A stretch of 64,000 nucleotides of DNA, taken from contig JAHCKM010000001.1 of the NCBI GenBank assembly GCA_026125795.1, positions 992,001 through 1,056,000 on the forward strand, read 5' to 3'. The translations under genes were made by a program, and so were the position numbers. How positions within the stretch are numbered: position 1 is the stretch's first letter; each line of letters opens with the position of its first letter. The notes under the pieces are model-generated. The model made no database searches. It saw only the letters and a list, made by a program, of their open reading frames with translations, and was not told the origin of the DNA. This DNA comes from Burkholderiaceae bacterium (GTDB lineage: Bacteria > Pseudomonadota > Gammaproteobacteria > Burkholderiales > Burkholderiaceae_C). Of this stretch, positions 1-64,000 are shown piece after piece.

Positions 1-574
1 GGTCGAACCAGACGCGCGCCCAGTTGAGCGCGCCCAGCAGCATCAGGCGCAGCGTGCGGCGGTCGGCGCCCGCCGGCAGGGGCAGCGCGGCGACGAGGGC
101 GCGGAACTCGTCCTCGTAGCCGGCGCGCAGCTCGCGCAGCCGGTCGGCGGCGGCGGGCACGTCCTGCGGATGCACGCGGATCAGGACCTGCGCGTAGTCG
201 CTGCTGCGCAGCACCGTCTCCAGATGGGCGCGGCAGGCCGCCTCGAGGCGATGCCACGGATCGGCGCGCGAGTCGGCAGCGCTCGCCGCGCGCACCGCGG
301 CCGCGAGTTCGCCGACGCCGGCCTCGTAGACGGCGACGAGCAACTCTTCCTTCGACGCGAAGTGGTAGTACACCGAACCCGGCAGCATTCTCACCGCCAA
401 CGCGATGTCGCGCATCGACGTCGCCGCGTAGCCGCGCTCGGCGAACAGCGCCGCCGCAGCATCGAGCAGTTCGGGCTGGCGGTTGTCGGAGCGCGGGGCT
501 CGGGCGGTGCGAACGGCAGGCACGGGAAGGCGGTCGGTCGGGTTGAAAAACAATCGTTCGTTTGGTTTAATCAT
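1..574 (-). CDS. TetR-family transcriptional regulator, C-terminus outside window
   Basis: Reading leftward from an ATG at 574, the frame stays open to the window edge, about 191 codons. An N-terminal TetR helix-turn-helix is clear: LLDAAAALFAERGYAAT, then MRDIA and GSVYYHFASKEELL. A ligand-binding helical domain follows. The first 17 residues (MIKPNERLFFN...) are unlike the family and contain the operator-like repeat at 547-560, so the true start may be the GTG at 523. The gene is divergent from the monooxygenase at 670 and may regulate it or itself. The family represses by binding palindromes and usually responds to a small ligand such as an acyl-CoA. Identity as TetR is secure; ligand and target are not known. 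Confidence 0.85.
   Translation of the reverse strand, partial: MIKPNERLFFNPTDRLPVPAVRTARAPRSDNRQPELLDAAAALFAERGYAATSMRDIALAVRMLPGSVYYHFASKEELLVAVYEAGVGELAAAVRAASAADSRADPWHRLEAACRAHLETVLRSSDYAQVLIRVHPQDVPAAADRLRELRAGYEDEFRALVAALPLPAGADRRTLRLMLLGALNWARVWFD
547..571. promoter_or_regulatory. Operator-like inverted repeat with plus-strand -10, between TetR and monooxygenase genes
   Basis: AAAACAATCGTTCG at 547-560 reads CGAAC-GATT-GTTTT on the minus strand, a diverged member of the CTAAC-N4-GTTAG family found at five other promoters here. A -10-like TTTAAT lies at 566-571 on the plus strand, 6 bases after the repeat, the same geometry as at 54503 and 57586. It would drive the monooxygenase at 670 with a leader of about 90 bases. 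It is the weakest of the six copies. Confidence 0.5.
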
Positions 575-669
575 GGCGTCGTGCTCCCGATTCGTCAAGA
601 CACCGGCGCGCTGCCGTTCCGATATCGGGCTTCGCTGGATGCCGTGCGTCTGCGCGCCGGCTGGAGAGA

Positions 670-2601
670 ATGGAACCCATGAACTCCGTCGCCATCGACC
701 GTCCTCGCCTGGAGCAGGCCGTGCAGGCCGCCGACCTCCGCGTGCTGCTCATGGTGCTGGTCCACACGACCGGCGACCTCGCCTGGCTCGAAGCGCCGTT
801 CCTTCCGCGCCGCGACGTGAACCTGATTCCCGACCCGGGTGCCGGCCTGGCGCCCGACGCACAGGAGCGCATCCGTGCGGCGGCGGTCGAGGTGCTCGCG
901 CGCGGCGCGGAGCCCGCGATCCATGATCCCGGCGACGAACTGATGCAGCGCATGATGTCGGTATGCCTGGGCGAGAACGTAGCGACCGAGTACGCCAGGC
1001 TCACGCGCGAGGAGATGGCGCTGATCCGTCGACGCTTGCGCTGGGCCGACGTTGGCGAGCGGTCGGCGGGGCGCGACGACCACGTGCTGATCGTCGGCGC
1101 CGGCATCTGCGGCATCGCGCTGGGCGCGAGCCTGGGCGAGCTCGGCATTCCGTTCACCATCGTCGAGAAAACGACGGAGATCGGCGGCACCTGGAACGTC
1201 AACCGCTACCCGGGCTGCGGCGTCGACACACCGAACCACGCCTACTCGTTCTCGTTCGGCCCGCGCTACGCGTGGCCGCGCTACTTCTCGCGGCGCGAGG
1301 ATATCCTCGCCTATCTGCTGGAAGTGGTCGGCTCGCTCGACTTGCGTCGCCACCTGCGCTTCTCGACGCGGCTGACGAGTGCGCGCTGGGACGACGAGGC
1401 CAAGCAGTGGGTGTCGCACCTGCTGGGCCCGGACGGCGAGTCGGTGCTGCGCTCGCGTTTCCTCGTCAGCGCGATCGGCCAGCTCAGCGACCCGTCGATC
1501 CCGCGCATCGAGGGCGCCGCCGACTTCACCGGCGTGCGCTTCCATTCGTCGAAGTGGCCGGAAGGATTGCCGGTCGACGGCAAGCGCGTCGCGGTCATCG
1601 GCACCGGCGCCACCGTCATGCAGCTGCTGCCCGAGATCGCCGACAAGGTGAAGTCGGTCGCCGTCTACCAGCGCTCCCCCCAGTGGTCGCGGCCGATTCC
1701 GGGCTACTCCGACCGGATCGGCCCCGACGCGCAATGGCTGCTCGCGCACGCGCCGTATTACGCGGCGTGGTTCCGCTTCAACATGTTCTGGCGCTACGGC
1801 GACGGGCTGCTCAAGACGCTCAAGAAGGATCCCGACTGGCCGCACCCTGAGCGCGCGGTCAACGCCGTGAACGACCGGCACCGCCGCGAGATGACGGACT
1901 TCATCCTCTCCGAACTCGCCGACCGGCCCGACCTGGTGCCCAAGTGCGTGCCGGACTATCCTCCCTACGGCAAGCGCATCCTGCTCGACAACGGCTGGTA
2001 CCGCACGCTGAAGAAGCCGACCGTCGAACTCGTCACCGAGCCGATCCGCCGCATCGTCTCCAACGGCATCGAGACCGCCGACGGCAAGCGCCGCGAGGCG
2101 GACATCCTCGTCTTCGCCACCGGCTTCAAGCTCGGCGAGATGGCGGCGCGCCTGGGCATCACCGGCGTCGGCGGACGCACGCTGGCGCAGGCCTGGGCGA
2201 ACGACGACCCCTCGGCCTACCTCGGCCTGGTGGCGCCGGGCTTTCCGAACCTCTTCTGCATGATCGGGCCGGGTTCCTCGCTCGGCCACGGCGGCAGCAT
2301 CACCTTCCAGGCCGAGTGCCAGGCGCGCTACATCACGTCGTGCATCGCGCAGATGGCCACGCGCGGCGTCGACGCCATCGACGTGCGGCCCGAGGTGCTC
2401 GACGACTTCATGCGCCGCTTCGACGCCGAACACCAGACGCTCATCTGGTCGCACCCCGGCATGTCGACCTACTACCGCAACCCGCGCGGGCGGGTCTACA
2501 CCGTGCTGCCGTGGCGGCTCGTCGACTACTGGATGTCGACGCACGATGCGGATCTGAGCGAGTTCCGTACCAGCCGTGCGACCACCGCCGTGACACCCTG
2601 A
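670..2601 (+). CDS. Flavin-containing Baeyer-Villiger-type monooxygenase
   Basis: A 643-residue protein with an N-terminal extension of about 135 residues, a FAD-binding Rossmann motif GAGICG near 143, the Baeyer-Villiger fingerprint FxGxxxHxxxW as FTGVRFHSSKW at 286-296, and a second dinucleotide (NADPH) motif GTGATV near 311. Enzymes of this family use NADPH and O2 to insert oxygen next to a ketone, giving an ester or lactone, in the cytoplasm. A second ATG at 679 is possible; GGAGA at 663-667 fits either. The extra N-terminal domain is shared with long BVMOs acting on bulky cyclic or steroid ketones. An aldehyde dehydrogenase fragment follows 16 bases on, consistent with an oxidative terpenoid-type pathway. 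Substrate unknown. Confidence 0.9.
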   Translation: MEPMNSVAIDRPRLEQAVQAADLRVLLMVLVHTTGDLAWLEAPFLPRRDVNLIPDPGAGLAPDAQERIRAAAVEVLARGAEPAIHDPGDELMQRMMSVCLGENVATEYARLTREEMALIRRRLRWADVGERSAGRDDHVLIVGAGICGIALGASLGELGIPFTIVEKTTEIGGTWNVNRYPGCGVDTPNHAYSFSFGPRYAWPRYFSRREDILAYLLEVVGSLDLRRHLRFSTRLTSARWDDEAKQWVSHLLGPDGESVLRSRFLVSAIGQLSDPSIPRIEGAADFTGVRFHSSKWPEGLPVDGKRVAVIGTGATVMQLLPEIADKVKSVAVYQRSPQWSRPIPGYSDRIGPDAQWLLAHAPYYAAWFRFNMFWRYGDGLLKTLKKDPDWPHPERAVNAVNDRHRREMTDFILSELADRPDLVPKCVPDYPPYGKRILLDNGWYRTLKKPTVELVTEPIRRIVSNGIETADGKRREADILVFATGFKLGEMAARLGITGVGGRTLAQAWANDDPSAYLGLVAPGFPNLFCMIGPGSSLGHGGSITFQAECQARYITSCIAQMATRGVDAIDVRPEVLDDFMRRFDAEHQTLIWSHPGMSTYYRNPRGRVYTVLPWRLVDYWMSTHDADLSEFRTSRATTAVTP

Positions 2602-2617
2602 AAAAAGGAACTTTGAG

Positions 2618-3088
2618 ATGAAATTCGATGCGTCTGTCAAGACTCCGGATCTGATCTATGTCGGCGGCAGGTGGACGAAGCCGTCGACCGACGCGAAGAT
2701 CGATGTCATCAACTGCGGCACGGAAGAGCATTTCCTTTCCGTCGCGGAGGCCAAGGAGGCCGACGTCAACGCCGCGGTCGCCGCGGCGCGAAGCGCCTTC
2801 GACGGGGCCCGTGGCCGCGCATGACCCATGCTGAACGCGCGACGTATCTTCGTGCGATCGCCGACGAACTCGACAGTCGGCTCGACGACGGCGCGCTGAT
2901 CTGGACCACCGAGTCGGGCGTGCTCCCTGGCATCGGCAAGAAGAGCCTTGCGGTGACGCACAAGGCCTATCGCTACTACGCCGGCCTCGCCGAGACGTTC
3001 CCGTTCCAGGAGCGCCACACGCCGAAGGGCGGCGGCAACATGGGGCTCCTGGTCAGGGAGGCGGTCGGCGTCGTCGCGGGGATCACTG
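2618..3088 (+). pseudogene. Aldehyde dehydrogenase, N-terminal remnant, frameshifted
   Basis: The frame from 2618 encodes an aldehyde dehydrogenase N-terminus (IYVGGRWTKPS, then EADVNAAVAAARSAFDG) and stops at 2824. The homology resumes in another frame as GPWPRMTHAERATYLRAIAD and runs to EAVGVVAGIT near 3088. The shift maps to the G run at 2804-2807 and is explained by one lost base. The protein breaks off where TPWNFP would follow, so the cofactor site and the catalytic cysteine and glutamate are gone. What follows is P450 sequence, so this is a deletion scar. It follows the monooxygenase by 16 bases and was probably its operon partner. Confidence 0.85.
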
Positions 3089-3331
3089 GAGCCGCCGGGA
3101 CGGCAGGATCTGATCTCGCTGCTCGCGCACGGCGCGCACACCCGCGACATGACGATGCGGGAGTTCGTCGGCAACATCATCATGCTGATGGTCGGCGGCA
3201 ACGACACCACGAGGAACTCGCTCAGCGGCAGCGTGCTGGCCATGAACCGGTTTCCCGCGCAGTTCGATCTGCTGCGGAGCAATCCTTCCTACCTCGACTC
3301 GTTCGCGCCCGAACTCAGCCGAGTTCCTTGA
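3089..3331 (+). pseudogene. Cytochrome P450, internal fragment
   Basis: In the frame reading EPPGRQDLISLLAHGAHT, then MTMREFVGNIIMLMVGG, the stretch carries a P450 I-helix, GGNDTTRNS, with the acid-threonine pair for oxygen activation. It ends at a stop after SFAPELSRVP, before the ExxR motif and the heme-ligand cysteine loop. Neither N-terminus nor heme loop is present, so it cannot be functional. It joins directly to the aldehyde dehydrogenase remnant near 3088, implying that one deletion removed the rest of both genes. The 89 bases after it up to 3420 show nothing recognisable. Confidence 0.8.
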
Positions 3332-3420
3332 TGTTCCGCACGATCAGCCGGCTTCCGGTGAGGCTGGAGGCAGTGACGCGCGGCTGATCGGGAAAGGCAA
3401 CGCCGCGCCGGGCGCGAGCG

Positions 3421-4581
3421 TCAGGCCGGGTTGCGCTGCACGAGCTGCTTGGCGATGATGATGCGCTGCATCTCGTTGGTGCCCTCGCCGATGAGCAGCA
3501 GCGGCGCGTCGCGGAAGTAGCGCTCGACGTCGTATTCGGGCGAGTAGCCGTAGGCACCGTGGACGCGCATGCACTCGAGCGCGTTTTCCATCGCCGCCTC
3601 GGTGGCGAAGTACTTCGCCATGCCGGCCTCCATGTCGCAGCGCTCGCCGCGGTCGTAGGCGCGCGCGGCGGACTGCACCAGCAGCCTGGCCGCCTCCACG
3701 CGCGTGGCCATCTCGCCGAGCTTGAGCTGGATCGCCTGGTGCTCGCAGATTGGCTTGCCGAAGGTCTTGCGTTGCTGCGCGTAGGCCACCGCGTCCTGCA
3801 TCGCCGCCGTGGCCACGCCCAGCCCGCGCGCGGCGACGTTGATGCGCCCGAGCTCCAGGCCACCCAGCACCTGCTGCAGCCCGCGGCCCTCGACGCCGCC
3901 GACCAGGCGCGACGCCGGCACGCGGTAGTCGTCGAAGCGCAGCTCGCAGGTGTCGATGCCGCGGTAGCCGAGCTTCTGGAGCTTGCGCGAGACCACGAAG
4001 CCCGGCCCCTTCTCGGCGATGAACAGACTCATGCCCCGGTGGCGCGGCTCGACGACGGGGTCCGTCTTCACCAGCAGCGCGATGCAGCCGCCCTGGCCGC
4101 TGTTGGTGATCCAGGTCTTGCTGCCGTTGACGACGTAGTGGTCGCCGTCCTTCACGGCGCGGGTGCGGATCGCCTGCAGGTCGGTGCCGGCGTCCGGCTC
4201 CGTGAGCCCGATGCCGCCGCGCAACGCCCCGCTGGCAAAGCGCGGCAGCAGCTCGCGCCGCTGTTCCTCGGTGCCGTGGCGCAGCACCGCGGCGGCCATG
4301 ATCAGGTGGGAGTTGATGACGCCGGACAGCGACATCCAGACCGACGCGATGCGCGCCACGACCGCGGCATAGGTGGCGGTGCTCAGGCCAAGCCCGCCGT
4401 ATTCGACCGGGATGATGCAGCCGAACAGGCCCATCTCCTTCATGCGTTCGACGATCGCCGTCGGGTACTCGTCGGCATGCTCGAGCCGCTTGACGTGCGG
4501 CCGGACCTCGACGCGCAGGAAGCGGTCGATCACATCCAGGATCGCGCCATCCTCGCCGTCCTGTCCGATATCCGGGTTCAT
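3421..4581 (-). CDS. Acyl-CoA dehydrogenase with canonical C-terminal catalytic Glu
   Basis: A 386-residue FAD enzyme that oxidises an acyl-CoA to the 2-enoyl-CoA and passes electrons to ETF. N-terminal helical domain to about 115, beta domain with GLTEPDAGTD and GSKTWITNSG, and C-terminal helical domain ending in EGTNEMQR. The glutamate at 366 matches the catalytic base of MCAD/SCAD-type enzymes. It is the only one of nine dehydrogenases in this window with that motif; its helix-G position, where six others carry Glu, is Gly (LELGR). The start overlaps the stop of the upstream MmgE/PrpD gene by 4 bases (ATGA), so the two are translationally coupled. Substrate unknown, perhaps glutaryl-CoA-like or short-chain by overall look. 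Confidence 0.9.
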   Translation of the reverse strand: MNPDIGQDGEDGAILDVIDRFLRVEVRPHVKRLEHADEYPTAIVERMKEMGLFGCIIPVEYGGLGLSTATYAAVVARIASVWMSLSGVINSHLIMAAAVLRHGTEEQRRELLPRFASGALRGGIGLTEPDAGTDLQAIRTRAVKDGDHYVVNGSKTWITNSGQGGCIALLVKTDPVVEPRHRGMSLFIAEKGPGFVVSRKLQKLGYRGIDTCELRFDDYRVPASRLVGGVEGRGLQQVLGGLELGRINVAARGLGVATAAMQDAVAYAQQRKTFGKPICEHQAIQLKLGEMATRVEAARLLVQSAARAYDRGERCDMEAGMAKYFATEAAMENALECMRVHGAYGYSPEYDVERYFRDAPLLLIGEGTNEMQRIIIAKQLVQRNPA

Positions 4582-5993
4582 CGGGCGAGCCCTCCCTGCG
4601 CCGCGAGTCCGTCCTGCAGGTCGCGGGCCGTCGTGCGCGCGTCGATGGCGAGCACGAGGTCGCGTACGCGCGCCGCGCGCGCCGGCGAAGCGACCAGGGC
4701 CATGTTGCCTTCGAACTTGTCGACGATCTCGGCGTTGGTGATCGGGCGCTCCTCGCCGCCTCGGTTCACATGCTCGCGGTGGCGCAGCTCGCGGCCGTCG
4801 TTCAGCGTCACGACGACCTCGCCGGAGTAGTACTTCGGGAAGGGCGAGTCGGGGTCGACTTCGTACTCCACCCGGGACGCCAGCGCGAGCACCTGTTCGT
4901 CGCGCAGCGCGGACTCGTCCAGGTCGGCGAGTCCGAAGCGGCCGCGCAGCAGCGCGGTGGCGACGATGTACGGGATGCTGAACTGCGCGTCGTAGCTGTT
5001 CTGCGGCCGCTTCTTGGTGGCCACCGGCTCGCACACCGTCTTCACCACCTCGGCCGGCACCAGCGCGCGCACGCCGCGGATGTCGGCCGCGCGCAGGCCG
5101 TGGCGCTCGCGCAGGATCGCTGCCGCGTCGGCGCAGGCGTGCGTGAAGTGGCAGGCGGGCAGCGGCTTGACGTTGACCTTCGCCAGCTCCCACACCTCGC
5201 CCAGCCCGGCCGTGGCGAGGTGCATCTCGCATGCTTCGGCGAAGCTGCCGAGATGGCTGGCGAACAGGCCGAACCGCCCTTCGTAGGCCTGGCGCGGGCC
5301 GACGAAGCCGTGGCGTGCCAGCGTGGCCGCGGTCAGGCCGGCGCCCGCCGCCCAGCCCGGGTGCATGCGCTTGGTCCAGGCGCCGTCCTGAAGGAACTCC
5401 ATGCTGCCCGAGGCCACCGAGAGGGCGATGCCCTGCGCCGAGGCGAGTTGGGCCGCGTTCAGGCCGAGCAGCCGGCCGGCGACGAGCGAGCAGGCGAAGG
5501 TCCCGATCAACCCGGTGGGGTGGAAGCCCACCTGGTGGAACCCGCCCTTGGCCACCGAGGCGAGCCGCGCGCCGACCTCCATGCCGGCCACGTGGGCGGC
5601 CAGCAGCGCCTCGCCGTCGAGCCCGGCCTGCGCCGCGGTGCCGAGCGCGCAGGGGAAGGTGCTCGCGGTCGCGTGGATCACCCCGGCGGCGTGCGTGTCG
5701 TCGAAGTCGAGGCCGTGCACGAGGATGCCGTTCATCAGCATCGCGTCGCGCGGCGCCAGGCGCGCCGCCAGCGCGATCACCGGCGTCGCGCCGCCGCCGC
5801 CGGAGAGCTCCTGCGCCGCGCTCAGCGAGCGATGCGCGAAGTCGTAGTGCGTCGATGCATGCGCGATGCCAACGGCGTCGAGGATCAGGTGGCGCGCCCG
5901 CTCGAGCACGGCGGTCGGGATGTCGGCAGGCCGAAGCCCTGCGGCGAATGCGGCCAGCGTGTCGGCAATCGTGGGGGGGCGGTCTTTGCCCAT
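4578..5993 (-). CDS. MmgE/PrpD family protein
   Basis: A 471-residue protein of the family that includes 2-methylcitrate dehydratase PrpD and cis-aconitate decarboxylase. Family signatures visible include HGLDFDDTH, HPTGLIGTF and an all-helical N-terminal half. ATG 5993 is chosen because GGAGA lies 7 bases upstream; a TTG at 6020 would extend into the -10 box. It is the first gene of a two-gene minus-strand operon with the dehydrogenase at 3421, and divergent from the crotonase at 6126, the operator-like repeat lying between. A second MmgE/PrpD gene lies at 60004, also in a dehydrogenase operon. The reaction is probably hydration, dehydration or decarboxylation of a carboxylic acid or CoA ester; the exact one is unknown. 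Confidence 0.85.
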   Translation of the reverse strand: MGKDRPPTIADTLAAFAAGLRPADIPTAVLERARHLILDAVGIAHASTHYDFAHRSLSAAQELSGGGGATPVIALAARLAPRDAMLMNGILVHGLDFDDTHAAGVIHATASTFPCALGTAAQAGLDGEALLAAHVAGMEVGARLASVAKGGFHQVGFHPTGLIGTFACSLVAGRLLGLNAAQLASAQGIALSVASGSMEFLQDGAWTKRMHPGWAAGAGLTAATLARHGFVGPRQAYEGRFGLFASHLGSFAEACEMHLATAGLGEVWELAKVNVKPLPACHFTHACADAAAILRERHGLRAADIRGVRALVPAEVVKTVCEPVATKKRPQNSYDAQFSIPYIVATALLRGRFGLADLDESALRDEQVLALASRVEYEVDPDSPFPKYYSGEVVVTLNDGRELRHREHVNRGGEERPITNAEIVDKFEGNMALVASPARAARVRDLVLAIDARTTARDLQDGLAAQGGLAR

Positions 5994-6019
5994 GCGCTTC
6001 TCCGATGGCAATTGATTCA

Positions 6020-6041
6020 ATTATAGTCGAACGATTGTTAG
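6020..6041. promoter_or_regulatory. Operator-like repeat and minus-strand -10 box between MmgE/PrpD and crotonase genes
   Basis: CGAAC-GATT-GTTAG at 6028-6041 is a close match to the CTAAC-N4-GTTAG family. On the minus strand it is followed after two bases by a perfect -10 hexamer TATAAT (6020-6025), so a bound repressor would cover the promoter of the MmgE/PrpD-dehydrogenase operon. The crotonase at 6126 reads the other way and may share the control. Confidence 0.65.
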
Positions 6042-6125
6042 GTTGAGGCGGGACGTCGGCTACGATGGCGGCCCGTGCGCGGTGGCGAGCACTGTGCAAT
6101 TCGTGCAGTGCCGAGGGGATCGACG

Positions 6126-6914
6126 ATGAATCAGGCAACGGACGCCCCGATCGTGGGCGTGGACTTCGCGGGGCACGTGGCGGTCGTCGAGATCCGCCGG
6201 CCGCCGCACAACTTCTTCGACATCCCGATGATCCAGGCCATCGCGGACGCCTTCGAGCGGCTCGAGGCCGACGCGAACTGCCGCGCGATTGTCCTGTGCG
6301 CGCAGGGCAGCGCCTTCTGCGCCGGGGCCAACTTCGCCAATAGCGACGCGACGCCGCCACAGAAGAGCCCGCGCGCGGTGAACCCGCTGTACTTCGAGGC
6401 GATCCGGCTCGTTTCGTGCGCCAAGCCGGTGGTCGCCGCCGTGCACGGGCCGGCGATCGGCGGCGGCACGGGCCTGGCGCTGGCGGCCGACTTCCGCGTC
6501 ACCTGCGCGGAGGCGCGTTTCTCGGTCAACTTCAACCGCCTCGGCATCCACCCCGGGTTCGGGCTGTCGTACACGCTGCCGCGGCTGGTGGGCCCGCAGC
6601 AGGCGGCGCTGCTCTTCTACACGGGTCGGCGCATCGGTGGCGACGAGGCGCTGCGCATTGGCTTGGCCGACGTGCTGGCGGCACGGGACCAGGTCCGCTC
6701 AAAGGCGATCGAGCTGGCGGACGAGATCGCGACCTCGTCGCCGATCGCGGTGCAGTCCACCCGCGCGACCTTGCGCGCGGGTTTCGTCGAGCAGTTCCGC
6801 CTCGCGGTGGCGCGGGAGAGCATCGAGCAGAACGCGCACTTCAAGACCGAAGATTTCGGCGAGGGCGTGAAGGCGATGGCCGAGCGCCGACCGCCGCGGT
6901 TCAAGGGTCGATGA
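6126..6914 (+). CDS. Enoyl-CoA hydratase/isomerase (crotonase) family protein
   Basis: A 262-residue crotonase. The oxyanion-hole segments are clear: GSAFCAGANFAN and AVHGPAIGGGTGLALAADF. By eye, both glutamates used by classical enoyl-CoA hydratase (rat Glu144 and Glu164) are replaced, the first region reading FNRLGIHPGFG and the second LLFYTGRRI, so plain hydration of a 2-enoyl-CoA may not be its reaction. ATG 6126 is preceded by GAGGGG at 8 bases. It is divergent from the MmgE/PrpD gene and about 85 bases from the shared operator. A decayed copy of its 3' half lies at 8885-9230. Confidence 0.85.
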   Translation: MNQATDAPIVGVDFAGHVAVVEIRRPPHNFFDIPMIQAIADAFERLEADANCRAIVLCAQGSAFCAGANFANSDATPPQKSPRAVNPLYFEAIRLVSCAKPVVAAVHGPAIGGGTGLALAADFRVTCAEARFSVNFNRLGIHPGFGLSYTLPRLVGPQQAALLFYTGRRIGGDEALRIGLADVLAARDQVRSKAIELADEIATSSPIAVQSTRATLRAGFVEQFRLAVARESIEQNAHFKTEDFGEGVKAMAERRPPRFKGR

Positions 6915-7080
6915 GGCGGCGCCTGCGGGCTCGGCGGCCGAGCGCATCCACGGGCTCGAAGCGCCCCCGCAAGCGAGGTGACCGCATCGAGGGGAAATTC
7001 AGGACGCCGTCGGCCGCACGGCCGCTCTCGGGCCCTGCACCGGGGCGTTCGAGACTCCCGCGCCGTCGACGGCGGGCCCG

Positions 7081-7965
7081 ATCTATCTTCGCCGAGCGCG
7101 GCGCTGAAGAAATCGATGAAGGCCCTCAGCTTCGGGGTCAGGTACTCGCGGCTGGCGTAGACCGCATACAGCGTCAACGGCGGCAGCGTGTAGGCCGGCA
7201 GCACCACGGCCAGGCGACCGGCGGCCAGGTCGTCTCCGACCGTCCACTCGGGCAGGAAGGCCACGCCCATGCCGGCGTGCACCGCATGATAGGTGAGCGT
7301 GCTGTCGTCCGAACGCATCACCGCGGGAAACCGGATCTGCGCCTTGCCCGCCGGGCCCTGGAGTTCCAGATCGTCGATGTTCAGGTAGGTCGGCACCACG
7401 GCGCTGCAGCGGGCGAGATCGGCCGCGGCGCGCGGCACCCCCACGCGCGCAAGATAGGCGGGACTGGCCACAAGGTGGAAGCGCAGCCCGCACAGCGGCC
7501 GGGCGATCAGCGCCGGCGATGGCTCGCGCGTGGCCCGCAGCGCGAGGTCGTACCCGTCGGCCACGAGATCGACCTTGCGATTCTCCAGGCGCATGTCGAC
7601 GAGCACGTCGGGGCAAGCCTTCCGATAGGCCACCAGCGCCTCCGCGAAGCGTCGGTTCGCACACCACACCGGGGCGCTGATCTTCAGCGGCCCGCGCGGC
7701 GCCCGCGCGCTCTGCCGCAGTGCCGCTGCTGCGGCCTCCAGGGTGTCGAGCGCCTGACGGCACTGCGCGTAGTACGCCTCACCGCATCGGTCAGGCTGAG
7801 CTTGCGGCTGCTTCGGTTCAGCAGCCTGGCGCCGAGCTCGCGTTCGAGCTGGGCGACATGCTTGCTCGCCATCGGCGGCGACAACGACAGCCGTGTCGCG
7901 GCCGACGCGAAACTGCCGGCTTCCACCACCTCCGCAAAGACTCGAAGCCTCGTCAGGCGGTCCAT
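7081..7965 (-). pseudogene. LysR-family regulator, frameshifted
   Basis: From ATG 7965 the frame encodes a LysR winged helix (MDRLTRLRVFAEVVEAGSF, then RLSLSPPMASKHVAQLE) up to LSLTDA. The rest (GEAYYAQCRQALDTLEAA and a full substrate-binding domain ending FIDFFSAAL) lies in another frame. The shift is at about 7784, where GATGC-GGTGAG lacks one base. The second frame also has no stop near the expected end at 7081 and runs on for about 150 codons opposite the crotonase. Either the gene is dead or a base is missing in the assembly. It is divergent from DoxX at 8085, the usual arrangement for a LysR target. The 166 bases between 6915 and 7080 show nothing else. Confidence 0.8.
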
Positions 7966-8084
7966 GCATGTTTCTCGGCGGGAAAGGAAGTGTTGAATGT
8001 ACGACTCTCGATCGACGGGCCCGAACGCACTAATCTCGGCGACGCATCCGCGCCGGCCCGTTGCCGCGACCGGAGACACCGCCG

Positions 8085-8489
8085 ATGACACTTTCCCCGG
8101 TCTTCGTTGCCGCCTGGACCCCGCGTGCGATGGCCCTGCTGCGCGTCGTCACCGCGTTCCTGCTGCTGCAGCACGCAACCGCGAAGCTGCTGGGTGTTCC
8201 CCATGTGGCCCTGTTCGACGGCCTCCCGCTGCTGTCGCTCCTCGGATTCGCAGGCATGCTCGAGATCGCCTGCGGCCTGCTGGTGGCTGTCGGCTGGTAC
8301 GCGCGGCCGGCCGCCTTCATCGTGTCGGGGGAGATGGCGGTGGCCTACTTCGTCGGCCATGCGTCGCAAGGCCACTTTCTGTCGCCAATGCTCAACCAGG
8401 GCGAACCGGCGGTGATGTTCTGCTTCGTGTTCCTGCTGCTGTCGGTCGCCGGCCCGGGCGCCTGGAGCGTGAGCAGGGACAGCACCTGA
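8085..8489 (+). CDS. DoxX-family inner-membrane protein
   Basis: A 134-residue protein with four hydrophobic segments at roughly 13-30, 40-60, 65-85 and 105-122, typical of the small DoxX family. An early RVVTAFLLLQHATAKL and a GMLEIACGLLVAVGW segment match the family pattern. ATG 8085 is chosen for the GGAG about 9 bases upstream; an in-frame TTG at 8061 lacks a site. DoxX proteins are linked to respiratory or redox-stress functions in several bacteria, with no agreed biochemical role. It lies between the broken LysR gene and the CDGSH protein, 52 bases before the latter, so the two may be co-transcribed. Confidence 0.85.
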   Translation: MTLSPVFVAAWTPRAMALLRVVTAFLLLQHATAKLLGVPHVALFDGLPLLSLLGFAGMLEIACGLLVAVGWYARPAAFIVSGEMAVAYFVGHASQGHFLSPMLNQGEPAVMFCFVFLLLSVAGPGAWSVSRDST

Positions 8490-8541
8490 TTCGGATCGCC
8501 GCTTCGAGTTTCCCCTTCCACCCCAGCAACGGAGATTCCCC

Positions 8542-8781
8542 ATGAGCAAACCGAATGTCGCCGCCAAGACCCCGTTCGCGGTCGATGTCGAAATCGGCAA
8601 GGACTACTACTGGTGCGCTTGCGGCTTGAGTAAGGCCCAGCCGTTCTGCGACGGCAGCCACAAGGGCGGCGCCTTCGTGCCGATGAAGTACACGGCCGAT
8701 ACCAGCAAGACCGTCTACTTCTGCGGCTGCAAGCAGAGCAAGAACACGCCGCTGTGCGACGGCAGCCACAAGGCGCTGTAG
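8542..8781 (+). CDS. Tandem CDGSH iron-sulfur domain protein
   Basis: A 79-residue protein with two CDGSH motifs. Ligand sets are Cys25, Cys27, Cys36, His40 and Cys61, Cys63, Cys72, His76, each the three-Cys one-His pattern that holds a [2Fe-2S] cluster in the mitoNEET family. Almost nothing lies outside the two domains, so one chain would carry two clusters. GGAG lies 8 bases before the ATG. Family members move electrons or clusters or sense redox state in the cytoplasm. It follows DoxX by 52 bases. The roughly 100 bases after it carry no recognisable feature until the crotonase remnant. Confidence 0.9.
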   Translation: MSKPNVAAKTPFAVDVEIGKDYYWCACGLSKAQPFCDGSHKGGAFVPMKYTADTSKTVYFCGCKQSKNTPLCDGSHKAL

Positions 8782-8884
8782 CAGCAGCACGGCTTGGCGG
8801 CAGGCCGCGGCGATTGACGACGCCCGGACCCCACCTGGCGTGAACAGGCTCGGTCTGCCCAGCTGCCTCGTCCCGCACCGCTGC

Positions 8885-9230
8885 GCTCGCTGCCGAGGCG
8901 CACTTCTCGGCCAACCTTGACCCTCTCGGCATCCACCCGGGGTTCGGGCTGTCGTGCACGCGGCCGCGGCTGGGTGGGCGTGTAGCAGGCGGCACTGCTG
9001 CTCCACACCGGCCTCGCATCGGCGGCGAGGAGGCGCTGCGCATCGGCACCGCCGATCTGTCGCCGTCGCAAGGACCGGGTGCCGACGAAGGCGATCGAAC
9101 TGGCCGAGGAGATCGCGACCTCGTCGCCGATCACGGTGCGGTCCACGCGCGCCACGCTGCGCGAGGACTTCGGCGTGGGCGTGAAGGCGATGGCCGGGCG
9201 CCGGCCGCCGCGGTTCGAGGGGCGCCGATC
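8885..9230 (+). pseudogene. Crotonase 3'-half remnant, diverged copy of the gene at 6126
   Basis: Nucleotide similarity to 6508-6914 is plain by eye: shared blocks include GGGTTCGGGCTGTCG, GGAGATCGCGACCTCGTCGC (copy) and GGCGTGAAGGCGATGGCC. The copy has in-frame stops (GTGTAG near 8987), small indels, and a deletion of about 70 bases relative to the intact gene before GGCGTGGGCGTGAAG. It has no start. It ends at 9230, overlapping by two bases the stop codon of the ligase on the other strand. Together with the intact gene it brackets the LysR, DoxX and CDGSH genes as direct repeats. Confidence 0.85.
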
Positions 9231-10818
9231 AGCCGGGCGGCGACGCCAGCCGCTCGGTCGCCATCTGGCGCAGCCTCGCGCGCTGCACCTTGTCGCCGTT
9301 GGCGCTGTGCGTGACGGGGAAGGCGTCGACGAACCACACCCGCGCCGGGACCTTGAAGGCGGCCATGCGGGCGCCGACCCAGCCGATCACCGCCGCCTCG
9401 TCGACGGCGTGCCCTGCGCGGCGGATCACGAAGGCCGCGGCGCGGCGCGTGTGGTCGATCTCCACGGCGACGACCTGCGCGTCCACGATGCCAGGGGCCT
9501 GGCGGATCACCTCCTCGATCTCGACCGGGCTGACGAGGAAGCCGCCGAGGCGGATGGCGTCGCCGGTGCGCGTCTCGAACACGAAACTCCCGTCGGGGCG
9601 CACGCTGCCGATGTCGCCGGTGCGGAAGAAGCCGTCGGGGCGCAGCGCATTGGCGGTGGCTTGCGGGTTGTCGAGATAGCCCGCGAAGCGCGTGGCCGAG
9701 CGGATCTCCAGCTCGCCGCTCTCCCCCGGCGGCAGCAATTCGCCGGTCTCGACGTCGCGCGCGCGCACCGCGGTGTGCGGTGACACCGGCCGGCCGCCGC
9801 CGCGCAGGCGCTCGGCCAGCGGCAGGTGCGCCGGCTGCAGCGAGAACAGCGCCTGCACCTCGCTCGATCCGTAGAGGCCGGCCACCGGCCAGCCGCGAGC
9901 CAGCGCGCGTTGCGCCAGCTCGTCGTTGAGAACGAAGCCGGCCAGGCGCAGCGACGGCATCGCCGCGGCGGCCTCGTCGATCCCGAGCATGAGGCGCAGC
10001 ATGTCGTCGGTGCCGAACACGTGGGTCAGCCCGTGCCGGCGCACCAGCGCGGCGGCTTCGGAGGCGTCGAAGGCGGCCATCGGCACCAGCGGCGCGCCGG
10101 CGGCCAGGCTGGCCAGAGCGGCGGTCAGGCCGAAGGTGCCGCACAGCGGTACCGCGGCGAGGGTGGCCGTGCCCGGCGCCTCGAAGCCGAGCGCGTGCGC
10201 CACGTCGCGCGCGTGCAGCGCCAGGTTGCGCTGCAGGTGCACGACGAGCTTGGGGCCCTGCGTCGTGCCCGAGGTGGTAAAGAATATCGCCGGCGCATCG
10301 GCCGCAGCGTTCGGCGGGGACTCCGCGTCGGGCAGCGCGTCGATCTCGAAGGCCACGGTCGGCTTGCCCAGCACGCGCTCGGGCGGCGACGCGCCGGCGT
10401 CGAGCACGGCCACCCGCTCGAGCGCGGTGAACGGCGCGCCGTCCATGCCGTCGAGAATGGCGTCGAAGTCGATGCGCCGGAAGCGCCGCTGGATGACGAG
10501 CATGCGCGCCCCGGAACGCGCGAGCACGTGCGCCAGCTCGGCGGCGCGAAAGCGCGTGTTGACCGACATCATCGTCGCGCCGAGTCGGGCCAGGGCGAAC
10601 AGGAAGGCCAGCCACTCGACCCGGTTGACCAGCCATACCGCGACGCGGTCGCCGCGGCGCACGCCCTGCGCGTGTAGCCAGCCTGCAGTGCGCAGGACCA
10701 TGCGGTCGAACTGCGCGAAGCCGATGCGCCGCTCGCCTTCGATCCATGCCGGCGCGTCGGGACGCGCAGCCACATGCGCGGCGAGCAGCGAGCCCAGTTC
10801 GCCCAGTTCGATCGTCAT
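9229..10818 (-). CDS. AMP-forming acyl-CoA ligase
   Basis: A 529-residue member of the adenylate-forming superfamily that activates a carboxylic acid with ATP and CoA. The P-loop motif TTSGTTQGPKLV is at about 181-192, the YGSSE motif is intact, the hinge region reads RTGDIGSVRPDGSF, and the C-terminal lysine motif is NGDKVQRARL. All core motifs are kept. It is the last gene of the LivKHMGF cluster, its start overlapping the livF stop by 1 base (TGATG), so it likely activates the acid that the transporter imports. Residues do not allow a substrate call. Confidence 0.9.
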   Translation of the reverse strand: MTIELGELGSLLAAHVAARPDAPAWIEGERRIGFAQFDRMVLRTAGWLHAQGVRRGDRVAVWLVNRVEWLAFLFALARLGATMMSVNTRFRAAELAHVLARSGARMLVIQRRFRRIDFDAILDGMDGAPFTALERVAVLDAGASPPERVLGKPTVAFEIDALPDAESPPNAAADAPAIFFTTSGTTQGPKLVVHLQRNLALHARDVAHALGFEAPGTATLAAVPLCGTFGLTAALASLAAGAPLVPMAAFDASEAAALVRRHGLTHVFGTDDMLRLMLGIDEAAAAMPSLRLAGFVLNDELAQRALARGWPVAGLYGSSEVQALFSLQPAHLPLAERLRGGGRPVSPHTAVRARDVETGELLPPGESGELEIRSATRFAGYLDNPQATANALRPDGFFRTGDIGSVRPDGSFVFETRTGDAIRLGGFLVSPVEIEEVIRQAPGIVDAQVVAVEIDHTRRAAAFVIRRAGHAVDEAAVIGWVGARMAAFKVPARVWFVDAFPVTHSANGDKVQRARLRQMATERLASPPG

Positions 10819-11531
10819 CAGTAGAGCTCCATCAGCTTTGCGTTGTCCGCCAGTTCGCCCGGCGCGGCTTCGCGGATGATCGCGCCGGACTTCATCGCCA
10901 GCACGCGGTCGGAGATCTTCAGCGCCTCGCGCACGTTCTGCTCGACCAGCAGCACCGACATGCCGGTGGACTGCTGCAGCGCGCGGATCGGCCGCAGCAT
11001 GTCCTGGAACAGCTTGGGCGCGAGGCCGATCGACGGCTCGTCCATCAGCAGGCAGCGCGGCCGGCTGAGCAGCGCGCGGCCGATCGAGACCATCTGCTGC
11101 TCGCCGCCCGACAGCGTGCCGGCGCGCCGCGGGCCGAACTCGCGCAACCGCGGCAGCACGCCGTGCACCCACTCGAGCCGCGCGGCCCGCTCTTGCGGCG
11201 GGACGCCGGCCGCCCAGGCGGCCATGCGCAGCGTCTCGTCGACGGTGAGGCCGGGAAAGATGCCGCGGCCCTCGGGAACGTAGGCGATGCCGGCGGCCGC
11301 GAGCCGCGCCGGCGTCGGCCGCGCCAGCGGCTCGCCATCGAGCCGCAGCTCGCCCGAGGTGGCGGGGACGAGACCGAACAGCACCTTCAGCAAGGTGGTC
11401 TTGCCGGCGCCGTTGTGGCCGATCAGGCACAGCACCTCGTTCGGGCGCACCTCGATGTCGACGCCGTCGAGCACCGGGCGGCCGCCGTAGCCGGCCACCA
11501 GCGCGCGCGCGGCGAGCACGGCGGCCGTCAT
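10818..11531 (-). CDS. livF: Branched-chain-type ABC transporter ATP-binding protein LivF
   Basis: A 237-residue ABC ATPase with Walker A GHNGAGKTT, signature LSGGEQQ, Walker B CLLMDEPSIGLAP and H-loop LLVEQN, in the LivF subgroup (YVPEGRGIFPGLTVDE). It pairs with LivG to power uptake by LivHM at the inner membrane. ATGA overlap with livG upstream and a 1-base overlap with the ligase downstream show a tight operon. In this setting the system more likely imports an aromatic, branched or alicyclic carboxylate than an amino acid, an inference from the neighbours. Confidence 0.92.
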   Translation of the reverse strand: MTAAVLAARALVAGYGGRPVLDGVDIEVRPNEVLCLIGHNGAGKTTLLKVLFGLVPATSGELRLDGEPLARPTPARLAAAGIAYVPEGRGIFPGLTVDETLRMAAWAAGVPPQERAARLEWVHGVLPRLREFGPRRAGTLSGGEQQMVSIGRALLSRPRCLLMDEPSIGLAPKLFQDMLRPIRALQQSTGMSVLLVEQNVREALKISDRVLAMKSGAIIREAAPGELADNAKLMELY

Positions 11532-12319
11532 GCCGCGCGCTCGCCGAAGTAGATCGCGGCGAGCGCGGGATCGTTCAGCACCTCGGCCGGGCTGCCCTCG
11601 GCCAGCAAGCGGCCGCGGTCGAGGAACAGGACGCGGTCGGAGGCACTGGAGACGATGTCCAGGTTGTGCTCGATCATGCAGACGGTGACGCCGCCTCGCA
11701 CGGCGTCGCACACCAGTTGCAGGAAGAGGGCGTAGGAGCCGCGGTCGAGCCCGGAGGCCGGCTCGTCGAGCAGCCAGACCGACGCATCGGCAGCCATGAC
11801 CCGTGCCAGGCTCAGGAACTTGCGCTGTGCGTACGACAGGTCGATCGCGCGCGCGCTGGCCAGCGCATCCAGCCGTGTCGCGGCGAGCAGTTCGGCCACG
11901 CGGTCGAGCCGCCGCTGCCGCGCCGCGGCGCCACCCGGCTGCCACAGCCCGGTGGCCGGCTCCATCGTCGTCAGCAGGTTGTCGCGCGCGCTCATGTGGG
12001 TGAACAGGCGCAGGTCCTGGAAGCTGCGCGCCACGCCGCGGCGGGCCACGCGCCACGGCGCCAGGCCGAGCAACGACTCTCCGCGCAGCCGGATGCTGCC
12101 GGCATCGGGCGCGAGTTCGCCGGTGATCTGGTTGAACAGCGTCGTCTTGCCGGCGCCGTTGGGACCGACCAGCGTGGTGAGCACGCCGGCCTCGAGGTCG
12201 AACGAGATGCCGTCGGTGACCTTCAGGCCCCCGAAGGCCTTGCGCAGGCCGCGCACTTCGAGCAGCGCCGGGCTGCCGCGGCCGTGGGCGTCTGCGCCGC
12301 CAGGCACGGCGCTGCTCAT
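11528..12319 (-). CDS. livG: Branched-chain-type ABC transporter ATP-binding protein LivG
   Basis: A 263-residue ABC ATPase with Walker A GPNGAGKTT, a degenerate signature LSYAQRKF typical of LivG (LSYGQ form), Walker B VWLLDEPASGLD and switch histidine in MIEHNLDIV. Partner of LivF. The first 20 residues are a variable Gly/Pro-rich leader; the domain begins at LLEVRGLRKAFGG. It overlaps livM by 4 bases (ATGA) upstream and livF by 4 bases downstream. Confidence 0.92.
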   Translation of the reverse strand: MSSAVPGGADAHGRGSPALLEVRGLRKAFGGLKVTDGISFDLEAGVLTTLVGPNGAGKTTLFNQITGELAPDAGSIRLRGESLLGLAPWRVARRGVARSFQDLRLFTHMSARDNLLTTMEPATGLWQPGGAAARQRRLDRVAELLAATRLDALASARAIDLSYAQRKFLSLARVMAADASVWLLDEPASGLDRGSYALFLQLVCDAVRGGVTVCMIEHNLDIVSSASDRVLFLDRGRLLAEGSPAEVLNDPALAAIYFGERAA

Positions 12320-13197
12320 GTCCGCCCCCGCGCCGCGCTGCCGGCCAGCCCGCCCGGGCGGAAGATCATCAGCAGCACCATCGTCGCGCCGTAGGCGATC
12401 TGCTGCAGCGCGCCGATTTCGGTGGGCGGCAGGAAGCTCATGTAGCTGAACAGGCTGGGCAGCAGCATCAGCAGCAGCGCGCCCACCAGCGGGCCGAGCA
12501 GCGTGCCGGCGCCGCCGATGATGACCATGGCCATCAGCAGCACCGAGGTGTCCAGCGTGAAGCTCTCGACGTTGACGAAGGCGATGTAGTGGGCGTACAG
12601 CACGCCGGCCACCGCGGCCAGGGCCGCCGACACCGCCACCGACAGCGTCTTGATCGCGGCCACGTTCTTGCCGACGGCCAGCGCCGCCGATTCGCTGTCG
12701 CGCAGCGCCTGCAGGCTGCGCCCGAAGGCCGAGCGCAGCAGCAGCGTCGTCAGCGCCATCACCACCGCCAGACACGCGCCGGCCAGCAGCAGGAACTGCG
12801 CCGGCGCCGCCACCGCGTGGCCGAACAGCTCCGCCGGCGGGATGCCGGTGAGGCCGCCGATGCCGCCGGTCAGCGACTTCCACTCCGAGAACACGGTGAC
12901 CGCGATCACCTGCAGGCCGAGTGACGCGGCGACGAAGTACTCGCCGCGCACGCGCAGCGCCGGCAGCGCGAGCGCGATCGACAGCGCGGCCGCCAGCAGC
13001 ATCGCCAGCGGCAGCGTCACGAACAGCGAGGCCGACAGGTGCAGCGCCACCACCGCGGCGGTGTACGCGCCGACGCCGAAGAACACCGCATGAGCGATCG
13101 AGTAGATGCCCGCATAGCCCATCACGAAGTTGAGCGTGACGGCGAGCACGGCGTTGATGCACACCAGCACGCCGAGGTTGACGAGGTAGGCGAGCAT
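12316..13197 (-). CDS. livM: Branched-chain-type ABC transporter permease LivM
   Basis: A 293-residue polytopic permease with about eight to ten hydrophobic segments. The family pattern NFVMGYAGIYSIAHAVFFG near residue 23 and the loop FGRSLQALRDSESAA, which contacts the ATPases, are present. It forms the transmembrane channel with LivH. It starts 18 bases after the livH stop and overlaps livG by 4 bases. Confidence 0.92.
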   Translation of the reverse strand: MLAYLVNLGVLVCINAVLAVTLNFVMGYAGIYSIAHAVFFGVGAYTAAVVALHLSASLFVTLPLAMLLAAALSIALALPALRVRGEYFVAASLGLQVIAVTVFSEWKSLTGGIGGLTGIPPAELFGHAVAAPAQFLLLAGACLAVVMALTTLLLRSAFGRSLQALRDSESAALAVGKNVAAIKTLSVAVSAALAAVAGVLYAHYIAFVNVESFTLDTSVLLMAMVIIGGAGTLLGPLVGALLLMLLPSLFSYMSFLPPTEIGALQQIAYGATMVLLMIFRPGGLAGSAARGRT

Positions 13198-13215
13198 CGG
13201 TCGGGTCGGCCCGGG

Positions 13216-14082
13216 TCAGTGGGCGTGGGCGCGGCCGAAGAAGCCGGTCGGCCGCACGAGGATGAACAGGAACAGCGCGACGAAGGTCGCCGCCTCGCTC
13301 CACTGCGGCTCCAGCACCCACACCGACAGGCTCTCTGCCATGCCGAGCAGCAAGCCCGCGCAGGCCGCGCCGCGCAGGCTGCCCACGCCGCCGATGATGG
13401 TGGCGGCCAGGCTGATCAGCATCACGTGGCTGCCCATCGCCGGGTTGGCGCCGGTGGTGGCGACGGTGAGCGCCGCCGCCGGCACCGCCAGCAGCGAGCC
13501 TAGCGCGAGCGCCAGCGTCGACAGCCGCGCCGGGTCCACGCCGTAAGCGCGCACCAGCTCGGCGTTCTCGGCGAGCGCGCGCAGCGCCACGCCGCGGTGA
13601 CTGCCCAGGAAGCGGTGCAGCAGCGTGAAGCAGGCCAGCGCGCAGCCCACCGCCACGGCGGCCAGCGGCGCCACGTAAACGCCGGGCAGCACCTCGGTGC
13701 TGCGGCTGAGCGGTGTGGTCACCGCCACCACGCTGCGGCCGAAGGCGATGCCGATCAGGTTCTGCACCACGATCGCCGTGCCGAGCGAGCCGATGAACAG
13801 CGTGAAGAACGAGCCCTCATGGCGACGGATCGGCGCGTACACCGCGCGGTCGATCAGCACGCCGAAGGCGGCCGCCGCCGCTGCCGCGCCGAGCAGCGCG
13901 AGCGTCCAGTGTGCGTGCGCCGCCGACAGCGCGTAGAACGCGTAGGCGGCGATCACGAAGGCCGACCCGTGCGCGAGGTGGAAGACCCGCGTGGTGCCGA
14001 AGACGAGCGAGAAGCCGGCGGCCGTTAGTGCGTACAGCGCGCCCGTCTGGAGCCCGTTGACGAGCAGCTGGAGCAGCAGCAA
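13216..14082 (-). CDS. livH: Branched-chain-type ABC transporter permease LivH
   Basis: A 288-residue polytopic permease starting MLLLQLLVNGLQTGALYAL, the usual LivH N-terminus, followed by FSLVFGTTRVFHLAHG and a late GGVGSLRGAACAGLLLG. Partner of LivM. It starts 13 bases after the livK stop, in the same minus-strand operon. Confidence 0.92.
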   Translation of the reverse strand: MLLLQLLVNGLQTGALYALTAAGFSLVFGTTRVFHLAHGSAFVIAAYAFYALSAAHAHWTLALLGAAAAAAAFGVLIDRAVYAPIRRHEGSFFTLFIGSLGTAIVVQNLIGIAFGRSVVAVTTPLSRSTEVLPGVYVAPLAAVAVGCALACFTLLHRFLGSHRGVALRALAENAELVRAYGVDPARLSTLALALGSLLAVPAAALTVATTGANPAMGSHVMLISLAATIIGGVGSLRGAACAGLLLGMAESLSVWVLEPQWSEAATFVALFLFILVRPTGFFGRAHAH

Positions 14083-14095
14083 GGCGGCGTTCCGA

Positions 14096-15226
14096 TCACT
14101 TCGACTTGATCACCGTCAGCGCCTTGGAGGCACCGTCGGCAATCTCGTTGATCTGGATCGGCGCATCGACCGTGCCGTTGGCTTCGAACGAGACCTTGGC
14201 GCCGACGAGGTCGAAGCTGTTCGTGGCATCGCGCTGCGCGAGCAGGTTCTCGCCGTTGATCGGCTTGCCCTGCTTCTGCAGCTCGGCGGCGAGCAGCACG
14301 AACAGGCGCACCGCGTTGTAGTAGTTGACGGTGTAGACGTTCGGCGCCTTGCCGTACTTGGCCTTGTAGGCGTCCATGAAGCGCTTGGTCACCGCGTCGG
14401 CGGACGCGGTGTCGATGAGCTGCGTGGTGAACACCGCGCCGCGCGCCTCGGGCGTCGCGAGAACGTCGGGGTTGGAGAACGAGCCGTAGCTGGCGAGCAC
14501 CTGCGTGACGCCGTTGTCGCGCAGCTGCTTGATCGCCGCCACCTGCTGCGCGCCGTACGAGGCGATGTAGACCACGTCGGGCTTGGCCTCGCGGATGCGT
14601 GCGGCGATGCCGGCGAACTGCTGCGTCGCCACCGGCACCGACAGCGCCGCGACCAGCTCGCCGCCGGCCGCCGGCAGCACCGTCTCCAGCTCCTTGCGAA
14701 TGCCCTGGCCCAGCGGATCGTCGATGTACAGCAGCGCCATGCGCTTCAAGTTGCGCTGCTTGACGAGGTAGGGCGCCAGCGCGCGTACCTCGAAGTTCGC
14801 GAGCGGGATCACGTTCCAGAAGTAGGGGCCGAGTTCGGCCAGGTCGGGGCCGACGCCGCCGCCGTTGACGGCCACCACCTTGGCGCGCGCAGCGATCGGC
14901 GCGATGGCCTTGGCCACCCCGCTGTACGACGACAGCACGAAGGGCACGTTCTCGACGTTGACCAGTTTGTTGATCGCGATCACGCCGTTCTGCGGTGTCG
15001 CCTGCGTGTCCTCGATCGCCAGGCTCAGCTTGTCCTTGAGCACGCGGTCGGCGTTGGCATGGTCCACCGCCATCAGCGCGCCGCTCGACATCAGCTCGCC
15101 GAACGTGGCCTGCGTGCCGCTCATCGCGAACAGCGCGCCGATCTTGATCTCCTGGGCCTGCGCGGCATGCACGAGCCCGAGGCACAGCGCGGCCCGGGCG
15201 AAGAGTGTTGCGATGCGATGGAACAT
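14096..15226 (-). CDS. livK: Branched-chain-type ABC transporter substrate-binding protein LivK
   Basis: A 376-residue periplasmic receptor with a signal peptide of about 24 residues (MFHRIATLFARAALCLG, then cleavage after AQA) followed by EIKIGALFAMSGTQATFG, the start of a type I Leu/Ile/Val-binding fold. AGGAG lies 8 bases before ATG 15226, which removes a spurious upstream extension. First gene of livKHMGF-ligase. A hairpin-rich 128-base gap separates it from the Bug receptor upstream, so it may also have its own expression control. Confidence 0.92.
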   Translation of the reverse strand: MFHRIATLFARAALCLGLVHAAQAQEIKIGALFAMSGTQATFGELMSSGALMAVDHANADRVLKDKLSLAIEDTQATPQNGVIAINKLVNVENVPFVLSSYSGVAKAIAPIAARAKVVAVNGGGVGPDLAELGPYFWNVIPLANFEVRALAPYLVKQRNLKRMALLYIDDPLGQGIRKELETVLPAAGGELVAALSVPVATQQFAGIAARIREAKPDVVYIASYGAQQVAAIKQLRDNGVTQVLASYGSFSNPDVLATPEARGAVFTTQLIDTASADAVTKRFMDAYKAKYGKAPNVYTVNYYNAVRLFVLLAAELQKQGKPINGENLLAQRDATNSFDLVGAKVSFEANGTVDAPIQINEIADGASKALTVIKSK

Positions 15227-15255
15227 GTGGTTAGCTCCTCTTGCGACGACGAAGT

Positions 15256-15295
15256 GCCGCTCCCGAGATGACTCAACCCCTCGGGGGGGAGCGGC
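15256..15295. repeat. Long imperfect hairpin between Bug receptor and livK
   Basis: GCCGCTCCCGAG at 15256-15267 pairs with CTCGGGGGGGAGCGGC at 15280-15295, a 12-base-pair stem with four bulged G residues and a 12-base loop. No T-run follows on the minus strand, so it is not a textbook intrinsic terminator; it may still stop, slow or stabilise transcripts between the two genes. The segment GAAGTGCCGCTC at its left edge also occurs near 21231, suggesting a dispersed repeat. Confidence 0.55.
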
Positions 15296-15306
15296 GGCGG
15301 GCGTTT

Positions 15307-15322
15307 GCCCTCGCCTGAGGGC
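15307..15322. repeat. Short perfect hairpin next to the longer one
   Basis: GCCCTC-GCCT-GAGGGC forms a six-base-pair stem with a four-base loop, 11 bases from the longer hairpin at 15256. Both lie between the Bug receptor stop at 15355 and livK. No T tract follows on either strand. It is probably part of the same composite palindromic element. Confidence 0.45.
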
Positions 15323-15354
15323 GCTCTCTTGTCGTCCCCAGGTATGTTCTCGGT

Positions 15355-16329
15355 TCAATCGAGCTTGACGCCCACCTTGCGCACGATGGCGCCGTAACGT
15401 TCGTTGTCGGACTTCATCGTAGCTTCGAACTCGGCCGGCGTGCTCGCCACGACCTCGAAGCCGAGTTCCTGAAGCCGCGCCGTCATCGCAGGCTCGCGGA
15501 CAATGGCGACGATCTCGTGATTGAGTTTGTCGACGATCGCCTTGGGCGTGCCGGCAGGGACGAGGAAGCCGACCCAGACCGGGAGCTCGACGTTGGGGAA
15601 TCCGAGCTCAGCGAAGGTCGGCAGGTCCGGCAGCACCGATGAGCGGCGCGCAGCGGCCAGTGCGATGGGCCGCAGCGCGCCGGATCGCACGTGCGCGCGG
15701 GCCAGGGGGATATCGGCGATCGCCACCGGAACCTGCCCGGCCACTACGTCGGCGATCGCAGGCGCGCTGCCACGGTAGGGGACGTGGACCATGTCGATGC
15801 CGGTCGCGGCTTTGATGGATTCGCCGTTCAGGTGGCCGGCGCCGCCGTTGCCCGAACTGGCGAAGCTCAGGCCGCCCGGCTTGCTGCGCGCCAGCGCGAG
15901 AAACTCGGCCAGGTTGTTCACCGGCACCGACGGGTGGACAAGCAAGGCCATCGTGATCGTGGTCGCATGGACTACGGGCACGAAGTCTTTGATCGGGTCG
16001 TAGGGCAGCTTGGCGTACACATGCCCGTTGATCGCATGGCCGGAATTGACCAGCAGCAGCGTGTAGCCGTCGGGCGGCGCCCTGGCCACCAGTGCGGCAC
16101 CGATGCTGCCGGTACTGCCCGGCTTGTTCTCGACGATGGTGGGCTGCCCCCAGCGCTCCTGAAGGCGCCGGGCGATGTCGCGCGTCATCACGTCGGTGCT
16201 GCCCCCGGCCGGGATCGGCGCGATGAAGCGGATCGGGCGGTTTGGGTAGTCGCCCGCCTGCGCGGCGGCAGGCAGGGTGCACAAGGCGAGTGCCACCGCC
16301 GCCAGAGCGGCCCGATACAATCGGCTCAT
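15355..16329 (-). CDS. Bug/TctC-family periplasmic solute receptor
   Basis: A 324-residue protein with a signal peptide ending near AAAQA and the family start YPNRPIRFIAPIPAGGSTDV, followed by NKPGSTGSIGA and VPYRGSAPAIADVVAG. Bug receptors bind carboxylates in the periplasm, often without a dedicated TctAB membrane pair, and none is present here. GGAGA lies about 6 bases before the start. It is 28 bases after another Bug gene in the same operon; the two proteins are diverged and probably bind different acids. Confidence 0.9.
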   Translation of the reverse strand: MSRLYRAALAAVALALCTLPAAAQAGDYPNRPIRFIAPIPAGGSTDVMTRDIARRLQERWGQPTIVENKPGSTGSIGAALVARAPPDGYTLLLVNSGHAINGHVYAKLPYDPIKDFVPVVHATTITMALLVHPSVPVNNLAEFLALARSKPGGLSFASSGNGGAGHLNGESIKAATGIDMVHVPYRGSAPAIADVVAGQVPVAIADIPLARAHVRSGALRPIALAAARRSSVLPDLPTFAELGFPNVELPVWVGFLVPAGTPKAIVDKLNHEIVAIVREPAMTARLQELGFEVVASTPAEFEATMKSDNERYGAIVRKVGVKLD

Positions 16330-16357
16330 CGAAGTCTCCGAGGGAGCGCCGCCGCGC

Positions 16358-17347
16358 TCATTCGACCTTCAGGCCCAGCGACTTGATCAGCGGGCCCACC
16401 AGTTGCAATTCCGTCGTCAGCGTGCGCGTCAACTCGGCCGGATCGCCGAAGGCGACGTCCATTCCGAAAGTCTCGAGCTGAACGCTCATGTCCGGTGCGG
16501 CGAGCGCCTTCTTGGCTTCCGCCGTCAGCCGCTCTTGCACCGTCGCGGGCAAGCCGCGCGGCGCGACCACGCCCATCCAGCCCTTGAATTCGTAGCCGAG
16601 CAGCGACTCGGCGATCGCCGGGGCGTCTGGGAACTTCGGGTGACGACTCGCCCCGGTGGTGGCCAGCACCCGCACCTTGCCGGCCTTGACCAGTTGTGTG
16701 GTGGTGTTAGGTGCGTCGAACATGAAGCTCAGGTTGCCGCCGAGCATGTCGTTCATCGCCAGCGCGCTGCCTTTGTACGGCACGTGCGTCATCGAGGCGC
16801 CGGCCTTGGCAGCGAACAGTTCGCCGGACAGATGGTTCGACGAACCAATGCCAGCCGATCCGTAGGTCAGCACCCCCGGCCGCGCCTTGGCGTCGGTGAT
16901 CAGGTCGCCGATCGTGCGGTAGGGGCTGTCGGCGCGTACCACCAGCAGGTTCACGTAGGGCGTGACGCGGGCGATCGGTGTCAGATCCCGCGACGGGTCG
17001 TAGCCGACGTTCTTGTTCAGACTCGGTCCGATCGACATCGAGCCCGAGTGCGCGAAGCCGATGGCGCAGCCGTCGGCCGGCATCTTCGCCAGCCTTGCCG
17101 TGCCCAGTGTGCTGCCCGCGCCGGGGATGTTGTCGACCACGATCGTCTGCCCGAGCTGTTCCTGCAGCCGCGCGCCCAGCAGGCGGCTGATGCTGTCGGC
17201 CGGCCCTCCTGGCGCGAAGGGGACGATGAAGCGGATCGGCTTCGAGGGATATGCGGGATCCTGAGCCCAAGCCGGGCCAGTTTGGAGCGCGAGCGCACCG
17301 GCCGCGCAGGCTAGCATCCATCGGCGGCGCGAGTGTGAATTCTGCAT
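16358..17347 (-). CDS. Bug/TctC-family periplasmic solute receptor
   Basis: A 329-residue receptor with an arginine-rich signal peptide (MQNSHSRRRWMLACAAG) cleaved near AWA-QDPAYPSKPIRF. The early RR pair could favour Tat export, though the full twin-arginine consensus is not met. Family motifs are PFAPGGPADSISR, DNIPGAGSTLGT and VPYKGSALAMNDMLGG. AGGAG precedes the ATG. It lies between the dehydrogenase at 17372 and the other Bug gene, so uptake and beta-oxidation genes are co-transcribed. Confidence 0.9.
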   Translation of the reverse strand: MQNSHSRRRWMLACAAGALALQTGPAWAQDPAYPSKPIRFIVPFAPGGPADSISRLLGARLQEQLGQTIVVDNIPGAGSTLGTARLAKMPADGCAIGFAHSGSMSIGPSLNKNVGYDPSRDLTPIARVTPYVNLLVVRADSPYRTIGDLITDAKARPGVLTYGSAGIGSSNHLSGELFAAKAGASMTHVPYKGSALAMNDMLGGNLSFMFDAPNTTTQLVKAGKVRVLATTGASRHPKFPDAPAIAESLLGYEFKGWMGVVAPRGLPATVQERLTAEAKKALAAPDMSVQLETFGMDVAFGDPAELTRTLTTELQLVGPLIKSLGLKVE

Positions 17348-17371
17348 GCGGACTCCTGCGCTAACGGCGGA

Positions 17372-18538
17372 TCAGTACGAGCGTGGCAGGCCCATCACAT
17401 GCTCTGCGATGTAGTTCAGCACCATCTCGCGGTTCAGCGGCGCGGTGCGCAGCAGGCGCACCAGGCCGTACAGGTCGTAGATGCCGTATTCCTTGGTGAA
17501 GCCGTTGCCGCCATGCGTCTGGATCGTCGCGTCGACAGCATGGATGCCGGCCTCGGCGCCGGCGTACTTGGCGATGTTCGCGAACTCGCCCGCGGGCTGG
17601 CCCTGGTCGAACGCCCAGGCCGCCTTCAGCGCCATCAGCGAGGCCATCTCGATCTCGCTGCGCGCGATGGCCAGCGGATGCTGCACGCCCTGGTAGGCGC
17701 CGATCGGCGTCTTGTTGAACAGCCTGCGGTCGTTCGCGTAGGCCACCGCCTTCTTCAGCGCGAAGCGGCCGACGCCGGTGCACAGCCCCGACAGGATGAT
17801 GCGCTCAGGGTTCAGCGTGTCGAACAGGATCGAGAAGCCCTTGCCGACCTCGCCGAGCACGTCGGCCTCGGTCAGCGCCACGTCGTCGAAGAACAGCTGC
17901 CACTGCGTCTCGGGCACCGGGAAGGCCACCGGGATCAGCGTCTTGCTGATGCCCTTCTTCCTCATGTCGACCATGAAGATCGTGAAGCCGTCGGTCTTTT
18001 TCTTGACTTCCGCGCGCGGCGTGGTGCGGGTGACCACCATGGCGTAGTCGGCGTGGTTGGCGTCGGTGATGAACACCTTCTGGCCGGTGAGGCGGAAGCC
18101 GCCCTTGCCGTCGGACTTGGCGATGGAGGTGATCTCCATCGAGTTGGAGCCCGCGTTCGGCTCGGTGATCGCGAAACAGAAGCGGATCTCCCCCGCGCAG
18201 CCACCGGGCAGCAGGCGCCGCTTCAAGTCTTCGCTCGCGTGCTTGGCCAGCAGGCCCATCGTCATCGTCGGGCCGACCACCAGGTTCAGCAGCGGGATGC
18301 CGTTGTTGGCCAGCCCTTCCATGAACAGCAGCATCTCGGTCATGCCCTGGCCGGCGCCGCCGTAGGCCTCGGGCACCATGATGCCGAGGAAGCCGTCGTC
18401 GGTGATCTGCTTGTACAGCTCGGCCGGCGGCTCGCTCTTTTCGGCGTACTTGCGCCAGTAGGCATGGTCGAAGCGCTGCGACACGCGGTCGCCGTACTCG
18501 TAGACCATGCGTTGTTCTTGCGTCAAGGCGAAATCCAT
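17372..18538 (-). CDS. Acyl-CoA dehydrogenase, helix-G Glu type
   Basis: A 388-residue dehydrogenase. FAITEPNAGSNS and GQKVFITDANHAD mark the flavin and beta-domain segments. The usual EGT-x4-R motif near the C-terminus is replaced by TAPLNREMVLNYIAE and the chain ends MGLPRSY. Instead a glutamate at 245 (LNPERI) sits where isovaleryl-CoA and long-chain enzymes keep their catalytic base. The same C-terminal style recurs in the paralogs at 23637, 40993 and 57637. It follows a crotonase by 34 bases in the long minus-strand operon. Activity is expected; chain type unknown. Confidence 0.9.
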   Translation of the reverse strand: MDFALTQEQRMVYEYGDRVSQRFDHAYWRKYAEKSEPPAELYKQITDDGFLGIMVPEAYGGAGQGMTEMLLFMEGLANNGIPLLNLVVGPTMTMGLLAKHASEDLKRRLLPGGCAGEIRFCFAITEPNAGSNSMEITSIAKSDGKGGFRLTGQKVFITDANHADYAMVVTRTTPRAEVKKKTDGFTIFMVDMRKKGISKTLIPVAFPVPETQWQLFFDDVALTEADVLGEVGKGFSILFDTLNPERIILSGLCTGVGRFALKKAVAYANDRRLFNKTPIGAYQGVQHPLAIARSEIEMASLMALKAAWAFDQGQPAGEFANIAKYAGAEAGIHAVDATIQTHGGNGFTKEYGIYDLYGLVRLLRTAPLNREMVLNYIAEHVMGLPRSY

Positions 18539-18572
18539 GCAGGCTCCCGGAGTCGTGGAACGGAGTCGGTCT

Positions 18573-19376
18573 TCAGCGGTTGGCCGAAGGGAACCTGGGC
18601 GCGCGCTTCTCCTTCACTGCCGCCACGCCTTCGGGTGCGTCCTCGCCGAGGAAGCACAGCATCTCCATCGCCAGCGAGCTTTCGAACACCGGCCGCGCGA
18701 GATTCATCCAGCCGTTGAGCGAACGCTTGGTGAAGCGGATCGCCTGCTGGCTGCCCGCGGCGAGCTTGTCGGCCACTTCCATCGCCTTGTCCATCAGCTG
18801 GGCGCGCGGCACGCACAGGCTCACCAGGCCGATGCGCTCGGCTTCCTTGCCCGAGACGAATTCCGCGGTCATCAGGTAGTACTTGGCCTTGGCCATGCCG
18901 CACAGCAGCGGCCAGCAGATGGCGGCATGGTCGCCGGCAGCGACGCCGAGCTTGACGTGGCCGTCGGTGATCTTGGCCTCCTCGGCCATGATGCTGATGT
19001 CGGCCATCATCGCCACCGCGAGGCCGGCGCCCACGGCGACGCCGTTGATCGCCGAGATCACCGGCTTCTCGCAGGCCATCACGTTGTAGACGATGTCCGA
19101 GGCTTCGGTCATCACGTTGTTGATGGTCTGCGCGTTGCCGACCATGCTGGTGATCCAGCTCAGGTCGCCGCCGGCCGAGAAGGCCTTGTCGCCGGCGCCG
19201 GTGATCACCGCCACCTTGGTCTTCGGGTCGTCGTTGACCACGCCCCAGATCTTGGTCAGCTCCCAGTGCAGCCGGGCGTTGGTCGCGTTCATCACCTCCG
19301 GGCGGTTGATGGTGATGAGCAGCACGCCGTTGGGCTTGGCGTCGAACTTCAGGAACTGGAAGTCGGAGTAGTTCAT
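18573..19376 (-). CDS. Enoyl-CoA hydratase/isomerase (crotonase) family protein
   Basis: A 267-residue crotonase with the oxyanion segments [12 protein letters not shown] and [18 protein letters not shown]. Where classical hydratases have their two glutamates, this protein reads [15 protein letters not shown] and [12 protein letters not shown], so it belongs to a subgroup using other residues, perhaps the Asp-His of AGDHA. It likely acts on a 2-enoyl-CoA made by a neighbouring dehydrogenase. ATG 19376 has GAGGAA about 8 bases upstream. It is 38 bases from the MaoC-type hydratase, so the operon encodes two unrelated hydratase folds. Confidence 0.88.
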
Positions 19377-19414
19377 GGTGCGGTTCCTCGGATGGATGGG
19401 AGCGGGTGGGAAGC

Positions 19415-20272
19415 TCAGCGCAGCACGGCGCGGCCGTTGTTGAGCACCACGACGTCGCGCTCGACGACGCGTGCGCGGAAGGACACGGTCTTGCCGTCGA
19501 TCCACAGCTCGGTGCGGATCGTCTCGCCGGGATACACCGGCGACGAGAAGCGCGTCTCGATCGAGGCGATGCGCGAGGGGTCGCCCCCGCCCGCGGCCTG
19601 GGTGAGCGCCCAGCCGGCGATGCCGTAGCTCGCCAGCCCGTGCAGGATCGGGCGCTCGAAGCCCGCGGCTTTCGCCACCGCCGGCTCGGCGTGCAGCGGG
19701 TTGTAGTCGCCCGACAGGCGGTAGATCAGCGCCAGGCCGGCGGGCGTCTCGCGGTCGACGCCGGCATCGGGCGCGCGAGTGGGCAGTTCGTGCACCGGCT
19801 TGACCGGGCCGCTGGGGCCGCCGAAGCCGCCGTCGGCGCGGCAGAAGGTGGTCGAGCCGAGCGTGAACAGCAGCTCGCCGCTGGCCGCGTCGCTGACCGT
19901 GCGCTCGGTGTAGAGCAGGGCGCCCTTGCCGGCGCCCTTGTCGACGATGCCGGTGACGCGGGTGCGGCCGATGACCTCGCCTTCAGGGGCAGGGTGGCGG
20001 TGGATGACGAGGCTCTGCTCGCCGTGCACCAGGCGCACCGCGTCGACGCCGGTGGCGGGATCCTTGAGCCACATGCCGGGATAGCCGAGGACGACGGGCA
20101 GCGTCGGCAGGGCGACGAGGTTCTTCTCGTAGACGTAGCGCAGCTCCGCCTCGTCCATCGGGTCGGCGCCCATGCCGAGCCCGAGCGCGTAGAGCATGGT
20201 GTCGCGCCGGGTGTAGCGGTGCCGCACGTCCTCGAACGGCCACGCCATCAGCTTGTCGTAGTCGATCGCCAT
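19415..20272 (-). CDS. MaoC-type (R)-specific enoyl-CoA hydratase 2
   Basis: A 285-residue double-hotdog protein. The hydratase-2 motif is intact as YRLSGDYNPLHAEP, followed by GFERPILHG; the Asp and His of SGDYNPLH are the catalytic pair in peroxisomal MFE-2 and fungal homologs. The N-terminal hotdog half begins at about residue 10 (WPFEDVRHRYTRRD). It follows the SDR at 20283 by 10 bases. The two together equal the hydratase and dehydrogenase parts of the fused eukaryotic MFE-2, so they probably catalyse two successive steps on the same bulky enoyl-CoA. Confidence 0.9.
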   Translation of the reverse strand: MAIDYDKLMAWPFEDVRHRYTRRDTMLYALGLGMGADPMDEAELRYVYEKNLVALPTLPVVLGYPGMWLKDPATGVDAVRLVHGEQSLVIHRHPAPEGEVIGRTRVTGIVDKGAGKGALLYTERTVSDAASGELLFTLGSTTFCRADGGFGGPSGPVKPVHELPTRAPDAGVDRETPAGLALIYRLSGDYNPLHAEPAVAKAAGFERPILHGLASYGIAGWALTQAAGGGDPSRIASIETRFSSPVYPGETIRTELWIDGKTVSFRARVVERDVVVLNNGRAVLR

Positions 20273-20282
20273 CGCGCGGCCC

Positions 20283-21203
20283 TCAGACGGGATCCCACGA
20301 GAAGACGATGTTCGACGTCTCCAGCGGGAAGAAGTTGGGCTTCATCGCCGGCAGCACGCGCTCGGCGATGGTCTCGGGCGTCCAGCCCTCGGCGGTGTGC
20401 ATGCCGCGCACCGGCCGCGGCTGGCTCATCAGGAAGATCTCGTTGCCGCGCACGGCGAAGATCTGCGCCGTCACGTCCGCCGCCGCGTCGCTGGCCAGGA
20501 AGGCAGCCACCGGCGCGATCTGCGCGGTGTCGAGCTTCTTGAGTTTGGCCACGCGTGCCTGCTGCTCGGGCGTCTCGGTCGGGATCGAGCCGATCATGCG
20601 GCTCCACGCGAACGGCGAGATGCAGTTCGAGCGCACGTTGTGGCGCTTCATGTCGCCGGCGATCGAGCGCGACAGCGCGACGATGCCGAGCTTGGCGGCG
20701 CCGTAGTTGGCCTGGCCGAGGTTGCCGATGAGGCCCGAGGTGGAGGTCATGTGCACGTAGGCGCCCGAGTTCTGCGCCTTGAAGTGCGGGGCGGCGGCGC
20801 GCGAGACGAAGAAGGTCCCGTTCAGGTGCACGTCGATGACCGCCTTCCACTCCTCGAGCGACATGGCGAAGAAGAAGCGGTCGCGCAGGATGCCGGCGTT
20901 GTTGACGACGACATCGATGCGCCCGAAGCTGTCGAGCGCGCACTGCACGATCTTGTGCGCCGCGTTCCAGTCCGACACGCTGTCGGTCGACAGCGCCGCC
21001 TGGCCGCCGGCGGCGTTGATCTCGTCGACGACCTGCTGGCCGGGGCTGGCGTCGTTGCCTTCGCCGCTGACCGACGCGCCGATGTCGTTGACCACCACCT
21101 TCGCGCCCTGGGCCGCCATCTGCAGCGCGATGTCGCGCCCGATGCCGCGGCCCGAGCCGGTGACGACGGCGACTTTGCCTTGCAGCATCGTGCCCTTGTT
21201 CAT
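20283..21203 (-). CDS. SDR, MFE-2-like (3R)-hydroxyacyl-CoA dehydrogenase
   Basis: A 306-residue short-chain dehydrogenase with the cofactor motif TGSGRGIGRD, NNAG, the catalytic Ser of TSTSG and the YGAAK active-site motif. The acidic residue in VVNDIG favours NAD. A C-terminal extension of about 50 residues (from GMHTAEGWTPETIAERV) matches the hydroxyacyl-CoA dehydrogenase domain of MFE-2 rather than simple FabG. AGGAG lies upstream of ATG 21203; an internal ATG five codons on is possible. Likely partner of the hydratase 10 bases downstream. Confidence 0.9.
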   Translation of the reverse strand: MNKGTMLQGKVAVVTGSGRGIGRDIALQMAAQGAKVVVNDIGASVSGEGNDASPGQQVVDEINAAGGQAALSTDSVSDWNAAHKIVQCALDSFGRIDVVVNNAGILRDRFFFAMSLEEWKAVIDVHLNGTFFVSRAAAPHFKAQNSGAYVHMTSTSGLIGNLGQANYGAAKLGIVALSRSIAGDMKRHNVRSNCISPFAWSRMIGSIPTETPEQQARVAKLKKLDTAQIAPVAAFLASDAAADVTAQIFAVRGNEIFLMSQPRPVRGMHTAEGWTPETIAERVLPAMKPNFFPLETSNIVFSWDPV

Positions 21204-21248
21204 CTCTGGTTCTCCTGATTGGAATGAAGGAAGTGCCGCTCGGCCGCG

Positions 21249-22415
21249 TCAGGCCGGCAGCTGCAGCACGCTCGTCGCGAGGATGTTGCGCTGGATCTCG
21301 TTGCTGCCGCCGTAGATCGTGGCCGGCCGCGCGTTGTAGAAGGTGGTCAGCACGTCGATGCTGCCGCCCGTGGCGGCTCCGTCCAGCTCGATGTCGCCCG
21401 GCACCGCGCCGCTCGCGCCGGCGATCTCGACCAGCAGGTCGGCCAGCTTCGAATACGTCTCGGTGGCGAACACCTTGAGCATCGACACGTCCGGGCCGAG
21501 CGTCTCGCCGCGCTTGACCTGCTCGACGAAGCGCGCGTAGAGCGTCGCGAGGTCGGCCACGTCGAGTTCGAGCCGGGTGAAGCGCTCGACGAAGAGCGGG
21601 TCGTCGGCGAGGTCCAGCTTGTCGGCCGCGGCGCGCAGGCGGGCCGACGCGTACTGGCACTGCTTCGGGCTGCCGAGGAAGACGCGCTCGAAGCCGAGCA
21701 GCGCCTTGGCGATCGTCCAGCCCTTGTTCAGCCCGCCGACGATGGCCGACTGCGGCACGCGCACGTTGTCGAAGAAGACCTCGCAGAAGTCCTCGCCGCC
21801 GGCGATGTTGCGGATCGGCCGGATCGTGATGCCCGGGCTCTTCATGTCGGCGAGCAGGAAGCTGATGCCCTCCTGCTTCTTCGCCGTCTTGTCGGTGCGC
21901 ACGAGCAGGAAGATGTGCGTCGCGTCCTGCGCCATCGTGGTCCAGATCTTCTGGCCGTTGACGACGAAGTCGTCGCCGTCCGGGACGGCCTCGGTGCGCA
22001 GGCTCGCGAGGTCGGAGCCCGAGTTCGGTTCGGAGTAGCCCTGGCACCAGATGTGCTCGCACGACAGGATGCGCGGCAGGTAGTGCGCGCGCTGGGCGTC
22101 GGTGCCGTGCTGGATCAGCAGCGGGCCGACCATGATCACGCCCTGGTCGGGGGCGCGGGCGACGCCGTGGCGCTCGAACTCCTCGAAGTAGGCGATCAGC
22201 TTCTCGGGCCCCAGGCCCATGCCGCCGTGCTGCACGGGCCAGGCCGGCGCCAGCCAGCCTTGTGCGGCGAGCGTGAGCGTCCAGTCGCGCACCTCCGCCC
22301 AGCGTTGGCGGCGCTTGGGGTAGCGCAGGTGTTCCGGGTAGTTGTGCCGGAGGAACTCGCGCAGGCGGGCGCGGAAGTCCTCGGTGGGCAGGGCGTTCCA
22401 GTCGGTCGTCGTCAT
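21249..22415 (-). CDS. Acyl-CoA dehydrogenase, helix-G Glu type, probable catalytic half of a heteromer
   Basis: A 388-residue dehydrogenase. QGYSEPNSGSDLASLRT and NGQKIWTT mark flavin and substrate segments. The C-terminal motif is YGGSNEIQRNILA, in which the usual EGT reads GGS; the glutamate at 243 (GFERVF) takes the place used by isovaleryl-CoA dehydrogenase. Its start overlaps the next upstream dehydrogenase by 4 bases (ATGA). Such adjacent dissimilar dehydrogenases form alpha2-beta2 enzymes in steroid side-chain degradation of actinobacteria, with only one chain catalytic. This chain would be the catalytic one here. Confidence 0.88.
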   Translation of the reverse strand: MTTTDWNALPTEDFRARLREFLRHNYPEHLRYPKRRQRWAEVRDWTLTLAAQGWLAPAWPVQHGGMGLGPEKLIAYFEEFERHGVARAPDQGVIMVGPLLIQHGTDAQRAHYLPRILSCEHIWCQGYSEPNSGSDLASLRTEAVPDGDDFVVNGQKIWTTMAQDATHIFLLVRTDKTAKKQEGISFLLADMKSPGITIRPIRNIAGGEDFCEVFFDNVRVPQSAIVGGLNKGWTIAKALLGFERVFLGSPKQCQYASARLRAAADKLDLADDPLFVERFTRLELDVADLATLYARFVEQVKRGETLGPDVSMLKVFATETYSKLADLLVEIAGASGAVPGDIELDGAATGGSIDVLTTFYNARPATIYGGSNEIQRNILATSVLQLPA

Positions 22416-23605
22416 GCGCAGGCTCCTTCGACGGCGCGTTGCCCGCGGGCGAGGGCGGCATAGCGGCGCCGCTGGACCGCCGCATTGCCCAGCCAGGCCG
22501 ACAGCACCAGCGCGCGCTGCAGGTACAGGCCCAGGTCGTGCTCGTCGGTGAACCCGATCGCGCCGTGCATCTGCACCGCCTCGCGCGCGATGGCGAGCGC
22601 GGCGTCGGAGCAGCGCGCCTTGGCGCGTGCGGCCAGCAAGGCGCGCGGCACGCCGTCGACGCCGGCATCGAGCGCGGCAAGCGCTTCGGCGACGACGGCC
22701 GCACCCAGCTCCTGCTGGATGTGCATGTCCACGGCGCGGTGCTGCAGGCTCTGGAAGCTGCCGATCGGCTTGCCGAACTGCTTGCGCGTGCGCAGGTAGT
22801 CGAGCGTCATCGTCACCATCCGCCTGGCGATCGCCGCCAGTTCGACGGCGGCGAGCACGAGCGCCTCGTCGTACGCGCGTGCCAGCGCATGCTGGGCGGC
22901 CGCCCCGCGTGCCAGCAGGTGGTCGGCAGGCACATCGGCCTGGTGCAGGTCGAGCCGGGCCGCGTAGCCTCCATCGGCCAGGGCGACGGGATGGCGTTCG
23001 AGGCCTTGGACGGCGGCGGGCAGCCAGACGAGCGCCAGCCCTTCGGACGACGACGCGGTGACGATGTAGCCGGTCGCCGCGGCGCCGGGCCGCACGTGCT
23101 GCTTGCGGCCGCTCAGGCGCAGGCGGCCCGGGCCGCTGGCGCAGACCGCCGTGGGCTCGGCCAGTCCGCCGCGGGCATCGAAGGAGGCTTCGCCGGTGGC
23201 GTCCTCCTGCCATGCGACCGCGGGCAGGCCGCGGCCCTCGGCCAGCTCGGCCAGCAGGCCGCGCGCCACCTCGCTGTCGCCGCAGGCTTCGAGCAAGCGG
23301 CCGGCAAACACGACAATTGGTACGAGCGGCTCGGGTGCGGCATGCGCGGCGAGGGCGCCAGCCACTTCGGCCATCTCGGCCATGCCCTGGCCGTAGCCGC
23401 CGGCGGACTCGGGCGCGAGAAGGCCCGTCCAGCCCTGCGCCGCGAGCGCGGACCAGAACCGCAGGTCGAAGCCCGGCGCCTTGCCGCGCAGCGCGCGCGC
23501 GCGGGAGGGCGGCGATTCTTTCCCTGCGAAGCTGGCTGCGCTGGATCGCAGCAACCCCAACTGCTGGCGGCGTTCGGCCGCGGCGGCCTCGGACGGTGGG
23601 CTCAT
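22412..23605 (-). CDS. Acyl-CoA dehydrogenase-like protein, probable non-catalytic partner
   Basis: A 397-residue protein of dehydrogenase fold with many substitutions: no TEPxxGSD-like segment is obvious, the beta domain is diverged (GRKQHVRPGAAATGYIV), and the C-terminus (DLGLYLQRALVLSAWLGN) lacks the EGT-x4-R motif. A DEALVL segment near helix G keeps an acidic residue but not the following Arg. The chain still has QFGKPIGSFQSLQHRAVD, the conserved helix contacting flavin across the dimer. It is translationally coupled to the dehydrogenase at 21249, pointing to a heteromeric enzyme. Confidence 0.82.
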   Translation of the reverse strand: MSPPSEAAAAERRQQLGLLRSSAASFAGKESPPSRARALRGKAPGFDLRFWSALAAQGWTGLLAPESAGGYGQGMAEMAEVAGALAAHAAPEPLVPIVVFAGRLLEACGDSEVARGLLAELAEGRGLPAVAWQEDATGEASFDARGGLAEPTAVCASGPGRLRLSGRKQHVRPGAAATGYIVTASSSEGLALVWLPAAVQGLERHPVALADGGYAARLDLHQADVPADHLLARGAAAQHALARAYDEALVLAAVELAAIARRMVTMTLDYLRTRKQFGKPIGSFQSLQHRAVDMHIQQELGAAVVAEALAALDAGVDGVPRALLAARAKARCSDAALAIAREAVQMHGAIGFTDEHDLGLYLQRALVLSAWLGNAAVQRRRYAALARGQRAVEGACA

Positions 23606-23636
23606 CGGCTCGTCGACTTCCGGTTTGATGTCAGGG

Positions 23637-24803
23637 TCAATAGGACTTGGGCATGCCGAGCACCTTCTCGGCGATGAAGCACAGGATCAGCTGCGGGCTG
23701 ATCGGCGCGACGCGCGGAATCAACATCTCGCGCAGGTAGCGCTCGACCTGGTATTCCTTGGCGTAGCCGAAGCCGCCGAGCGTGGCCATCGCGCGCTGGC
23801 AGGCGGCGAAGCCGGCCTCGGCGGCCATGTACTTCGCCGCATTCGCGTCGGCGCCGCAGTCCTTTTTGGCGTCGTACTTCCAGGCCGCGCGCATGGCCAT
23901 CAGCCAGGCCGCCTCGAGTTCCATCCAGGACTGCGCGAGCGGGTGCTGGATGGCCTGGTTCTGGCCGATCGGGCGGTCGAAGACGATGCGTTCCTTGGCG
24001 TACTTCGCGGCGCGTTCGAGCGCGACCTGGCCGAGACCGACGGCCTCGCCGGCGATCAGGATGCGCTCCGGGTTCATGCCGTGCAGGATGTACTCGAAGC
24101 CACGGCCTTCCTCGCCGATGCGGTCCTCCACCGGCACCTTCAGCCCGTCGATGAACAGCTGGTTCGAGTCGACCGCCTTTCGCCCCATCTTGTCGATCTC
24201 GCGCACCTCGACGAACTGCCGATCGAGGTCGGTGTAGAACAGGCTCAGGCCGAACGTGGGCTTCTTGCACTGCTCCACCGGCGTGGTGCGCGCCAGGATG
24301 AGCATCTTGTTGGCCACCTGCGCAGTGGAGATCCAGACCTTCTGGCCCGACAGGACGTAATGGTCGCCGCTGCGCTCTGCGCGCGTCTTCAGCCGCGTGG
24401 TGTTCAGCCCGGTGTTCGGCTCGGTCACCGCGAAGCAGGCCTTCTCCTTGCCTGCGATCAGCGGCGGCAGCATGCGCCGCTTCTGCGCGTCGGTGCCGAA
24501 GACGACCACCGGCTGCAGGCCGAAGATGTTCATGTGTACCGACGAGCAGCCCGACAGGCCGGCGCCGGAGCGCGAGATCGCCGTCATCATCACCGTCGCC
24601 TCGGTGATGCCCATGCCGCTGCCGCCGTACTCCTGCGGCATGCAGATGCCCAGCCACCCCCCCTCGGCGAGCGCGTCGTACAGCTCGTGCGGAAAGCCGC
24701 CGTCGCGGTCGCGCATCAGCCAGTAGTCGTCGCCGAAGCCGGCGCAGACCTTGCCGATGGCCTCGCGGATGGCCTCCTGTTCGCGGTTGTCGGTGAAGTC
24801 CAT
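23637..24803 (-). CDS. Acyl-CoA dehydrogenase, helix-G Glu type
   Basis: A 388-residue dehydrogenase with AVTEPNTGLNTTRLKT and GQKVWISTAQVANK. Glu246 in MNPERI is the likely base; the C-terminus reads RVAPISPQLILCFIAEKVLG and ends MPKSY, without EGT-x4-R. Close in style to the genes at 17372 and 57637. It is 31 bases before the next dehydrogenase gene and 8 bases after the FadH-like gene, so it is the second gene of the long minus-strand operon. Confidence 0.9.
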   Translation of the reverse strand: MDFTDNREQEAIREAIGKVCAGFGDDYWLMRDRDGGFPHELYDALAEGGWLGICMPQEYGGSGMGITEATVMMTAISRSGAGLSGCSSVHMNIFGLQPVVVFGTDAQKRRMLPPLIAGKEKACFAVTEPNTGLNTTRLKTRAERSGDHYVLSGQKVWISTAQVANKMLILARTTPVEQCKKPTFGLSLFYTDLDRQFVEVREIDKMGRKAVDSNQLFIDGLKVPVEDRIGEEGRGFEYILHGMNPERILIAGEAVGLGQVALERAAKYAKERIVFDRPIGQNQAIQHPLAQSWMELEAAWLMAMRAAWKYDAKKDCGADANAAKYMAAEAGFAACQRAMATLGGFGYAKEYQVERYLREMLIPRVAPISPQLILCFIAEKVLGMPKSY

Positions 24804-24811
24804 CGCCGTGC

Positions 24812-26878
24812 TCAGAAGGTCATGGCCAGGCGCGTGCCCTGGTCGATCGCGCGCAGCGCGTCGAGCTCGCCGGCGCGCTCGGCGCCGCCGATCAGCGCCG
24901 GCGCGACACCCAGCCCGCGCAACTCGTCGGCCAGCGCGTTGTCGGATTCCTGCCCGGCGCAGATCACCACCGTGTCCACGTCCAGCACGCGTGCCTCGCC
25001 GCCCACGCGCAGGTGCAGGCCGGCGTCGTCGACGCGTTCGTAGCTGCAGCCGGACAGCGTCTGCAGGCCGCGCTGCTCGAGCCGCGCACGCAACGCCCAG
25101 CCGGTGGACAGGCCGAGCGTGCGGCCGGGCTTCTCGGGCTTGCGCTGCAGCAGCGTCACGCTGCGCAGGGGCCGTGGCGGCCGCGCTTCGCCCAGGCCGC
25201 CCGGCGCGGCCCGGGCGGTGCTGACGCCCCACTCGGCCAGGAAGGGATCGACGCTCGTGTTCGTCAGGCTTTCGGCAGGCGCGGGCGCCTCCTCCGCTTC
25301 GTGCAGCAGGTATTCGGCCACGTCGAAGCCGATCCCGCCCGCGCCGATCACCGCCACGCGGCGGCCGGCCTGGCGGCGCCCGGCAAGCAGATCGGCATAG
25401 CTGACGACCTTGGGATGATCGATCCCGGCGATCGCCGGCACCCGTGCTCGCACTCCGGTGGCCACCACCACATGGTCGAAGCTGCCCTTGGCGAGGTCTG
25501 CCGCCGCGGGGCGGCGGTTCAGGTGAAGCGCCACGCGCGCGTCGGCGAGGCCGGTACGGAAGTAGCGCAGCATCTCGTGGAACTCCTCCTTGCCCGGTAC
25601 CTGGCGGGCGAGGTTGAGCTGGCCGCCGACCTCGGCACCCGCCTCGTACAGGGCGACCTCGTGGCCGCGCTGCGCTGCGGTGATGGCGCAGGCCAGGCCG
25701 GCCGCGCCGGCGCCGACCACCGCGACCCGGCGGCGGGCGCGCGGGGCGGGCATCTCGTCGAACTCGAGTTCGCGCCCGGCGCGCGGATTCACCAGGCACG
25801 AGGTCGGCTGATGAGTGAAGATGAAGTCCAGGCAGGCCTGGTTGCAGGCGATGCAGGTGTTGATCGCATCCGGCCGCCCGGCCGCCGCCTTGTTGACGAA
25901 GGCGGCGTCGGCGAGGAAGGGACGCGCCATCGAGACCATGTCCGCGTCGCCCGAGGCGATGATCTCGTCGGCGACCTCCGGGGTGTTGATGCGGTTGGAG
26001 ACGATCAACGGGATCTTCAGCGCCCGCTTGATGCGTGCCGCGGCGAAGCGGAACGCGGCGCGCGGCACCAGATAGGCGATCGTCGGGATGCGCGCCTCGT
26101 GCCAGCCGAAGCCGGTGTTGATGACGTCGGCGCCGGCCGCCTCGACCGCCCGGGCCAGCGCGATCACCTCGTCGGCCGGCGCACCGCCTTCGACCAGATC
26201 GAGCGCCGAGATGCGGTACATGATCAGCGCCTCGGGGCCCAGCCGCTCGCGCGTGCGGCGCACGATCTCGACCACGATGCGGTGGCGGTTCTCCACGCTG
26301 CCGCCGAACTCATCGCTGCGGTCGTTGCATCGCCGGGTGGTGAACTGGTTCAGGAAGTAGCCTTCCGAGCCCATGATCTCCACCCCGTCGAACCCGGCGC
26401 GCATCGCCAGTTCGGCGCAGCGCACGTAGTCATCGATCGTGCGCCAGACCTCGGCCGTCTCGAGCGGGCGCGGCACGCGGCGGTTGATCGGCGAAGGGAT
26501 GCTCGAGGCCCCGACCAGACCCGATGTCTTGCCGTAGCGGCCTGTGTGCAGGACCTGCAGGATGATCTTGCCGCCGGCGGCGTGCACCGCCTGGGGGATC
26601 GGCCGCAGCGCATCGGCCTCGTCCTCGGTGATCAGCGTCGGGCCATGGTCGTCGAGCTTGGCTTCCGCGTTCATCGCGAAGCCCCCGGTGACGATCAGCC
26701 CGGCGCCGCCGCGTGCCCGTTCGGCGTAGAAGGCGGCCAGCCGCTCGGCGCTGCGGTCCAGCCGCTCGATCCCGGTGTGCATGGAGCCCATCAGCGTGCG
26801 GTTGCGCACGGCGTGGGCGCCGAGGCGGATGGGGGCCAGCAGGGCGGGGAAGGCTGGAGGGGTGGACATGTCTCGCAT
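24812..26878 (-). CDS. 2,4-dienoyl-CoA reductase-like NADH:flavin oxidoreductase
   Basis: A 688-residue FadH-type protein. An N-terminal old-yellow-enzyme TIM barrel (to about 350) is followed by the 4Fe-4S cluster motif CIACNQACLD plus the distal Cys of TSCLVNP, then FAD (VVGAGAAGLACAI) and NAD(P) (VIGAGGIGFDVAEYL) domains. FadH reduces 2,4-dienoyl-CoA to a 3-enoyl-CoA, allowing beta-oxidation past a double bond; related enzymes reduce other enoates. ATG 26878 is chosen because a -10 box ends five bases upstream; an ATG at 26869 is also possible. It is first of a long operon and lies beside an operator-like repeat. Confidence 0.9.
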   Translation of the reverse strand: MRDMSTPPAFPALLAPIRLGAHAVRNRTLMGSMHTGIERLDRSAERLAAFYAERARGGAGLIVTGGFAMNAEAKLDDHGPTLITEDEADALRPIPQAVHAAGGKIILQVLHTGRYGKTSGLVGASSIPSPINRRVPRPLETAEVWRTIDDYVRCAELAMRAGFDGVEIMGSEGYFLNQFTTRRCNDRSDEFGGSVENRHRIVVEIVRRTRERLGPEALIMYRISALDLVEGGAPADEVIALARAVEAAGADVINTGFGWHEARIPTIAYLVPRAAFRFAAARIKRALKIPLIVSNRINTPEVADEIIASGDADMVSMARPFLADAAFVNKAAAGRPDAINTCIACNQACLDFIFTHQPTSCLVNPRAGRELEFDEMPAPRARRRVAVVGAGAAGLACAITAAQRGHEVALYEAGAEVGGQLNLARQVPGKEEFHEMLRYFRTGLADARVALHLNRRPAAADLAKGSFDHVVVATGVRARVPAIAGIDHPKVVSYADLLAGRRQAGRRVAVIGAGGIGFDVAEYLLHEAEEAPAPAESLTNTSVDPFLAEWGVSTARAAPGGLGEARPPRPLRSVTLLQRKPEKPGRTLGLSTGWALRARLEQRGLQTLSGCSYERVDDAGLHLRVGGEARVLDVDTVVICAGQESDNALADELRGLGVAPALIGGAERAGELDALRAIDQGTRLAMTF

Positions 26879-26883
26879 AGCCA

Positions 26884-26926
26884 AGTGTACAGCTAACTAA
26901 CGTATGTTCGACCAGGATGATATACT
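26884..26926. promoter_or_regulatory. Divergent promoter region with operator-like repeat, FadH-like and transglutaminase genes
   Basis: CTAAC-GTAT-GTTCG at 26897-26910 belongs to the shared repeat family. On the minus strand a -10-like TACACT occupies 26889-26884, leaving five bases to ATG 26878, so that message may be leaderless. On the plus strand TATACT at 26921-26926 is a good -10 for the transglutaminase operon. A repressor on the repeat would block both directions. Confidence 0.6.
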
Positions 26927-27027
26927 CTGGGCAGCCTGTCCTGACGCCCGGGCGTTCGAGGGAATACCCGAGCGCTTGGGCCGTGCCGCGACCCACGCAC
27001 CCAACCGCCGATCCCAGCCGAGATCCG

Positions 27028-27729
27028 ATGTCGCCCCAACCATCCAGCGCCACGGCACAGCCCGACGACTACCTGAGCCCCGGCCGCTTTGTCGACAGCG
27101 ACCACCCCGCCGTCCGCGCCTTTGCCCGATCGCACGCCGACCCCGCGATGCCGGCCCGCGACATCGCGGTCGCGCTGTACTACGCGGTGCGAGACGGGTT
27201 CCGCTACGACCCGTACCGGTTCGACATGTCGGAAAGCGGCTTGAAGGCGAGTCGCGTGATCGAGAACGGCTTCGGGTTCTGCGTCCCGAAGGCGGCGCTT
27301 CTGGCGGCTGCCGCCCGCGCCAGCGGGGTGCCCGCGCGGCTTGGATTCGCCGATGTGCGCAACCATCTGACCAGCCCCCGGCTGCGCGACATGATGAAGA
27401 CGGACATGTTCGTCTTCCACGGCTACACCGAGCTGCTCATCGACGGGATGTGGCGCAAAGCCACGCCGGCCTTCAACCTCGCGCTGTGCGAGAAGGCCAG
27501 GGTCAAGCCGCTCGAGTTCGACGGCGCAGGCGACTCGATCTTTCACGAGTTCGACGCCCTGGGCCGCCGCCACATGGAGTACGTCGACGAGCGTGGCAGC
27601 TACGCCGACGTCCCGCGCGAGGAGATGCTCGCGGTCTTCCACGAGGTCTATCCGAACTACCGCGACTGGATCCGCGAGGGCGCCGCCGGCGACTTCGAGC
27701 GCGAGGTCGACACGGGCCCGCGGACATGA
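27028..27729 (+). CDS. Transglutaminase-like domain protein
   Basis: A 233-residue protein with a transglutaminase/cysteine-protease fold: a Cys in GFGFCVPKAALLAAAARA, a His in FHGYTELLIDG and an Asp or Asn soon after. DIAVALYYAVRDGFRYDPY matches the start of the domain. No signal peptide is visible, so it is cytoplasmic. The catalytic chemistry (amide hydrolysis, acyl transfer) fits but the substrate is unknown. Start ATG 27028 is the first in-frame ATG after the promoter that fits the domain. Its stop overlaps the alpha/beta-hydrolase start by 4 bases (ATGA). Such proteins are not usual in beta-oxidation loci. Confidence 0.8.
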   Translation: MSPQPSSATAQPDDYLSPGRFVDSDHPAVRAFARSHADPAMPARDIAVALYYAVRDGFRYDPYRFDMSESGLKASRVIENGFGFCVPKAALLAAAARASGVPARLGFADVRNHLTSPRLRDMMKTDMFVFHGYTELLIDGMWRKATPAFNLALCEKARVKPLEFDGAGDSIFHEFDALGRRHMEYVDERGSYADVPREEMLAVFHEVYPNYRDWIREGAAGDFEREVDTGPRT

Positions 27730-28628
27730 CGAGAACGGTCGTGCTGCAGCGGCGCGAGTTCCCCGGTTTCCCGGGAGGTGCGTGGGTCGCCGAAGTGGCG
27801 GGGCCGGACGCTGCGCCCGCAGTGCTGCTGCTGCATGGCGGGGGGCAGACGCGGCATGCCTGGGGCGGCACCGCGCTGGCGCTCGCGCGCGCCGGGTGGC
27901 GGGCCATCGCGCTCGATCTGCCTGGGCACGGCGACTCGGCTTGGCCCCCGGACGGCGACTACCACGTGGAGACGCTCGCGCGCGAGATGGCGCGCTTCGC
28001 CGCACCGCTCGGCCAGCCGCTCGCCCTGGTGGGTGCCTCGCTCGGCGGCATGATCAGCATGGCGATGATGGCGTGCGACGACGCGCCGCCGGTCGCGGCG
28101 CTGGCGCTGGTGGACATTGCTCCGCATGTGGAGGAGGTCGGCGTCGACCGCATCGTCAACTTCATGCGCGCCCACCCAGAAGGCTTCGCGACGCTCGAGG
28201 ACGCGGCGCGGCACATCGCCGCCTACCGCGGTCGCCCGGTGGCCGCCCACCCGCGGGGCCTGGGCAAGAACTTGCGCCTGAACGCCGCCGGGCGCTGGGT
28301 GTGGCACTGGGACCCGCGACTGATGAACGACGAGAACCACAGCCACCGCAATGACCCGAACTACTTCGAACGAGCGCTCACCGGCTACCGCGGGGAACTG
28401 CTGCTGATCCGCGGTGCGCGCAGCGACGTGATCAGCGAGTCCGGCGCGCAGCGCTTTCGCAATAGTTTCCCGCGCGCCCGCTTCGTCAACCTGGCCGGGG
28501 CGGGCCACATGGTGGCCGGCGACGCCAACGATGTGTTCAGCCGAACCGTGATCGACTTTCTCGCCGACGCGATGCCGGGCGCCCCGACCGCGGCAGGCGG
28601 GGACAGCCCCGGAGATGCCGCAACGTGA
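27726..28628 (+). CDS. Alpha/beta-hydrolase
   Basis: A 300-residue hydrolase with the oxyanion segment LLLHGGGQTRHAW, nucleophile elbow GASLGGM, and a C-terminal catalytic His in GAGHMVAGD. The acidic member is probably the Asp of RGARSDVI. Likely an ester, lactone or thioester hydrolase in the cytoplasm. It overlaps the transglutaminase gene by 4 bases and the following ligase by 4 bases (GTGA), so the three are made together. A lactone from the Baeyer-Villiger enzyme is one imaginable substrate. Confidence 0.88.
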   Translation: MTRTVVLQRREFPGFPGGAWVAEVAGPDAAPAVLLLHGGGQTRHAWGGTALALARAGWRAIALDLPGHGDSAWPPDGDYHVETLAREMARFAAPLGQPLALVGASLGGMISMAMMACDDAPPVAALALVDIAPHVEEVGVDRIVNFMRAHPEGFATLEDAARHIAAYRGRPVAAHPRGLGKNLRLNAAGRWVWHWDPRLMNDENHSHRNDPNYFERALTGYRGELLLIRGARSDVISESGAQRFRNSFPRARFVNLAGAGHMVAGDANDVFSRTVIDFLADAMPGAPTAAGGDSPGDAAT

Positions 28629-30133
28629 GCCTTCGATCCTTCACCCTGCACGACCTGATCGAGCGCAACGCGGCGCGCCATGGCGCGGGCCTGGCTTTCG
28701 CGGCCGACGGCGAGCGCGTCACGCATGCGCAGTACGCCGCGCGCGTCGCGCGCCTTGCCACGGGCCTGGCCGGCGCGGGCGTGGGCCGCGGCGACCGCCT
28801 CGCGCTGCTGGCGCACAACGGCCTGGCCTGCGTGGACGTGCTGGGCGCGGCCGCGCGGCTCGGCGCGATCGTCGTGCCGGTCAACTGGCGGCTCTCGGCC
28901 GACGAAGTGGCCCATGTGATCGCCGACACCACGCCCAGGCTCCTGGTCGCGGCGCCCGACCTGCAGCCGCTGCTGGCCAACTCGGCGCTGGGCGGCATGC
29001 AGTGCGTGACCACCGCCGCGCGGGCGGACGCGCCCTGGCGCACGCTCTCCTCGCTGTATCTCGAAGGCACTGCGGCCCCGGCCGCGCCGATCGACGACGA
29101 TGCGGGCTTCGCGATCGTGCACACCGCCGCGGTGGGCGGTCGCGCACGCGGGGCGCTGCTGACGCACCGCGGGCTGCTCGCGGCCGCGTTCAAGCAGGTC
29201 CATGCCTGGTCGCTTGCGCCGCAGGACGTGCAGGTCGGCGTGCTGCCGCTGTTCCACCTCGCCGGCATCGGCATGACGCTCGCGCTGCTGGCGGCCGGCG
29301 GCGCGTCGCTGCTGATGGCCCGTTTCGACCCGAAGGCCGTCGTCGAGGCGGTCGACGCGCAAGGCGGCAGCGTGATCGGCTCGTTCCCCCCGATGCTGGC
29401 CAGCGTGCTCGACGCCGCCGCGGCGGCCGGTTCCGGCCTGCGCGCGCTGCGGGTGGTGAGCGGCATCGACGCCCCCGAGACGCTGGCGCGCTTCGCCTCG
29501 GCCTGCCCGCAGGCCGACTTCTGGGTCGCCTACGGCCAGACCGAGACCTCCGGCTCGGTGACGATGGCGCGCTGGCGCGACCGGCCCGGCAGCGCCGGCC
29601 GGCCCGTCGATCAGCACGTGGTGGCCCTGGTCGACGACGAGGACCGCCCGGTACCGCAGGGCGGCACCGGCGAGATCGTCGTGCGCGGCCCGATGGTGTT
29701 CGCCGGCTACTGGGGCCGCGACGAGGACAACGCGGCCACGTTCCGCGGCGGCTGGCACCACACCGGCGACATGGGCCGCTTCGACGCCGACGGCTTCCTC
29801 TGGTACATGGGCCGTTCGCCGGCCAAGGAACTGATCAAGCCGGGCGGCGAGAACGTCTATCCGGCCGAAGTCGAGCGCACGCTGCGCGAGCACCCGGAGG
29901 TCGCGCAGGCGGTCGTCTTCGGCGTGCCCGACGCGCAATGGGGCGAGGCGGTGAAGGCCGTGTGCGTGCGCGCGCCGGGCTCGGCCCTCGCGGCCGATGC
30001 GCTGATCGAGTTCGTCGGCCAGCGCATCGCGCGCTACAAGAAGCCCAAGCACGTGGTGTTCGTCGAGGCGCTGCCGCTCGGCGCAGCCGGAGCGCCCGAC
30101 CGCGCGGCCGTGAAAGCCGCGCACGGCGGCTAA
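28625..30133 (+). CDS. AMP-ligase superfamily protein with degenerate P-loop
   Basis: A 502-residue protein starting at GTG 28625, overlapping the hydrolase stop. The fold is that of acyl-CoA ligases (YGQTETSGS, then HHTGDMGRFDADGFLWY and PGGENVYPAEVE are intact). The ATP-phosphate loop, normally YTSGTTGxPKG, reads VHTAAVGGRARG at about 166-177, and the C-terminal catalytic Lys region reads GAAGAPDRAA where GKIxK is usual. Both sites needed for adenylation thus look lost while the rest is conserved, so it may bind acyl groups, work with unusual chemistry, or be on the way to decay. Confidence 0.82.
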   Translation: MSLRSFTLHDLIERNAARHGAGLAFAADGERVTHAQYAARVARLATGLAGAGVGRGDRLALLAHNGLACVDVLGAAARLGAIVVPVNWRLSADEVAHVIADTTPRLLVAAPDLQPLLANSALGGMQCVTTAARADAPWRTLSSLYLEGTAAPAAPIDDDAGFAIVHTAAVGGRARGALLTHRGLLAAAFKQVHAWSLAPQDVQVGVLPLFHLAGIGMTLALLAAGGASLLMARFDPKAVVEAVDAQGGSVIGSFPPMLASVLDAAAAAGSGLRALRVVSGIDAPETLARFASACPQADFWVAYGQTETSGSVTMARWRDRPGSAGRPVDQHVVALVDDEDRPVPQGGTGEIVVRGPMVFAGYWGRDEDNAATFRGGWHHTGDMGRFDADGFLWYMGRSPAKELIKPGGENVYPAEVERTLREHPEVAQAVVFGVPDAQWGEAVKAVCVRAPGSALAADALIEFVGQRIARYKKPKHVVFVEALPLGAAGAPDRAAVKAAHGG

Positions 30134-30149
30134 GGCTCGCCCGACTCGG

Positions 30150-30170
30150 GCTCAGCCCGGGGTGCTGAGC
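30150..30170. terminator. Hairpin between convergent genes, possible terminator
   Basis: GCTCAGC at 30150-30156 pairs perfectly with GCTGAGC at 30164-30170 around a seven-base loop, and overlaps the alternative palindromes GCCCGA-C-TCGGGC (30139-30151) and CGGGCT-C-AGCCCG (30147-30159). They fill the 18-base gap between the convergent ligase (ends 30133) and SDR (ends 30152) and enter the SDR's last codons. No T-run follows, so the terminator role is an inference from position. Confidence 0.4.
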
Positions 30171-30946
30171 CCGCCGTTCACGCTGAGCGTCTGGCCGGTG
30201 ATCGCGTCCGACTCCGGGCCCGCGAAGAACGCTGCCGCCTGGGCGATGTCCGCGCAGTGCACCGGAAACAGCATGCGCTTCTTCAGGTTCTGCAGCATGC
30301 CGCCGTGCTGGCCCGCCAGCGCCGGCGACGCGCCGCCCCATCGCGGCTCGGCGTCGGCGATGTAGCTCATGGCGACGGCATTGATGCGGATGCCGTCGCG
30401 CCCGAGTTCGCGCGCGAGCACGCGGCACATCTGCATCATGCCGCCGGTGGCGCCGCCGATGAAGGACTCGCCCACCGTGGCCACCCTGCCGGCATCGGTG
30501 CCGATCGCGACGATCTTGCCGCGCCCCTGCGAGCGCATCGCCGCTGCCGCAGCCTGAATGACGTGCGCCCGGCTCAGCCAGTGCGAGCGGACGTAGGTGT
30601 CGAAGTCGTCGCCGCTCATGTCCAGGAACAGCTTGAAGGCCAGCGAATCGCTGCTGGCGCCGGCTCCGCTGGCGACCAGCACGTCGAGCCGACCGTGCCG
30701 GCCGACGATGCGCTCGACCATCGCCCGGACCTGGCTGCGGTCGGTGAGATCGGCGGCTTCGAACTCGGCGCCGCCGCCAGCCGCGCCGATCTCCTCGACC
30801 ACCGCCAGTCCGGCCTGCACATTCCGCCCGCTCACCACCACGCGGGCACCGCGGCGCGCCAGTTCGAGGGCGACGGCGCGCCCGATGTACGCCGTTGCGC
30901 CGGTCACCAGGGCAACGGCGGATTGGAGCGAAGTCGAAGTCGCCAT
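30152..30946 (-). CDS. SDR-fold protein lacking the catalytic Tyr-Lys pair
   Basis: A 264-residue short-chain dehydrogenase fold with VTGATAYIGRAVALELA for the nucleotide, ADLTD, and the C-terminal ITGQTLSVNGGLS. The NNAG motif reads ASGAG, and the region that should hold YxxxK reads ESFIGGATGGMMQ, so neither Tyr nor Lys is in place. It may be a non-reducing relative, a binding partner, or a decayed enzyme. ATG 30946 is used; an ATG at 30955 is equally possible. It is divergent from the thiolase-like gene, with an operator-like repeat between. Confidence 0.82.
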   Translation of the reverse strand: MATSTSLQSAVALVTGATAYIGRAVALELARRGARVVVSGRNVQAGLAVVEEIGAAGGGAEFEAADLTDRSQVRAMVERIVGRHGRLDVLVASGAGASSDSLAFKLFLDMSGDDFDTYVRSHWLSRAHVIQAAAAAMRSQGRGKIVAIGTDAGRVATVGESFIGGATGGMMQMCRVLARELGRDGIRINAVAMSYIADAEPRWGGASPALAGQHGGMLQNLKKRMLFPVHCADIAQAAAFFAGPESDAITGQTLSVNGGLSTPG

Positions 30947-30959
30947 GGTTTTCATCAAG

Positions 30960-30980
30960 CTAACGTTTGTTTGATACACT
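30960..30980. promoter_or_regulatory. Operator-like repeat and plus-strand -10 box before thiolase-like gene
   Basis: CTAAC-GTTT-GTTTG at 30960-30973 is a close match to the shared repeat. TACACT at 30975-30980 follows after one base as a -10 for the plus-strand operon, with GGAG at 30989-30992 before ATG 31002. On the other side the repeat begins only 5 bases from the farther start candidate of the SDR gene, so both directions should be affected. Confidence 0.6.
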
Positions 30981-31001
30981 ATTCTGACGGAGATTCCGAG
31001 A

Positions 31002-32174
31002 ATGAGCCAGCGTGAAGCCGTGATCGTCGGCGTGTCCGATCTGCCGTTGAAGGACGGCAAGGCGGTGCAGCCGATGTCGGTGCTGCAGGCGCAGGCGCTG
31101 TGCGCGCGCGACGCGCTCGCGGACGCGGGCATCCCGATGCGGGAAGTGGACGGGCTGCTGAGCGCGGGCATGTGGGGCGTGCCGGGCCCGGGCCAGCTGT
31201 CGACGGTGACGCTGTCGGAGTACCTCGGCATCGCGCCGCGCTTCGTCGACGGCACCAACATCGGCGGCTCGGCCTTCGAGGCCCATGTCGCGCACGCCGC
31301 CACAGCCATCGAGGCGGGGCGCTGCGAGGTGGCGCTCATCACGTATGGCAGCCTGCAGCGCAGCGAGGCGAGCCGCAACCTCGCCGGGCGGCCCTCGGTG
31401 CTGACCATGCAGTACGAGACGCCCTGGGGCATGCCCACGCCGGTGGGCGGCTACGCGCTGGCCGCGATGCGCCACATGCACGAGTACAGCACCACGTCGC
31501 GGCAGCTGGCCGAGATCGCGGTGGCCACGCGCAAGTGGGCGGCGCTGAACCCGGCGGCGACGATGCGCGGCCCGCTGTCGGTCGACGACGTGCTCGCCAG
31601 CCCGATGATCGCCGACCCGCTGCACCTGCTCGACGCCTGCCTCGTCACCGACGGCGGCGGCGCGGTCGTGATGACCACCGCCGAGCACGCGCGCGCCATC
31701 GGGCACCGCCGCCCCGTGCACGTGCGCGGCTGCGGCGAGGCGCACACCCACTGGACGATCGCCGCGATGCCCGACCTCGCGCGCCTCACGGCTGCCGAGA
31801 TCGCCGGCCGCGAGGCCTTTGCGCGGGCCGGCATCGGGCACGACGCCATCGACGTGGTCGAGGTCTACGACTCGTTCACGGTCACCGTGCTGATGACGCT
31901 CGAGGCGCTCGGCTTCTGCAAGCGCGGCGAGGGCGGTGCGTTCGTGTCGGAACAGCGCACCGCGCCGGGCGGCGCCTTCCCGATGAACACCAACGGCGGC
32001 GGACTGTCCTACGCGCACCCGGGCATGTACGGCATCTTCCTGTTGATCGAGGCCGTGCGGCAGCTGCGCGGCGAATGCGGCGAGCGCCAGGTGAAGGACG
32101 CCGCCACCGCGCTCGTGCATGGCACCGGCGGCACGCTGTCCAGCGGCGCCACCTGCATCCTTTCGACGCGCTGA
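31002..32174 (+). CDS. SCP2-type thiolase-like protein (Ltp2-like candidate aldolase)
   Basis: A 390-residue thiolase-fold protein starting EAVIVGVSDLPLKDGKAVQP. Where degradative thiolases have the nucleophile Cys of CASG, it has TNIGGSAFEAHVAHAA, so cysteine-based thiolysis is unlikely. HGTGGTLSSGATCILS closes the C-terminal active-site segment. Ltp2 and its relatives, which also lack the nucleophile, act with a DUF35 protein as retro-aldolases that cut C-C bonds of hydroxyacyl-CoAs in steroid side chains; the DUF35 gene follows here by 18 bases. GGAG precedes the ATG by 9 bases. The aldolase role is an inference from this pairing. Confidence 0.85.
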   Translation: MSQREAVIVGVSDLPLKDGKAVQPMSVLQAQALCARDALADAGIPMREVDGLLSAGMWGVPGPGQLSTVTLSEYLGIAPRFVDGTNIGGSAFEAHVAHAATAIEAGRCEVALITYGSLQRSEASRNLAGRPSVLTMQYETPWGMPTPVGGYALAAMRHMHEYSTTSRQLAEIAVATRKWAALNPAATMRGPLSVDDVLASPMIADPLHLLDACLVTDGGGAVVMTTAEHARAIGHRRPVHVRGCGEAHTHWTIAAMPDLARLTAAEIAGREAFARAGIGHDAIDVVEVYDSFTVTVLMTLEALGFCKRGEGGAFVSEQRTAPGGAFPMNTNGGGLSYAHPGMYGIFLLIEAVRQLRGECGERQVKDAATALVHGTGGTLSSGATCILSTR

Positions 32175-32192
32175 GACCGCGCACGGACCACC

Positions 32193-32594
32193 ATGTACGA
32201 CAAGCCCCTGCCCATCGTCGATCCCGAGAGCGCGCCCTACTGGTCCGCCTTGAAGGAGCGCCGCCTGATCCTCAAGCGATGCCGAGACTGCGGCCGCCAC
32301 CACTTCTACCCGCGTGCGCTCTGCCCGCACTGCCACAGCGACGCGCTGGAGTGGTCGGATTCGCGCGGCACCGGCAGCATCTACAGCTACACCGTCGCGC
32401 GCCGCCCGGCCGGGCCGGCGTTCAAGGCCGACACGCCCTATGTCGTCGCGGTCGTCGATCTCGACGAAGGCGCACGGATGATGACCAACCTCCTCACCGA
32501 CGACGTCGAGTCGGTGCGCATCGGTCAGCGCGTCGCGGTCCATTTCGACGCCGTGACGGACGAAGTCACCCTGCCCAAGTTCAAGCCGGCCTGA
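32193..32594 (+). CDS. DUF35 zinc-ribbon/OB-fold protein
   Basis: A 133-residue protein with a rubredoxin-like zinc ribbon (Cys30, Cys33, Cys44, Cys47) followed by an OB fold from about 55 (GSIYSYTVARRPAGPAF). DUF35 proteins bind SCP2-thiolase-like or acyl-CoA enzymes and are often required for their activity, as ChsH2 is for Ltp2. The gene is 18 bases after the thiolase-like gene, the usual arrangement. Confidence 0.92.
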   Translation: MYDKPLPIVDPESAPYWSALKERRLILKRCRDCGRHHFYPRALCPHCHSDALEWSDSRGTGSIYSYTVARRPAGPAFKADTPYVVAVVDLDEGARMMTNLLTDDVESVRIGQRVAVHFDAVTDEVTLPKFKPA

Positions 32595-32649
32595 CGGGGC
32601 GGGCGCTGTCGGGCCGCGCGCTCGCTTGTAACGGCGAACTAGGCAGCAG

Positions 32650-34554
32650 ATGGCCCGCCGAACCCCTCTGTGGCGACAGGCTTTGGACACTGCGGCGGCG
32701 TTGGTCGGCGAGCCGGTGGTACTGATCGACATCCGCGCGGGCCGTGTCGTGCACGTGAACGCTGAGTTCAGCGCCCGCACGGGTTTCCCCGTCGACGCCG
32801 TCGTCGGCCGCACCCCCGGTGCGGGCGGCTGGTGGACCGAGCCGGACGGGCCGAGAGAACTTCTCGACGCCCTGCCGGACGCCGCCGCCGCGCACGAGGC
32901 CCGGCTCGCGCTGCGCCACCGCGATGGCCGGGCCGTGTCGATCGGCGTGCGTGCGGCGCGGGTCGGGCCTGCCGGGTCGCACCTCCAGATCGTCGGCCAG
33001 ACCGATGCCGATTCCGTCGAGCGCGAAGCCTTGTTCCGGCATGTGCCGGTCGGTCTGGCCATGAGCCGGTCACGCCGCTTCGTCCAGGTCAATCCGGCGT
33101 TCGAGCGCCTTTTCGGCTGGTCGGCCGGCGAACTGGTTGGCCAGCCCGGGCGCGCGGTCTGGCCGAGCGACGAGGTCTACGCGGAGATCGGCCGGCGCGT
33201 CGGGCCCGCCCTGCTGCGCGGCGAAGTGGTCGACCTCGAACCCGTCGAAGTGGTCACCCGCGACGGCACGGCCCGGGTGCTGCGCATGGTCGTGCTGGCG
33301 ATCGATGCCAGGCTGGGCATCGGGGGCGGCACGCTGTGGATCTGCGAGGACGTGGGCGAGCGCATCCGGCTCGGGCGGGAGATGGTCGTCGCGCGCCGTC
33401 GCGCGGAGGCGGCCAGCCAAGCCAAGAGCCAGTTTCTCGCGAACATGAGCCACGAGCTGCGGACGCCGCTGAACGCCATCCTGGGCCTCGCGCGGCTGCT
33501 CCAGCAGGACGGCGCCATGCCGCCGGATCAGGCCCGCCACGTCGGCCTGATCGCCGACAGCGCCAGCGGCCTCGCGGCGGTGGTCTCCGACATCCTCGAC
33601 CTGTGCAAGATCGAGGCTGGCCACGTCACGCTCGAGTCCGCGCCATTCGAACTCCATGAACTCGTGAACTCGTTGCACGCCTCGTTCCAGGTGCTGGCGA
33701 CATCGCGCGACCTCGCGTTCGTGCTCGAGATCGCTCCTGCCGTGCCACGGATCGTCGCAGGCGACGCGCATCGTGTGCGGCAGATCCTCGCCAACCTCGT
33801 CAACAACGCGCTGAAGTTCACGGCGGTCGGCGGGGTGCGGGTCGCACTGACCCCGGCGCAAGCCGGCTGCGTTCGCTTCGAGGTGCACGACACGGGCCCG
33901 GGCTTCGACGACGCGGAGCGCGAGCGGCTGTTCCAGCCGTTCACCCAGGCCGACGACTCGACGACGCGCCGCTACGGCGGCACGGGGCTGGGCCTGTCGA
34001 TCTGCCGCGAGCTGGCGGAGCTGATGGGCGGGCGCGTCGGCGCCGTCGGCCGTCCCGGATCGGGCAGCGAATTCTGGTTCGAATTGCCGCTCGCAGCGTC
34101 GACGGACGTGCCGGTCGCGTCCGACTTCGCGCAACTGGACGAGCAAGCGTTGGTCGGCATCCGGGTGCTGGTGGTCGAGGACAATCCGGTCAACCTCCTG
34201 ATCTGCGTCGCGCTGCTCGAGCGGCGCGGCGCGCAGGTCAGGCAAGCCGGCGATGGCCATGCCGCCATCGAAGCGGCGCAGGCCGCCGCCGCCCGCGGGG
34301 AGCCGTTCGATGTGGTGCTGATGGACCTGCAAATGCCAGTGCTGGGCGGTCTCGAGGCGACGCGCCGGCTGCGTGAGCAGTGGACGGCGGCGGACCTCGC
34401 CGTGATCGGGCTGTCGGCGGCAGCGTTCGCGTCGGAACGGGCCGAGGCGCTGGCTGCGGGCATGGACGACTTTGTGGCCAAGCCGGTCGAACCCCGGCGG
34501 CTCGAGCGCGCCATCGTGCGTGCGCTGCGCCGGCGCCGGCACGGCGGAGGATGA
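32650..34554 (+). CDS. Cytoplasmic hybrid sensor histidine kinase
   Basis: A 634-residue protein. Two PAS-like domains at about 15-115 and 125-235, a HisKA domain with phospho-acceptor His268 ([11 protein letters not shown]), an HATPase domain (N box NLVNNALKF near 382, [15 protein letters not shown]), and a receiver domain from about 504 with Asp559 (VVLMDLQMP) and Lys611 (FVAKP). No membrane segment or signal peptide, so it should sense an internal cue. No separate response regulator or Hpt gene is beside it; its phosphorelay partner must lie elsewhere. It starts 55 bases after the DUF35 gene. Confidence 0.9.
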
Positions 34555-34609
34555 GCAGCCGCGCCGCGCGACGCGGTGTGGGAACATCGATCGCGAAAGG
34601 ACAGCAACC

Positions 34610-35452
34610 ATGCCGCCACAAACGCTGCGGGTGACCCGCCTCGCCGGCGCCATCGGCGCCGAGGTTGCCGGGCTGGACCTGCGCGAACCTCTGCAGGCCG
34701 ACCAGGCCGCGCGGCTGCGCGCCATCTGGCTCGAGCACGGTGTCGTCTTCCTGCGCGGGCAACAGCTGGACAACAACCAGTTCCTCGCGTTCGCGCGCAC
34801 CGTCGGCACGCCCGTGGAGTACCCGTTCGTGCGCGGCATCGAGGGCTATCCGCACATCATCGAGGTCAAGAAGCTCGAGCACGAGCGTGTCAACTTCGGT
34901 GGGGTCTGGCACACCGACACCGCCTACCTGGAGCGGCCGCCGATGGCCACGATGCTGCTGGCCCGCGAAGTTCCGCCGCAGGGCGGGGACACGCTGTTCT
35001 CGAGCCAGACGGCGGCCTACGAAGCATTGTCCGAAGGCATGCGCAAGCTGCTCGCGGGGCTGCGCTGCGTGAACAGCTCCGACAAGGCCGACGCGTCGCG
35101 CACGCGCGAGGATCGCGTCGCCGAGGCGGGCCGCGAACAGCGTTCGCGTTTCGAGGCCGAGCACCCGGCGGTTCGCGTGCATCCCGAAACGGGCCGCCGG
35201 GCGCTCTACATGAACGCCGGCCACACGGTGCGCTTTGCGGGAATGACCGAGGCCGAGAGCGCGCCGCTGCTGCAGTTCCTGTACGAACACCAGCGCAAGG
35301 AAGAGTTCACCTGCCGCTTCCGCTGGGAGCCGGGTTCGCTCGCGCTGTGGGACAACCGCTGCGTGCAGCACTACCCGATCAACGACTACCACGGCCACCG
35401 GCGCGTGATGCACCGCATCACGCTCGAGGGCGACGTGCCACGGGGCGCCTGA
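34610..35452 (+). CDS. TauD/TfdA-family alpha-ketoglutarate-dependent dioxygenase
   Basis: A 280-residue Fe(II)/2-oxoglutarate dioxygenase. The metal triad is WHTDTAY (His and Asp) and the distal His in QHYPINDYHGHRR, with the 2-oxoglutarate-binding Arg in HRRVMHRITL. It starts VTRLAGAIGAEVAGLDLREP, as the family does. Relatives hydroxylate taurine, phenoxyacids or alkyl sulfates, thereby splitting off the side group. AAGGA lies about 8 bases upstream of the ATG. It is convergent with the IclR gene, 8 bases apart. Substrate unknown. Confidence 0.9.
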   Translation: MPPQTLRVTRLAGAIGAEVAGLDLREPLQADQAARLRAIWLEHGVVFLRGQQLDNNQFLAFARTVGTPVEYPFVRGIEGYPHIIEVKKLEHERVNFGGVWHTDTAYLERPPMATMLLAREVPPQGGDTLFSSQTAAYEALSEGMRKLLAGLRCVNSSDKADASRTREDRVAEAGREQRSRFEAEHPAVRVHPETGRRALYMNAGHTVRFAGMTEAESAPLLQFLYEHQRKEEFTCRFRWEPGSLALWDNRCVQHYPINDYHGHRRVMHRITLEGDVPRGA

Positions 35453-35460
35453 TCCGGCGC

Positions 35461-36273
35461 TCAGCGCTGCGGGGCCAGCCGCGGCGTCAACGCGTCGGCC
35501 TCGCTGCGCAGGTCGCGTGCGAGCAGGCGCCCCCGGCGTTCGCCGAGGGCCTCGTCCATCGCCAGCGCCACGAGCGCGTGCGTCATGCGCCCGGCGCCGT
35601 CGAGCACGGGCACCGAGACGACGGCCACGCCGGCGATGTAGTTGCCGCGGTCGATGCTGTAGCCCTGCCGCCGCGCGGACAGCACGTCGCGCCGCCAGGC
35701 CGCCAGGCCCGGCGGCCGGTCCCAGCGCAACGCGGCGAAGCGCGCCTCGACGGCTGCCGGCGCGGCCTTGGAGAACGCCGCGACGAGCCGGCCGGTGGCG
35801 CTGATGAGCGCCGGGAAACGGCTGCCGATGTCGACGTGCAGGCGCAGCGGCGACGGCGAGTGCGACATCGCCAGCACCACCATGTGCTCGAGCCCGGCGA
35901 TGGCCACGCCCAGCGCCGTCACGCCCCACGCCGCGGACACGCGGTCGAGCGCCGGCTGCGCGAGGACCGGAAACGCGGTGGCCTGGCGCGCCGCGCGCGC
36001 GAGGGCGACCATGCCGACGCCGAGTGCGTACTGCTTGGCCGCGTCCACCTGCACCAGGCCTTCGGCCACCAGCACGCGCAGGATGTGCAGGCAAGTGCTC
36101 TGCACCAGGCCCAGCTCGCGCGCGACGACGCTCAGCGGCAGGTTGGGGCGCGCGGCGAGCAGACGCAGGATCGCGACCGCGCGTGTCACCGCGGGCACCT
36201 CGCGCAGGCGCGGCGCGGCGCGCTTTCGCGGCGCCGAAGGAGTGTCGGCGCCAGGCCCGTCAAAATTGTCCAT
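35461..36273 (-). CDS. IclR-family transcriptional regulator
   Basis: About 270 residues with an N-terminal winged helix (AVTRAVAILRLLAARP, then LPLSVVARELGLVQSTCLHILRVL) and a C-terminal effector-binding domain (SRFPALISATGRLVAAF, then GYSIDRGNYIAGVAVVSVPV). ATG 36273 is preferred; a TTG two codons upstream is possible. A perfect palindrome covers the start codon, suggesting autorepression. It is divergent from the ligase-dehydratase-Bug operon at 36349, the probable target. IclR members often govern aromatic or alicyclic acid catabolism. Confidence 0.9.
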   Translation of the reverse strand: MDNFDGPGADTPSAPRKRAAPRLREVPAVTRAVAILRLLAARPNLPLSVVARELGLVQSTCLHILRVLVAEGLVQVDAAKQYALGVGMVALARAARQATAFPVLAQPALDRVSAAWGVTALGVAIAGLEHMVVLAMSHSPSPLRLHVDIGSRFPALISATGRLVAAFSKAAPAAVEARFAALRWDRPPGLAAWRRDVLSARRQGYSIDRGNYIAGVAVVSVPVLDGAGRMTHALVALAMDEALGERRGRLLARDLRSEADALTPRLAPQR

Positions 36274-36284
36274 AGACAATTATA
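36265..36284. promoter_or_regulatory. Palindrome over IclR start codon, with -10 box
   Basis: ATTGTC-CATA-GACAAT at 36265-36280 is a perfect inverted repeat with six-base arms; the ATG of the IclR gene is inside it. A perfect -10 hexamer TATAAT lies on the minus strand at 36284-36279, five bases before that ATG, so the message may be leaderless. A further half-site TTGACAA lies at 36293-36299. A likely autoregulatory site that also faces the ligase gene at 36349. Confidence 0.55.
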
Positions 36285-36348
36285 GGTGCGCATTGACAAG
36301 CCGCAACGGTTTCTTCAAAGTCCGTTCCCGTCGCAGCGCCGCACGTCC

Positions 36349-37914
36349 ATGTCCCGCCTCACCGACCACGTCACCTACGCCGATGCGCTGGCATCGTGCA
36401 CGTCCGAGCGCCTGTGGGCGCTGTTCGACGGCGACCGCGCGCGCATGAACATCGCGCACGAGTGCATCGACCGCCACGCGGCCTCCGGCCGCACCGCGGT
36501 GATCGTGCTGCGCGCCGACGGCAGCGACGTGCAGCTGTCGTACCGCGAGCTCGCGGAGCAGTCGTCGCGTTTCGCGCACTGGTTGCGTGCGCGGGGCGTT
36601 TGCCCGGGCGACCGGGTCGCGGTGATGCTGGAGCCGTCGCTCGCGTTCTATGCCGCGGTGTTCGGCGCGATGAAGGCAGGCGCCGTCGCGGTGCCGCTGT
36701 TCACGCTGTTCGGGCCCGACGGCGTGCGCCTGCGCGTGCAGGACTGCCAACCCAGGCTGCTGGTCACGAACGCCGAGAAGGCGCTCGCCGTGACAGCGCA
36801 GCCGGGCCTTGAGGTGGCGATCGCCGATGCCGGCTTCCTCGCGGCGCTCGAGGCGTTCGCGCCCGTGTTCGAGCCGGACACCGCGGCCGACGACATGGCG
36901 CTGTTCCAGTACACCTCGGGCACCACGCGCGAGCAGCCCGACGCGGTGCGCCACCGGCACCGCTCGATCGTCACCCTGATGTACGCGGCGCTCTACGGCA
37001 CCGGCGTGCGCCCGGGTGAGCGCTTCATGTGCCCGTCGTCGCCGGCCTGGGGGCACGGCCTGGCGCACGGCACGCTGGCGCCGCTGGCGCTGGGCGCGAC
37101 GATCGGCGCCTACGCCGGCAAGTTCGATGCCGATCGCCTGCTGCGTGGCCTGCAGGACCACCGCTTCGACAACATCGCGGCGGCCGCCACGCACTACCGC
37201 ATGATGCGCAATGCCGGTACCGCGGATCGCTACCGCTACGCGATCAGGAAGGTCTCGTACACCGGCGAGCCCATCGACGGCGAGACCGCGGCCTTCGTCG
37301 AGCACACCTTCGGCCGCCCGGCGTGCAGCATGTACGGAACGACCGAGATCGGCGTTTGCCTCGTCAACTACCCAGGCGCGCCGGACTTTCCCGTCAAGCG
37401 TGGCTCGCTCGGCAAGCCGGTTCCGGGCCTGCGCGTGGAGGTGCAGGACGCCGAAGGCCGGCCGTGCCCGCCCGGGGCGGTCGGCGAGCTCAAGCTGTGG
37501 CGCGGCGGGCGCTGGATCGCCACCAAGGACCTCGGCCGCGTCGACGCCGACGGCCACTTCTGGCACTGCGGGCGCGCCGACGACGTGATCATCTCGGCGG
37601 GCTGGACGATGAGCGCCGTCGAGATCGAGGACGCGATCCTGCGCCATCCGGACGTACAGGAGGCCGCCGCGATCGGCGTGCCCGACGCGCTCCGGGGGCT
37701 CGTCGTCAAGGCCTTCGTCGTCGCGCGCCGCGCCGGCGACGATGCCTTCGTGCGCGAGATCCAGACCCTGGTGCGCGAGCGGCTGAGCCAGCACGAGTAT
37801 CCGCGCCAGGTCGCCTTCGTCGCCGAGCTGCCGAAGAACGCGGCCGGCAAGATCCTGCGCAAGCAACTGCGTGAGCGGGAGCAGGCGGCGGCGGCTGCCC
37901 CTTCGTCAACCTGA
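36349..37914 (+). CDS. AMP-forming acyl-CoA ligase (medium-chain or benzoate type)
   Basis: A 521-residue ligase. The phosphate loop is FQYTSGTTREQPDAVRHRH, with Asp in place of the usual Lys after Pro but the TSGTT core kept; SMYGTTEIG, then DLGRVDADGHFWHCGRADD and the catalytic AAGKILRKQL are present. FHSSPAWGHG-like CPSSPAWGHGLAHG resembles medium-chain and benzoate-CoA ligases. ATG 36349 fits the family start (SRLTDHVTYADAL); a GTG at 36286 would add 21 unlikely residues. First gene of an operon with the dehydratase at 37926 and the Bug receptor at 39088, probably under the IclR regulator. Confidence 0.87.
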   Translation: MSRLTDHVTYADALASCTSERLWALFDGDRARMNIAHECIDRHAASGRTAVIVLRADGSDVQLSYRELAEQSSRFAHWLRARGVCPGDRVAVMLEPSLAFYAAVFGAMKAGAVAVPLFTLFGPDGVRLRVQDCQPRLLVTNAEKALAVTAQPGLEVAIADAGFLAALEAFAPVFEPDTAADDMALFQYTSGTTREQPDAVRHRHRSIVTLMYAALYGTGVRPGERFMCPSSPAWGHGLAHGTLAPLALGATIGAYAGKFDADRLLRGLQDHRFDNIAAAATHYRMMRNAGTADRYRYAIRKVSYTGEPIDGETAAFVEHTFGRPACSMYGTTEIGVCLVNYPGAPDFPVKRGSLGKPVPGLRVEVQDAEGRPCPPGAVGELKLWRGGRWIATKDLGRVDADGHFWHCGRADDVIISAGWTMSAVEIEDAILRHPDVQEAAAIGVPDALRGLVVKAFVVARRAGDDAFVREIQTLVRERLSQHEYPRQVAFVAELPKNAAGKILRKQLREREQAAAAAPSST

Positions 37915-37925
37915 ACCAGCGTGTC

Positions 37926-39065
37926 ATGTCCACTTCCACCGAACGCACCTTCCCGAAGATCACCGACCGCGGCCTCGACGAGCTGCGCGCCCGCATCGGC
38001 GTCAAGATCGGCCATACCGTCGAGCCGTGGTGCCACGAGGCCACGCGCGACAACATCCGCCACTATGCGCACGGCATCGGCGACGACAACCCGCTGTGGT
38101 GCGATCCTGCCTATGCGGCGGGCACGCAGCACGGCGGCATCATTGCGCTGCCCAGCTTCCTGTTCGCCACCGACCGCATCGTCTCCGGCTACGTCGGCGG
38201 CCTGCCCGGGGTGCACGCGATGTGGTCGGGTGCCGACTGGACCTGGTACCAGCCGGTGCGCCGCAACGACGAGATCCACACCGAGGCCCGGCTGAAGGAC
38301 GCGATCGTGCGCGAGACGCAGTTCGCCGGCCGTGCGGTGCAGCAGATCTACCACGTCGACTTTTTCAACCAGCAGGGCGACCGGGTGGCCGAGGCCGACA
38401 GCTGGTGCTTCCGCACCGAACGGGACCACGCGCGCGAGAAGGGCACCAAGTACACCGAAGTGCGCCGGCGCGAGCCGCGCCGCTACACGCGCGAGGAGAT
38501 CGCCGAGGCCTGCAGGCTTTACGCGGACGAGCCGGTGCGCGGTGCGACGCCGCGACACTGGGAGGACGTGGCGGAGGGCGAGGCGCTGCCGACCATGCTC
38601 AAGGGGCCGATGACGGTGACCGGGTTCATCGCCTACGCGCAGGGATGGGGCGGCCTGTACATCCGCGCCAACAAGCTGGCGTGGAAGCTGGTCGACGATC
38701 ACCCGGGCCTGGGCATCACCAACCGCTTCGGGGTGCCCGACGTACCCGAACGCGTGCACTGGGAAGAAGAGTTCGCGCTCGAGGTCGGCGCCCCGGGCGC
38801 CTACGACTACGGCCCCGAACGCTGCTCCTGGCTGACCCACCACCTGACCAACTGGATGGGCGACGACGGCTTCCTGCGCCGCGCCACGTGCAAGATCCGC
38901 CGCCACAACCCGGCCGGCGACATGTTGTTCATCAAGGGCCACGTGAAGCGCAAGTTCGTCGAGGCCGGCCGCAAGCTGGTCGAGATCGAGCAGGAGGCGC
39001 GCAACCAGGACGGCGAGTTGTCGGTGCTCGGTTCGGGCGTGGTCGAGCTGCCGTCGCGCGGCTGA
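37926..39065 (+). CDS. MaoC/FAS1-like double-hotdog dehydratase
   Basis: A 379-residue protein with two hotdog halves. The first holds IRHYAHGIGDDNPLWCDP, the hydratase-like segment with Asp and a nearby polar group in place of the NPLH form; the second holds GPMTVTGFIAYAQGWGG. PF13452-type enzymes of this size hydrate or dehydrate acyl-CoAs, for example mesaconyl-CoA hydratases. It starts 11 bases after the ligase stop and ends 22 bases before the Bug gene, so one operon imports, activates and hydrates an acid. Substrate unknown. Confidence 0.82.
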   Translation: MSTSTERTFPKITDRGLDELRARIGVKIGHTVEPWCHEATRDNIRHYAHGIGDDNPLWCDPAYAAGTQHGGIIALPSFLFATDRIVSGYVGGLPGVHAMWSGADWTWYQPVRRNDEIHTEARLKDAIVRETQFAGRAVQQIYHVDFFNQQGDRVAEADSWCFRTERDHAREKGTKYTEVRRREPRRYTREEIAEACRLYADEPVRGATPRHWEDVAEGEALPTMLKGPMTVTGFIAYAQGWGGLYIRANKLAWKLVDDHPGLGITNRFGVPDVPERVHWEEEFALEVGAPGAYDYGPERCSWLTHHLTNWMGDDGFLRRATCKIRRHNPAGDMLFIKGHVKRKFVEAGRKLVEIEQEARNQDGELSVLGSGVVELPSRG

Positions 39066-39087
39066 CACCAGCTTCTGGAGGAACCCG

Positions 39088-40056
39088 ATGAGAGCATTCA
39101 CCCGTGCCGTCCTCGCGATCCTGGGCCTGCTGCTGATCGGCGTCCTGCCCGCCGCAGCGCAGGGCTGGCCTGCCAGGCCGGTGCGCATCGTCGTCCCCTA
39201 TCAGCCCGGGCAGGGCACCGACGTGCTCGCGCGCTTCCTCGCCGAGCGGCTCGGCAAGGAGTTCGGCCAGGCCTTCGTGGTCGACAACCGCGCCGGCGCC
39301 GGCGGCAACATCGGCGCGGCCGAAGCAGCGCGGGCCGCGCCCGATGGCTACAGCATCGTGATGGGGACGAACGGCACGCACGTGTTGAACGCGTTCCTGT
39401 ACGCGCAGATGCCCTTCGATGCGGAGAAGCAGTTCGCTCCCATCGGCCTGGTGAGCATTTTTCCGCTGGTGCTGATCGCCAACCCGGCTTCGCCGCACCA
39501 GAGCCTGGGCGACGTGCTCGCTGCCGCCAAGGCCAAACCCGACAGCATCGACGTCGCCCTGCCCAGCACCACCGCGCGACTCGTGCTCGAGCTGCTGAAG
39601 CAGGACAGCGGCACCATGCTGCGCGCGATCCCGTACAAGGGTTCGGCCACCTCGATGACCGACCTGATCGGCGGTCAGGTCGGCCTGGCGATCGACACCG
39701 TCAGCGCCGCGAAGTCGTTCATCGCCAGCGGCAAGGTGCGGGTGCTCGGCGTCACGTCGCGCAGCGAGTCCGCATTGCTGCCGGGGGTGCGGACTGTGGC
39801 CGCGCAGGGACTTCCCGGTTTCCAGGTCGTGGCCTGGAACGCGCTGTATGCGCCACACGGCACGCCGACCGACGTGATCCAGCGCTTGAACGCCGCGGTG
39901 GCGAAGATCCTCGCCGAGCCGGAGGTGCGCCTGCGCATGCTGGAACTCGGCCACGAGCCCGCCGGCGGCAGCCCGGCGGAGCTTGCCGCCTTTGCGCAGT
40001 CCGAGCGGCAGAAGTGGGGCCCGCTCGCCCAGCGCGCCGGCATCAAGGCCGAATGA
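39088..40056 (+). CDS. Bug/TctC-family periplasmic solute receptor
   Basis: A 322-residue receptor with a signal peptide cleaved near AAAQ-GWPARPVRIVVPY and the motifs DNRAGAGGNIGA and IPYKGSATSMTDLIGG. Ends LAAFAQSERQKWGPLAQ, then RAGIKAE. A good GGAGG lies 8 bases before the ATG. It is the third gene of the ligase-dehydratase operon and likely supplies its acid. A remnant of a second Bug C-terminus follows within 15 bases. Confidence 0.9.
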   Translation: MRAFTRAVLAILGLLLIGVLPAAAQGWPARPVRIVVPYQPGQGTDVLARFLAERLGKEFGQAFVVDNRAGAGGNIGAAEAARAAPDGYSIVMGTNGTHVLNAFLYAQMPFDAEKQFAPIGLVSIFPLVLIANPASPHQSLGDVLAAAKAKPDSIDVALPSTTARLVLELLKQDSGTMLRAIPYKGSATSMTDLIGGQVGLAIDTVSAAKSFIASGKVRVLGVTSRSESALLPGVRTVAAQGLPGFQVVAWNALYAPHGTPTDVIQRLNAAVAKILAEPEVRLRMLELGHEPAGGSPAELAAFAQSERQKWGPLAQRAGIKAE

Positions 40057-40069
40057 AAAGCGCCGGACG

Positions 40070-40141
40070 CAGGAGGTCGGCGCGTTCGGCCAGGCGGAGC
40101 GTGCCCGCTGGGTGCCGCTGGTGCGTGCGCTGAAGATCGGG
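40070..40141 (+). pseudogene. Bug/TctC C-terminal remnant
   Basis: The frame reads QEVGAFGQAERARWVPLV, then RALKI, which lines up with the C-terminal helix of the intact receptor just upstream (AAFAQSERQKWGPLAQ). No start, no body and no proper stop follow. It is probably what is left of a tandem Bug gene after a deletion. The remaining bases up to 40177 show nothing. Confidence 0.6.
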
Positions 40142-40177
40142 ACCTGGCGATGCCGGCCGGGTTCGATGCAATCCGCG

Positions 40178-40972
40178 TCAGCGGGCGGGCCGCTGCGCGC
40201 CCTGCGCGGTCTGCTGCAGGCGAGCCAGCGCGTCCAGCACTGCCGGCCGCGCCCGGTGCTGCGGGTCGTGCCCAACGCCCGGCAGCGCCGTCACTTCCAG
40301 CGCCATCGCGCCGTGCTCGACGAGCACGCGGGCGCTCGGCCGCCAGCCATAATCGTCGGCTTGGCCGAAGATCGCGCTCACCGGGCAGCGCACCTGCGCC
40401 ACCTGCGGCGCCATCGTCCAGTGCACGGCGGCCTCGTCGGCCCAGGCCCCGTGCCAACCGCGGAACATCGACTCCGTCTTGTCGCCGTGGTGGCGGGCGA
40501 GCTTCTCGCGCAGGCCGCCGCGCTCGAAGGCTTCCCGGGCGCCGTCCATCGCGCGCACCATCTGCAGGTCGAGCGCGATCGTCGGCGAGCAGGCGCACAC
40601 CCCGAGCACCGCCTGCGGGTGGGCGGCCGCGGCGAGCACCGCCATCGCGCCGCCGTCGCTGTGCCCGAACAGCAGCGCCTGGCGGATGCCGAAGTGGCGC
40701 AGCAGGTCGCCGAACACCGGGCCCGACTCTCGCTGGCGGTACGAGCGGTCGCGGCTCGGGCCGTGCGCCTCCGAGCCGCCGTAGCCCCAGCGGTCGTAGG
40801 AGAGCACGGCCAGGCCGGTGCGCTCGGCGATTTGCTCGGGCAGGTCCTTCCAGGTGCTCGTGCAGTCGAGCCCGCCGTGCAGCATCACGACGACCGGCGC
40901 GGCGGCGTCGATGCGCCCCCAGCTGCGCGCCGCAAGCATGCGGCCGCCGCCGGTGAATCGGTGATCCTGCAT
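40178..40972 (-). CDS. Alpha/beta-hydrolase
   Basis: A 264-residue hydrolase with VVMLHGGLDCTSTW for the oxyanion hole, nucleophile elbow GHSDGG, and C-terminal His in PGVGHDPQH. The acid is probably the Asp of FGQADDYGW. Likely an esterase or thioesterase. It is the last of eleven minus-strand genes and starts 20 bases after the dehydrogenase stop. Convergent with the Bug operon. Confidence 0.88.
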   Translation of the reverse strand: MQDHRFTGGGRMLAARSWGRIDAAAPVVVMLHGGLDCTSTWKDLPEQIAERTGLAVLSYDRWGYGGSEAHGPSRDRSYRQRESGPVFGDLLRHFGIRQALLFGHSDGGAMAVLAAAAHPQAVLGVCACSPTIALDLQMVRAMDGAREAFERGGLREKLARHHGDKTESMFRGWHGAWADEAAVHWTMAPQVAQVRCPVSAIFGQADDYGWRPSARVLVEHGAMALEVTALPGVGHDPQHRARPAVLDALARLQQTAQGAQRPAR

Positions 40973-40992
40973 GCGCAGCGGCAGGTTCGGTC

Positions 40993-42189
40993 TCAGTAGG
41001 ACTTCGGCAGGCCGAGCACGTGCTCGCCGATGTAGTTCATCAGCATCTCGTTGTTGATCGGCGCGATCTCGAGCAGGCGGATCATCGGCCACAGCGTCAC
41101 CACGTCGTAGTCGCGGTCGAAGCCGTAGCCGCCGTGGGTCTGCAGCGTGGCCTCGATCGCCGCCACCGCCGCGCGCGAGGCCAGCAGCTTGGCCATGTTG
41201 GCGTGCGCGCCGGCGTCCTCGCCGTTGTCGAAGCGGTCGGCGGCGTCGTAGGTCATCAGCCGCGCCGCTTCGATCTCGGCCTTGGCCAGGGCCAGCCGAT
41301 GCTGCAGCGCCTGGTAGCTGCCGATCGGCCGGCCGAATGGCTTGCGGTCGTTGGCGTAGGCCACCGCCTTGGACAGCGCGTAGTCGCCCAGGCCCAGCGC
41401 CGCGCCCGCGGCGAGCAGCCGCTCGGAATTCAGGCCCTCGAACATCAGCTTGGCGCCCTTGCCGGGCTCGCCGATCACCGCGTCGGCCGGCAGCTGCACG
41501 TTGTCGAAGAACACCATGTACTGGCGCTCGGCGGTCTCGACCTGGATGTTGAGCTGCTGCAGCTTGATACCCGGCGAATTCATGTCGAGCACGAACAGCG
41601 ACATGCCATCGGTGCGGTGCTTCACCTCGCCGGCCTTGGTGGTGCGGGCGACGACGAGCATCGTGTCGGCGTCGCGCGCGCCGGAGATGAAGACCTTCTG
41701 GCCGTTCAGCGTCCAGCCGCCATCCGCACTGCGGGTCGCCAGGGTCGTCATCGCGAAGCTGTTGGTGCCGGCGTTGGGCTCGGTGATCGCGAAGCACAGC
41801 TTCTTCTCGCCGGTGCAGGTGGGCGTGACGTAGCGGGCAATCTGCTCCTTGGTGCCGTTGCGCACGATGGGCACCCGGCCCAGCCCGGTGACGACGAGGA
41901 ACAGCGTGGGCACGCCGGCCAGCGCGAGCGCTTCGTTGAGCGCGGTGATCTCGAGCACGCCGCCGCCGGAGCCGCCGTGCTCCTCGGGGATGGACAGGCC
42001 CAGCAGGCCGAACTTGCCGAGCGCCTGCCACAGCTCGTCGGGAAAGCGGTCCTCCTTGATGCACTGCAGGATGTAGCTGCGCGGGTATTGCTTGGTGACG
42101 CCGCGCGTGGCTTCCTGGATGTCGCGCACGCGGCTTTGGATCATGGCCGAGGCGGTGGTGCGGCCGGTCGGCGCGGCGGGGGTGTTCAT
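40993..42189 (-). CDS. Acyl-CoA dehydrogenase, helix-G Glu type
   Basis: A 398-residue dehydrogenase with CFAITEPNAGTNS and GQKVFISGARDADT. Glu256 in LNSERL is the likely base; the C-terminus reads IAPINNEMLMNYIGEHVLG and ends LPKSY without EGT-x4-R. An N-terminal extension of about 15 residues is present. It follows the AtuA-like gene by 44 bases and precedes the hydrolase by 20. In this context citronellyl-CoA-type or other branched substrates are plausible but unproved. Confidence 0.9.
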   Translation of the reverse strand: MNTPAAPTGRTTASAMIQSRVRDIQEATRGVTKQYPRSYILQCIKEDRFPDELWQALGKFGLLGLSIPEEHGGSGGGVLEITALNEALALAGVPTLFLVVTGLGRVPIVRNGTKEQIARYVTPTCTGEKKLCFAITEPNAGTNSFAMTTLATRSADGGWTLNGQKVFISGARDADTMLVVARTTKAGEVKHRTDGMSLFVLDMNSPGIKLQQLNIQVETAERQYMVFFDNVQLPADAVIGEPGKGAKLMFEGLNSERLLAAGAALGLGDYALSKAVAYANDRKPFGRPIGSYQALQHRLALAKAEIEAARLMTYDAADRFDNGEDAGAHANMAKLLASRAAVAAIEATLQTHGGYGFDRDYDVVTLWPMIRLLEIAPINNEMLMNYIGEHVLGLPKSY

Positions 42190-42233
42190 GGGCGTGTCCT
42201 TTCGTGCGGGGTTCGCGGGAGTCCGGGCTCGGC

Positions 42234-44015
42234 TCAGAGCGCGAGGTCGGCGGGAATCGTGACCGGATGGTCGAGCAGCATCTGCGCGTAGGCCTTGCCC
42301 TGCGAGTCCATGCGCACCGACGCGATGCCGCCGCCGCCGAGCGCCTCCTGCAGCGTGAAGTTCAGCGCATGCGTGCCGGGCAGGTCGTAGCGGCGTATCT
42401 CGCCGCGCACCAGGTGGGCGAACCAGCCCGCGACCGCCTCCTCGGTGATCGCGGCGCGGATGAAGGGCAGGAACTCGGGGCGGCGCGCGATGAGCCCGAT
42501 GTTGGCCGAGTCGCCCTTGTCGCCGCTGCGGCCCCAGGCGAGTTGCACCAGCGGCACCGTGCGGCTGCCGCGCGCGAAGTCGTCGGCCGCGGGCAGCGGG
42601 CCTTCGACCGCGGGCAGCGTCGCGGGGTCGAAGCTCACGCCGGCGAGCGCCGGTGCGGCCACCGGCTGCGCGCCCATGTCGAGCATCACCGTCAGCTTCG
42701 ACTTCGGCACCAGGCACGAGAACAGCCGCAGCACCGGCTGCACCTTGGGCCGCCCGCCGGTGAAGCCGGTGATCGCAGGGGCCGACATCAGCGCCATCGG
42801 CGCCACCTCGCGCGAGAACAGCTCCAGCGCGTCCTTCAGCGGGTGGCGCACGCCCACCTTGAGCATCACCTCGCGCGACGCGGCGCGGGCGTGCGGGCCG
42901 TAGGTGTCCTCGGCGCCGATGGCTTCGACGCTCGCCTCGGTGAAGTCGGGCCAGCCGCGCCCGGCGAACTCGCGCCGCAGGCGCGCCAGCATCGCCGCGC
43001 CGGTGCGGCGGGCCTTCGCGCCGGCATCGATGCCGCCGATCATGAACAGGCTCATCGCGCGAAAGCCGTCGGCGTAGGTGATGCTGACCTTGGCTTGGTC
43101 GGTGGGCGGCCGGCCGCGCGCGCCCTTGACCTCGACGCGGTCGGGGCCGGCCTGCGTGAGCGTGACGCCCGTGAAGTCGCACACCACGTCGGGCAGGATG
43201 TAGGCGCGCGGGTCGCCGATCTCGTAGAGCATCTGCTCGCCCACCGTCGACGGGCTCACCAGCCCGCCGGTGCCTGCAGGCTTGGTGAGCACGAAGCTGC
43301 CGTCGGCGCGGCACTCGGCGATCGGGAAGCCCATGTCGTCCCAGCCGGGAACGCTCGCCCAGTCGGTGTAGTTGCCGCCGGTGGCCTGGGTGCCGCATTC
43401 GATCAGGTGGCCGGCGAGGCTGCCCTGGGCGAGCTTGTCCAGGTCGTCGGCGGTCCAGCCGAACCCGGCGATCAGCGGCGCCAGCGTCACGGCGCTGTCG
43501 ACGCAGCGGCCGGTGACGACGATGTCGGCGCCGGCGGCCAGCGCCGCCGCGATCGGGAACGCGCCGAGATAGGCGTTCGCGCTCGTCACCTTGGCCGGGA
43601 AGGCGGCGCCGGAGAACATCTCCTTCGTGCCGGCGGCGCGCAGCGCCTCCACCTGCGGCATCAGGTCGTCGCCCAGCACCGCGGCGATCTTCAGGTCGAC
43701 GCCCTCGGCCTCGGAGGCCGCCATCAGCGCGGCCCGGCAGCCCGACGGGTTGACGCCGCCCGCGTTGGCGACCACGCGGATGCCGCGCGCCTTCAACTGC
43801 TTCATCAAGGGCCGGATCGTCGCGACGAAGTCGGGCGCGTAGCCCTGCGTCGGGTCCTTGGCGCGGGCGCGGATCAGCAGCGACATCGTGATCTCGGCCA
43901 GGTAGTCGAAGACCAGCACGTCGATCTCGCCGCGCTCGACCAGCTGCGCGGCGGCGAACTCGGTGTCGCCCCAGAAACCGGAGGCGCAGCCGATGCGGAG
44001 GGTGCTCTTGCTCAC
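42234..44015 (-). CDS. AtuA-like acyclic-terpene-utilisation family protein (DUF1446)
   Basis: A 593-residue protein. The N-terminal part (RIGCASGFWGDTEFAAAQLV, then IDVLVFDYLAEITMSLL) and the C-terminal AtuA-type domain (VPLVQLAWGRSGDKGDSAN) match the family found in citronellol/geraniol and related catabolic clusters. Its reaction is not established. Start is GTG 44015, with AAGGA 9 bases upstream. The carboxylase pair at 50838-54445 in the same operon recalls atuC/atuF, although the genes atuB, atuE and atuG are not recognisable as a set. Confidence 0.85.
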   Translation of the reverse strand: MSKSTLRIGCASGFWGDTEFAAAQLVERGEIDVLVFDYLAEITMSLLIRARAKDPTQGYAPDFVATIRPLMKQLKARGIRVVANAGGVNPSGCRAALMAASEAEGVDLKIAAVLGDDLMPQVEALRAAGTKEMFSGAAFPAKVTSANAYLGAFPIAAALAAGADIVVTGRCVDSAVTLAPLIAGFGWTADDLDKLAQGSLAGHLIECGTQATGGNYTDWASVPGWDDMGFPIAECRADGSFVLTKPAGTGGLVSPSTVGEQMLYEIGDPRAYILPDVVCDFTGVTLTQAGPDRVEVKGARGRPPTDQAKVSITYADGFRAMSLFMIGGIDAGAKARRTGAAMLARLRREFAGRGWPDFTEASVEAIGAEDTYGPHARAASREVMLKVGVRHPLKDALELFSREVAPMALMSAPAITGFTGGRPKVQPVLRLFSCLVPKSKLTVMLDMGAQPVAAPALAGVSFDPATLPAVEGPLPAADDFARGSRTVPLVQLAWGRSGDKGDSANIGLIARRPEFLPFIRAAITEEAVAGWFAHLVRGEIRRYDLPGTHALNFTLQEALGGGGIASVRMDSQGKAYAQMLLDHPVTIPADLAL

Positions 44016-44029
44016 GGGGAAGTCCTTTC

Positions 44030-44509
44030 TCAGGTGGTGCGGCGCGGCCAGAACACGCGCCAGATACCCTTGGCCGTGGCGCACACGCGGCCTTGGTCGT
44101 CGAGCAGCTCGCCTTCGGCGAAGGTGACATTGCGGCCGGCGTTCACGACCTTGCCGTGCGCTGCGAAGTGCGCGCCGGTGGCGGCGCGGACGTAGGTGAT
44201 GTCGAGGTTGATCGTCGACTGCGCGTACGCCAGCGGGTCGATCTCGCGCATCTCGGGGCGGGCCAGGCTGGCGGTGGTGATGGCGCTGCCGAGCGCGCCG
44301 TCGAACATGTAGGCGATGACGCCGCCGTTGAGCACCGCGTCGGAGCCGCCGCCGCCGCGCTGCGTGGCACTGGGTGAGCGCAGATGGATGATGGCTCGCC
44401 CTTCGCCGGCGAGCTCGAGTTCGAGGCCCTGTGCGCCGAGGAAGGTGCCGCCGCCCCAACGCTCCCAGAAGGCGTCGACGACGTGGGCGGGCAGGGGCGG
44501 CAAGTTCAA
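44030..44509 (-). CDS. PaaI-type hotdog thioesterase
   Basis: About 159 residues with a single hotdog fold: NGGVIAYMFDGALGSAITTA carries the helix of the PaaI/YbgC group (Asp in the D-GALG position) and INLDITYVRAATG the core strand. It would hydrolyse acyl- or arylacyl-CoA to free CoA. No ATG fits; the start is a TTG at 44509 (LNLPPLP) with GGAG 9 bases upstream, or the TTG at 44503. It is 14 bases before the AtuA-like gene, in the same operon. Confidence 0.82.
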   Translation of the reverse strand: MNLPPLPAHVVDAFWERWGGGTFLGAQGLELELAGEGRAIIHLRSPSATQRGGGGSDAVLNGGVIAYMFDGALGSAITTASLARPEMREIDPLAYAQSTINLDITYVRAATGAHFAAHGKVVNAGRNVTFAEGELLDDQGRVCATAKGIWRVFWPRRTT

Positions 44510-44550
44510 GACGGCGTCTCCTCGGGAATGCGGATCGGTGGTGCGGATGT

Positions 44551-46197
44551 TCAGGGTGCCAGCCCGAGCGCGCGGATCCGTTCGAGGTGGGCGAGCAGCG
44601 AGCGCTTGGCCACGGGCCAGAGCTGCCTGGGCGTGTCGGCGTAGGCGAGCGGCACCCAGTCGTCGGCGTCGCCGCCGGGACGCTCGCGCATCGCCGCGAC
44701 GACTTTCGCTTCGCGCGCGAGGCGGTGCGCCTTCAGTTGCGCGACCGCGCGCCGCGCCGAGCCGATGACGTGGCCATGCGCAGGCAGGATGAAGTGCACG
44801 TCGAAATGTGCGCACGCGCGGTCGAGGAGGTCGAGAGAATCGATGTAGGCGGCCATGTTGCCGTCGGGCGGGTCGACGACCGTGGTGCTGCCGTTCAGCA
44901 CATGGTCGCCCGAGAACAGCAGACCGTCCTCCTCGGCGACGAGGCAGACGTGGTTGGCGGCGTGGCCGGGCGTGTGCACGGCGCGCAGCGTCAGCGCATG
45001 CTCGGCGTCGGCCAGCGCGATGCGCTCGCCGTCGGCCAGCGCGCGGTCGGGCGTGAACTGCGAGTGGGCGCGCGCCGTCGGCGCCGAGGGCAGCCCGAGG
45101 ATGGGCGGGCGCCGGCCCGTCGCGGCCTCGCAGGCCATGGCCAGCGGCGCGGCCGCAGGCGAATGATCGGGATGCGAATGGGTGCAGACGATGGTGCGCA
45201 CGTCGCCGCCCGTGGCCTCGACGATGCGCGCCACATGGGTGTCGTCGGGCGGCCCGGGATCGACGACGATCCAGCCCGCGGCCGCGCTGCCCAGCAGGTA
45301 GGTGTTCGTGCCCGGCCCGGTCATCACGCCCGGGTTCGGCGCCGTCAGCCGCCAGAGGTGGCGCAGCAGCCGCACCGGCTGCTCGCTCTGCCAGTCCAGC
45401 GCGTGCAGCACCTGCCCGTCCGGACAGACGAGCTCGAGCTCGCCGAACGGCAGGTCCGTCTCCATGAAGCGCTGCGGCTTGCCGCCGACGAGGCCGCCGC
45501 GCGGGCACGACTCCCACAACGGCCGGTCGCCGGCGCAGGCGACGAGCGCGGCCTCGACGCGGTCGAATCCCGCCAGCCAGCGCAGCGTGCGCAGCGTCGG
45601 GAAGATCATCGGCAGCGTGCCCGCCTCGTGGCGCGCCAGCGCGTCGGCGGCGCGCAGCCAGACCGGCTCGAACTGCTCGGCGTCGTCGGCCACCGGCGTC
45701 TGCCCCTCGGGCAGGCGGCCGATCAGGAACAGCGTGTCGAAGCGGCGCGGCTGCACGTCGCGGTCGGTGGTCCAGCGCACCGCCACGCGCAGCGCGTCGG
45801 CCGCGAGCACGAGGCCGTGCGCACGCAGTTGCGCGGGCAGCGGCTGGCGGCGGTCGAACTGCGCGAGCTGCGCTGCCGTCGCCGCGCGCCCGCTGGCGGT
45901 GCATGCATGCAGCACCCCCAGCTCCTCGAAACTCTCGCGCAGCGCGGCCACCGCCGCGGCGAGGTGCGGCAGCGCGGCCGCGGCGGGTGTAACGAGGTCG
46001 TGCGCCTGCGCATCGGCGTCGTCGATGCGTCCGCCCGGGAACACGAACACGCCGGGCAGGAAGCTCGCGTTCGGCGAGCGGCGCGTCAGCAGCACTTCGG
46101 GCGCGCCGTCGGTGTCGCGCAGCCACAGCAGCGTCGCCGCGGGCCGCGGTGCGACGGGCGTGCGCGCGGGGTGAAGCCGGAGGCCCGGGCGGACCAT
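44551..46197 (-). CDS. NUDIX hydrolase fused to metallo-beta-lactamase-fold hydrolase
   Basis: A 548-residue two-domain protein. Residues about 20-220 hold a NUDIX domain with FPGGRIDD and the acidic RESFEELGV of the NUDIX box, the two being separated by an insert; residues about 290-548 hold a metallo-beta-lactamase fold with THSHPDH at 339-345, HTPGHAANH and SGDHVLNGS. NUDIX enzymes cut nucleoside diphosphates (including CoA derivatives) and LACTB2-like lactamase-fold proteins are hydrolases or nucleases. Three bases from the VWA gene stop. The role may be CoA housekeeping, an inference. Confidence 0.87.
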   Translation of the reverse strand: MVRPGLRLHPARTPVAPRPAATLLWLRDTDGAPEVLLTRRSPNASFLPGVFVFPGGRIDDADAQAHDLVTPAAAALPHLAAAVAALRESFEELGVLHACTASGRAATAAQLAQFDRRQPLPAQLRAHGLVLAADALRVAVRWTTDRDVQPRRFDTLFLIGRLPEGQTPVADDAEQFEPVWLRAADALARHEAGTLPMIFPTLRTLRWLAGFDRVEAALVACAGDRPLWESCPRGGLVGGKPQRFMETDLPFGELELVCPDGQVLHALDWQSEQPVRLLRHLWRLTAPNPGVMTGPGTNTYLLGSAAAGWIVVDPGPPDDTHVARIVEATGGDVRTIVCTHSHPDHSPAAAPLAMACEAATGRRPPILGLPSAPTARAHSQFTPDRALADGERIALADAEHALTLRAVHTPGHAANHVCLVAEEDGLLFSGDHVLNGSTTVVDPPDGNMAAYIDSLDLLDRACAHFDVHFILPAHGHVIGSARRAVAQLKAHRLAREAKVVAAMRERPGGDADDWVPLAYADTPRQLWPVAKRSLLAHLERIRALGLAP

Positions 46198-46199
46198 GC

Positions 46200-47597
46200 T
46201 CAGGCGCTCGCGCTGTTCGAGCGCAGCAGTTCGTCGAGCGTGCGTTCGAGGTGGCGCAGCGAATTGCACTCGCGCGCGATGTGGCAGTAGGGCGCGTAAC
46301 GCTTCATCTCCGAGTCGCCCAGGCCCCAGAACGAGCGCGGCTCGGGGTTGAGCCAGATCACGCGGCGCGCCCGGCCGTAGAGGGTCTTCATCACCTCGGT
46401 GCGCGCCTCGCCGCGGTTGTTGCGCGCATCGCCCAGCACGAGCACCGTGGTGCGGTGGTCGATGCGGTGCATCAACTGCTCGTCCAGGTCGAGCAGCATC
46501 TGGCCGTAGTCGGTGCCCGAGCCGCCCACGGCGTTCAGCACCTTGTCCACCGCCTGCTCGACCGGCAGCGCCTCGAAGGTGGCGCCCACGTCGACCAGGT
46601 GGTTGGTGAACGCGAACGACTGCACGTCTGACAGCAGCTCGTCCAGGCTGTACAGGAACAGCAGCAGGAAGCGCGCGTACTGGCGCACCGAGCCGCTCAC
46701 GTCGCAGATGGCCACCACCTTGGGCCGCTCGATGCGCGTGCTGCGCCAGTAGGTCTCGAACAGCACGCCGCCGTAGGCCGCGTTGGCGCGCTGCGTGCGG
46801 CGGAAGTCGAGCTGCCCGCGCTGCTCGCGCCGCTTGCGCCGCGCGTGGCGTTCGGCCAGCCGGCGCGCCATCTTGCGCACGATCTCGTGCATGCGGGCGA
46901 AATCGCGCCGGTCGATGCTGGACAGCTTCTGCGACTGCAGGAACTCGTCGTGCAGCTCGCGCGTCGGCGCGGTGCCGTACATCGCGAGCTTGCGCTCGAC
47001 GAAGTTGCGCACCTCGTTGAAGAGGCGCTTGCGCGCCAGCTCGAGATCGGCGTGCCGTTGCGGCGCGAGCGTCTGGCGGCGCGCGTCGGCGATCTCGCGG
47101 TCGAGCAGCTCGAGGCCCATCGCCTGCTGGATCTTTTGCGTGTAGTGGCCCTTCTGGGTGAAGAACCAGATGTCGGTCAGGCCCACGTCGCGGGCGGCCT
47201 GCTGCATGCGCCGCGCGAGCGCCGCGGAGTCGCCCGCCATCAGCAGCTGCGACAGGGCCTGCCCGGCGCTGCCCTGGCAGCCGCCCGGGCCGCCGCTGCC
47301 CTGGCCGCTGCCCTCGGGCGGCGGGCTCTGCGGCCGTGCCGCGGCACCCGCCCCGGCCACCGCGACCGCGCCCGTGCCGAACGAGTCGAAGCGGAAGAAG
47401 CGGTCGAAGGTCGCGTCGAAGATCGCCCGGTCGGGCAGGTTCTTCGCCAGCGTCGTGCCGAGCGCGGACTTCAGCAGGTCGCGCTCGCTCCAGCCGACCA
47501 GCTCGGTCGCGCGGGCGGCGTCGATTTGCGCGTTCAGGCTGACGTCGAGATCGCTGCCGCGCAGCGCCTTGAAGAAGTCCTCAAGCGTGGCTTGCAT
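46200..47597 (-). CDS. VWA-domain (CoxE-like) protein
   Basis: A 465-residue protein with a C-terminal von Willebrand A domain carrying the MIDAS residues DVSGS near 290, then GGSGTDYGQ and VLVLGDARNN. The N-terminal half is helical and contains a Gly/Pro-rich linker (about 85-110). It overlaps the MoxR gene by 17 bases. MoxR-VWA pairs act as chaperones or cofactor-insertion machines (CoxDE, NorQD, CbbQO types). No metalloenzyme client is encoded beside it, so a client among the acyl-CoA enzymes is possible. Confidence 0.9.
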   Translation of the reverse strand: MQATLEDFFKALRGSDLDVSLNAQIDAARATELVGWSERDLLKSALGTTLAKNLPDRAIFDATFDRFFRFDSFGTGAVAVAGAGAAARPQSPPPEGSGQGSGGPGGCQGSAGQALSQLLMAGDSAALARRMQQAARDVGLTDIWFFTQKGHYTQKIQQAMGLELLDREIADARRQTLAPQRHADLELARKRLFNEVRNFVERKLAMYGTAPTRELHDEFLQSQKLSSIDRRDFARMHEIVRKMARRLAERHARRKRREQRGQLDFRRTQRANAAYGGVLFETYWRSTRIERPKVVAICDVSGSVRQYARFLLLFLYSLDELLSDVQSFAFTNHLVDVGATFEALPVEQAVDKVLNAVGGSGTDYGQMLLDLDEQLMHRIDHRTTVLVLGDARNNRGEARTEVMKTLYGRARRVIWLNPEPRSFWGLGDSEMKRYAPYCHIARECNSLRHLERTLDELLRSNSASA

Positions 47598-48549
47598 GGG
47601 GCAGCTCCGCGTTCTTGCGCGCCTTGTCGAGCAGCGCCGGCAGCTGCTCGGCGGTGCTCGTGATGTCCAGCTCGAACTTGAGGAAGACGTTCAGCGTGTC
47701 GCGCACCATGTCCAGGCTCAGGTGCTCCGAGTTGAGCAGCAGCAGCGTCTTGGCCCAGTCGATCGTCTCGCTGACCGAGGGCTGCTTCTTCAGGTCGAGC
47801 TCGCGCACCGCCTGCACGAAGGCGACGAGTTCCCGGTTCAGCTTCTCGCTCAGCCCGGGCACGCGCCGCTCGAGGATGCGCCGCTCGACCGCCGCGTCGG
47901 GGAAGGGGATGTGCAGGTGCAGGCAGCGGCGCTTGAGCGCGTCGCTCATCTCGCGCGTGTTGTTGCTGGTCAGGAAGACGAGCGGCTTGACCTTCGCGGC
48001 GATCGTGCCCAGCTCGGGCACCGAGACCTGGAAGTCCGACAGCACCTCGAGCAGGAAGGCCTCGAACTCGGGGTCCGACTTGTCGACCTCGTCGATCAGC
48101 AGCACGCAGCCGCGCTCCTGGTGCAGCGCCTGGTACAGCGGACGCGGCTCGAGGAAGTGTTCGGAGAAGAACAGGTCGTCATGCGCATGCAGCCGTTCGA
48201 TCGAGGCCGCCAGCCCGACGCTGCCTTGCATCAGTTCGGCGAGCTTGTCCTTGAGCAGCTGCGTGTAGAGCAGCTGCTTGCCGTACTTCCATTCGTACAG
48301 CGCCTTCGACTCGTCCAGGCCCTCGTAGCACTGCATGCGGATCAGCGGCACGTCGAGGATCGCGGCCATGCTCTTGGCGAGCTCGGTCTTGCCGACACCG
48401 GCCGGCCCCTCGACCAGCACCGGCTTCTCGAGGTTGAACGCGAGGTAGACCGCGGTGGCGAGCTGGCGGCTCGCGATGTAGTCCACGTCGGCGAGGCGCG
48501 ACGACACGACGTCGACGCTCTCGAAGTGGGTGTCATGCAGCGACTTCAT
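47581..48549 (-). CDS. MoxR-family AAA+ ATPase
   Basis: A 322-residue AAA+ ATPase with Walker A EGPAGVGKTE at about 47-56, Walker B VLLIDEVDK near 145-155, sensor 1 FLTSNNTRE and an arginine finger region DALKRRCLHLHIP. MoxR proteins remodel partner enzymes, usually with a VWA protein, which is encoded next and overlaps by 17 bases. It overlaps the dehydrogenase-like gene at 48533 by 17 bases as well. Such overlaps place it firmly inside the acyl-CoA operon. Confidence 0.92.
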   Translation of the reverse strand: MKSLHDTHFESVDVVSSRLADVDYIASRQLATAVYLAFNLEKPVLVEGPAGVGKTELAKSMAAILDVPLIRMQCYEGLDESKALYEWKYGKQLLYTQLLKDKLAELMQGSVGLAASIERLHAHDDLFFSEHFLEPRPLYQALHQERGCVLLIDEVDKSDPEFEAFLLEVLSDFQVSVPELGTIAAKVKPLVFLTSNNTREMSDALKRRCLHLHIPFPDAAVERRILERRVPGLSEKLNRELVAFVQAVRELDLKKQPSVSETIDWAKTLLLLNSEHLSLDMVRDTLNVFLKFELDITSTAEQLPALLDKARKNAELPHASHA

Positions 48550-49690
48550 GGGGATCCTTGGATTGGAGGAGGGCCGAGCCGGCGTCGAGTTGGCGCGCCT
48601 CGCCGACGCCGCGCGCGATGCTCAGCACGGTGCGCATGTCGGCGGCGATGCGGTGCAGGCCGTCGCCGAGGTCGTCGAGCGTGGCGGCGAAGGCTTCGAA
48701 GCCCGCCTGCCAGCGCTCGAACAGGATGCGTGCGCCGGCGTTCAGCCGGGCCAGGTCGTCGTCGGGGCCGCGCCGCTCCAGGTGGCGCGCCGACTCGTCG
48801 GCCAGCGGCCGGAGCGCCGCCAGTTCAAGCTGCAGCGCGCCGAGCCGGCGCGTCGTCGCCGCAGACGCCCGGGTGCCGCGCAGCCATGCCGCCAAGGCGT
48901 CGAGTTCGGCCTGCATCGCGCCGCTCATCGCGGCGGCGAGCAGCGCGTCTTCGACGATGCGCACCGGTCGTGCGATGCGGGCGAAGGCCTCGCCGCCGGT
49001 GTCCAGCCGGAGCGCGTCCGGCACGGCGCAGGCTTCGAGCCTCAGGCTGGCATGGCCGAGCGGCGCGAGGGCGGCTCCGGACGCGTCCTGTACTTGCAGG
49101 CCGACCTCACCCCTCTCGACGACGAAGGCGTCGAAGGTCTTGCGGCCGTCGTTCTCGCCGGTGACGGCGAGCACGACGAAGGCCCCGGCCGCCGGCCCAT
49201 TGCTGACCCAGGACTTGCTGCCGTCGAGCAGCCAGCCGTCGCCGCCGCTTTCGCGGTCGCGCCGCGCGGTGCAGCGCAGGCGCTTGGGGTGGGCGCCGGC
49301 GTCGGGCTCGGAGATGGCCAGGCCGACGATGCGCTGACCGCTGGCCATCATGCGCAGCAGGGCACGGTGTCCCTCCGCGCGCACGTTCGGTCCGATCACG
49401 AAACGGCCGAGCATTTCGTGCAGCAACCAGCCGAGCGCGAGGCCCAGCGAGCCGGTCTCGCGCGCGATCAGGCCGGACAGGCGCGCGATCGACGGCCAGC
49501 CGGCGCGCGGGCCGCGCCCGTCGAGGTCGAAGCTCAGGCCGAGCAGGCTCTGCGCGGCGAGGTGCTGCCACCACTCGACAGGGAAGCGCCCGGCGCGATC
49601 GACCCGCGGGGCATCGCGCAGCGCATCGGCCATGCGGCGCTCGAGGCTGTCAGCGGCGTCGATCGGGCTGGCGGCGAACGCGGGCTTCAT
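48533..49690 (-). CDS. Acyl-CoA dehydrogenase-like protein, probable non-catalytic partner
   Basis: A 385-residue protein with dehydrogenase-like segments (GLAISEPDAGAHPKRLRC and GSKSWVSNGPAAG). It lacks the C-terminal EGT-x4-R motif, and the helix-G region reads VRIVEDALLAAAM with no Glu-Arg pair. The last 130 residues are shortened and rearranged compared with full enzymes. Its start overlaps the stop of the dehydrogenase at 49687 (ATGA), so it is likely the small or structural subunit of a heteromeric enzyme. It overlaps MoxR by 17 bases on the other side. Confidence 0.8.
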   Translation of the reverse strand: MKPAFAASPIDAADSLERRMADALRDAPRVDRAGRFPVEWWQHLAAQSLLGLSFDLDGRGPRAGWPSIARLSGLIARETGSLGLALGWLLHEMLGRFVIGPNVRAEGHRALLRMMASGQRIVGLAISEPDAGAHPKRLRCTARRDRESGGDGWLLDGSKSWVSNGPAAGAFVVLAVTGENDGRKTFDAFVVERGEVGLQVQDASGAALAPLGHASLRLEACAVPDALRLDTGGEAFARIARPVRIVEDALLAAAMSGAMQAELDALAAWLRGTRASAATTRRLGALQLELAALRPLADESARHLERRGPDDDLARLNAGARILFERWQAGFEAFAATLDDLGDGLHRIAADMRTVLSIARGVGEARQLDAGSALLQSKDPHEVAA

Positions 49691-50835
49691 GCGTGGAATC
49701 CCAGCTGCCGGGCGGCGAGATCGCGCATCACTTCCTCGGCGCCGCCGCCGATCGCGTTCACCTTCACCTCTCGGTAGATGCGCTCGACCTTGACGCCGCG
49801 GATGAAGCCGGCGCCGCCGTGCAGCTGCACCGCCTCGCTGGCGCAGAAGGCCATCGTCTGCGTGGCCTGGTTCTTCAGCAGGCAGATCTCGCCGACGGGC
49901 GCGTCGCCCTGCTCGACGCGCCAGGCCAGCAACTCGAGCATCGCCTGCGTGGCCTCGATGCGCATCGCCATGTCGGCGAGCTTGTGGCGCGTCACCTGCT
50001 GGTCGATCAGCCGCCCGCCGAACATCTCGCGCTGCCGGGCCCAGGCCAGCGCTTCGTCCAGACACACGCGCGCGAAGCCATTGGCGCCCGCGGCGAGGAA
50101 GATGCGCTCGCGGTTGAAGTTGCGCATGATCGCCTTGAAGCCCTGGTTCTCGGCACCGACCAGGTTCTCTGCCGGCACGCGCGCGCCGTCGAAATGCAGC
50201 GTGGCGGTGTCCGAGCACAGCCAGCCCATCTTGGCGAGCGGCGTCTGCGTGAAGCCGGGGGTGCCCTTCTCGACCAGCAGCAGCGACACGCCGCCTGCCC
50301 CGGCGCCGCCGGTGCGCACGGCGACGGTGTAGAAGTCGGCGCGCATGCCCGAGGTGATGAAGGTCTTGGAGCCGTCGACGACGTAGTGGTCGACGTCTCG
50401 CCGTGCGGTGGTGCGCAGGTTGGCGACGTCCGAGCCGCCCGAGGGCTCGGTGATCGCCAGCGCGCTGATCTTGTCGCCCCGCATCACCGCGGGCAGCACC
50501 TTGCGCCTGAGCGCTTCCGAGCCGACGTGGACGATCGGCGGGCAGCCGATGGTGTGCGACATCAGGCTCGCGAGCACGCCGCCGGCGCCGCAGCGCGCCA
50601 GCTCCTGCGTGGCGACGATGGTCATGAACAGGTCGCCGTCGTTGCCTCCCTGCTCGGCCGGGAACCCCAGGCCGAGCAGGCCGATCTCGGCCGCCTTGCG
50701 GTACAGCTCGCGCGGGAAGGCGCCGGCGCTTTCCCAGGCCTCGACATGCGGCGTGATCTCGCGCGCGACGAAGCGGCGCATCGCATCGCGGAAGGCCGCG
50801 TGGTCGACGGTGTAGTACGGGCTGGATGCACCCAT
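49687..50835 (-). CDS. Acyl-CoA dehydrogenase, helix-G Glu type, probable catalytic half of a heteromer
   Basis: A 382-residue dehydrogenase with ALAITEPSGGSDVANLRT and GSKTFITSGMRADF. The C-terminal motif reads GGGAEEVMRDLAARQLG in place of EGT-x4-R; Glu243 in FNRERI is the likely base. It starts 2 bases after the biotin-carboxylase stop and overlaps the next dehydrogenase-like gene by 4 bases, mirroring the pair at 21249/22412. In geranyl- and leucine-type pathways a dehydrogenase precedes the carboxylase step, which fits this order. Confidence 0.9.
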   Translation of the reverse strand: MGASSPYYTVDHAAFRDAMRRFVAREITPHVEAWESAGAFPRELYRKAAEIGLLGLGFPAEQGGNDGDLFMTIVATQELARCGAGGVLASLMSHTIGCPPIVHVGSEALRRKVLPAVMRGDKISALAITEPSGGSDVANLRTTARRDVDHYVVDGSKTFITSGMRADFYTVAVRTGGAGAGGVSLLLVEKGTPGFTQTPLAKMGWLCSDTATLHFDGARVPAENLVGAENQGFKAIMRNFNRERIFLAAGANGFARVCLDEALAWARQREMFGGRLIDQQVTRHKLADMAMRIEATQAMLELLAWRVEQGDAPVGEICLLKNQATQTMAFCASEAVQLHGGAGFIRGVKVERIYREVKVNAIGGGAEEVMRDLAARQLGFHA

Positions 50836-50837
50836 GG

Positions 50838-52825
<1,988 letters not shown>

Positions 52826-52826
<1 letters not shown>

Positions 52827-54445
52827 CACATCCGCGCCACGCCGAAGCTGTTCGGCCGCAGGCTGCGCGCGCGGCCTTCGCGGCAGACGGCGAGCGCCAG
52901 CGCGAGCACGGCGCGCGTGTCGCGCGGGTCGATGATGCCGTCGTCCCACAGCCGCGCGGTGGCGAACAGCGAGTGCGATTCCATGTCGAATCGCTGCAGG
53001 ATCTCGGCGCGCATCGCCTCCAGCGCGGCTTCGGGCGGCGCCTTGCCGGCGCGTGCCATCTTCTCCTCGGTGACGATGCGCATCACCATCGCCGCCTGCT
53101 CGCCGCCCATCACCGCGACGCGGGCGTTCGGCCAGGCGAACAGGAACTGCGGGTCGTAGGCGCGCCCGCACATGCCGTAGTTGCCGGCGCCGAACGAGGC
53201 GCCGGTCATCAGCGTGATGCGCGGCACCTTGCAGTTGGTGACAGCCTGGATCATCTTCGCGCCGTGCTTGATCATGCCGGCCTGCTCGACCTCCTTGCCG
53301 ACCATGAAGCCGGTGGTGTTCTGCAGGTAGACGAGCGGCGTACCCGACTGATCGCACAGCTGCATGAACTGGGTGGCCTTGTTGGCGCCCTGCGGGTCGA
53401 TCGGACCGTTGTTGCCGATGAAGCCGCAGAGCTGGCCCTCGATGGCGCCGTGCCCGCAGACGGTGGCCGCGCCGAACTCGGGCTTGAAGTCGAGGAAGTC
53501 GGAGTCGTCGATCAGCCGCGCCAGCAGCTCGCGCACGTCGTAGGGCTGGCGGTAGTCGGGCGGCACCAGGCCGACGATCTCGTCGGCCGCGTAGCGCGGC
53601 GGCTTCCATCGGCGCGTCTCGGCGCCGCCGGCGCGCTCGTTCCAGGGGAGCCGGGCGAGCAGGTCGCGTGCGATGCGGATGCCGTCGGCGTCGTCCTCGG
53701 CCAGGTACTCGGCGACGCCCGAGACCCGCGTGTGCATCTCGGCCCCGCCGAGTTCCTCGTCGCCGGCGATCTCGCCGGTGGCCGCCTTCAGCAGCGGCGG
53801 CCCGGCGAGGAAGGCCTTGGCGCGGCCGCGCACCATGATCACGTAGTCGGACATGCCGGGCAGGTACGCGCCGCCCGCGGTGGAGTGGCCGTGCATCACG
53901 GTGATCTGCGGAATGCCCGCGGCCGACAGACGTGCCTGGTTGGCGAAGCCCCGGCCGCCCTCGATGAACACCTCGCCGACGTGCATCAGGTTGGCGCCGC
54001 CCGATTCGACCAGCCGGACCACCGGCAGCCGGTTCTCCAGCGCGATGGCCTCGGCGCGCAGGCTCTTGCGCAGGCCCATCGGCGTGATCGTGCCGCCCTT
54101 GATCGCGCTGTCCGAGGCGATGACCATGCAGCGGATGCCCGCGACAAGGCCGATGCCGCTGATCAGCGCCCCGCCGAGCACGTTCTTCTCGCCGTCGTCG
54201 TCGTGCAGGCGAAAGCCGGCCAGCGTCGACAGCTCGAGCCAGGGCGAGCCGCGGTCGAGAAGCAGCGCGATGCGCTCGCGCGGCAGCAACTGCCCGCGCT
54301 CCCGAAAGCGTGCCTGCTGGGCGTTGGAGACGTCCCGGACGCGGCGTTCGAGGCCCCGGAAGTGGTCGATGAGCGCCCGCATCCCGGCGCGCTGACGCCC
54401 GAACTGCTCCGACTGCGGATCGACCGCCGTTTCGATGATGCCCAT
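52826..54445 (-). CDS. Acyl-CoA carboxylase beta subunit (carboxyltransferase)
   Basis: A 539-residue carboxyltransferase. The CoA- and biotin-binding halves read LVESGGANLMHVGEVF, then HGHSTAGGAYLPGMSDY and, in the C-half, FIGNNGPIDPQGANKAT and TGASFGAGNYGMCGRAY. It resembles LiuB/MccB and AtuC, which carboxylate methylcrotonyl- and geranyl-CoA. Deciding between them needs a comparison of the acyl-pocket glycines and bulky residues. First gene of the eleven-gene minus operon, divergent from the TetR gene at 54534, with the best operator copy between. Confidence 0.9.
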
Positions 54446-54502
54446 GGAAGAGACCCGTTGCCTTCGCGCGGCCGCGGTGGCGCGCCGGAACACGCCATCG
54501 AC

Positions 54503-54526
54503 CTAACGCTTGTTAGCTGCTATAGT
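54503..54526. promoter_or_regulatory. Best operator-like palindrome and -10 box before TetR gene
   Basis: CTAAC-GCTT-GTTAG at 54503-54516 is a palindrome with perfect five-base arms. TATAGT at 54521-54526 follows as a -10 on the plus strand and ends seven bases before ATG 54534, so the TetR message probably starts at or within a base or two of its own start codon. The repeat also lies about 58 bases before the carboxylase operon on the other strand. The position argues for autoregulation by the TetR protein. Confidence 0.7.
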
Positions 54527-54533
54527 GTAGCCC

Positions 54534-55235
54534 ATGGCGGATGGAGTGGACAGTCAGCGACGGCACGAGATCCTGCGCGCAGCGGCACTCCTGTTCCGGC
54601 GCCACGGCTACGAGCGCACATCGGTGCGCCAGATCGCCGACGCGCTGTCGATGACGTCGGGCTCGCTCTTCTACCACTTCAGTGCCAAGGAAGACATCCT
54701 CGTCGCGGTGATGGAGGAGGGCATCCGCGATGTGTTCGCGCACGTGCGCGGAGCGCTCGACCGCGAGCCGCGGATGCCCGAGAGGCTGCTCGCGATGGTG
54801 CGATCCCACCTGAGCGTCCTTCTCGGCCCGCACCTGGACGCGCTGATGGTGCTCGTCTACGAGTGGCGCAGCCTGTCCGCGCCGGGCATGAAGCGCGTGC
54901 TCTCCTGGCGGAACAGCTACGAGGACCTGTGGGACGGCGTGCTGGCGACGGCGGCGGCTCAGGGATGGGTGCATCGCGACGTGGTTCTCGTCCGACAGAC
55001 CGTGCTCGGCGCATTGAACTGGACCGGTCAGTGGTACCGCCACGACAGCCGGCTCGACGTCGACACGCTCGCGCTGCGCATGTACGAAATGCTGTTCCCC
55101 CGTCTGCACGAGCAACTGGGCGATCGTCCGGTGCCTGCTGCCGGCGAGGGCGGGGCGGTTGCGAACGTCGGCGCGATGCGCTGTGCCGATGCGGCGGCCG
55201 CGGATAGATCGTTTCCATCGATGGAGAAAGCCTGA
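54534..55235 (+). CDS. TetR-family transcriptional regulator
   Basis: A 233-residue regulator with the N-terminal HTH ([19 protein letters not shown], then [25 protein letters not shown]) and a helical ligand domain; [10 protein letters not shown] resembles acyl-CoA-responsive TetRs. The last 25 residues (from AAGEGG) are low-complexity and probably disordered. It is the prime candidate for binding the palindrome that overlaps its promoter and recurs at five other promoters. It is one base apart from etfB (TGA, then GTG), so it is co-transcribed with the electron-transfer genes. Confidence 0.92.
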
Positions 55236-55236
55236 A

Positions 55237-55986
55237 GTGAAGATCCTGGTCGCCGTGAAACGGGTGCTCGACTACAACGTCAAGGCCCGCGTGAAGTCCG
55301 ATGGTTCGGGGGTCGACCTCGCGAGCCAGAAGCTGTCGATGAACCCCTTCGACGAGATCGCCTGCGAGGAGGCGGTGCGTCTGAAGGAGGCGGGGGTCGC
55401 CACCGAGATCATCGCCGCCTCCTGCGGCCCGGCCGGCTGCCAGGAGACACTGCGCAGCGCGATGGCAATCGGCGCCGACCGCGGCGTGCTGGTCGAGACC
55501 GACGCGGCGCTCGAGCCGCTGGCCGTCGCGAAGCTGATGAAGCACCTTGCCTCGAAGGAGGGCGTGCAGCTGGCGATCTTCGGCAAGCAGGCGATCGACG
55601 ACGACGCCGGGCAGGCCGGGCAGATGTTCGCCGGCCTGATGGGCTGGGGCCAGGCCACCTTCGCGTCGAAGGTGAAGGTCGAAGGCGGCGCGGCGCTGGT
55701 GACGCGCGAGATCGACGGCGGCCTGGAGAAACTGAAGCTGAAATTGCCGGTCGTCGTGACCACCGACCTGCGGCTGAACGAGCCGCGCTTCATCACGCTG
55801 CCCAACATCATGAAGGCGAAGAAGAAGCCGCTCGAGGTGCTGAAGGCGGCCGAGCTCGGCCTGGACATCGCGCCGCGCACCACCACGCTGCGCGTGGACG
55901 AACCCGCCGCACGCAAGGCCGGCATCAAGGTGGCCGACGTGGCCGACCTCGTCAAGCGACTCAAGGAAGAAGCGAAGGTGCTCTGA
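55237..55986 (+). CDS. etfB: Electron transfer flavoprotein beta subunit
   Basis: A 249-residue EtfB with the family start [34 protein letters not shown], and the signature region [18 protein letters not shown]. It binds AMP and with EtfA accepts electrons from acyl-CoA dehydrogenases, passing them to ETF-quinone oxidoreductase. GTG start at 55237 with GGAGAAAG upstream. It ends one codon before etfA, and shares the message with the TetR gene. It is the obvious electron acceptor for the nine dehydrogenases here. Confidence 0.95.
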
Positions 55987-56928
55987 ATGACGATCCTCAT
56001 CATCGCCGAACACGACGGCGGCTCGCTCAAGCCGTCGACCCTGAACACCGTCGCCGCCGCCGCGAAGATCGGCGGCGAGATCCATGTGCTGGTGGCCGGC
56101 AGCGGCTGCGCCGGTGCGGCCTCCGCCGCCGCCGCGGTGTCCGGCGTCGCCAAGGTGCTGGTGGCCGACGCGCCGCACCTCGCGGCTCAGGCGGCCGAGA
56201 ACCTCTCGGCCGTGGTCGTGGCCTGTGTGCAGGCCGACGCCGCCTGCAGCCACCTGCTCGCGCCGGCCACGCCGTTCGGCAAGAACGTGCTGCCGCGAGC
56301 GGCTGCGCTGCTCGACAGTTCGCAGATCTCCGACATCATCGCGGTCGAATCCCCCGACACCTTCGTGCGCCCGTTCTATGCCGGCAACGCGGTGGCGCGC
56401 GTGAAGTCGGCCGACAAGGTCAAGGTGCTGAGCGTGCGCACCACCGCCTTCGACGCCGTGGCCGCGAGCGGCGGCAGTGCCGCCGTGCAGGCGGTGGCGA
56501 CCGGCGCGGACCTGGGCCTGAGCGAACTGCTCGGCCGCGAGGTCGTCAAGCTCGAGCGGCCCGAACTGACGGCCGCCTCGATCATCGTTTCGGGCGGCCG
56601 CGGCCTCGGCGCGGCGGACAAGTTCCACGCCGTGCTCGAGCCGCTGGCCGACAAGCTCGGCGCGGCGCTCGGCGCCTCGCGCGCGGCGGTCGATGCCGGC
56701 TACGCGCCGAACGACTACCAGGTCGGCCAGACGGGCAAGATCGTCGCGCCGCAGCTGTACGTGGCGGTCGGCATCTCGGGGGCGATCCAGCACCTGGCCG
56801 GCATGAAGGACAGCAAGGTCATCGTGGCGGTCAACAAGGACGCCGAGGCGCCGATCTTCGCGGTTGCCGACTACGGGCTTGTGGCCGACCTGTTCACGGC
56901 GGTGCCGGAGTTGGTGAAGGCGCTGTAG
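55987..56928 (+). CDS. etfA: Electron transfer flavoprotein alpha subunit
   Basis: A 313-residue EtfA. The FAD-binding C-terminal half carries VSGGRGLG, then [16 protein letters not shown] and [17 protein letters not shown], the family signature. It starts directly after the etfB stop codon. The pair works in the cytoplasm, linking the dehydrogenases to the respiratory chain. The 15 bases to the next remnant show no clear terminator. Confidence 0.95.
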
Positions 56929-56943
56929 CGGCGCCTCTCCGCG

Positions 56944-57562
56944 GTGTTGGGGCCGCCTTGCCCAGAGCGCGGCGGCTCACTTGATGTCGCCCGCAGGGCC
57001 CTGGCCTTGCGTGCCGCCGCCTGTGTCGCTGTCGCGTTTGCCGCGCCGCACGCTTCGGCCCAGGAGGGTGATTCGGGGCGTCGCCTGTATGTAGACGGCG
57101 GTCTGAGCGTGCACGACCCGGATCGGGCCCGCACGCTTGCGGTCGGCGTGCTGCTGGCATCCTCCGCGCTCCCGGCACTGCCGCGCACCGCAGGGCTCCT
57201 TTCGTTTCACTGGGATCTGTCGCTGACCCGCTGGCAAACGCCGCGCAGTACGGGCCGCGGCGCCGACTTCACCCAACTGGCAGCTGCGGCGGTGTGGCGC
57301 TACGGATTCGGCGGCGCAGCGAGCGGTTGGTTCTTCGACCTTGGGCTGGGTGCCAGCATCTACGATCGCCCCTACTTCTCCGGCGAACGCAGGTTTCAGC
57401 ACGGGCTTGCAGTTCACGGAAACTTTGGGTCTGGGTTATCGGCTCGGTCGATCGAGCCGATGGGAGGTTTCGCTGCGCGCCCAACATGTGTCCAACGCCA
57501 ACATCAAGAAGCCCAATCCGGGCGAGGACGTGCTGCGCCTTCGAGTCGCCACGGCCTTTTGA
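56944..57562 (+). pseudogene. PagL-like lipid A deacylase, frameshifted
   Basis: A signal-peptide-like start (ALRAAACVAVAFAAPHASAQ) is followed by beta-barrel-like strands (FDLGLGASIYDRPYFSGERRF). The homology then jumps frame to STGLQFTETLGLGYRLGR and AQHVSNANIKKPNPGED, which holds the His-x-Ser-Asn catalytic motif of PagL. The change is at the TTT run at 57394-57396 and is explained by one extra T. As read, the enzyme would lose its catalytic motif. PagL removes an acyl chain from lipid A in the outer membrane. The start is uncertain (GTG 56944 or TTG 57007). It could also be a homopolymer sequencing error. Confidence 0.75.
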
Positions 57563-57585
57563 TGCCGACGCGCGCCCGGTTCTAC

Positions 57586-57606
57586 CTAACGATTGCTTGG
57601 TAGAAT
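57586..57606. promoter_or_regulatory. Operator-like repeat and -10 box before the dehydrogenase at 57637
   Basis: CTAAC-GATT-GCTTG at 57586-57599 belongs to the shared repeat family, with a change in the second arm. TAGAAT at 57601-57606 follows after one base as a -10. Same geometry as at 30960 and 54503. It would control the five-gene plus-strand operon running to 63037. Confidence 0.6.
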
Positions 57607-57636
57607 TGCAGTTGATTGGCCAGCACCTTCCGCCCC

Positions 57637-58797
57637 ATGTCCGATGCTCCTGAGCGACACCCTGAACTACGCACCGCCTTGCGCGACCTGTTCAAGCGCT
57701 TTCCGGACGAATACTTCCGCCGGATCGACGAAGCACGCGGCTACCCGGAGGCGTTCGTCGACGCGCTCACCGAGGCCGGTTGGCTGGCGGTGATGATCCC
57801 CGAGGAATACGGCGGCGCCGGGCTCGGCCTGGCCGAGGCGTCGGTGGTGATGGAGGAGGTGAACCGCTGCGGCGGCAATGCCGGCGCCTGCCACGGCCAG
57901 ATGTACAACATGGGCACCCTGCTGCGGCACGGCTCGGTCGAGCAGAAGCGCCGCTACCTGCCGGGCATCGCCAGCGGCAAGCTGCGCCTGCAGAGCATGG
58001 GCGTGACGGAGCCGAGCGCCGGCACCGACACCACCCAGCTCAAGACCACCGCGCTGCGCAAGGGCGACCGCTACGTCGTCAACGGCCAGAAGGTGTGGAT
58101 CTCGCGCATCCAGCACAGCGACCTGATGATCCTGCTGGCGCGCACCACGCCGCTGACGGATGTGAAGCGCAAGTCGGAAGGCATGTCAATCTTCCTCGTC
58201 GACCTGCACCAGGCGATCGGCAACGGGCTCGAAGTGCGGCCGATCCGCAACATGGTCAACCACGAGACCAACGAGCTGTTCTTCGAGAACCTCGAGATCC
58301 CGGCGGAGAACCTGATCGGCGAGGAGGGCCGGGGCTTCAAGTACATCCTCGACGGGCTGAACGCCGAGCGCACCCTGATCGCGGCCGAGTGCATCGGCGA
58401 CGCGCGCTGGTTCGTCGCGCGCAGCGCGGCGTATGCGCGCGACCGGCGCGTCTTCGACCGCCCGATCGGGCAGAACCAGGGCGTGCAGTTCCCGATCGCC
58501 GAGAACCACATCGAGACCGAGGCGGCCGACCTGATGCGCTGGCGCGCCGCCGACCTGTTCGATGCGAAGCAACCCTGCGGCGCCGAAGCCAACATGGCCA
58601 AGTACCTCGCCGCGAAGGCCTCGTTCGAGGCCGCCAACGTGGCGATCCAGACCCACGGCGGCTTCGGCTTCGCCTGCGAATACGACGTCGAGCGCAAGTT
58701 CCGCGAGACCCGGCTGTACCAGGTGGCGCCGATCTCGACCAACCTGATCCTCTCGTTCGTGGCCGAGCACGTGCTCGGTCTGCCGCGTTCGTTCTGA
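57637..58797 (+). CDS. Acyl-CoA dehydrogenase, helix-G Glu type
   Basis: A 386-residue dehydrogenase with GVTEPSAGTDTTQLKT and GQKVWISRIQHSDL. Glu244 in LNAERT is the likely base; the C-terminus reads VAPISTNLILSFVAEHVLG and ends LPRSF, lacking EGT-x4-R. ATG 57637 follows the promoter by about 25 bases. It leads an operon with a CoA-transferase, MmgE/PrpD, CitE-like and citrate-synthase-like proteins. By context a short, branched dicarboxylyl-CoA such as a methylsuccinyl-CoA is imaginable, unproved. Confidence 0.9.
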   Translation: MSDAPERHPELRTALRDLFKRFPDEYFRRIDEARGYPEAFVDALTEAGWLAVMIPEEYGGAGLGLAEASVVMEEVNRCGGNAGACHGQMYNMGTLLRHGSVEQKRRYLPGIASGKLRLQSMGVTEPSAGTDTTQLKTTALRKGDRYVVNGQKVWISRIQHSDLMILLARTTPLTDVKRKSEGMSIFLVDLHQAIGNGLEVRPIRNMVNHETNELFFENLEIPAENLIGEEGRGFKYILDGLNAERTLIAAECIGDARWFVARSAAYARDRRVFDRPIGQNQGVQFPIAENHIETEAADLMRWRAADLFDAKQPCGAEANMAKYLAAKASFEAANVAIQTHGGFGFACEYDVERKFRETRLYQVAPISTNLILSFVAEHVLGLPRSF

Positions 58798-58808
58798 AGG
58801 GCATTGCC

Positions 58809-59984
58809 ATGCGTCCGCTCCAGGGAATGCTCGTCGTCACGCTCGAGCACGCCATCGCGGCGCCGTTCTGCACCCGCCAGCTGGCCGACCTCGGCGCGCG
58901 GGTGATCAAGGTCGAGCGCCCGGGCGAGGGCGACTTCGCGCGCGCCTACGACCAGCGCGCGCGCGGCTCGGCATCGCACTTCGTGTGGTGCAACCGCGGC
59001 AAGGAAAGCCTCACGTTGGACCTCAAGCACCCACGCGGGCGCGCCGTGCTGCAGCAACTGGCCGAGCGGGCCGACGTGCTGGTGCAGAACCTGGCGCCGG
59101 GTGCGGCGGCGCGCATGGGGCTGGACCATGCGAGCCTCGCGCCGCGCAACCCGAAGCTGGTGGTCTGCGACATCTCCGGTTACGGGGACGGCGGCCCCTA
59201 CACCGAGAAGAAGGCCTACGACCTGCTGATCCAGAGCGAGTCGGGCTTCGTGTCGGTGACGGGCACGCCCGAGCATCCGTCGAAGGCGGGGCTGTCGATC
59301 GCCGACATCGCCGCCGGCATGTACGCCTACAGCAGCGTGCTGGCGGCGCTGCTCGAGCGCGGGCGCACCGGGCGCGGCAAGCGGCTCGAGATCTCGATGC
59401 TCGAGGCGATGTCGGAGTGGATGGGGTTCCCGCTCTACTACACCCTCGACGGCCAGCCGCCGCCGCCGCGCGCCGGCGCCTCGCACGCGGCGATCTATCC
59501 CTATGGTCCGTTCACGTGCGGCGACGGGCGCACCGTGGTGCTCGGCGTGCAGCATGACCGCGAATGGGCGACGTTCTGCGACAAGGTGCTGCACCGGCCG
59601 GAGCTTGCTGCGCAGTACAAGGGCAACGCCAGGCGCCTGGCCGAGCGCGAGACGCTGCGCGGCATCATCGAGGCGGTCTGCGCCACGCTGACCGCGGACC
59701 AGCTCGTCGAACGCCTGGAGCATGCGCAGATCGCCTACGGCCGCCTGAACGAGATGGCCGACCTATGGCGGCATCCACAGTTGCAGGCGCGAGGGCGCTG
59801 GACCGAGATCGCGACACCGGGCGGCGCGGTGGCCGCGCTGTATCCGCCGCACCACGTGACGGGCGAGCCGCCGCCGCCGATGGACGCGGTGCCTGCGCTG
59901 GGCCAGCACACCGATGCGATCCTCGCCGAACTCGGCTTCGGCGCGCAGGACATCACGTCGCTGCATGCCGAGCACGCCGTCTGA
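58809..59984 (+). CDS. CaiB/BaiF family (class III) CoA-transferase
   Basis: A 391-residue CoA-transferase. The N-terminal Rossmann part starts MRPLQGMLVVTLEHAIAAPF, with VKVERPGEGDFAR and the catalytic Asp of AYDLLIQSESG. The second domain includes GRGKRLEISMLEAMSEWM. Family members move CoA between acids (formyl-, succinyl-, mesaconyl- and bile-acid-type). It starts 11 bases after the dehydrogenase. It may shift CoA between the two carboxyls of a dicarboxylate or activate an acid without ATP. Confidence 0.92.
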   Translation: MRPLQGMLVVTLEHAIAAPFCTRQLADLGARVIKVERPGEGDFARAYDQRARGSASHFVWCNRGKESLTLDLKHPRGRAVLQQLAERADVLVQNLAPGAAARMGLDHASLAPRNPKLVVCDISGYGDGGPYTEKKAYDLLIQSESGFVSVTGTPEHPSKAGLSIADIAAGMYAYSSVLAALLERGRTGRGKRLEISMLEAMSEWMGFPLYYTLDGQPPPPRAGASHAAIYPYGPFTCGDGRTVVLGVQHDREWATFCDKVLHRPELAAQYKGNARRLAERETLRGIIEAVCATLTADQLVERLEHAQIAYGRLNEMADLWRHPQLQARGRWTEIATPGGAVAALYPPHHVTGEPPPPMDAVPALGQHTDAILAELGFGAQDITSLHAEHAV

Positions 59985-60003
59985 ACCGCAACGCAGACCC
60001 GCG

Positions 60004-61362
60004 ATGAACGACCAGCCTTCCGCGGCGCTCGCGGCCTTCGCCGCGACGCTGAAGACCGACACGATCCCGGCGCCGGTGCTGCGCCGCACCGAGGACCTGT
60101 TCCTCGACTGGCTCGGCTCCACGCTGGCGGGCAGGAACGCCCGCGCGGTGCAGGCGGTGGAGCGCTACGCCCGCGCGATGGGCCCGGCCGAGGGCGCGGC
60201 CGAGGTGCTGATCTCGCGCCGCATGACATCGCCGCACTTCGCGGCGATGGTCAACGCGGCGGCCTCGCACGTGGTCGAGCAGGACGACGTGCACAACGGC
60301 TCGGTGTTCCACCCGGCCGCGGTGGTGTTCCCGGCGGCGCTGGCCACGGCGCAGGCCACGGGGGCGAGCGGGCGCGAGTTCCTCGCCGCGGCGGTGGCCG
60401 GCTACGAGGTCGGCATCCGCGTCGGCGAGTTCCTCGGCCGCACGCACTACCGCATCTTCCACACCACGGCGACCGCCGGCACGCTGGCCGCGGCGGCAGC
60501 CGCCGGGCGGCTGCTCGGCCTGGACGCCGATCGCATGCTGCATGCCTTCGGCAGCGCCGGCACGCAGGCGGCGGGGCTGTGGGAGTTCCTGCGCGACGCG
60601 GCCGACTCCAAGCAACTGCACTGCGCCCACGCCGCTTCGGCCGGGCTGGCGTCGGCCTGGCTCGCGCGGGACGGCTTCACCGGCGCGCGCCGCATCCTCG
60701 AAGGCGAGCAGGGCATGGCGGCCGGCATGTCCACCGACGCCGACCCGTCGCGGCTGGTGGCGGGCCTCGGGCAGCGCTGGGCGACGGCCGAGACCTCGTT
60801 CAAGTACCACGCCTCGTGCCGGCACACGCACCCGAGCGCCGACGCGCTGCTGGCCCTGATGCGCCGCGAGAACCTGCGCTGCGACGACATCGCCGAGGTC
60901 AAGACGCTGGTGCACCAGGGCGCGATCGACGTGCTCGGCCGCGTGGTCGTGCCGTCGACCGTGCACCAGGCCAAGTTCTCGATGGGCACGGTGCTCGGCC
61001 TCGTGGCCGAGTACGGCTACGCCGGGCTCGACGAATTCGACCGCCACTTCCTCGCGCCGCGCGTGGCCGCGCTGCGCGACCGCGTCGCGATGCAGCTCGA
61101 TGCGGAAGTCGACTCCGCCTACCCGCAGCGCTGGATTGGCAAGGTGCAGGTGCGCACGCGCGACGGCCGCACGCTGCAGGCGCGCGTCGACGAACCCAAG
61201 GGCGATCCCGGCAACACGCTGAGCCGGCCGGAGCTGGAGGACAAGGCACGCCGGCTCGCCGCCTACGGCCAGGCCGCCGTGCCAGCCGAAATGGACGCGC
61301 TGATCGAGCGGGTCTGGGGGCTCGAGCACGCGCCCCGGCTCGAGCGCCTGCTGGCCGCGTGA
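60004..61362 (+). CDS. MmgE/PrpD family protein
   Basis: A 452-residue member of the family of the gene at 4578, but diverged. DVHNGSVFHPAAVVFPAALA and YHASCRHTHPSADALLAL cover the catalytic region of PrpD-type proteins. In this operon it stands between the CoA-transferase and the CitE-like lyase, a place where a hydro-lyase or decarboxylase of a C5/C6 acid would fit. RBS is weak; ATG 60004 is 19 bases after the upstream stop. Confidence 0.86.
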   Translation: MNDQPSAALAAFAATLKTDTIPAPVLRRTEDLFLDWLGSTLAGRNARAVQAVERYARAMGPAEGAAEVLISRRMTSPHFAAMVNAAASHVVEQDDVHNGSVFHPAAVVFPAALATAQATGASGREFLAAAVAGYEVGIRVGEFLGRTHYRIFHTTATAGTLAAAAAAGRLLGLDADRMLHAFGSAGTQAAGLWEFLRDAADSKQLHCAHAASAGLASAWLARDGFTGARRILEGEQGMAAGMSTDADPSRLVAGLGQRWATAETSFKYHASCRHTHPSADALLALMRRENLRCDDIAEVKTLVHQGAIDVLGRVVVPSTVHQAKFSMGTVLGLVAEYGYAGLDEFDRHFLAPRVAALRDRVAMQLDAEVDSAYPQRWIGKVQVRTRDGRTLQARVDEPKGDPGNTLSRPELEDKARRLAAYGQAAVPAEMDALIERVWGLEHAPRLERLLAA

Positions 61363-61384
61363 GCGGCGACGAGGGACGCACGAC

Positions 61385-62209
61385 GTGACCGCCACCACGC
61401 AACCGCGCACCTACCTGTTCGTGCCGGCCGACCGGCCCGAGCGCTATGCCAAGGCGCGCGCGGCCGGGGCCGACGCGGTGATCGTCGACCTCGAGGACGC
61501 CGTGGCGCCCGACGCCAAACCGCGCGCCCGCGACGCGCTGGCCGACGCGCTCGACGAGGCCGCGCCGCTCGTCGTGCGAGTGAATGCCGCGGGGACACCG
61601 TGGTACGAGGAAGACCTCGAGCTGTGCCGCCACCCCGGCGTCGCCGCGGTCATGCTGCCCAAGGCCGACGGCATAGACGCCGTGTGCCACGCCTTCGAGT
61701 CCGCGTTCAAGGACGTGCTGCCGATCATCGAATCGGCACGCGGCGTCGAGGAGGTGCGCGCGATCGCCCGCGTTCCGGGCGTCGCGCGGCTGGCTTTCGG
61801 CAGCATCGACCTGGCGGTCGATCTGGGCATCGACTGCGCGCCCGACGGCGGCGAGGCCGAACTGCAGCCGTATCGCGCCCAGGTCGTGCTGGCGTCGCGG
61901 CTCGGCGGCCTCGCGGCACCGATCGACGGCGTGAGCATCGCCATCGACGATGCCGCGCGGCTGTGCGCCGACGCCGAGCGCTCGCGCCGCCTCGGCTTCG
62001 GCGCGAAGCTGTGCATCCACCCGAAGCAGATCGCCGTCGTGCAGGCCGTCTTCGTGCCCGATCCCGAGCGCGTCGCCTGGGCGCAGCGCGTCTGCGCCGC
62101 CTTCGCCGCGGCGGGTGGCGCCGCCGTCGCGGTGGACGGCCAGATGATCGACGTGCCGGTCGTGGAACGCGCGCGCGCGGTGCTGCGCAGCGCCGGCCTC
62201 GCGGCCTGA
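61385..62209 (+). CDS. HpcH/HpaI-family CitE-like acyl-CoA lyase
   Basis: A 274-residue lyase starting at GTG 61385, 22 bases after the PrpD stop. The barrel motifs are LFVPADRPERYAKA, DLEDAVAPDAK with the metal-binding acids, VRVNAAGTPWY, MLPKAD, IIESARG and FGAKLCIHPKQI. CitE-like enzymes split citramalyl-, malyl- or citryl-CoA into acetyl-CoA and an oxoacid. The whole-cassette reading is that it cuts an hydroxyacyl-CoA made by its neighbours. Confidence 0.9.
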   Translation: MTATTQPRTYLFVPADRPERYAKARAAGADAVIVDLEDAVAPDAKPRARDALADALDEAAPLVVRVNAAGTPWYEEDLELCRHPGVAAVMLPKADGIDAVCHAFESAFKDVLPIIESARGVEEVRAIARVPGVARLAFGSIDLAVDLGIDCAPDGGEAELQPYRAQVVLASRLGGLAAPIDGVSIAIDDAARLCADAERSRRLGFGAKLCIHPKQIAVVQAVFVPDPERVAWAQRVCAAFAAAGGAAVAVDGQMIDVPVVERARAVLRSAGLAA

Positions 62210-63037
62210 ATGCCATCCCCTTTCGCAACGCCGAGGACGCCCCCTATGCCCCGCAAGATTAAGCCGATCCGCTCCGACATCGCCTGGAGCACGCCCGACC
62301 GCATCGAGGTGCGCGGCCGCAGCCTGCCCGACGATCTGCTGGGCCGCATCAGCCTGGGCGACCTGGCCTGGCTGCTGCTCGTCGGCCGCACGCCCACGCC
62401 GCAGGAATCGACCGTCTTCAACGCCGTCGCCGTGACGCTCGTCGAGCACGGCATCACGCCGAGCGCGCTGGCCGCGCGGCTCACCTACGCCGGCGCGCCC
62501 GAGTCGCTGCAGGCGGCGGTGGCCGCGGGACTCTGCGGTCTGGGCTCGGTGTTCGTCGGCTCCACCGAAGGCACGGCGAAGATGCTGTACGAAGCGCTGC
62601 CGCCGGGCACCCAGGGCGCCGACCTCGAAAGGATCGCGCGCGACGTGGTCGCCGGCTACCGCGCGCGCGGCCAGATCGTTCCCGGCCTCGGCCATCCGCT
62701 GCACAAGCCGGTCGATCCGCGTGCGCCGCGGCTGTTTGCGATCGCCGCCGAGAACGGCTTCTCGCGCGACTACGTGCGGCTCGAGCAGCTGATCTGCGCC
62801 GAGGCCGAGCGCAGCACCGGCAAGATGCTGCCGGTGAACGCCACCGGCGCGATCGGCGCGATCTGCTGCGAGCTGGGCCTGCCGTGGAAGATCGTGCGCG
62901 GCGTCGGCGTGTTCGCCCGCGCGATCGGGCTGGTGGGCCACATCCTGGAGGAAAGCAACCAGCCGATGGCGGTCGAGATCTGGCAGCGCGTCGAGGACGA
63001 GGCCACCGCGCACGTGCGCCCCGGCGCGCGCGACTGA
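62210..63037 (+). CDS. Short citrate-synthase-like protein (citryl-CoA lyase type)
   Basis: A 275-residue protein (or 263 from ATG 62246) with only the small C-terminal half of a citrate synthase: VPGLGHPLHKPVDPRAPRLF carries the GxGHxxxxxxDPR signature, and the GAIGAICCELGLP segment follows. Family members of this size are citryl-CoA lyases and related condensing or lyase proteins. It starts at the TGA-ATG junction with the CitE-like gene, so the two are linked. Its partner may be that protein. Confidence 0.85.
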   Translation: MPSPFATPRTPPMPRKIKPIRSDIAWSTPDRIEVRGRSLPDDLLGRISLGDLAWLLLVGRTPTPQESTVFNAVAVTLVEHGITPSALAARLTYAGAPESLQAAVAAGLCGLGSVFVGSTEGTAKMLYEALPPGTQGADLERIARDVVAGYRARGQIVPGLGHPLHKPVDPRAPRLFAIAAENGFSRDYVRLEQLICAEAERSTGKMLPVNATGAIGAICCELGLPWKIVRGVGVFARAIGLVGHILEESNQPMAVEIWQRVEDEATAHVRPGARD

Positions 63038-63055
63038 GCACTCGCGGTCACGACG

Positions 63056-64000
63056 ATGAACGAGAATCCTGTGATGGCCAGCATACCGGTCGCGTCGATC
63101 GGGTCGCGGCGGGCCGCGGTACGGCCTGGCGAGCGCTGGCCGGTCGACCAGGTCGAGGCGCTGTTCGAGCTGCCCTTCAACGACCTCATCCACCGCGCGC
63201 AGCAGGTCCACCGCGAGCACTTCGACGCCAACGAGGTGCAGTTGTCGACGCTGCTGTCGATCAAGACCGGGGGCTGCCCGGAGGACTGCGGCTACTGCCC
63301 GCAGTCGGTCCACTTCGACACCGGCGTGGCCGCCGGCAAGCTGCTCGACGTGGCAAAGGTGAGCGCCGCGGCGCGCGCGGCGCGTGCGCAGGGCGCGTCG
63401 CGCTTCTGCATGGGCGCGGCCTGGCGCGAGCCGAGGGACCGCGACATCGAGAAGGTGGCCGAGCTGGTGCGCGCCGTCAAGGCCGAGGGGCTGGAGGCCT
63501 GCTGCACGCTGGGCATGCTCAGCGACGGCCAGGCCAGCGCGCTCAAGTCGGCCGGCCTCGACTACTACAACCACAACCTGGACACCGCCCCCGAGGCGTA
63601 CGGCCGCATCATCTCGACCCGCACCTACGACGACCGGCTGCGCACGCTCGAGCGCGTGCGCGACGCCGGTATCGGCGTGTGCTGCGGCGGCATCGTCGGC
63701 ATGGGCGAGTCGCGCCGGGAGCGGGCGGGGCTGGTCGCGCAGGTCGCCAACCTCGACCCCTACCCGGAGTCGGTGCCGATCAACCAGCTGGTGCGCGTCG
63801 ATGGTACGCCGCTGGCCGACGCCGCGCCGCTCGATCCGCTCGAGTTCGTGCGCACGATCGCGGTGGCGCGCATCACAATGCCGCGCGCGCGGGTGCGGCT
63901 GTCGGCCGGGCGTCGCGAGATGAGCGAGGCGGTGCAGGCGCTGTGCTTCCTGGCCGGCGCCAACTCGATCTTCTACGGCGACAAGCTGCTGACCACCGGC
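63056..64000 (+). CDS. bioB: Biotin synthase, C-terminus outside window
   Basis: A radical SAM enzyme that inserts sulfur into dethiobiotin. The cluster motif [11 protein letters not shown] and downstream [13 protein letters not shown], then [17 protein letters not shown] and [15 protein letters not shown] are unmistakable. ATG 63056 fits the BioB start, 18 bases after the previous stop. The gene runs off the right edge with about 315 residues visible. The cofactor it makes is needed by the carboxylase at 50838-54445; linkage may be coincidental. Confidence 0.95.

What the first reader, a model, noticed from the sequence alone, without database searches (positions are those of the whole stretch)
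547..57606. A six-site CTAAC-N4-GTTAG operator family that ties the island into one regulon
Copies at 547, 6028, 26897, 30960, 54503 and 57586 share the arms (C[TG]AAC and GTT[AT]G or close variants, 4-base centre G-x-x-T in most) and sit 1-7 bases from a -10-like hexamer. Five of them lie in divergent gaps. The most symmetric copy is in front of the TetR gene at 54534. The core AAC-N4-GTT resembles sites of PsrA-like acyl-CoA-responsive TetRs, but the outer bases differ. The chance of six such placements by accident looks low. Together they would control the monooxygenase, MmgE/PrpD, FadH-like, thiolase, carboxylase and CitE-operon starts.
Basis: partly seen in the sequence, partly recalled or inferred. 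Interest (0 to 1): 0.75.

Follow-up and report, generated by a model that had tools for sequence, protein, structure and literature searches.

The report
Shared operator across 300-kb catabolic island
A short DNA control sequence sits at about 29 places, nearly all just in front of genes, over roughly 300 kb of one bacterial chromosome and is conserved in related bacteria, which suggests that a small set of related repressor proteins switches a very large, uncharacterised acid-degrading gene region on and off together.

Summary
All six sites are real; the one given as 547 registers best at 551. A matrix trained only on three relatives scores them 23–29 bits and finds 29 sites of at least 14 bits in the 440 kb around the window. 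All lie within C1:743,147–1,049,599: 27 in gaps, 2 within 11 nt of a called start. A 400-kb control of the same genome has none in gaps and one in coding sequence. In a whole-genome consensus scan all 14 places with at most one mismatch lie in this 5% of the genome. Sites are conserved upstream of orthologs: 70 of 91 pairs, against 12 of 425 where our gene lacks one. Three TetR paralogs, including 54534, carry a conserved site in their own promoter. 54534 is closest among solved structures to PfiT, an AtuR-type protein, but has a different operator. Best reading: one or more of these AtuR-like repressors bind beside the -10 box and are released by an acyl-CoA, holding down about 186 of 285 genes of an acyl-CoA catabolic island found patchily in Burkholderiales. 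Which TetR binds where, and the inducer, are untested.

The parts
   Evidence: 23.0 bits; same promoter site in G308 and G309; the called start of the minus-strand TetR is 574, but alignment with homologs suggests a start near 523
6028..6041 (+). operator copy between MmgE/PrpD (-) and enoyl-CoA hydratase (+)
   Evidence: 29.3 bits; conserved in G308 and G300, not at the G309 MmgE/PrpD ortholog
26897..26910 (+). operator copy between OYE/FadH-like (-) and transglutaminase-like (+) genes
   Evidence: 23.9 bits; conserved in G308, G309, G300; its 14-mer is the same as at the promoter of the TetR paralog C1:856088, site C1:856835
30960..30973 (+). operator copy in front of thiolase-like gene 31002
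   Evidence: 29.2 bits; conserved in G308, G309, G300
54503..54516 (+). operator copy between carboxyltransferase (-) and AtuR-like TetR (+); the only exact CTAAC-N4-GTTAG of the six
   Evidence: exact arms at the same distance (31 bp) upstream of 13 of 13 orthologs whose upstream DNA is held, 12 of them with the identical 14-mer
57586..57599 (+). operator copy in front of acyl-CoA dehydrogenase/CaiB/MmgE/CitE operon
   Evidence: 27.4 bits; absent in G308 and G309, weak in G300; -10-like TAGAAT 1 bp beyond
54534..55235 (+). AtuR/PfiT-like TetR repressor, leading candidate for binding the operators
   Evidence: TetR_N and TetR_C_24; nearest solved structures 4mxm/4mo7, E about 3e-43
1..574 (-). 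second TetR paralog, continues outside the window to C1:991927
   Evidence: TetR_N and TetR_C_24; 36-37% identical to 54534; site in its promoter conserved in G308 and G309
679..2601 (+). flavin monooxygenase-like target gene
   Evidence: FMO-like/Pyr_redox; site upstream also in G308 and in G300, which lacks a close ortholog of the neighbouring TetR
4578..5993 (-). MmgE/PrpD-like target gene
   Evidence: PF03972, PF19305
6126..6914 (+). enoyl-CoA hydratase-like target gene
   Evidence: PF00378
24812..26869 (-). OYE/FadH-like target gene
   Evidence: PF00724; mycofactocin OYE_2 and BaiCD models below cut-off
27028..27729 (+). transglutaminase-like target gene
   Evidence: PF01841
31002..32174 (+). 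thiolase-like target gene
   Evidence: PF22691; NF004811 over cut-off
52826..54445 (-). acyl-CoA carboxyltransferase target gene
   Evidence: PF01039
57637..58797 (+). acyl-CoA dehydrogenase target gene heading the CitE operon; ATG 57637 (read from the sequence) is a likelier start than my called 57679
   Evidence: PF00441; PF02771 match starts at window 57652

Best explanation
The sites are operators of a regional TetR regulon. One or more of three paralogous AtuR-like TetR repressors (window 54534; window 1-574 and beyond; C1:856088-856729) bind a roughly 14-bp pseudo-palindrome C(T/G/A)AACGnnTGTT(A/T/C)G that often abuts the -10 box, block RNA polymerase at about 29 sites over 307 kb, and repress their own genes. 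A CoA-thioester (or the free acid) made by the pathway releases them, so transporters, CoA ligases, acyl-CoA dehydrogenases, hydratases, thiolases and carboxylases come on together. Shown here: sites, regional confinement, gap and -10 placement, conservation, autoregulatory position, co-occurrence with the TetRs. Inferred: that these TetRs bind, that they repress, the nature of the inducer, and how the three share the sites.
For: Independent matrix: 29 sites of at least 14 bits, all in C1:743,147-1,049,599, 27 in gaps that make up 7.8% of that stretch; control 400 kb 0 in gaps, 1 in CDS. All 14 places with at most 1 mismatch in the whole-genome scan lie there. Footprint 70 of 91 against 12 of 425 ortholog pairs. 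Exact CTAAC-N4-GTTAG 31 bp upstream of 13 of 13 orthologs of 54534 with upstream DNA. Sites in front of all three TetR paralogs here and of each ortholog found by reciprocal best hit in three relatives. 14 distinct genomes with a TetR match over most of its length have 4-24 rows at no more than 1 mismatch, 10 genomes without have 0-3. 16 of 29 sites have TANNNT 0-4 bp outside, background 2.7%. 33 of 59 acyl-CoA dehydrogenase N-domain matches of the genome lie in C1:743-1,056 kb.
Against: No binding or expression data. Which paralog binds which site is not resolved: the flavin-monooxygenase promoter keeps a site in G300, which lacks a close ortholog of the neighbouring TetR. The printed AtuR operator core CAAGCGCTTG is absent from the 440 kb and its 12-mer is at least 3 mismatches away upstream of 13 of 13 orthologs, so specificity cannot be carried over from AtuR. 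0 of 25 more distant homologs have the island-type site within 2 mismatches, 8 of 25 an AtuR-type one. In the three genomes of genus g135 (60% identical TetR, site with 1 mismatch 52 bp upstream) the 4-5 rows lie on 3-5 different contigs and do not exceed the reversed control (5-8 rows), and an AtuR-like word lies about 320 bp upstream. G131, with a truncated match and no upstream DNA, has no row. G307 has sites without a close ortholog of the C1:856088 paralog. 21 of 91 ortholog pairs lose the site.
Confidence: 0.8

Rival explanations
1. A single TetR (54534) binds all sites; the two paralogs have other targets or are bystanders regulated by it.
For: The 54534 site is the most symmetric of the six and keeps exact arms in 13 of 13 orthologs with upstream DNA; genomes without a close ortholog of the window 1-574 paralog keep many sites (G300 9, G301 24, G302 10, G303 11 rows).
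Against: The C1:856088 paralog has close orthologs in 13 of the 14 genomes that have both 54534 matches and sites (not G307), and each paralog's own promoter keeps its own variant of the site across species.
Confidence: 0.3
2. Each TetR has its own subset: flank-extended CTAACTAACGnnTGTTCGA sites for the C1:856088 paralog, others for 54534, with limited cross-talk.
For: The C1:856835 site and window 26897 share GCTAACTAACGTATGTTCGA; close forms recur at the orthologous promoters and, in two of three relatives, at the promoter of the carboxylase ortholog of C1:865035.
Against: Half-site cores grade into each other, with no clean break; not tested statistically.
Confidence: 0.35
3. The sites belong to a general fatty-acid TetR such as PsrA or the betaproteobacterial FadP or LiuQ.
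For: PsrA consensus G/CAAAC-N2-4-GTTTG/C is close to the CAAAC-N4-GTTTG variants seen here; FadP and LiuQ are betaproteobacterial TetRs.
Against: All places with at most 1 mismatch are in the island, although 26 of 59 acyl-CoA dehydrogenase matches lie elsewhere in the genome; a match to 54534 at E 1e-40 or better occurs in only 6 of 299 genomes of the family, own included, too patchy for a housekeeping regulator. FadP and LiuQ motifs were not seen.
Confidence: 0.07
4. The sites are not operators but a dispersed repeat or a by-product of promoter sequence.
For: Sites lie in gaps and next to -10 boxes.
Against: Control gaps of the same genome have none at 14 bits; GC of the 440-kb region, 0.691, is like the controls, 0.686-0.696; only about 14-20 bp are alike between promoters.
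Confidence: 0.02

Closest known systems
AtuR of Pseudomonas aeruginosa and P. citronellolis, with close homologs PfiT/PA2885 and RdmA
   Same: TetR-family homolog (nearest solved relative PfiT, E about 3e-43); [quoted passage not shown] here too the TetR faces a carboxylase/acyl-CoA dehydrogenase operon
   Different: The AtuR site AGCAAGCGCTTGG/CCAAGCGCTTGCT is reported at the atuA promoter; here the operator is CTAACGnnTGTTAG and there are about 29 sites over 307 kb with three paralogs. That PA2885 is the atuR locus is recalled, not from a call.
PsrA of Pseudomonas
   Same: TetR; palindrome with AAAC-N4-GTTT core (PMC13104628 passages)
   Different: Preferred outer bases differ (T most often at position 2); PsrA also binds the rpoS promoter, whereas good sites here are confined to one region
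KstR/KstR2 cholesterol regulons of mycobacteria (recalled)
   Same: TetR repressors, CoA-thioester ligands and many promoters in one large catabolic region (recalled); KstR2 structures match 54534 with E about 2e-14
   Different: Different operator (recalled), different phylum, weaker sequence relation
FadP and LiuQ of Betaproteobacteria
   Different: Motifs not seen here; regional confinement and patchy occurrence argue against identity

Membership tests
TetR family regulator (protein 54534 and paralogs) | TetR_N DNA-binding domain plus TetR-like C-terminal domain | tested here: met
   PF00440 and PF17932 over cut-off in all three paralogs
AtuR | Sequence homology to AtuR/PfiT | tested here: met
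   phmmer to PfiT structures 4mxm/4mo7, E about 3e-43 over residues 9-182; AtuR itself was not compared
AtuR | Operator with CAAGCGCTTG core in the divergent gap | tested here: not met
   No CAAGCGCTTG in the 440-kb region; at least 3 mismatches to GCAAGCGCTTGC upstream of 13 of 13 orthologs
AtuR | Adjacent atuABCDEFGH cluster | tested here: inconclusive
   Divergent carboxyltransferase and biotin carboxylase and acyl-CoA dehydrogenase, but NCBIfam gave only generic models
PsrA | G/CAAAC-N2-4-GTTTG/C operator | tested here: inconclusive
   Some sites fit (for example CAAACGGTTGTTTG in G308); in the training sites position 2 is A in 11, G in 14, T in 29 of 54
PsrA | PsrA orthology | not tested
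   No PsrA sequence was compared
FadP or LiuQ | Their operators upstream of core fatty-acid or branched-chain genes | not tested
   Motifs not seen in the passages read; the 2009 source paper is not held
Acyl-CoA-responsive TetR regulon | Ligand is an acyl-CoA or acid of the pathway | not testable with these tools
   Inferred from target genes only

The most novel reading that the evidence does not exclude
Three diverged AtuR-like repressors share one operator family over about 300 kb and 29 sites. Each senses a different acyl-CoA, and they may occupy staggered, 4-bp-shifted half-sites as competing or stacked dimers, so that the region acts as one integrated switch. This would be a multi-input regional regulon whose operator has diverged from the AtuR type that part of the wider family keeps.
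Probability: 0.3. Interest if true: 0.7.

Novelty: new variant of a known kind. Interest (0 to 1): 0.55.

Why it matters
It gives a regulatory handle on a very large, uncharacterised acyl-CoA catabolic region that recurs in Burkholderiales. It names the candidate repressors, predicts which promoters respond together, and makes the inducer, and with it the substrate, findable with a reporter. It also suggests operator divergence within the AtuR/PfiT family and a case where paralogous repressors share one operator over hundreds of kilobases.

Tried and rejected

Staggered-dimer idea: second matches at offsets of exactly 4 bp are strong (mean mismatches 5.6-6.0 against 8.3-10.1 at other offsets, 92 sites, relatives included), but swapping flanks between sites gives nearly the same means, with only a mild excess of close matches (25 against 17.2, 29 against 22.5). 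Kept as an idea only.

Operators of more distant homologs: my first pass looked on the wrong side of 13 minus-strand loci among 25 and its counts for those 25 are withdrawn. Redone with each gene oriented: AtuR-type within 2 mismatches in 8 of 25 (L158, L174, L176, L177, L179, L180, L181, L182), island type in 0 of 25. The starts are approximate. The same orientation slip makes the upstream print useless for minus-strand loci; nothing here rests on it.

Literature: searches for motif strings (8 papers, none with CTAACN4GTTAG or CTAACNNNNGTTAG), for TetR/acyl-CoA/Burkholderiales terms, AtuR, PfiT and PsrA showed no description of this regulon in their listings and starts of abstracts. Only the open-licence library was searched. 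Seven papers were opened and seen as passages only: PMC3873459, PMC4847356, PMC3511530, PMC9973270, PMC13104628, PMC5343134, PMC10304680. PMC2612455 is not held.

Substrate: NCBIfam and Pfam names on 31 distinct proteins of the 285 called in the region are generic and do not name the growth substrate.

A repeat search on L038:16001-20000 found nothing because it covered only one copy of the duplication noted below; one search shows it.

Caveats: gene calls are from my own simple caller. The footprint table uses sites of at least 12 bits within 350 bp, reciprocal best hits at E 1e-20 or better and over 45% identity (the rest dropped), and the relatives' own sites helped train the matrix (this genome's did not). 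One divergent site can count for two genes, so pairs are not independent. One search was given 11 of the 14 loci.
Full report
What was given.

Observation. The six sequences are there. The window is C1:992,001-1,056,000 of a 6.57-Mb genome in 6 contigs. A whole-genome scan for CTAACGNNTGTTAG gave 58 rows, 54 distinct places by my count, at up to 2 mismatches. All 14 places with 0 or 1 mismatch lie in C1:743,147-1,046,516. With 2 mismatches included, 24 places lie in C1:743-1,050 kb and 30 in the remaining 6.26 Mb, the latter all at 2 mismatches. The reversed-pattern control has more rows in total (104 and 102), so the evidence is location and quality, not the raw count. A second scan with CTAACGNNTGTTNG placed all 5 perfect matches in the same stretch; its 1-mismatch rows are spread more widely, and its control also has more rows (33 and 32 against 22 and 22).

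Independent matrix. I fetched 400 kb of neighbourhood in 20 stretches, joined with the window into 440 kb, 400 kb of control from three other places of the same genome, and corresponding regions of three relatives: G308, a Burkholderiales MAG (400 kb); G309, Caenimonas sedimenti (180 kb); G300, Xenophilus azovorans (220 kb). A 26-bp matrix made from 54 gap sites of the relatives only was run on the window's genome. At 14 bits it finds 29 sites: 27 in gaps and 2 within 11 nt of a called start. All lie between 743,147 and 1,049,599. The control has 0 in gaps and 1 in coding sequence. Gaps make up 7.8% of the stretch. GC content is alike, 0.691 against 0.686-0.696. The six reader sites score 23.0 to 29.3 bits.

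Placement. 18 of the 29 sites are in divergent gaps and 11 in tandem ones, while 27 of 135 gaps over 30 bp in the stretch are divergent. 16 of 29 have TANNNT starting 0-4 bp outside the 14-mer; random gap positions give 2.7%. By a crude rule (same strand, gaps up to 120 bp) 186 of 285 genes between C1:743 and 1,056 kb lie in operons headed by a site.

Conservation. 31 bp upstream of the 54534 orthologs the arms CTAAC-N4-GTTAG are exact in 13 of 13 loci whose upstream DNA is held, and the whole 14-mer is identical in 12; the fourteenth locus starts inside the gene. Several of these loci come from close relatives and two from one genome, so this is fewer than 13 independent lineages. Three orthologs of genus g135 (60-61% identical) have the site with one mismatch 52 bp upstream. 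For reciprocal-best-hit pairs between the island and the three relatives, 70 of 91 keep a site where the window's gene has one, against 12 of 425 where it has none. Promoter-specific variants persist: CTAACTAACG..TGTTCGA at the C1:856088 TetR promoter and at the OYE/transglutaminase gap, and GTCTACC(G/T)AACGCTTGACAG at C1:959337. The 57586 site is the weakest in conservation.

Regulators. 54534 has TetR_N and TetR_C_24 domains. Its nearest solved relatives are 4mxm/4mo7, E about 3e-43, named regulator I2; I take them to be PfiT, whose crystal structure PMC3873459 reports. PfiT is 78% identical to PA2885 of P. aeruginosa (PMC3873459 passage), which I recall to be the atuR locus. The genome has 30 TetR_N matches. 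The two closest to 54534, C1:856,088 (39%) and C1:991,927 (37%), also lie in the island, have the same domains, and carry conserved sites in their own promoters. A fourth island TetR (C1:902,856) has no site of 14 bits within 5 kb. A match to 54534 at E 1e-40 or better occurs in 6 of 299 genomes of the family, own included, and in none of the three other genus members drawn, two of which are only 82-85% complete.

Co-occurrence. 26 handles were searched at no more than 1 mismatch; G255 and G299 are the same assembly by contig and place. Of 15 distinct genomes with a TetR match, 14 have 4-24 rows. In G300, G307, G308 and G309 every listed row is on one contig, within 67-324 kb; others are drafts with rows on several contigs, and the list was cut before G255 was complete. 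In the three g135 genomes (G222, G135, G292) the 4-5 rows lie on 3-5 contigs and do not exceed the reversed control (5-8). G131 (87% complete, match from residue 82 on) has none. Ten genomes without the TetR have 0-3 rows. The C1:856,088 paralog has close orthologs (73-84%) in 13 of the 14, not G307. The window 1-574 paralog has close orthologs (77-84%) in G304-G309 only, and in G300, which lacks one, the flavin-monooxygenase promoter still has a site. So that paralog is not needed for the sites to persist.

Not the AtuR operator. AtuR binds AGCAAGCGCTTGG/CCAAGCGCTTGCT (PMC9973270 passages). CAAGCGCTTG is absent from the 440 kb. Of 25 more distant homologs (38-50% identical), 8 have an AtuR-type site within 2 mismatches and 0 the island type (which replaces a wrongly oriented first pass). 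The island TetRs therefore look like an AtuR-related group with its own operator.

What is regulated. 33 of 59 acyl-CoA dehydrogenase N-domain matches of the genome fall in C1:743-1,056 kb. Targets named in the window include FMO-like, MmgE/PrpD, enoyl-CoA hydratase, OYE/FadH-like, thiolase-like, carboxyltransferase and acyl-CoA dehydrogenase/CitE genes. Outside it the region holds a methylmalonyl-CoA mutase-like pair with a MeaB protein, HMG-CoA lyase-like, biotin carboxylase, aldehyde dehydrogenase, AMP-ligase and MaoC proteins. Amino-acid-type ABC transporters and Bug-like receptors were recognised by eye only (whose print was cut). The substrate is unknown.

Mechanism. Most likely a classic TetR repression: the dimer covers the stretch just upstream of the -10, and a CoA-thioester releases it.

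Verdict.

Noticed in passing
C1:988571-989806 (L042:8571-9806): MeaB-like GTPase fused to a C-terminal hotdog (PaaI-like) thioesterase domain, next to a methylmalonyl-CoA mutase-like pair.
   Followed up: no
C1:916340-917995 and C1:925736-927277: A direct duplication: 1,234 bp at 98.9% identity, in what look by eye like biotin-carboxylase fragments.
   Followed up: partly
C1:741421-742863: IS21-type transposase-like ORFs (recognised by eye, not searched) just left of the first operator, a possible island edge.
   Followed up: no
window 46200-48549: A MoxR-like ATPase and a CoxE/VWA-like protein (recognised by eye) inside the acyl-CoA region.
   Followed up: no
L073 (G098:C12:840259): A same-genus genome with no 54534 match at 1e-40 has one perfect CTAACGTTTGTTAG site.
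   Followed up: no
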